Shown here: positions 1 through 18,356 of the stretch, one piece after another
Layout of the letters: each line of letters begins with the position of its first letter
Position numbering within the stretch: position 1 is the stretch's first letter
From: Candidatus Desantisbacteria bacterium CG1_02_49_89
GTDB taxonomy: Bacteria > Desantisbacteria > UBA1551
Length of the DNA stretch: 18,356 nucleotides
Reading direction: 5' to 3'
Assembly: GCA_001871075.1 (NCBI GenBank)
Contig: MNUP01000141.1
Coordinates: 1-18,356, forward strand
Position numbers and translations under genes: made by a program
The notes under the pieces: model-generated
Database searches by the model: none
Seen by the model: only the letters and a program-made list of their open reading frames with translations
What the model was told of the DNA's origin: nothing

Positions 1-166
1 TAATTTTGTTCGTCTTGGGCCCAAAATAACGCATAACCGACGCCTGTGAAACAAAAACCGATATCGCGCCCGCTATGAAAAAAGCAGGGATAAGGCAGGT
101 AAGCACGTGCGCAGAAAGATATTCAAGTATTGCCTGGAATCCCGCAGATAAAAGTTTTGCCAGCAT
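1..166 (-). CDS. ArsP/DUF318-type permease, N-terminal part (runs off the window)
   Basis: The first 55 codons are visible; the gene continues beyond the left edge. The start is the ATG at 166, preceded by an AGGAGG at 171-176 with only 4 nt of spacing. The visible protein has a hydrophobic segment around residues 20-40 (LTCLIPAFFIAGAISVFV) followed by SQASVMRYFGPKTNK, which resembles the N-terminus of the predicted permeases of the ArsP/DUF318 family (inner-membrane proteins linked to organoarsenical or metal efflux). It lies 40 nt downstream of an ArsR repressor on the same strand, so the two are probably one metalloid-responsive operon. The family call rests on a short fragment plus this context; the substrate cannot be told from the sequence. 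Confidence 0.7.
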   Translation of the reverse strand, partial: MLAKLLSAGFQAILEYLSAHVLTCLIPAFFIAGAISVFVSQASVMRYFGPKTNKI

Positions 167-206
167 AAATCCTCCTTAATCCGTCTATTATATAAATGAG
201 GAAATA

Positions 207-557
207 TTACTTATGGGGCTTTGCTTTACTTAGTTTAACCGCTTTCTTCAATCTTTTACTGTCTTCAATAATTATGTCTTCGTCACGCAGCCACTTTTTA
301 ATAAGTGCGTTTATTTCCTGGTGATACTCGTTGAATTTCTGTCTGCTTGTGGAATAGTGGACCCACAGGCCGTCGCGCCTGTCAGAGATCAAACCGGCGT
401 TCTTTAAAATGCCCAGATTCCTGGAGGCGCGGGTCTGGGATATATTCATTGCCTGCATTATCTCGCAGACGCATAGCTCCCTTTGCTGCAGAAGTTTTAT
501 CATTCTCAGCCTTGTTGAGTCTGACAGCGCCTTGAATATTTTCACAAGCTCCCTCAT
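207..557 (-). CDS. arsR: ArsR/SmtB-family metalloid-responsive repressor
   Basis: 116 aa, a normal length for ArsR repressors. The order is typical: FKALSDSTRLRMIKLL (residues 8-23), the thiol site ELCVCEI with Cys29 and Cys31, then a winged helix with recognition helix around SQTRASRNLGILKNAG and a wing at RDGLWVHYS. Cys-x-Cys in the alpha-3 helix is the arsenite/antimonite site of classical ArsR proteins; I see no third Cys nearby, so a two-thiolate or intersubunit site is likely. GGAG 7 nt upstream supports the ATG at 557. It is followed by a permease 40 nt downstream and preceded by a consensus promoter with a palindrome over the start of the transcript, fitting autorepression. The C-terminal tail is Lys-rich. 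The family is certain; the exact metal is inferred. Confidence 0.93.
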   Translation of the reverse strand: MRELVKIFKALSDSTRLRMIKLLQQRELCVCEIMQAMNISQTRASRNLGILKNAGLISDRRDGLWVHYSTSRQKFNEYHQEINALIKKWLRDEDIIIEDSKRLKKAVKLSKAKPHK

Positions 558-585
558 TTTTTTTCTCCGGTGTTCTTATATTTGG

Positions 586-597
586 ATATGCGCATAT
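586..597. promoter_or_regulatory. Candidate ArsR operator (12-bp perfect palindrome)
   Basis: ATATGCGCATAT is a perfect 12-bp inverted repeat placed just downstream of the arsR -10 box, about where transcription should begin. AT-rich dyads of this kind are usual ArsR-family sites, and the position would block the promoter. It is the only such palindrome in this intergenic region. Binding by the adjacent ArsR is inferred. Confidence 0.6.
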
Positions 598-626
598 AGT
601 ATAACACAGAAATCCGGTTTTGTCAA
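598..626 (-). promoter_or_regulatory. Sigma-70 promoter of the arsR-permease operon
   Basis: Read on the minus strand: -35 TTGACA at 626-621 (perfect consensus), 17-nt spacer, -10 TATACT at 603-598 (five of six). The palindromic operator candidate follows directly. It is divergent from the promoter at 668-695. Confidence 0.8.
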
Positions 627-667
627 GCGTTTTATAATTTTCTAAGTTCCGCAACCCCGCGTATAAG

Positions 668-695
668 TTGACAAAAAGGCAAAACCGAGTATAAT
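668..695 (+). promoter_or_regulatory. Sigma-70 promoter for the tRNA-binding protein gene
   Basis: -35 TTGACA at 668-673, 16-nt spacer, -10 TATAAT at 690-695, both perfect. It lies 38 nt upstream of the ATG at 733. A second overlapping TATAAT at 695-700 would need a 21-nt spacer and is less likely to be the one used. Confidence 0.75.
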
Positions 696-732
696 ATAAT
701 AGGCGATTTGTCTGTTTTTCAGGAGTAACAAT

Positions 733-1059
733 ATGGACAATATTTCGTTTGAAGAATTCAAAAAGATGGACCTCAGGTGCGCCAGGATACTGGAGGTGCA
801 GGACCATCCCAATGCCGACAAGCTCTACGTGATCAAGATCGACCTGGGCGCCGAGACAAGGCAGCTTGTGGCAGGCATAAAGCCCTGGTATAACAAAGAA
901 GAGCTTGTAGGCCGGGATATCGTGGTGATAACAAACCTTGAGCCGCGCGTTATACGGGGGATGGAAAGCAAGGGCATGCTGCTTGCGGCGCAGGACGAAG
1001 CAGGCGTGTGCATTCTTGTTCCTGAAAAGCCGGCAAAGCCGGGCAGCGCAGTTTCTTAA
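733..1059 (+). CDS. Free-standing tRNA-binding domain protein (MetRS C-terminal / EMAP-II-like)
   Basis: 108 aa, almost entirely one OB-fold tRNA-binding domain of the type found at the C-terminus of methionyl-tRNA synthetase and in Arc1p/EMAP-II. Hallmarks are FEEFKKMDLRCARILEV near the N-terminus, HPNADKLYVIKIDLG, the RQLVAGI strand and the closing stretch NLEPRVIRGMESKGMLLAA. No catalytic synthetase domain is present, so this is either a separate MetRS beta-like subunit or a tRNA-binding/chaperone-like protein of the CsaA kind. AGGAG at 721-725 lies 7 nt before the ATG, and a consensus promoter lies upstream. The next gene is 220 nt away, so it is probably transcribed alone. A split metG elsewhere in the genome would decide between the two roles. 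Confidence 0.85.
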   Translation: MDNISFEEFKKMDLRCARILEVQDHPNADKLYVIKIDLGAETRQLVAGIKPWYNKEELVGRDIVVITNLEPRVIRGMESKGMLLAAQDEAGVCILVPEKPAKPGSAVS

Positions 1060-1062
1060 TAC

Positions 1063-1083
1063 AATTATGAATTATGAATGATG
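1063..1083 (+). repeat. Heptamer array, AATTATG type, three units
   Basis: Three 7-bp units begin 4 nt after the stop codon at 1059: two identical AATTATG, then AATGATG. The same motif in inverse orientation (CATAATT type) closes the intergenic region at 1236-1263, so the two arrays face each other across a set of hairpins. Confidence 0.7.
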
Positions 1084-1119
1084 GAATTCGAAAACATTCT
1101 GTAAAACCACACGAGAATG

Positions 1120-1160
1120 TTGCCCGAAGGGCAAAGTTATGAGTCAGGGCTGAAGCCCTG
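1120..1160. repeat. Two compact hairpins (GAA loop and GA loop)
   Basis: TTGCCC-GAA-GGGCAA (1120-1134) and CAGGGCT-GA-AGCCCTG (1145-1160) are perfect inverted repeats. No T-tract follows, so they are not convincing terminators. They sit between two inverted heptamer arrays, next to an R-type hairpin repeat. Confidence 0.6.
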
Positions 1161-1165
1161 AGTTA

Positions 1166-1213
1166 TCCGCCCCGATGTCCATCGGGGCGAGACCTCGCCC
1201 CGAAGGGGCGGGC
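1166..1213. repeat. R-type double-hairpin repeat, copy 1
   Basis: Two adjacent stems joined by the conserved core GCGAGACCTCGCCC (1187-1200). Stem 1 is CGCCCCGATG / CATCGGGGCG (10 bp, loop TC). Stem 2 is CGCCCC-GAA-GGGGCG. The same core with different but still paired stems occurs at 5105-5159 and 9175-9230. Confidence 0.75.
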
Positions 1214-1235
1214 AATATATTCCTTGTAGTTGATT

Positions 1236-1263
1236 CATAACTCATAAATCATAACTCATAATT
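1236..1263. repeat. Heptamer array, CATAACT/CATAAAT type, four units
   Basis: Four consecutive 7-bp units, all starting CATAA. They end 16 nt before the ATG at 1280, immediately upstream of its GGAGG. The motif is the reverse complement of the 1063-1083 array family. Confidence 0.75.
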
Positions 1264-1279
1264 ATCATTTGGAGGAGTA

Positions 1280-1807
1280 ATGATCTCGAGCGATGAGGCG
1301 GAACTGAACGCGATAAGGCAGGTTGCGAACCTTATGTGCGCCGCCGCAAGGACCGCTCCGAAGGGCAGGGGTATTGACAACCTTGTCACCGCCATCGTTG
1401 AAGGCGAGGAAAAGAATGCCATCGCGCGGAAAATGCTTGAGCTTGCCAGGGAAAAGGATGTCCAGAGTTTTGCGAGGGACGCGGCCGGCGTCAGGTTCGC
1501 ACCGGTCCTGGTGCTCATAGGAACAAGGGCAAAACCTATGGGCCTGAAGATCTGCGGGCTGTGCGGGTTCAAGGACTGCGCGGAGCTTGAGGGAAAAGGC
1601 GGCATCTGTGTGTTCAATGCTTCTGACCTGGGTGTTGCGATCGGATCAGCGGTCTCAGTGGCTGCGCTGCACCACGTAGACAACAGGGTAATGTATACTG
1701 CCGGGATCGCGGCAATGGAAATGGAACTACTCGGTAAGGACGTGAAGATCCTATTTACCATCCCGCTTACCGCTACCGGCAAGAACCCTTTCTTTGATAG
1801 AAAATAA
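1280..1807 (+). CDS. DUF2148 ferredoxin-like domain protein
   Basis: 175 aa, matching the usual size of the DUF2148 (COG4739) family, whose function is unknown. The N-terminal half (NAIRQVANLMCAAARTAPKG, IDNLVTAIVEG) is typical, as is the central stretch RFAPVLVLIGTRAKPMGLKI. A cysteine cluster C92-x2-C95-x4-C100-x9-C110 follows and could bind an Fe-S cluster, which is why the family is called ferredoxin-domain containing. The C-terminal half is Ala/Gly-rich with a DLGVAIGSAVSVAALHHVDNR stretch like that of nitroreductase-like folds. The start is well supported by GGAGG about 5 nt upstream. No signal peptide or membrane segment; a cytoplasmic protein. No neighbour clearly shares its pathway. 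Confidence 0.88.
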   Translation: MISSDEAELNAIRQVANLMCAAARTAPKGRGIDNLVTAIVEGEEKNAIARKMLELAREKDVQSFARDAAGVRFAPVLVLIGTRAKPMGLKICGLCGFKDCAELEGKGGICVFNASDLGVAIGSAVSVAALHHVDNRVMYTAGIAAMEMELLGKDVKILFTIPLTATGKNPFFDRK

Positions 1808-2040
1808 CTACAGGGACACACAGAAATATTTTGCCACTGAAATCACTAAGCCCTCTGAGTTTTAACCTTGAAACCTTGAAACCACGGAACCTCGGAACAA
1901 ATATATTGAGACGCAGATTTTCACAGGTTTTACCATTGAGATCACTAAATGCACTGAGTATTACATTAAATCCAAAATGCGCAGAGGCCGCATAAAAGGA
2001 GGGAAAGAACAGACCTCAGAACAGAAAAAAGGAGAGGAAA
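1808..2040. repeat. Intergenic stretch with octamer array and CACTGA-type repeats
   Basis: 233 nt without a gene. 1864-1895 holds four 8-bp units (two AACCTTGA, then AACCACGG and AACCTCGG). Around it, 1830-1860 and 1930-1961 are two imperfect direct copies of a motif with CACTGA-like and GATCACTAA-like words. No strong promoter is visible ahead of the next gene. Confidence 0.6.
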
Positions 2041-2334
2041 GTGAAGAAACTATACGTTGGTAATTTTGGTTATGATACCACCGAAGAGCAGTTAAAGGAG
2101 CTGTTTGCAGCGGCAGGAACTGTTGTGAGCGCGACCATCATCAAGGATAAGCACAGTGAAAGGTCGAAAGGTTTTGGGTTTGTTGAGATGTCAACTGACG
2201 AAGAAGCGGCTAAAGCGATCGCCGATCTTAACGGGAAAGATCTGGGAGGCCGTGCTATTTCTGTTGCTGAAGCGCGTCCTATGCGTGAGCGCAGTGGCGG
2301 CGGTGGCGGTGGCGGAGGCCGGGACAGATTTTAA
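2041..2334 (+). CDS. Glycine-rich RRM RNA-binding protein
   Basis: 97 aa: one RNA-recognition motif with RNP2 LYVGNF (residues 4-9) and RNP1 KGFGFVEM (43-50), where the aromatic residues stack on RNA bases, then a short Gly-rich basic tail (residues 85-97). This is the single-RRM-plus-Gly tail layout known from cyanobacterial Rbp proteins and many other bacteria. The start is a GTG; GGAGAGG just upstream supports it and no ATG fits. The RRM begins at residue 3, so nothing is missing. The DUF362 gene follows after 21 nt, so co-transcription is likely although the functions look unrelated. Cold-shock or RNA-chaperone roles are common for the family but are not shown here. Confidence 0.93.
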   Translation: MKKLYVGNFGYDTTEEQLKELFAAAGTVVSATIIKDKHSERSKGFGFVEMSTDEEAAKAIADLNGKDLGGRAISVAEARPMRERSGGGGGGGGRDRF

Positions 2335-2355
2335 CGGATCGGATTGTAAAAAACA

Positions 2356-4215
2356 ATGAAACATAAGTGGAAGATCCCTTTCTGGATAGGCGTCGGATCG
2401 CTGGCGTGGTTCATCCTGCGTGTCGGGCCGAGGCCCGCCCGCATAATGTATCCCTGCCAGCGCGCCGCGCTTGTCCAGATGTCATGGGCTTTCCCGGCGG
2501 CTTTTATTTCAGCGCTTGCGGGCATGTGGAGCGCCGCGCTGAATTTTTTCAGAAGCAGTCGTTTCAAAAGGTTCGCAAGGGTTGCGGCGGTCTGCGCGGC
2601 TGTTGCGGCCGGGCTTCTTGTTTTTTCCGGTTCCCGGAGATTCTGGGTTAACAGCGCGCCTGTTGGCCTGAAGATGGACAGGAGCTCCGCGCGCATACTG
2701 CCGTTCGCAGTTCCGGAAAAAGGGGTATCGCTTGTCAGCTTCAGGCACGACCCTACCGCATATTACGGCAGGAAACCGCCCTACGACGAGAATTCCAATC
2801 CGGCATACGGCATTGTTTGCAGGGCTGTCGCGGACCTGGGCCTGGGCAGCACTTCCAGCCCGCTGGAAGGATTCGTAACAAGCGCGGACACGGTGCTTAT
2901 AAAACCGAACCTGCTCGGGGATAAAACCGGCATGTATACCCATCCGTCAGTGGTGCGCCCCCTTATTGATATGTGCGTGAGGGCGGGCGCGAAAGTAATA
3001 TGGGTGGGGGACGGCGGCCCGGGATATGTGGGCACAGAAGCCATCATGAGAGAGGTCGGGTACACCGACATGGTGGAAGCGCTGAAAAGCGAGTACCCCG
3101 GGGTCCGGATACGGACCGTTAACCTGCATGACCTGAGGCAATGGCATTGGGTAAACCTTGGCAGGCAGAGCATGTTCTGCAAAAGCGGTTACCGGGACGC
3201 TGACCTTGCGGATGCCATGGGTTTTTCCCTTGTGAATTCCCCCTACTACGCGAAAAAGGACCCGCAGGGCGTGAATCCCGGAGGGAAGGTGATGGGATGG
3301 TACGCGATAAGCGATTACGTGCTTGGCGCGACCGTAATAATCAACGCGGCAAAAATGAAATGCCACGATTATATGATAAACTCACTCACTATAAAAAATA
3401 ACGTGGGCGTAACTCTCGGGAGCACTGTCAGCGAAGTGGAGGTCTCAACCTGGAGGATCGCTCACTTGAAGACAAGGCCTGATTTCGAGCAGGTCCAGTT
3501 CGAAACAAACTTCGGCAACGACATATTCTGGAGGGCTATTTCCGACGTAAACAGGATAGTACTGTATGCCGACAGCTCCGGGGTCCTTAAGGTTAAAAAA
3601 CAGCGCAAATACCTTGCTTTTGTGGACGCGGTAGAGGCAAGCGAAGTAAACCAGTACGGGCTGGGCATGGGCGGGGGGACAATATACAGGGGCCAGGCTG
3701 TATTCGCCGGGACAGACCCGGTTGCTGTTGACGCGGTGGCTTCCAGGTTCATGGGTTTTGACTGCCTGAAAGTACCCGTTCTGGCAAAAGCGCCGCTTGC
3801 CCCGCCTGACAGCGGCGGGAAATACGATCTCGGGACCAATGACCCGGCCGGGATCAGGATAACAGGCAGCATAATGGGCCCGGATTTCTCGCGCGTATTT
3901 GAGCACAGCACCAACTGGCACGAATATACTGAAAGGGAAAGGCTGGACATAATAGATTTCGATCCCCCGGATGTCAGTTCTGTCGGGTCAAGCCCCCCGG
4001 GACCCGGAGGGCGCGTCAGGATCACCGCCCTTATAACCGGCGGCACCGCAGCTTACCTTTATTATGAAGTTCTGGGTAAGGGATACGTGAAGAAAATGCA
4101 GAGGCAGGGAGCAGAATATACGGCATTCATTCCGGACATCGAGTGCGATTATTCCGTCCAGGCACAGGACAATCATTTCAACACAAGGATCACCCCGTTC
4201 TACAGCCGCAGGTAA
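2356..4215 (+). CDS. Membrane-anchored DUF362 domain protein
   Basis: 619 aa. Residues 1-95 hold three hydrophobic segments (about 8-23, 43-63, 75-92) with the motif GPRPARIMYPCQRAA (24-38), an N-terminus I know from large DUF362 proteins. The DUF362 domain follows (about 123-470): DTVLIKPNLLG (179-188), AKVIWVGDGGPGYVG (212-226), NAAKMKCHDYMINSLTIKNN (330-349) and AGTDPVAVDAVASRFMGF (451-468). The C-terminal 90 residues (from about 535) look like an Ig/Fn3-type beta domain preceded by a Pro/Gly linker. Smaller DUF362 proteins often carry a ferredoxin domain; this one does not. The biochemical role of the family is not established. The ATG is 21 nt after the RRM gene with only a weak GGATCGG ahead of it, so translation may depend on coupling. 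Confidence 0.85.
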   Translation: MKHKWKIPFWIGVGSLAWFILRVGPRPARIMYPCQRAALVQMSWAFPAAFISALAGMWSAALNFFRSSRFKRFARVAAVCAAVAAGLLVFSGSRRFWVNSAPVGLKMDRSSARILPFAVPEKGVSLVSFRHDPTAYYGRKPPYDENSNPAYGIVCRAVADLGLGSTSSPLEGFVTSADTVLIKPNLLGDKTGMYTHPSVVRPLIDMCVRAGAKVIWVGDGGPGYVGTEAIMREVGYTDMVEALKSEYPGVRIRTVNLHDLRQWHWVNLGRQSMFCKSGYRDADLADAMGFSLVNSPYYAKKDPQGVNPGGKVMGWYAISDYVLGATVIINAAKMKCHDYMINSLTIKNNVGVTLGSTVSEVEVSTWRIAHLKTRPDFEQVQFETNFGNDIFWRAISDVNRIVLYADSSGVLKVKKQRKYLAFVDAVEASEVNQYGLGMGGGTIYRGQAVFAGTDPVAVDAVASRFMGFDCLKVPVLAKAPLAPPDSGGKYDLGTNDPAGIRITGSIMGPDFSRVFEHSTNWHEYTERERLDIIDFDPPDVSSVGSSPPGPGGRVRITALITGGTAAYLYYEVLGKGYVKKMQRQGAEYTAFIPDIECDYSVQAQDNHFNTRITPFYSRR

Positions 4216-4442
4216 ACCCGCCTTAAGAATTACCACGGAGGCACAGAGACACAGAGAAATATTTGGCTTTTTCAAATGACAAAAGACTACCTTTGCAGCC
4301 ACGAATTTGCACGGATTTCCACGAATTAAACCGGCGAAACCGGCATAACTATCCAAACTTATTTTTCAATTTGTTCCGAATGAATCCCTTTGGGGCATTT
4401 TGATTTTTGACTTATTTTCTTTAAACCTTTTAAGGCAATAAT
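4216..4442. repeat. Intergenic stretch with decamer array and ACACAGAG-type repeat
   Basis: No gene. 4232-4260 is a CCACGG/ACACAGAG-type repeat, and 4300-4329 holds three 10-bp units of the CACGAATTTG/CACGGATTTC type, the reverse complement of the AATCCGTGCA units at 9873-9902 and 10781-10800. The remaining 110 nt are AT-rich. TTGACT at 4407-4412 lacks a good -10 at the right distance, so I do not call a promoter. Confidence 0.6.
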
Positions 4443-4518
4443 ATGTCTAAATTATAGAGAGGAAGATCTCGAATTCATCAGAAGGTTCAGGGATGGAGAA
4501 GGGCCTGCCTTTGATGCG

Positions 4519-4992
4519 TTGGTGCGCAAATACCAGAAAAAGGTTTACTATTTTGCCTTCCGCCTTGCCCGCAACCACCAGGATGCAGACGACCTTGCCC
4601 AGGAAACCTTCATAAGGACCTATAATTCCCTTGGCGCTTTTAAGGGAGGTTCCGCCTTTTTCACGTGGCTGTACAGAATAACAATAAATCTTTATATAAA
4701 TTCATACAGGAAAAAAATAAGGCAGAACCAGATCCTTGCCGGAGAAACCGAGTTCACCTACCAGGGCCTGGACGCCCTCTCAATGGTGCAGGACAAGGAA
4801 CTTGGGAAAAAAATAGGCGCCGCGGCAGCAAAACTGCCGCCGCGCCAGCAGGTTGCCTTTAACCTGAGATACATAGAGGAGCTGACGTTTGAGGAAGTAG
4901 CCGAATCAATGGGTTGCTCGGTCGGGGCGGCGAAGGCAAGCTGTTTCCAGGCAGTCCGCAAAATGCGCGGATATTTAAAATCAGAAAGATAG
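4519..4992 (+). CDS. ECF sigma-70 family RNA polymerase sigma factor (5' end probably frameshifted)
   Basis: 157 aa from the TTG at 4519, the only usual start codon in frame. Region 2 (YYFAFRLARNHQDADDLAQE, FFTWLYRITINLYINSYRKK) binds core polymerase and the -10; region 4 (LPPRQQVAFNLRYIEELTFE then EVAESMGCSVGAAKA) is the -35 helix-turn-helix. The same frame upstream still reads as sigma factor (EEDLEFIRRFRDGEGPAFDA) back to about 4459, but has no ATG, GTG or TTG before the stop at 4408. An ATG at 4443 with AAGG 7 nt upstream reads M-S-K-L and hits TAG at 4455-4457. Dropping one base there gives a continuous 182-aa protein starting MSKLREEDLEF. So the true gene is probably 4443-4992 with a 1-nt insertion, real or from assembly. 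The anti-sigma gene lies 364 nt downstream. Confidence 0.88.
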   Translation: MVRKYQKKVYYFAFRLARNHQDADDLAQETFIRTYNSLGAFKGGSAFFTWLYRITINLYINSYRKKIRQNQILAGETEFTYQGLDALSMVQDKELGKKIGAAAAKLPPRQQVAFNLRYIEELTFEEVAESMGCSVGAAKASCFQAVRKMRGYLKSER

Positions 4993-5010
4993 CCACGGAA
5001 GCCCCTTGCT

Positions 5011-5078
5011 GCTCCGATAAATACCGGAGCAATACGCAGGGACCTTCGGGTCAGAGCTGAGTCGATGACCCTACGGCA
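5011..5078. repeat. S-type hairpin repeat, copy 1
   Basis: A variable hairpin GCTCCG / CGGAGC (5011-5030) is followed by the conserved block ACGCAGGGACCTTCGGGTCA, five variable bases later GT, then ATGACCCTACGGCA. Within the block, GACC-TTCG-GGTC forms a UUCG-loop hairpin, while GGGTCA (5048-5053) can instead pair with TGACCC (5066-5071). Copy 2 lies at 17817-17883. Confidence 0.7.
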
Positions 5079-5104
5079 CGGAAGGACGGAGGCACGGAGA
5101 TACA

Positions 5105-5159
5105 GTCCGCCCGTCTTTCAGCGGGCGAGACCTCGCCCCGATAGACATCGGGGCGGGAG
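5105..5159. repeat. R-type double-hairpin repeat, copy 2
   Basis: Begins GTCCGCCCGTCTTTCAG, then the core GCGAGACCTCGCCC and ends GGGCGGGAG. Stem 2 is CGCCCCGAT-AGAC-ATCGGGGCG (9 bp). Its outer parts match copy 3 (9175-9230) almost base for base, while the stem interior differs but stays paired. Confidence 0.75.
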
Positions 5160-5206
5160 ACTACCTTATAAATTTTTGGTTTCTCTTACAGAACCTATGT
5201 CGGTAA

Positions 5207-5227
5207 ACTTGATACTTGACACTTGTT
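5207..5227. repeat. Heptamer array, ACTTGAT type, three units
   Basis: Three 7-bp units beginning ACTTG and ending AT, AC and TT in that order. The ACTGG-type array at 8499-8526 has the same order of endings. Confidence 0.65.
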
Positions 5228-5290
5228 GCCCCTGCGGTCACCACTCCGGCGACCTGCCGTAGGGGCATGGCAACCCGCCGTTGAGGCGGG
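5226..5290. repeat. S-related nested hairpin plus CCCGCC hairpin
   Basis: A nested stem built from CCCCT (5229-5233) with AGGGG (5261-5265) contains CTGCCGTAGGG, the reverse complement of the CCCTACGG end of S-type repeats. A second hairpin CCCGCC-GTTGA-GGCGGG follows at 5274-5290. No T-tract follows. Confidence 0.55.
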
Positions 5291-5308
5291 ACTCTTGATA
5301 CTGAAAAT

Positions 5309-5343
5309 AATCACCGTAATCTCTTTAAGAAATCACTGTAATC
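5309..5343. repeat. AATCACTGTAATC-type array, two units, 22-bp period
   Basis: AATCACCGTAATC (5309-5321) and AATCACTGTAATC (5331-5343), 22 bp apart. The second ends 13 nt before the ATG at 5357. The identical 13-mer occurs at 16348-16360, 12 nt before the GH4 start. Confidence 0.65.
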
Positions 5344-5356
5344 AAACAGGAAAAAG

Positions 5357-5965
5357 ATGAAGTGCAAAGAGGCTAACGAACTACTGGAAAGGTACCTTGA
5401 GGGGGATCTGGATGAAAAGTCCGGGTCTTGCGTTGAAGCGCACCTTCGGGAATGCGGCAACTGCGCGGCAGACCTGGCATTCGCAAGGCAGATCCTTGAA
5501 GCCGCGAAGGCGCAGCCTGTGCCGGCGCCCCCGGATGATTACTGGGCCGGGTTTATAACGGGGTTGCATCGCAGGATCAGCGGCAAGATGACTGCCGGAA
5601 TTTATTCAGGCATTAACACGGCGCGTGTCCTGAGAATTGCTCTGCCTGTTTTCGCCGCGGGCCTCCTGCTTATTTTTCTGCTGGCGCCACGCAGCACGCG
5701 TTTTGCGCCGGTGGCCCCCACCGCGCCGCAGGCCCCTGATCAGCCAGCCACAGGGACAAAAATAAACGCGGCGGCGCTGGAATGCCTTGAGCCGGCCCTC
5801 AAAGCCACGCAGGCGATAGAAGACGCTTACTGCGATGCCGTTATGCTGGAAGAGGCAGTTGAGCAAAAGACATCAGGGGATTTCGTGATGTTTTTGGAGG
5901 AACTGACAGAAGAGGAGAGAACCGCTCTTAAGGAAAAAATAAGCAATTCGATGCAGCAGCTTTAA
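5357..5965 (+). CDS. Zinc-finger (zf-HC2) transmembrane anti-sigma factor
   Basis: 202 aa. The N-terminus carries the anti-sigma zinc-finger signature: Cys3, then HLRECGNC giving His29-x3-Cys33-x2-Cys36, which together can hold one Zn(II). A single membrane segment lies at about residues 92-110 (LRIALPVFAAGLLLIFLL), followed by a Pro/Ala-rich stretch and an acidic helical periplasmic domain ending in EELTEEERTALKEKIS. This is the layout of RsiW/ChrR-like anti-sigma factors that hold an ECF sigma factor at the membrane. AGGAAAAAG precedes the ATG. Its presumed partner is the ECF factor at 4519-4992; the LTxxQ gene follows after 18 nt, so the periplasmic genes are co-transcribed. The inducing signal is unknown. 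Confidence 0.88.
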   Translation: MKCKEANELLERYLEGDLDEKSGSCVEAHLRECGNCAADLAFARQILEAAKAQPVPAPPDDYWAGFITGLHRRISGKMTAGIYSGINTARVLRIALPVFAAGLLLIFLLAPRSTRFAPVAPTAPQAPDQPATGTKINAAALECLEPALKATQAIEDAYCDAVMLEEAVEQKTSGDFVMFLEELTEEERTALKEKISNSMQQL

Positions 5966-5983
5966 AACAGGAGGTACGGTTCA

Positions 5984-6580
5984 ATGAATAGGCGTTTTAC
6001 ATCAAAACCAATATATTTATTCCTGATTATTTTTCTTTTTGCCGCTGCCCTGAATGCCGCGGCTCAGGTCGGGCCTCCCTGGCCCGAAAAAGACAAAAAG
6101 CCGGAGCAAAAAGGAAATCCGGCTCCGCCAGCCGAAGAGCAGGGATACAAAAAGGAAGAGCTCAGGGAGATGCTTGAGACTTTGCGGGTATGGAAGATGA
6201 CCAAGGCGCTGGAGCTCACCGAGGAACAGTCGCTGAAGATATTTCCCAGGATGAACGAAATAGAGAAGGCAAGGGAAGCCGCGGGTAAGGTAAGGGCGCA
6301 GGCAGCGGAAGAACTCAAGAAGATGGTAAATTCCCCCGCGGGTCCGGACCGGGAAAAAATAAGCGAAAAACTCGCCGGGATAGAGAAGGCCGAATCAGAG
6401 CTCAGGTCAAAAGAGGAAAAGTTCCGCGAGGAGATAAAATCTCTGCTTTCACCGGTGCAGCAGGCAAAGCTCGTTATTTTCCTAAAGGATTTTGAGGAAG
6501 ACGTGAAGCGCATGGTGGCTGAAGTAAGGGGAATGAGGAAGGAAGCGGCGGAAAAGAAAATGCAGCAGAAGCGCAAATAA
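5984..6580 (+). CDS. Exported LTxxQ-motif (Spy/CpxP-like) helical protein
   Basis: 198 aa. A signal peptide (residues 1-28, hydrophobic YLFLIIFLFAAALNA, cleavage near AAA-Q) leads to a Pro/Lys-rich linker and a long helical domain of charged heptads. Two LTxxQ-type motifs are visible, LTEEQ (78-82) and LSPVQ (155-159), as in the Spy/CpxP/CnrX-like periplasmic proteins that act as chaperones or metal/stress sensors. The C-terminus is strongly basic. An ideal AGGAGGT lies 8 nt upstream of the ATG. It sits 18 nt after the anti-sigma gene, so a role in sensing or buffering envelope stress for that sigma/anti-sigma pair is a reasonable inference. Sequence similarity in this family is weak; the fold call rests on the motif and helix pattern. 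Confidence 0.78.
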   Translation: MNRRFTSKPIYLFLIIFLFAAALNAAAQVGPPWPEKDKKPEQKGNPAPPAEEQGYKKEELREMLETLRVWKMTKALELTEEQSLKIFPRMNEIEKAREAAGKVRAQAAEELKKMVNSPAGPDREKISEKLAGIEKAESELRSKEEKFREEIKSLLSPVQQAKLVIFLKDFEEDVKRMVAEVRGMRKEAAEKKMQQKRK

Positions 6581-6629
6581 TCAGACACAGATAGGCACTG
6601 ATTTTCCACAGATAAAAACGGGGGAAGAC

Positions 6630-6992
6630 ATGAAAAGAATAATTTTCACACCATTGCTGATATTCCTTATAATGACGACATCAGGTTTTTTAATGACCGG
6701 GGCGCAGGAGCAGGCCGCGGAGGATTTCAGCCCGGACATTGAAAGCGAACAGGATGCAGAGTTCCTGGAGAGCCTTGACCTGCTGGGAGACGCGGAGCTG
6801 CTGGAAATGCTCATCTCAGACCCCGGGTTCATGGAAGTTTTTGAGGAATTCAGCGAGGACATAGGCATAGGCGAGGAAGAAGTTCCTTTTGACCTCCTCG
6901 GGGAAGCTGGCGCGTTCTCGAAAGCGCAGGAGCTGGGAGGGGACAAAAAGGCTGTTGAAGAAATGGAGAGAGAGCAGGGAGGTGGCAGGTGA
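6630..6992 (+). CDS. Small acidic exported protein of unknown function
   Basis: 120 aa, not recognised. A signal peptide is clear (MKRIIFTPLLIFLIMTTSGF, cleavage near residue 25). The mature part is strikingly acidic and rich in Leu and Phe (SLDLLGDAELLEML, FMEVFEEFSEDIG, GEEEVPFDLLGE), suggesting short amphipathic helices. GGGGGAAG precedes the ATG. Its last codons overlap the GTG start of the FecR-domain gene by 4 nt (GTGA), so the two are translationally coupled. The next protein carries a very basic repeat domain, so a charge-based partnership is possible but not shown. Confidence 0.75.
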   Translation: MKRIIFTPLLIFLIMTTSGFLMTGAQEQAAEDFSPDIESEQDAEFLESLDLLGDAELLEMLISDPGFMEVFEEFSEDIGIGEEEVPFDLLGEAGAFSKAQELGGDKKAVEEMEREQGGGR

Positions 6993-8383
6993 GAAACACA
7001 GCGAGGATCCTATCGGCCGGCATCGCCTGCTTTTTATTCTTGGCCGCCCTGCAGCCCGCGCTTGGCAGTGAAAGGCTGACAAAGCTTATTTATATCGAGG
7101 GGATCGTTGAGGTGCAGAAACCCGGCGCCAGGTTTGCGAAGGCTGAGCTGGACATGCAGCTGGGCAAAGGCGATGTGCTGCGGACCGGCAGCGGTTCGAT
7201 AGCGGAGCTTGAGCTGGATGACGGCAGCTTCGTGAAGATCGGAGAAGAAAGCACGATCGGCATACTTGCGCTTGAAGAAGTGGGGCCGGGGAAAGACAGG
7301 GTATCCCTGTTCAAGCTTATACTGGGGGAGATAAAGGCGACTATACAGAAAGCGCTGGGCAGGCAGGCGAGTTTTGAGGTTCAGACCGCGGCTTGCATAG
7401 CCGGAGTGCGCGGGACGGATTTCACGGTGACCGCGGAGGGCGATGAGGCAGCTGACGTGGAAGTCCTTGAAGGCAGCGTAGCAGTGGAAGGGCTGGGGGA
7501 AAAAGGCGAGCGCGGCGCGCTGTCCGAAGTGAAGGCGGGGCAGAGCACGCGGGTTGAAAAGGGAAAGCCCCCGATGGCCGTACAGAAGATTGAAGCGTAC
7601 CGCAGGGCAAGGTGGGAGCTTTTCGCGAAAAAGAAAAAAATATTCAACTCCGCGAAGGAGCTTGAAAAGGCAAAAATAGCTGCCGATTTCCTCAGGGTAA
7701 AATACGCGCAGGCTGAAGGCGAAAGCCGAAAGGCCCTGCTGAAACAGGCGGAAGGCCTGAAGAAAGCGGTGGTTAAAACCGCGCTTGAAATGGAAAAGGC
7801 AAACAAAGATTTCATCAAAGACAAAGAAAAGCTTGACAGGGAGACCGCGAAGGCCGTTGCTGACTGGAAAAGACTGCCGCCCGAGAAACGGGCCAAGGCA
7901 AGGATGAATTACGAGATATGGAAGAGCACCGCCCCGCAGCCCGCCTTTGCGCGCAGGGACAGGATGAAGGAGATCCTTGAAAACTGGAAGGACACGCCTC
8001 CACAGGTGAAAGCCGTGATCATCCGCGCGCACAAGGCGTGGAACAGCCTTAAGCCCGAACTGAAAAAGGCAATAATCCTGAAAGTGAGGCAGTTCAGCCA
8101 GCTTCCGCCCTGGGTCAAGAAAAAGATCGTTGACAACTGCCGCAGGTGGAAAGGCCTTCAGCCCGAGGTAAAAAAGAGGATGGTGGAGAACTACGGGAAA
8201 TGGAAAAAACTTCCCCCTGAAAAGAGGGAGGATATAAAGGACAGGATCGAGGATTTCAAGAACCTTCCTCCGGAAAAGAAGCTCCGGATATTAAAATTGC
8301 ACAAGATGTGGCAGAAGGTTCCGCCCAAGATGCGCATGGAATGGATGAAGAAGCATGCTGGCAAACCCCCAAAAAGAAGTTGA
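6989..8383 (+). CDS. Exported FecR-domain protein with nine 18-residue W-x-x-L-P-P repeats
   Basis: 464 aa. Signal peptide (1-26, cleavage ALG-S), then a FecR domain (about 32-190): IYIEGIVEVQKPG, LGKGDVLRTGSGSIAEL, DDGSFVKIGEESTI and TAACIAGVRGTDFTV, a beta-sandwich often tied to ECF sigma signalling or cell-surface structures. A charged coiled-coil-like stretch (about 205-290) follows. Residues 293-458 are nine repeats starting at W293, W311, W333, W351, F369, W387, W405, F423 and W441: eight steps, seven of exactly 18 residues and one of 22. The pattern (W-K-x-L-P-P-E-x-K/R then basic helix) recalls DUF3106, a family also met near ECF sigma genes. Start GTG overlaps the previous stop; GGGAGGTG lies upstream. 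The stop codon lies inside a heptamer array (8379-8413). Confidence 0.85.
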   Translation: MRNTARILSAGIACFLFLAALQPALGSERLTKLIYIEGIVEVQKPGARFAKAELDMQLGKGDVLRTGSGSIAELELDDGSFVKIGEESTIGILALEEVGPGKDRVSLFKLILGEIKATIQKALGRQASFEVQTAACIAGVRGTDFTVTAEGDEAADVEVLEGSVAVEGLGEKGERGALSEVKAGQSTRVEKGKPPMAVQKIEAYRRARWELFAKKKKIFNSAKELEKAKIAADFLRVKYAQAEGESRKALLKQAEGLKKAVVKTALEMEKANKDFIKDKEKLDRETAKAVADWKRLPPEKRAKARMNYEIWKSTAPQPAFARRDRMKEILENWKDTPPQVKAVIIRAHKAWNSLKPELKKAIILKVRQFSQLPPWVKKKIVDNCRRWKGLQPEVKKRMVENYGKWKKLPPEKREDIKDRIEDFKNLPPEKKLRILKLHKMWQKVPPKMRMEWMKKHAGKPPKRS

Positions 8384-8413
8384 AAGTTAAAGGTTGAAGG
8401 TTGAAAGTTGAAA
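8379..8413 (+). repeat. Heptamer array, GTTGAAA type, five units
   Basis: Five consecutive 7-bp units of GTTGAAA or close variants (GTTAAAG, GTTGAAG). The first unit contains the TGA (8381-8383) that ends the FecR-domain gene. Arrays of the same type and the same length (35 bp) occur at 9838-9872 and, inverted, at 17930-17964. Confidence 0.8.
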
Positions 8414-8498
8414 GATTTCCACGAAATCACGAAAGTACCACGAAGACACGAAAAATTCCTTGGACCTCGGAACCTTTAATCCTCGGGACCAGTTTTAA

Positions 8499-8526
8499 AC
8501 TGGATACTGGACACTGGTTACTGGAT
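8499..8526. repeat. Heptamer array, ACTGGAT type, four units
   Basis: Four 7-bp units starting ACTGG with endings AT, AC, TT, AT, then a degenerate fifth. It lies in the 208-nt gap before the His-Pro repeat gene, together with ACGAAATC-type repeats (about 8415-8455) and a CCTCGGAACC word. Confidence 0.75.
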
Positions 8527-8534
8527 ACTATTTC

Positions 8535-8566
8535 GGCGATGCACGACCCGCAAGGGCGATGCACGA
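8535..8566. repeat. 20-bp-spaced direct repeat GGCGATGCACGA
   Basis: GGCGATGCACGA occurs at 8535-8546 and 8555-8566. The second copy ends 26 nt before the start of the His-Pro repeat gene and creates an upstream in-frame ATG that I do not take as the start. Confidence 0.6.
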
Positions 8567-8591
8567 GGAACGAGAAAGAGGAGGTGGGAGA

Positions 8592-9074
8592 ATGAAAAAA
8601 GTAACGGTACTGATTTTAGGAGCGTTGATGTTTGCGGGCAGCATGGCGATCGCGGCTGACGCGGAGAAAAAGATCGACTATTTTGAGGAGTGGGCGAAGG
8701 ATAATCCAGCGCTTGCGGAAGAGCTGGTCATAATCTACAAGGACCATCCCGGATGGCGCGGAGCGATGTGGGGCGACGAAGTAAAGATGAAATGGGTGCT
8801 GGATAACGCGGAAAAGCACCCTATGGCTGCTTTTGTCCTGATGGAGTATGCTGACAACCATCCGGAGTTGACAAAGTGGTGCTGGGAACATCCCGTGTGG
8901 GCGAAACACGCGCTCATTTACGCGGCGGCGCATAAAAGGGCGGTCTTTTTTGCCGCAAAGCATCCAGGGATGGCAAAATGGGTAAAGAACCATCCGGCCA
9001 AGGCAGGCTGGATAAAGAACCATCCTGTCGCGGCGAAGAAAGTAATAAAGCAAAAGGTCAAAGGAAAAAGATAA
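8592..9074 (+). CDS. Exported His-Pro repeat protein of unknown function
   Basis: 160 aa, not recognised. The ATG at 8592 is chosen because a signal peptide starts there (VTVLILGALMFAGSMAIA, cleavage after A21) and GAGGTGGGAG lies just upstream; an in-frame ATG at 8559 would add eleven charged residues in front. The mature protein carries seven His-Pro pairs and one Asn-Pro (Pro at 39, 53, 77, 91, 101, 125, 135, 145), spaced by 14, 24, 14, 10, 24, 10 and 10 residues. Near the C-terminus they form near-perfect decapeptides around AKWVKNHP and AGWIKNHP. Trp/aromatic residues recur between them and the tail is strongly basic. A terminator follows directly. It may belong to the upstream ECF locus, but 208 nt of repeats separate it. 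Confidence 0.75.
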   Translation: MKKVTVLILGALMFAGSMAIAADAEKKIDYFEEWAKDNPALAEELVIIYKDHPGWRGAMWGDEVKMKWVLDNAEKHPMAAFVLMEYADNHPELTKWCWEHPVWAKHALIYAAAHKRAVFFAAKHPGMAKWVKNHPAKAGWIKNHPVAAKKVIKQKVKGKR

Positions 9075-9082
9075 TGAAAAAA

Positions 9083-9119
9083 GGGGCGGCTCAGGTAAAC
9101 GGGCCGCCCTTTTTGTTTT
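9083..9119 (+). terminator. Rho-independent terminator after the His-Pro repeat gene
   Basis: Stem GGGCGGC (9084-9090) / GCCGCCC (9103-9109) with a 12-nt loop, followed by TTTTTGTTTT. An A-run precedes the stem, so it could act in both directions. It begins 9 nt after the stop codon and is the clearest terminator in the window. Confidence 0.88.
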
Positions 9120-9131
9120 CCGGCGCGCTCC

Positions 9132-9160
9132 TTGACATTCCATTCAATCTGTGATATAAT
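9132..9160 (+). promoter_or_regulatory. Consensus sigma-70 promoter with extended -10
   Basis: TTGACA (9132-9137), 17-nt spacer, TATAAT (9155-9160), preceded by TG one base before the -10 (extended -10). Both hexamers are perfect. It should produce a transcript with a roughly 100-nt leader containing R-type hairpin copy 3, ahead of the LiaF-like gene at 9273. Confidence 0.88.
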
Positions 9161-9174
9161 ACAAATGAACTAAT

Positions 9175-9230
9175 GTCCGCCCATCTTTCAGCGAGCGAGA
9201 CCTCGCCCAATTTGTAAAATTGGGCGGGAG
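9175..9230. repeat. R-type double-hairpin repeat, copy 3
   Basis: Begins GTCCGCCCATCTTTCAG, then the core GCGAGACCTCGCCC; stem 2 is CGCCCAATTT-GTA-AAATTGGGCG (10 bp). Its first stem has a mismatch. It falls in the predicted 5' leader of the LiaF-like gene. Confidence 0.75.
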
Positions 9231-9272
9231 CAATGGAGCAATAGAACAATAGATTATAACCGGGGGAGGAAA

Positions 9273-9833
9273 ATGAAAATGTGCTGCTGGGGATGCGGAG
9301 GAGCTTTCTGGGGTGTTGTTCTGGTGATCCTGGGCGTTTTATTCATACTGAGCGCGGTTTTCCATTTCCAGGTGCCTGTATTCAGGATCTTCTTTGCCAT
9401 ACTTTTCATATGGATGGGGATCAGCGTTCTTTCCGGCGGCTGGAGGCACGTAGGAATGGGGTGGCGCGGAGACCGCGGATGGCGCAGCGAAACCGAGGTA
9501 AGGGCCGGCGAAAACGTGCAGAAGGAATACAGCGTCATATTCGGCAAGGGGAACATTGATTTGACAGGCGTCACGGTGAAGGAAGGCACGGTCCAGACAG
9601 AGATAAACACCGTGTTCGGCTCGACTGTCATAAAAATGAATCCCGGTATACCGGCAAAAGTCATCTTGAATTCCGCTTTTTCGTCCGCAAGGATGCCGGA
9701 CGGCAACGTTACCACGTTCGGGGAATATACTTATAAGACCCCGAGCTTCAAAGAAGGCGAGAACGCGCTTATTATTAAGGCGGACGTGGTGTTCGGCTCT
9801 CTTGAAGTCATAGGCGCCGACCTTAAGTTGTAG
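9273..9833 (+). CDS. LiaF-like membrane protein with C-terminal beta (toastrack-like) domain
   Basis: 186 aa. Two membrane helices lie at about 12-31 (FWGVVLVILGVLFILSAVF) and 36-54, separated by a short turn, as in the LiaF/DUF5668-type membrane module. After a Gly/Arg/Trp linker, residues 75-186 form a beta-rich domain (VIFGKGNIDLTG, NTVFGSTVIKM, ADVVFGSLEVIG) typical of the cell-wall-active antibiotics response/LiaF C-terminal domain. In Firmicutes LiaF restrains the LiaRS envelope-stress system; outside them the role is unknown, and no two-component pair is in the window. A Cys cluster at residues 4-8 is unusual. GGGGGAGG precedes the ATG, and a consensus promoter lies 110 nt upstream; the gene appears to be transcribed on its own. 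Confidence 0.82.
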   Translation: MKMCCWGCGGAFWGVVLVILGVLFILSAVFHFQVPVFRIFFAILFIWMGISVLSGGWRHVGMGWRGDRGWRSETEVRAGENVQKEYSVIFGKGNIDLTGVTVKEGTVQTEINTVFGSTVIKMNPGIPAKVILNSAFSSARMPDGNVTTFGEYTYKTPSFKEGENALIIKADVVFGSLEVIGADLKL

Positions 9834-9837
9834 CGCA

Positions 9838-9872
9838 GTTAAAAGTTGAAAGTTGAACGTTGAAAGTTAAAA
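9838..9872 (+). repeat. Heptamer array, GTTGAAA type, five units
   Basis: Five 7-bp units (three GTTGAA-type flanked by GTTAAAA on both sides), starting 4 nt after the LiaF-like stop codon. The decamer array at 9873-9902 follows without a gap. Confidence 0.8.
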
Positions 9873-9902
9873 AATCCGTGCAAATCAGTGGCAATCTGTG
9901 TC
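9873..9902. repeat. Decamer array, AATCCGTGCA type, three units
   Basis: Three 10-bp units of the form AATC-N-GTG-NN. They end 7 nt before the ATG of the barrel gene, occupying the place where a Shine-Dalgarno sequence would be expected. Two similar units occur at 10781-10800. Confidence 0.7.
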
Positions 9903-9909
9903 TAATTTT

Positions 9910-10734
9910 ATGAAGAAGATTATTATTTTGATTTTTTTGGTTTTGCTTGTGTCCACGGCGGCGAGTGCGGAGGTGCAGGTTTCGGACAACCTGACATACG
10001 GCTTCGGCGGATACGTTGGCAACTACACCGATGTTATTGCCGGGCTTCCTTTGGACTTCAACCTGCAGGGCAGTTTTTTGGTTTCCTCGTCGTCCGGAGT
10101 CAGGTCGCTCGCGTTCACCGCAGGCGGCGGCAAGGATTTTTTCTACCAGATGATGTCCCTGAACGCGCTTTATACGGGAAACCGCTCCGGCACCTATCTG
10201 TTTGACGGTCTTGATGCCGCGTTTTCAGTCCGCCCGTTCATGATACTGACCACTTTCGCGGACATCCAGCTGGAAATCGGTTATGCATACACAAACCATA
10301 CGTTAACAACCATACCCAAAAGCACTTCCTCCCAGTCGCTGAGGCTCGGTATGGGCCTGGGGATCCTGCAGACCATAAACTTTGCTGTTTCCTATTCTTA
10401 TTACCGCTATCCGGATATACCCGAGAACCTGCTTGCGCAGATCTCCCAGTATGCGTACTGGAGCCCTGCGCTTGCGGGCGTTGTGTCGGTCGTATCCGGT
10501 TTCCCGGCTGAATCAGTTGATGCAGGGTACTCGCAGCTTTTCTTTGAGGCCTTGAATTCCTACGTGAATTACAGTTTCTTAAGATACGTGACAAACGACG
10601 TGATGAGCTCGCTTACGGCAGGCGCGGATTACTATGTCCTTGAAAACCTCAGCCTGGGCGGTTCCTACAGCGTTTCCTTCTCTCAGGGTTCGGCTTCGCA
10701 GTATATCTCCGTTTCTACCGCCATTAATTTTTAA
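9910..10734 (+). CDS. Predicted outer-membrane beta-barrel protein
   Basis: 274 aa from the ATG at 9910. A clear signal peptide (KKIIILIFLVLLVSTAASA, cleavage ASA-E) is followed by alternating amphipathic strands (LTYGFGGYVGNYTDV, SLRLGMGLGILQTINFAVSY, LSLGGSYSVSFSQG) and ends in Phe (VSTAINF), the usual C-terminal signal for BAM-assisted insertion. No family is recognised. An in-frame GTG at 9898 lies inside a decamer repeat and would place polar residues before the signal peptide, so I prefer the ATG, though neither start has a recognisable Shine-Dalgarno. A promoter is not visible; it may be read from the LiaF-like gene 76 nt upstream. Confidence 0.75.
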   Translation: MKKIIILIFLVLLVSTAASAEVQVSDNLTYGFGGYVGNYTDVIAGLPLDFNLQGSFLVSSSSGVRSLAFTAGGGKDFFYQMMSLNALYTGNRSGTYLFDGLDAAFSVRPFMILTTFADIQLEIGYAYTNHTLTTIPKSTSSQSLRLGMGLGILQTINFAVSYSYYRYPDIPENLLAQISQYAYWSPALAGVVSVVSGFPAESVDAGYSQLFFEALNSYVNYSFLRYVTNDVMSSLTAGADYYVLENLSLGGSYSVSFSQGSASQYISVSTAINF

Positions 10735-10859
10735 AATTAGTTTATAGAGTTTACAAAGTCTATAAGTTTATATAGTTTAAAATCCGTGGAAATCCGTGGC
10801 TTATTTACTTGACCCCTGCTGGGGTCTTCGTCTCTGAGTTTGAATGTGGGGTTTTTTCC

Positions 10860-10887
10860 TTGACAAATCTAAAAATATTTATATAAT
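10860..10887 (+). promoter_or_regulatory. Sigma-70 promoter of the degP-like gene
   Basis: TTGACA (10860-10865), 16-nt spacer, TATAAT (10882-10887), both perfect. The region through CATATACAA resembles the promoter-like sequence at 18064-18106. Confidence 0.82.
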
Positions 10888-10913
10888 GTAGTATACCATA
10901 TACAAAATCCGCA

Positions 10914-10948
10914 CATAGCATATGGCACATCGCTTATCGCTAATCGTC
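10914..10948. repeat. Heptamer array, TATCGCT type, five units
   Basis: Five 7-bp units (CATCGCT, TATCGCT and variants), ending 14 nt before the degP ATG and so inside its mRNA leader. Read on the other strand the units (GATTAGC, GATAAGC) match those of the array at 18319-18353. Confidence 0.7.
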
Positions 10949-10962
10949 TGAAAGGAAAACGA

Positions 10963-12399
10963 ATGCTTAGGCATAGGAAATTTCTGCCAATTCTTTTCTT
11001 GATTTTTTGTTTTTCCATTACACGTTACACGTTACACGTTACACGAATCTGCTCCGCAGCCGACGCCAACGTGCTCAGCGACCTGCAGGACTCGTTCGCG
11101 CGCATAGCTGAATCCGCAAAACCTGCCGTAGTGAACATTTCCTCAACCAGGATCGAAAGAACGCAGCTGTATTCCTACAGGAGCCCTTTCGGGGAAGAAG
11201 ACCCTTTTGACGAATTTTTCAGGCATTTCTTCGGTCCGGAATACGGAACAAGGAAGCAGCAGAGCATCGGCTCCGGGGTCATAATTGACAAAAGAGGTTA
11301 TGTGCTCACCAACTACCACGTTGTTGAAAGGGCAAGCGACATACAGGTCGCGCTGGGGGACGGAAGGAACAAGAAGTCGTATCCCGGCAAGATAGTCGGA
11401 AAGGATTCCCGCACAGACCTCGCTGTTATCAAGATAGAGCCAAAAAAGAACGAAGATTTCCCCACGGTGCCGCTGGGAGATTCGGACAAAATAAGGATCG
11501 GTGACTGGGCGGTCGCGCTGGGAAGCCCTTTCGGCCTGGAGCACACGCTTACGGTCGGGGTCATAAGCGCGAAACGCCAGAATGTTACGATCCAGAACAA
11601 CACGTATGAGGACCTGATACAGACCGACGCTTCCATAAATCCGGGAAACAGCGGCGGACCGCTCCTCAACCTTAAGGGCAAGGTCATCGGGATAAACACC
11701 GCGATCGTTTCCCCGAGCGGCGGCTTTGTGGGTGTCGGGTTCGCGATACCGATAAACAAGGCAAAGGAAATACTGGAAGACCTTATAGAAAAAGGAAAAG
11801 TGACCAGGGGCTACCTGGGGGTCAAAACCCAGGATATTACGGACGAACTTGTAAGATCCTTCGGGCTTCCGGGCATTGAAGGAGCGCTTGTAAGCGAGGT
11901 GATCCAGGGAGAAGCCGCGGAAAAAGCGGGCGTGAAGCGCGGGGATGTCATTGTGCAGGCCGGAGACAAACCGATCCAGAATTCAAACGACCTGAGATCC
12001 GCCATAGGAAGGACGCAGCCCGGGAAGAAAATAACTCTTAAAATAATCCGCAGCAAGAAAGAGATCGCGGTAGAAGCAGCGCTGGGAAAAGCGCCGGAAG
12101 AGGAAGGCGAGGCTGCTGCCAGGGAAGAGGCAAAGGAAGAGCGTATCGGCATAACCGTGAAGAACTCAAAAGTCCAATTGGATCCCTTGGGGAAAAGCGT
12201 GGTAGTGTCAAAGGTCGAGCCTGGCAGTTCCGCCCAGGACGCGGGCATCGCTGAAGGCGACATCATAAAGGAAGTCAATAATAAAGAAATAAAAGATGTT
12301 TCGGATTTTGAAAGCGGGATGAAGGACGCAAAAGACACGGTACTCCTGCTCATCAAGCGCGGGACTTCGATGCTGTACGTGGCGGTCGAATTGAAATAA
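10963..12399 (+). CDS. degP: DegP/HtrA-family periplasmic serine protease
   Basis: 478 aa. Trypsin-like domain with the triad His119 (TNYHVV), Asp152 (SRTDLAV) and Ser230 (NPGNSGGPLL), then PDZ1 (about 283-375: RGYLGV, AGVKRGDVIVQAGDKPI), an acidic Glu/Ala linker (376-393) and PDZ2 (about 394-478: AGIAEGDIIKEVNNKEI). It degrades or refolds damaged envelope proteins. The N-terminus has a hydrophobic core (FLPILFLIFCFSI), but the region before the likely cleavage site (CSA-ADA) is encoded by four perfect copies of the heptamer TTACACG (11018-11045), giving an odd TRYTLHVTR stretch. AAGGA upstream supports the ATG at 10963. It has its own promoter. Envelope genes lie on both sides. Confidence 0.95.
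   Translation: MLRHRKFLPILFLIFCFSITRYTLHVTRICSAADANVLSDLQDSFARIAESAKPAVVNISSTRIERTQLYSYRSPFGEEDPFDEFFRHFFGPEYGTRKQQSIGSGVIIDKRGYVLTNYHVVERASDIQVALGDGRNKKSYPGKIVGKDSRTDLAVIKIEPKKNEDFPTVPLGDSDKIRIGDWAVALGSPFGLEHTLTVGVISAKRQNVTIQNNTYEDLIQTDASINPGNSGGPLLNLKGKVIGINTAIVSPSGGFVGVGFAIPINKAKEILEDLIEKGKVTRGYLGVKTQDITDELVRSFGLPGIEGALVSEVIQGEAAEKAGVKRGDVIVQAGDKPIQNSNDLRSAIGRTQPGKKITLKIIRSKKEIAVEAALGKAPEEEGEAAAREEAKEERIGITVKNSKVQLDPLGKSVVVSKVEPGSSAQDAGIAEGDIIKEVNNKEIKDVSDFESGMKDAKDTVLLLIKRGTSMLYVAVELK
11018..11045 (+). repeat. Intragenic heptamer array TTACACG, four perfect units
   Basis: Four identical 7-bp units inside the degP signal-peptide region (codons 19-28). As 7 is not a multiple of 3, gain or loss of one unit would shift the frame after about 28 codons. 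Confidence 0.9.
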
Positions 12400-12401
12400 C
12401 C

Positions 12402-12483
12402 GTCGTAAGTCGTACGTCGATCGTTGAATTAGAAAATTTTTTTACGTACGACCCGCTAGGGAGACGTATGACGTACGACTGAT
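12402..12483. repeat. Facing GTCGTAC-type heptamer arrays with 11-bp perfect inverted repeat
   Basis: Left array 12402-12429, four units (GTCGTAA, GTCGTAC and variants). Right array 12463-12483, three units in inverse orientation (GACGTAT, GACGTAC and a variant). AGTCGTACGTC (12408-12418) is the exact reverse complement of 12470-12480. A T-run at 12437-12443 lies inside the loop, so this is not a standard terminator. Confidence 0.7.
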
Positions 12484-12509
12484 AAATAAAATCATAAAAG
12501 GATGTGGAC

Positions 12510-13676
12510 ATGAAAATAGTCAGAATAGTTATTCTGTCGGGGATCGCGGTCGTTCTTGCTGTTTCCGGCGCCTTTTGCGCGGACGAGATAATAACTGCCG
12601 CTGTGCTGGACCTGGACGCCAAGGAAGGGGTGTCTGCGGGAGTGGTATCCACTGTTACGGACTACCTGCGCACCCAGCTTGTCAAGACAAACAAATTCAA
12701 CATCGTGACCAGGGAGAACATGGAGTCTATACTTAAGGAACAGCAGTTCCAGCTTTCCGGCTGCACGTCCCAGGAATGCATCGTGCAGATGGGCCAGCTT
12801 CTCGGAGTGCGGAATATGTTCACAGGCTCGATCGGGAAAGTGGGAAGCACCTACATTATAAACCTGAAGCTGATCAACGTCCAGTCGGGAAAGATAGATA
12901 AGGCGGACGCTGAAGAGGCATATTCCGAGGACCAGTTACTGCTGGCGACCCGCAATCTTGCGAGCAAGATGGCGGGCCTTCAGACAACTCCGATCGCCTC
13001 GCCACAGGCCGCAGCCGCCCCAGCCCCCGCCTACTCATATGCACAGCAGCCAGCCGCCGCCGCGCCTGTCTATACGCCGTATGTGCCTACGTCAATACTT
13101 GAGAAATCCGGGATAGGGACATACTGGTCCATGTGGGAAGTGATGGGAGAATACCCCGGTTATTTCAGCATGCATAATTTGATAGGTTACGGGGTCCCTA
13201 TGGTCAGCCTGACTGGTTCCAACTGGGTTCCCGCGATAAGCCTGAAATTCTTCAACAGCGGCACGGGCAGTAACGATGTAAGGTTTGATTTTGCATTTAA
13301 GACTGTTACGGGCGGGGGCTGGGGAACCGATATGCACAGCCTTACTTTGAATATTATCCCCGCGAGTTTTCATCTGGTACCCGACATGAAATCCCCGGTC
13401 CAGCCTTATATTGACGTAAGTATTGATATGTGGCTGGGATGGGGTGAGGTGACCGGCTGGCTTTACGACTATTTTGACATTGCCGAAGGGATACATGCCA
13501 AGTTCGGGGTGGAGTTCTTCGCAGGCCCAGTGGGGATGTTTTTTGAAGGCGGTGTAGGAGTCCAGATCATGGAATTAACGAGCTGGGAAGATGCCTGGGG
13601 TGATTCTCAGGAACTCTACAATTTCTTTGAATACATGTATTTCCCGATCAATTTCGGCGCCCGCGTCTATTTCTGA
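12510..13676 (+). CDS. CsgG-like N-terminal domain fused to a C-terminal outer-membrane barrel-like region
   Basis: 388 aa from the ATG at 12510, with AAAAGGA 7 nt upstream; an in-frame GTG at 12504 is too close to that site. Signal peptide 1-23. Residues 25-155 resemble the CsgG/curli-assembly-type periplasmic domain of diverse exported proteins: ITAAVLDLDAKEGVSAGVV, LRTQLVKTNKFNIVTRENM, a Cys pair (C85, C90) and LGVRNMFTGSIGKVGSTYII. A Pro/Ala linker (157-195) leads to a Gly/aromatic-rich region with alternating strands (residues 200-388) ending GARVYF, with terminal Phe, as in outer-membrane barrels. The N-domain occurs widely in uncharacterised envelope proteins; the fusion suggests an outer-membrane anchor for it. 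Function unknown. Confidence 0.75.
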   Translation: MKIVRIVILSGIAVVLAVSGAFCADEIITAAVLDLDAKEGVSAGVVSTVTDYLRTQLVKTNKFNIVTRENMESILKEQQFQLSGCTSQECIVQMGQLLGVRNMFTGSIGKVGSTYIINLKLINVQSGKIDKADAEEAYSEDQLLLATRNLASKMAGLQTTPIASPQAAAAPAPAYSYAQQPAAAAPVYTPYVPTSILEKSGIGTYWSMWEVMGEYPGYFSMHNLIGYGVPMVSLTGSNWVPAISLKFFNSGTGSNDVRFDFAFKTVTGGGWGTDMHSLTLNIIPASFHLVPDMKSPVQPYIDVSIDMWLGWGEVTGWLYDYFDIAEGIHAKFGVEFFAGPVGMFFEGGVGVQIMELTSWEDAWGDSQELYNFFEYMYFPINFGARVYF

Positions 13677-13682
13677 TAATCT

Positions 13683-13769
13683 GATTACACAGATTTTAAA
13701 AGCGATTACACAGATTTTGTATACATAGTTCTATAAATAAATTTCTTTTTATTTTTAATCGGTGTAATC
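13683..13769. repeat. Facing GATTACACAGATT-type arrays (21-bp period)
   Basis: GATTACACAGATT occurs at 13683 and 13704 (21 bp apart); AATCGGTGTAATC, its near-reverse complement, lies at 13757-13769, 20 nt before the aminotransferase ATG. The AT-rich centre holds no recognisable terminator or consensus promoter. Confidence 0.65.
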
Positions 13770-13789
13770 ATTTGTGAGTGGAGGAACAA

Positions 13790-14923
13790 ATGAAAAAGTA
13801 CCTGTTAACGCCGGGGCCGACGCCGGTCCCGCCTGAAGCCGCTTCAAAAGAAGGGCTGCCAATTATCCACCACCGCACCTCAGCTTTCGGAAAAATATTC
13901 GAGGAGGTGTCGGAAGGCCTTAAATACGTTTTCCAGATGAAAAACAACGTTCTTATTTTCGCGTCATCCGGCACAGGGGTGATGGAATCAGCTATTACCA
14001 ACCTGCTTTCCCCGGGAGACAAGCTTATAGTAAGCGAAACAGGCAAATTCGGCGAACGCTGGTGGAAGATCGCGAAAGCCTACGGGCTTGATGCTGTTGT
14101 CGTAAAGGAAGAGGCGGGAGCGCCCGCGGATATAGGAAAAATAAAAAAGGCGCTTGCGGAAAACCCGCAGGCGAAGGCCGTTTATACAACCCTCACAGAG
14201 ACTTCAACAGGCGTGGTAAACGATATAAAGTCGCTTGGTGAGATCGTTTCAAAGACCGGGGCGGCACTGGTAGTGGATGCCATAAGCGGGCTCGGGGCGC
14301 AGGAACTGCGCTCGGACGACTGGAAAGTTGACGTGGTCGTGACCGGTTCGCAGAAAGGGCTGATGATACCGCCCGGCCTCGGGTTTGCCAGCGTGAGCGA
14401 AAAAGCATGGAAACTTGTTGAGCAGGCGAAATTGCCGAAATTTTATTTCAGCTGGCAGGCCGCGAAAAAATCGATCGCGACCAAAGAAACTCCGTATACC
14501 CCGGCAATAAGCCTGATCGTAGCGCTTGCCGAAAGCCTGAAGATCATCAGGGCGGAAGGCGTGGAAAATATCTGGAAAAGGCACCAGCAGCTTGCGGATG
14601 CGACAAGGGCCGGAGTTGCGGCGATCGGCCTGAAGCTCTTCAGTTCCGCTCCCTGCAACGCGGTGACAGCAGTGCACGTGCCGCAGGGGATAGCGGGAAG
14701 CGCAATTTATAAAAAGATGAGGGATGAATTCGGCGTGAACATCGCCGCGGGCCAGGGCGAGGACCTGAAAGACAAGATAATCCGCATCGCGCACCTGGGT
14801 TACATGGAAAGGTTCGACATAATAATCGCGCTTTCAGCCCTTGAAATGGCGCTTACCCAGCTCGGGTATAAGCTTGAGCCGGGAGCGGCTGTGGCCGCCG
14901 CGGAGAAAATTTTTTTAGGGTAG
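13790..14923 (+). CDS. Class V PLP-dependent aminotransferase (serine-pyruvate / alanine-glyoxylate type)
   Basis: 377 aa, the usual length. Landmarks of the family: LLTPGPTPVPPEA at the N-terminus, IIHHRTSAF (25-33), ASSGTGVMESAITNLLSPGD (58-77), VVDAISGLGA with Asp163 contacting the PLP nitrogen, and VTGSQKGLMIPPG with Lys189 as the Schiff-base lysine. It swaps the amino group between Ser or Ala and glyoxylate or pyruvate; in several bacteria and archaea such enzymes serve in serine metabolism. The ATG at 13790 follows GGAGG at a good distance; an in-frame GTG at 13778 lies before that site. No serA or glycolate gene is in the window, so the pathway cannot be settled. The stop is followed by a CGCAGGC-type hairpin. 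Confidence 0.92.
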   Translation: MKKYLLTPGPTPVPPEAASKEGLPIIHHRTSAFGKIFEEVSEGLKYVFQMKNNVLIFASSGTGVMESAITNLLSPGDKLIVSETGKFGERWWKIAKAYGLDAVVVKEEAGAPADIGKIKKALAENPQAKAVYTTLTETSTGVVNDIKSLGEIVSKTGAALVVDAISGLGAQELRSDDWKVDVVVTGSQKGLMIPPGLGFASVSEKAWKLVEQAKLPKFYFSWQAAKKSIATKETPYTPAISLIVALAESLKIIRAEGVENIWKRHQQLADATRAGVAAIGLKLFSSAPCNAVTAVHVPQGIAGSAIYKKMRDEFGVNIAAGQGEDLKDKIIRIAHLGYMERFDIIIALSALEMALTQLGYKLEPGAAVAAAEKIFLG

Positions 14924-14924
14924 C

Positions 14925-14942
14925 CGCAGGCTTCAGCCTGCG
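14925..14942. repeat. CGCAGGCT hairpin after the aminotransferase gene
   Basis: CGCAGGCT-TC-AGCCTGCG is a perfect inverted repeat 1 nt after the stop codon. Only TTACTAT follows, so at best a weak terminator; it resembles the GGCTGAAGCC hairpin at 1145-1160. Confidence 0.6.
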
Positions 14943-14999
14943 TTACTATCGCGATCGTATTTATACAACCAACTCTGGGGAATTTATGCGTTCAGCTTA

Positions 15000-15142
15000 T
15001 TATTTCCTCTCCCCTTGCGGGAGAGGATTGAAGGTGAGGGGAAACAAGGGCGCTGATCTGCCGATAAGGCAGTGCGGCGCCTTCTTATTTATGAAAAGCC
15101 CTGAACTATTCCCCCGATGCAAGATCGGGGTCAAGTTCAGGG
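15000..15142. repeat. Widespread-type palindromic repeats before the FG-GAP gene
   Basis: 15007-15043 holds a CTCTCCCCTTGCGGGAGAGG hairpin with a following GGTGAGGGG, a form met in many bacterial genomes. 15099-15142 is a longer hairpin: outer stem CCCTGAACT / AGTTCAGGG, inner stem CCCCGAT / ATCGGGG. The latter ends 16 nt before the FG-GAP start, so it could affect its translation. No promoter is evident. Confidence 0.65.
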
Positions 15143-15158
15143 TAAAAAGGATAAACCA

Positions 15159-16238
15159 ATGGTTAAATTCAAAAAGACTTTGCTTGACAAGGTTGCGTTC
15201 GAGGCGGCATCGGTTTTTGACGTCAATAACGACGGGAAGCCGGACATTGTGTGCGGCGGGAACTGGTACGAGGCGCCAGGCTGGAAGAAGCATAAGATAT
15301 GCGACGTAATGCCCTCGGGCGAATACTTCGACGATTTCTCGGATATCCCCATGGACGTCAACGGCGACGGGTTCCTTGACATCGTGACAGGCGGGTGGTT
15401 CGGCCAGGCCATGTACTGGAGGGAAAACCCGAAGGGCAAGCCCGTGGAGTGGGCTGTCCGCGAGATAGACAAGTGCGGGAACATTGAAACAACAAGGCCC
15501 TTTGACATAGATAAAGACGGAACGCAGGAAATTATCCCGAATACTCCGGGCGCTCCGCAGATCGTATACAAGCTTATTGTTGAAAAGAACGGGAAGGGCT
15601 CGGGCAGGTTCGAGAAGTTCACGCTCATGGACAGGCCAAGCGGCCACGGGCTGGGGTTTGGGGACATAAACGGGGACGGCAGGCCGGATATAGTTCTTTC
15701 CGGGGGATGGCTTGAAAACCCACCGGAAGGCCTTAGGGGGAAATGGACGTTCCACGAGGAATTCAACCTGGGTTCAGCAAGCGTCCCGGTATTGGTATAT
15801 GACGTGAACGGGGACGGCCTTGCTGACCTGATAGTGGGCCAGGCGCACGGCATAGGGCTTTACTGGTACGAGCAGAGGATGTACCAGAACGGGAAAAAGC
15901 GCTGCTGGATCATGCACGAGATAGACACGACCCTTTCACAGTTTCACGACATGCAGATGGCCGACATAGATAATGACGGAAAGCCTGAGCTTATAACCGG
16001 CACAAGGTACCGCGCTCACTGCGGCAACGATCCCGGCGAGGATACCGACATAGTTGGGTTATATTACTTCAAGATCAGCAAAGGCAGGTTTGAAAAGAAC
16101 GTGATAGACTACGGCAAGGTGCCGGGCGCAAGCGGCACAGGCATTTATTTCGCTGTTGCCGACATAAACGGGGACGGCAGGCCTGACATCATCGCGCCGG
16201 GCAAAGAAGGGCTTTTCCTTTTTGAAAACCTTGGTTAA
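15159..16238 (+). CDS. FG-GAP/VCBS-type repeat protein, seven Asp-rich motifs, no signal peptide
   Basis: 359 aa from the ATG at 15159, chosen because AAAAGGAT lies 8 nt upstream; a longer reading from 15117 would start inside a hairpin repeat. Seven Ca-binding-type loops D-x-N/D-x-D-G-x-x-D/E begin at residues 21, 66, 116, 169, 215, 269 and 335 (for example DVNGDGFLDIV, DINGDGRPDIV), each followed by Gly-Gly-Trp or similar, as expected for a seven-bladed beta-propeller. Such proteins are usually exported; here the N-terminus (MVKFKKTLLDKVAFEAASV) is not a signal peptide. Trp-Tyr and Trp-Phe pairs between blades could form a binding face for carbohydrate, but this is speculation prompted by the GH4 gene downstream. 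Confidence 0.85.
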   Translation: MVKFKKTLLDKVAFEAASVFDVNNDGKPDIVCGGNWYEAPGWKKHKICDVMPSGEYFDDFSDIPMDVNGDGFLDIVTGGWFGQAMYWRENPKGKPVEWAVREIDKCGNIETTRPFDIDKDGTQEIIPNTPGAPQIVYKLIVEKNGKGSGRFEKFTLMDRPSGHGLGFGDINGDGRPDIVLSGGWLENPPEGLRGKWTFHEEFNLGSASVPVLVYDVNGDGLADLIVGQAHGIGLYWYEQRMYQNGKKRCWIMHEIDTTLSQFHDMQMADIDNDGKPELITGTRYRAHCGNDPGEDTDIVGLYYFKISKGRFEKNVIDYGKVPGASGTGIYFAVADINGDGRPDIIAPGKEGLFLFENLG

Positions 16239-16242
16239 AGAT

Positions 16243-16360
16243 GATTACGGTGATTTTACAAGATGATTACAGTGATTATTGAAATATTCTGGTATTAACA
16301 AATACTGATTTTGGCTGTTTTTAAATAATCACTGAAATCTTAGTTGAAATCACTGTAATC
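16243..16360. repeat. Facing GATTACAGTGATT-type arrays with 13-bp perfect inverted repeat
   Basis: Two units at 16243 and 16265 (22-bp period) face two units at 16327 and 16348 (21-bp period). GATTACAGTGATT (16265-16277) is the exact reverse complement of 16348-16360, which lies 12 nt before the GH4 start. The 134-nt gap contains little else. Confidence 0.7.
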
Positions 16361-16372
16361 AGAGGAGAAGAA

Positions 16373-17791
16373 ATGGCTCGTATTGCTATGATCGGGGCGG
16401 GAAGCATAGTTTTCTGCAAGACCCTTATGATGGACATAATGGCGACAGAAGGCCTGGAAGGCAGCACTTTCGCGCTTATGAACCGCACAAAGCCAAAGCT
16501 TGACCAGATGGAAAAGTTCGCGAACCGCGTTGTAAAGGAAAACAAGCTGCCCGCAAAGATCGAGGCGGCCCTTGACAGGCGCGAGGCGCTCAAGGGAGCT
16601 GATTATGTGATCAACATGATCCAGGTGGGCGGGGTTGACGCGTTCGGCATGGATTACGAGATACCCATGAAATACGGGGTGGACCAGTGCATAGGGGACA
16701 CGATGGGGCCCGGCGGCATATTCAGGACGCTCAGGACTGTTCCGGTTGTGAACAGCATAGCCCGGGACATGGAAGAACTCTGCCCTAACGCGTTCCTCCT
16801 TAACTATACAAACCCGATGGCTATGGTATGCTGGGGGCTGGGGGAAGCGACAAAAGTAAGGTTCGTGGGCCTGTGCCACGGCGTGCAGACAACCCTGGAC
16901 CTTATCGCCCGGTACTGCGGGGTTAATGACAAAAAAGACATAGATTACCTCTGCGCGGGCATAAACCATATGGACTGGTTCCTGAAACTCGAGAAGGACG
17001 GCAAAGATCTTTATCCTATCCTGAAAAAAAATATCGAAAAGCCGGAGTACTACATAAATGAAAAGGTGCGCTGCGAGGTAATGAGGCACCTTGGTTATTT
17101 TATGACCGAGAGCACGGGCCACCTTTCAGAGTACCTTCCGTGGTTCCGCAAGAACAAGAAGGCGCTGGACCTGTACTGCGACCAGCCCAGCTTCGGCGGG
17201 GAAACAGGGGCGTATTACAAATGGTGCAAGAGGATAGCGGAAAAATTCAAAGAGATCGATTACCTTGAAGAAGAGTCGCCGAAACTGAAAAAGAGAAGCA
17301 GCGAATACTGCTCCTATATAATCGAGGCGATGGAGACGAACAAGGTGTTCAAATTCATGGGCAATGTAAGGAACGAGAACCTGATAACGAACCTTCCCAA
17401 CGGCTCATGCGTGGAAGTGCCTGTTTTCGCTGACAGGTCCGGTTTTTACGCAACCCGCGTGGGAGACCTGCCGCCCCAGTGCGCTGCGGCGAACATGCTC
17501 AATATTATTCCGCAGGGCCTTGCGGTGAAGGCGGCGCTTACAGGGGATTTTGAGCTTGCAATAGCCGCCGTGCAGACCGACCCGCTTACCTCAGCGGTCC
17601 TGACAATGAAGGAAGCAAGGGATATGGCTGTTGAAATGTACAAGGCGGAGAAACAATACCTGCCGCAGTTTGACGAGAAGGACGTGCGCAGGGTCTCCGA
17701 GATAAAGATCCCGAAGGGTACGAAAGGCGTGGACGTGCCGCTTGACCCGGCGCTTGCGATAGTGCACAGGTTCGGCGAGCTGGCAAAGTAA
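16373..17791 (+). CDS. Glycoside hydrolase family 4 enzyme (alpha-galactosidase/MelA-like)
   Basis: 472 aa, normal for GH4. The N-terminal Rossmann motif (RIAMIGAGSIVF, residues 3-14) binds NAD, which GH4 enzymes need because they work by oxidation at C3 and elimination rather than by classical hydrolysis. LLNYTNPMAM (142-151), GLCHGVQ with Cys168, and AGINHMDW with His199 form the Mn-binding and substrate site. The Cys-His form resembles MelA/AglA-type alpha-galactosidases and alpha-glucosidases rather than phospho-glycosidases, but GH4 specificity cannot be read safely from sequence alone. GAGGAG precedes the ATG. Cytoplasmic, no signal peptide. No sugar transporter lies in the window; the FG-GAP protein is upstream. 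Confidence 0.92.
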   Translation: MARIAMIGAGSIVFCKTLMMDIMATEGLEGSTFALMNRTKPKLDQMEKFANRVVKENKLPAKIEAALDRREALKGADYVINMIQVGGVDAFGMDYEIPMKYGVDQCIGDTMGPGGIFRTLRTVPVVNSIARDMEELCPNAFLLNYTNPMAMVCWGLGEATKVRFVGLCHGVQTTLDLIARYCGVNDKKDIDYLCAGINHMDWFLKLEKDGKDLYPILKKNIEKPEYYINEKVRCEVMRHLGYFMTESTGHLSEYLPWFRKNKKALDLYCDQPSFGGETGAYYKWCKRIAEKFKEIDYLEEESPKLKKRSSEYCSYIIEAMETNKVFKFMGNVRNENLITNLPNGSCVEVPVFADRSGFYATRVGDLPPQCAAANMLNIIPQGLAVKAALTGDFELAIAAVQTDPLTSAVLTMKEARDMAVEMYKAEKQYLPQFDEKDVRRVSEIKIPKGTKGVDVPLDPALAIVHRFGELAK

Positions 17792-17816
17792 CTTTAACCA
17801 CGGATTTCTTCCTGCA

Positions 17817-17883
17817 GTCCGATGTAACATCGGACTCAACGCAGGGACCTTCGGGTCAGAACCAAGTTAATGACCCTACGGCA
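17817..17883. repeat. S-type hairpin repeat, copy 2
   Basis: Hairpin GTCCGATG-TAA-CATCGGAC (17817-17835), then the conserved block ACGCAGGGACCTTCGGGTCA (17839-17858) and ATGACCCTACGGCA (17870-17883). It matches copy 1 except in the first hairpin, whose bases differ but pair, and in the short linker. Confidence 0.7.
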
Positions 17884-17929
17884 GAGATCAGCACAGATTA
17901 TTCTACATTAGGTTTTTAGTATCCAGTAT

Positions 17930-17964
17930 ATTTAACTTTTAACTTTCAACGTTCAACTTTAAAC
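17930..17964 (-). repeat. Heptamer array, TTTCAAC (GTTGAAA inverse) type, five units
   Basis: Five 7-bp units ending in AAC (TTTCAAC, GTTCAAC and variants), the reverse-complement form of the arrays at 8379-8413 and 9838-9872 and again exactly five units long. Confidence 0.8.
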
Positions 17965-18063
17965 CGTGAAGCCTTCTTTGGGATTTTGGCTGAACACACG
18001 GCAAGCGATTGCATAGTAAGCGCGCTTACCGGAAGTTAAAATTATGGAAAAATATATAAATAC

Positions 18064-18106
18064 TTGACAATTATGCATATTTATATATTATATATATCAT
18101 ATACAA
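18064..18106 (+). promoter_or_regulatory. Promoter-like block resembling the degP promoter
   Basis: TTGACA (18064-18069) is followed by ATATTTATATA, then TATTAT-like hexamers 14-16 nt downstream and CATATACAA. The same words in the same order occur at 10860-10905 upstream of degP. Any target gene would lie beyond the right edge. Confidence 0.45.
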
Positions 18107-18119
18107 TAAACAGGTCAGA

Positions 18120-18309
18120 CATCTAGCATCCAGCATCTAGTGTGGTGTCACATAAATCCCTTGACATTTGATTCTGCTTTGAGTTGTCATTGCGAGCGAC
18201 CAAAGGGAGCGTGGCAATCTCGATTTTTAGGTCGAGATTGCTTCGTCGTTAACACTCCTCGCAAAGCCCAAATGTAAAGATCTGTTAGAGACACCACACT
18301 AGCATCAAG
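18120..18309. repeat. Heptamer array, CATCTAG type, split by an inserted element
   Basis: Units CATCTAG, CATCCAG, CATCTAG lie at 18120-18140 and the next unit, CATCAAG, at 18303-18309. The DNA between is the MITE-like element plus one duplicated CTAG. Confidence 0.75.
18141..18298. mobile_element. MITE-like element, 158 bp, with inverted ends and CTAG on both flanks
   Basis: Ends TGTGGTGTC / GACACCACA are perfect inverted repeats, and similarity continues inward for about 40 bp with a few indels (ACATTTG and GCTTTG shared). CTAG stands on both sides (18137-18140, 18299-18302). The centre carries a 10-bp hairpin GCAATCTCGA / TCGAGATTGC (18214-18241) within a TTGCGAG...GCAATCTC type sequence known as a widespread bacterial repeat. 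No transposase is encoded, so it would move only with help. CTAG fits either a 4-bp duplication (IS5-like YTAR) or a TA duplication inside CTAG (IS630/Tc1-mariner-like). Confidence 0.8.
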
Positions 18310-18318
18310 ATCTTTAAA

Positions 18319-18353
18319 CGATAAGCGATTAGCGATATGCGATAAGCGAGATT
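18319..18353. repeat. Heptamer array, CGATAAG type, five units
   Basis: Five 7-bp units (CGATAAG, CGATTAG, CGATATG, CGATAAG and a degenerate one) reaching the right edge. The same words occur inverted in the degP leader at 10914-10948. Confidence 0.75.
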
Positions 18354-18356
18354 ATA

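Follow-up and report, generated by a model that had tools for sequence, protein, structure and literature searches.

Tandem arrays of 7- to 10-bp units, mostly about 30 bp long, were found throughout the sampled genome, and on balance they appear to be tiny non-autonomous insertion elements, built from a limited number of unit families, whose population is specific to this lineage. The shared families are dispersed, array length is narrow, inverted pairs have unlike ends, and the arrays are nearly absent from a sister-order genome. Arrays also lie in frame at places where homologous proteins lack the residues, and near-identical element segments occur in different flanks. Unit sharing, conserved neighbors, and unlike-ended inverted pairs favor the dispersal of pre-formed elements over slippage, as do the length cap, the lineage restriction, and the presence of arrays in unique coding DNA.

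The window, i.e., the whole stretch of 18,356 nucleotides that was analyzed, corresponds to contig C67; the draft genome totals 2.48 Mb and consists of 150 contigs. For genome-wide counts, 101 contig pieces amounting to 1.36 Mb (55% of the 2.48-Mb genome) were used, on which simple gene calls gave 1083 genes and 82% coding DNA. Arrays were scored as self-matches at a fixed lag with a match score of at least 11, and dinucleotide-preserving shuffles of 239 kb of intergenic DNA served as the random control. A reversed-pattern control was disregarded, being invalid for a near-symmetric unit.

The initial annotation had listed 13 stretches of the window as intergenic arrays with an exact 7-bp period. 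Period-7 self-similarity was present in all 13, but only 11018-11045 was exact (21/21 lag-7 matches); the remaining stretches ranged from 24/28 to 19/28 (10914-10948) and 10/14 (12463-12483). Tandem Repeats Finder, with a score of at least 30, reported period 7 at nine stretches (1063, 1235, 5207, 8377, 8499, 9837, 11018, 17934, and 18315). Most of the arrays were indeed intergenic, but the exact one lies inside a predicted Deg-protease ORF (10963-12399). The listed pairs 1063/1236 and 12402/12463 are not separate arrays, each pair representing the two arms of an inverted element, and the period-7 array at 18120-18140 is broken by a MITE-like insert and resumes beyond it. The following features were assigned in the window, whose arrays are typical of the whole sampled genome.

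1063-1088, plus strand: AATTATG-family arm, the outer arm of an inverted element reaching 1263; this family also forms the ~100-bp palindromic elements
1235-1263, minus strand: AATTATG-family arm reversed (TCATAAC units) that pairs with 1063-1088, with the core motif TTCCTTGTAGTTGA before it
4234-4259, plus strand: octamer module, three CACRGAGN units plus GAAA; exact pattern match (G000:C67:4234-4259)
4299-4327, plus strand: 10-mer-type module (CCACGAATTT), from the Tandem Repeats Finder list
5207-5225, plus strand: short ACTTGAY heptamer array; lag-7 self-match
8377-8414, plus strand: GTTRAAN heptamer array overlapping the stop of ORF 6989-8383; lag-7 self-match
8499-8529, plus strand: ACTGGAY heptamer array linked via CCAGTTTTAAACTGG to the preceding module; lag-7 self-match
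9837-9872, plus strand: GTTRAAN heptamer array, then a 10-mer module AAATCCGTGC AAATCAGTGG CAATCTGTG; lag-7 self-match
10739-10799, plus strand: 9-mer module (AGTTTATA/AGTTTACAN type), then a 10-mer module with two copies of AAATCCGTGG
10926-10948, plus strand: ATCGCTT-family array, the sole clearly periodic part of 10914-10948 (19/28 over the whole stretch)
10963-12399, plus strand: Deg/HtrA-type protease (trypsin and PDZ domains), the array-carrying gene
11018-11045, plus strand: four exact TTACACG units, read in frame as part of the Deg-type protease's signal-peptide region; 21/21 at lag 7
12402-12425, minus strand: CGTACGA-family arm (GTCGTAC units); lag-7 self-match
12445-12481, plus strand: CGTACGA-family arm that contains CCGCTAGGG and pairs, in opposite orientation, with 12402-12425; lag-7 self-match
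17931-17964, minus strand: GTTRAAN-family array reversed; lag-7 self-match
18120-18140, plus strand: AGCATCY heptamer array, resuming at 18300-18307 past the MITE-like insert; lag-7 self-match
18315-18353, minus strand: ATCGCTT-family array reversed; lag-7 self-match

The center of the 1063-1263 element measures 151 bp and is filled by hairpin (REP-like) blocks. At another locus, L054, the GTTRAAN array and 10-mer pair of 9837-9872 recur with an extra heptamer module between them.

Across all DNA of the 1.36-Mb sample, 386 heptamer arrays were counted, with 112, 76, and 51 arrays at periods 8, 9, and 10. By fixed-lag counting, intergenic DNA held 279, 86, 63, and 51 arrays at periods 7, 8, 9, and 10, versus 0.0, 0.7, 0.7, and 0.3 in the shuffled DNA, and merely 5 to 7 at each of periods 6 and 11 to 13. 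The excess of period 7 over shuffled DNA, which the initial annotation had put forward as a test of its reading, was therefore clear. The constant period that had been claimed was borne out, and the same kind of array also occurred at periods 8, 9, and 10. Arrays of 7- to 10-bp units were confirmed to be present genome-wide, being neither purely heptameric nor purely intergenic, and at least one was found in 362 of the 676 intergenic regions of at least 100 bp (54%). In addition, 48% of the intergenic DNA matched some other intergenic place.

The heptamer arrays had a median length of 30 bp and a mode of 31 bp (72/386), with an interquartile range of 26 to 31 bp and 90% falling within 21 to 38 bp. 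The narrow length class, likewise proposed beforehand as a test, was thus upheld; the 35-bp length given there for five arrays was an artifact of where the array ends had been drawn. At periods 8, 9, and 10, the median lengths were 31, 32, and 28 bp, so that total length was alike whatever the unit size.

The 386 heptamer arrays comprised 90 canonical units, a few of which were dominant, in agreement with the earlier statement that many unit classes exist and no single repeat. The dominant heptamers were without G runs and not of the G-rich, quadruplex-capable type. Octamers, nonamers, and decamers made up families of their own, and consensus units included the octamer GTRTCARC, the nonamer AAACTNTRT, the decamer NAATYCGTGN, and heptamers such as ARTKATG and NTCGTKC. 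Some seeds in the family table drew in related units, the counts for ACTTGAC, CAACTGA, and CATGACA being those of mixed families. The families were limited in number and each was present in many copies, which points to the spread of many repeat families. The initial annotation had favored a generating mechanism or length selection over the spread of one repeat, which holds insofar as no single repeat is involved but misses the many that have spread. The arrays are not independent sequences newly generated at every locus; their units recur intergenically, within genes, and sporadically in unrelated lineages (two families tested).

Within each family, most unit positions were nearly invariant and about two were free. 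In the 140 units of GTRTCARC, departures from the consensus numbered 0 or 1 at five positions, 13 at one, and 49 and 44 at the two R positions. Such unevenness was seen in every family tested (chi-square, p <=1.1e-8), and since array detection favors no position, uniform decay would have given even departures. An arm alignment was excluded from this analysis, as its search pattern itself fixes those positions. Fast change at the variable positions was rejected because the letters were unchanged in near-identical copies (L060 and L029/L058), and self-palindromy of the units was rejected as a cause because it showed no excess over shuffled units.

Invariant positions beside about two free ones would also be expected if the arrays were sequence-specific DNA or RNA binding sites under selection, for instance sites for a post-transcriptional regulator by genes, as proposed for TAACTGA in Beggiatoaceae (PMC4679880). 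Placement relative to genes lends this reading some support. In tandem gene pairs, 23% of arrays started within 10 bp past the upstream stop, compared with 9% under random placement, and 8% overlapped the stop; 16% ended 10 to 20 bp ahead of the next start (random, 9%), the last 10 bp being avoided. However, the orientation of arrays to genes was not fixed (249 same, 194 opposite), dozens of unit families in one genome and in-frame copies in protein loops are unlike a regulon, and part of the unit variation in the AATTATG family is an inherited difference between two element ends. Selected binding sites are thus an unlikely explanation. The placement is as expected for insertions tolerated where space is tight; it agrees less well with a function at the ends of genes.

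For 294 strong intergenic heptamer arrays, the nearest partner was inverted in 105 cases, direct in 48, and ambiguous in 29, with no partner within 150 bp in 112. Inverted array arms were present in the ~100-bp form. Among 14 AATTATG elements, one arm typically had the units AATTATG AATTATG AATGATG AATTATG, in either orientation, and the other tended to AATTATG AGTTATG AATTATG AGTTATG. Agreement between the arms at the variable positions was 0.476, versus 0.638 (sd 0.039) in randomly re-paired arms. Agreement below random pairing indicates copies of a single ~100-bp element whose two ends differ; hairpin pairing between the arms as the selected feature was rejected on the same observation. A core of the form TCAANNRCAWGG...TTTAAA...CCTTG was common to the copies, and the GCAAGG core was present in the octamer family, too.

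Copies of elements and modules were also compared with one another. At L060, 130 bp including the array were identical and the flanks differed. The near-identical copies at L050 and L092 differed by exactly one 7-bp unit, and from one to four units stood ahead of the same core, which indicates that gain or loss of units acts as well. No target-site duplication was recognized by eye among the element and module copies, and comparison for empty sites among repeat copies gave modules present or absent between others, with no clean duplication. The same modules were stacked in differing orders, with or without a further module between. This arrangement, and the 48% of intergenic DNA with a match elsewhere, would be consistent with modules having been shuffled by homologous recombination and gene conversion between long-standing repeats, in the absence of any active insertion. 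Such exchange cannot bring arrays into the unique coding sequence of single-copy genes, and it is an improbable account of the arrays.

Arm pairs of mixed family around a TTTAAA-like center were found at L016:7221-7283 and L106:2504-2595. These could be explained by templated synthesis, in which a telomerase-like enzyme with a short internal template would extend broken ends and joining would leave ~30-bp arrays. Tail-to-tail joining of two extended ends would yield inverted pairs, and the narrow length, the many families, and insertion anywhere, including in genes, would likewise be accounted for. Against this, a single fragmentary reverse transcriptase match and no Ku were found in this genome assembly, and a reverse transcriptase or Ku route was rejected on these grounds. 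In addition, element cores and edges were conserved beyond the repeat, which favors the copying of whole elements. Templated synthesis was therefore considered doubtful. That one enzyme makes the arrays from 7- to 10-nt templates and places them at any chromosomal site, even within genes, seems very improbable; if true, bacteria would have an equivalent of interstitial telomere-like repeats, and machinery of this kind would also have produced the scattered heptamer repeats known from Xanthomonas, Nostoc, and Beggiatoaceae.

Array loci wholly within predicted ORFs numbered 110 of 618, and 73 heptamer or octamer arrays were 60 bp or more from the nearest end of the gene containing them. Perfect heptamer and octamer arrays accounted for 40% and 50% of those in genes versus 7% and 13% of those in intergenic DNA. 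An intergenic unit was used by 36/53 genic heptamer arrays and 13/20 genic octamer arrays, where 2.9 and 0.2 were expected from random coding k-mers, and the 53 genic heptamer arrays formed 48 same-unit pairs (expected, 1.6). Local replication slippage, in which the polymerase would tandem-copy whatever 7 bp is on site, does not explain the origin of arrays in genes that reuse intergenic units. Bacterial simple repeats include an excess of heptamers (PMC4692102, where a footprint hypothesis for bacterial heptamer repeats is also quoted), and the single-unit difference between L050 and L092 and the variable unit number ahead of the same core are as slippage would produce. Nevertheless, distant arrays share units, arrays have conserved neighbors and inverted partners, length is capped near 31 bp rather than broadly spread, octamers, nonamers, and decamers form separate families, and the phenomenon is missing in the sister-order genome. 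Local slippage was rejected as the source of the arrays on unit sharing; as an origin it is largely refuted and improbable.

Many of the genic arrays were in frame in housekeeping genes (LeuRS, RibD, TsaD, ThiL, MiaB, XerD-like, and V-ATPase-like), and the array-encoded stretches coincided with 4 to 29 residues absent from homologues. At the array, the best PDB homologue was shorter by ~7 residues for LeuRS, ~4 for RibD, ~8 for TsaD, ~5 for ThiL, and ~6 for MiaB; for the XerD-like, V-ATPase-like, NadD-like, and LepA-like proteins, the residues at the array were absent from sister-order or other homologues. Compared with its sister-order homologue (73% identical), the V-ATPase-like subunit had ~25 extra residues, 11 of them from a GTGTCAAC array, and in the XerD-like recombinase (59%) two arrays plus a hairpin accounted for ~29. 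The Deg protease of the window had a longer N terminus than its homologue in the sister-order genome G001 (69% identical), from which the array-encoded ITRYTLHVTR was absent. Loops naturally vary in length, so the exact inserted length is uncertain, but the occurrence of the same tandem words within these variable-length protein loops is not in doubt. As the sister genome belongs merely to the same order, the case for insertion is built on protein comparison rather than on an empty site in a close strain.

Among the genomes searched, none belonged to the same genus or family and one to the same order (G001), the rest having only the domain in common. Heptamer arrays in G001 occurred at 0.5 per 100 kb (one period-7 array in a 183-kb sample), versus 28.2 here. 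The AATTATG and CACRGAG patterns had no match in that genome, compared with 103 and 54 matches here. Both were sporadic in unrelated genomes, AATTATG in 7 others of 290 searched and CACRGAG in 9 others of 192 searched. In G185 and G052, the matches to AATTATG even included the variant units seen here, and heptamer arrays at four loci of other lineages (L163, L127, L185, and L191) had free positions of like style. Sporadic occurrence elsewhere may reflect horizontal spread or like causes.

In the model preferred here, the element body would be a ~30-bp tandem array, typically of four units plus three bases for heptamers and three to four units for longer repeats. The arrays stand alone, are stacked as modules at A/T-rich joints, or are paired in inverted orientation around a palindromic core (TCAANNRCAWGG...TTTAAA...), such inverted pairs forming MITE-like elements of ~100 bp whose ends differ. 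Insertion of new copies would be intergenic, mostly right behind a stop codon or shortly before the ribosome-binding region, and also in genes, where those now visible would be the stop-free, frame-keeping survivors at loop positions. We infer that spread proceeds by copy-and-insert, with a trans-acting factor reading the array. Counting against the element model, the solo arrays lack terminal inverted repeats, and 30-bp inserts of that kind are unusual for transposition. A RAYT/Y1 transposase was rejected as mobilizer, since 10 matches were present but the flanks examined at five loci had no heptamer arrays beside Y1, and no large lineage-specific gene family stood out in the 55% of the genome sampled.

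The arrays thus probably behave as tiny spreading DNA inserts, unlike ordinary replication stutter. With many families in one genome, the genic copies would be a record of insertion at the loops of essential enzymes, making insertion versus slippage directly testable, and conserved proteins would acquire new peptide segments from the arrays. Common rules (~30 bp, a 7- to 10-bp unit, about two free positions, and inverted pairs) could be applied to other genomes.

Heptamer repeats have been noted singly in unrelated bacteria and are usually ascribed to slippage or regulation. The parallel that the initial annotation drew with the heptamer STRRs of cyanobacteria is apt. The nearest published counterpart is in Xanthomonas, where the GGGAATC/GGGANTN heptamers have positions 1 to 4 and 6 conserved and two variable, with four units commonest; in Xcc, 70 inverted close pairs occur among 186 repeats. 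The Xanthomonas repeats are mostly intergenic and shortly downstream of the preceding ORF, with 7 to 11% intragenic (PMC4692102). The architecture observed here, in which some five unit positions are fixed and two vary, arrays of four units are commonest, and inverted pairs lie close together, matches that of GGGANTN, and earlier reports of in-frame heptamer arrays may exist beyond the open-licence literature compared. Xanthomonas, however, has one G-rich family in which quadruplex capacity is central (PMC4692102), whereas many non-G-rich families were found here, with periods of 7 to 10, shared palindromic cores, and in-frame arrays in housekeeping proteins.

The STRR and TAACTGA repeats are likewise dispersed intergenic heptamer arrays, sporadic across lineages. 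Nostoc GGGGAYT reaches 26 units, and TAACTGA (Beggiatoaceae, cyanobacteria, and Bacteroidetes) up to 43 copies (PMC4679880, PMC4692102). Those genomes have one or few units and some very long arrays; here the units number in the dozens and array length is capped near 31 bp, and the 90 heptamer units and periods 8 to 10 set the population apart from cyanobacterial STRRs, with their few, solely heptameric units. MITEs and REP/RAYT systems resemble the arrays in being small, non-coding, and dispersed and in the ~100-bp palindromic pair form, but differ in that no target duplication or partner enzyme was found here and the RAYT flanks examined were without arrays. Rickettsia palindromic elements consist of one palindrome of ~100 to 150 bp without tandem 7-mers. 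One in-frame example has been described (PMC5656822), and the likeness is in being small palindromic repeats that tolerate in-frame insertion in genes. Unlike those elements, the population described here also inserts as solo arrays.

Much of the remaining intergenic DNA was occupied by REP-like hairpin families, and 48% of intergenic bases matched a second intergenic place. A MITE-like element was also inserted within an AGCATCY heptamer array.

Window 5102-5160, 9177-9230, 1119-1217, 5225-5292 and 17828-17885: REP-like hairpins of several families
Window 18138-18301: MITE-like element within the AGCATCY heptamer array

The hairpin motifs were CCGCCC..GGGCGAGACCTCGCCC, TCAGGGCTGAAGCCCTGA and GGACCTTCGGGTCAGA. 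The MITE-like element was bounded by the terminal inverted repeat TAGTGTGGTGTC...GACACCACACTA, with CTAG at either side, and contained the palindrome TGTCATTGCGAGCGA...AATCTC; near-identical copies were located at the ends of other contigs (L099, L104 and L027). Ten Y1-transposase/RAYT matches were identified in the genome, with motifs such as GACCTGACCCCAG or CCCGTCCCC in their flanks, and one IS200-like copy carried CCCCGCGGCTTGCCGCGGGG hairpins at both termini.

Tiny hairpins (TCCCTTCGGGA, GCCCCTTGGGGC and CCCGCAAGGG) lay in the middle of heptamer arms at L106:4500-4606, L079:1287 and window 8548-8560. A NadD-like gene (L099:2420-3079) contained a REP-like hairpin (CGCCCCGAAGTACGTCGGGGCG...) plus an AGATCGC array, both in frame. 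At L074:3997-4208, a unit of ∼57 to 60 bp was present in several tandem copies, each with a CGTGTAA array inside.

In the sampled genome, as called with a simple gene caller on a fragmented assembly, the strand switched at 31/982 adjacent gene pairs, and all genes lay on one strand in 65 of the 82 contigs with at least 5 genes, a near-total co-orientation that is far above usual.
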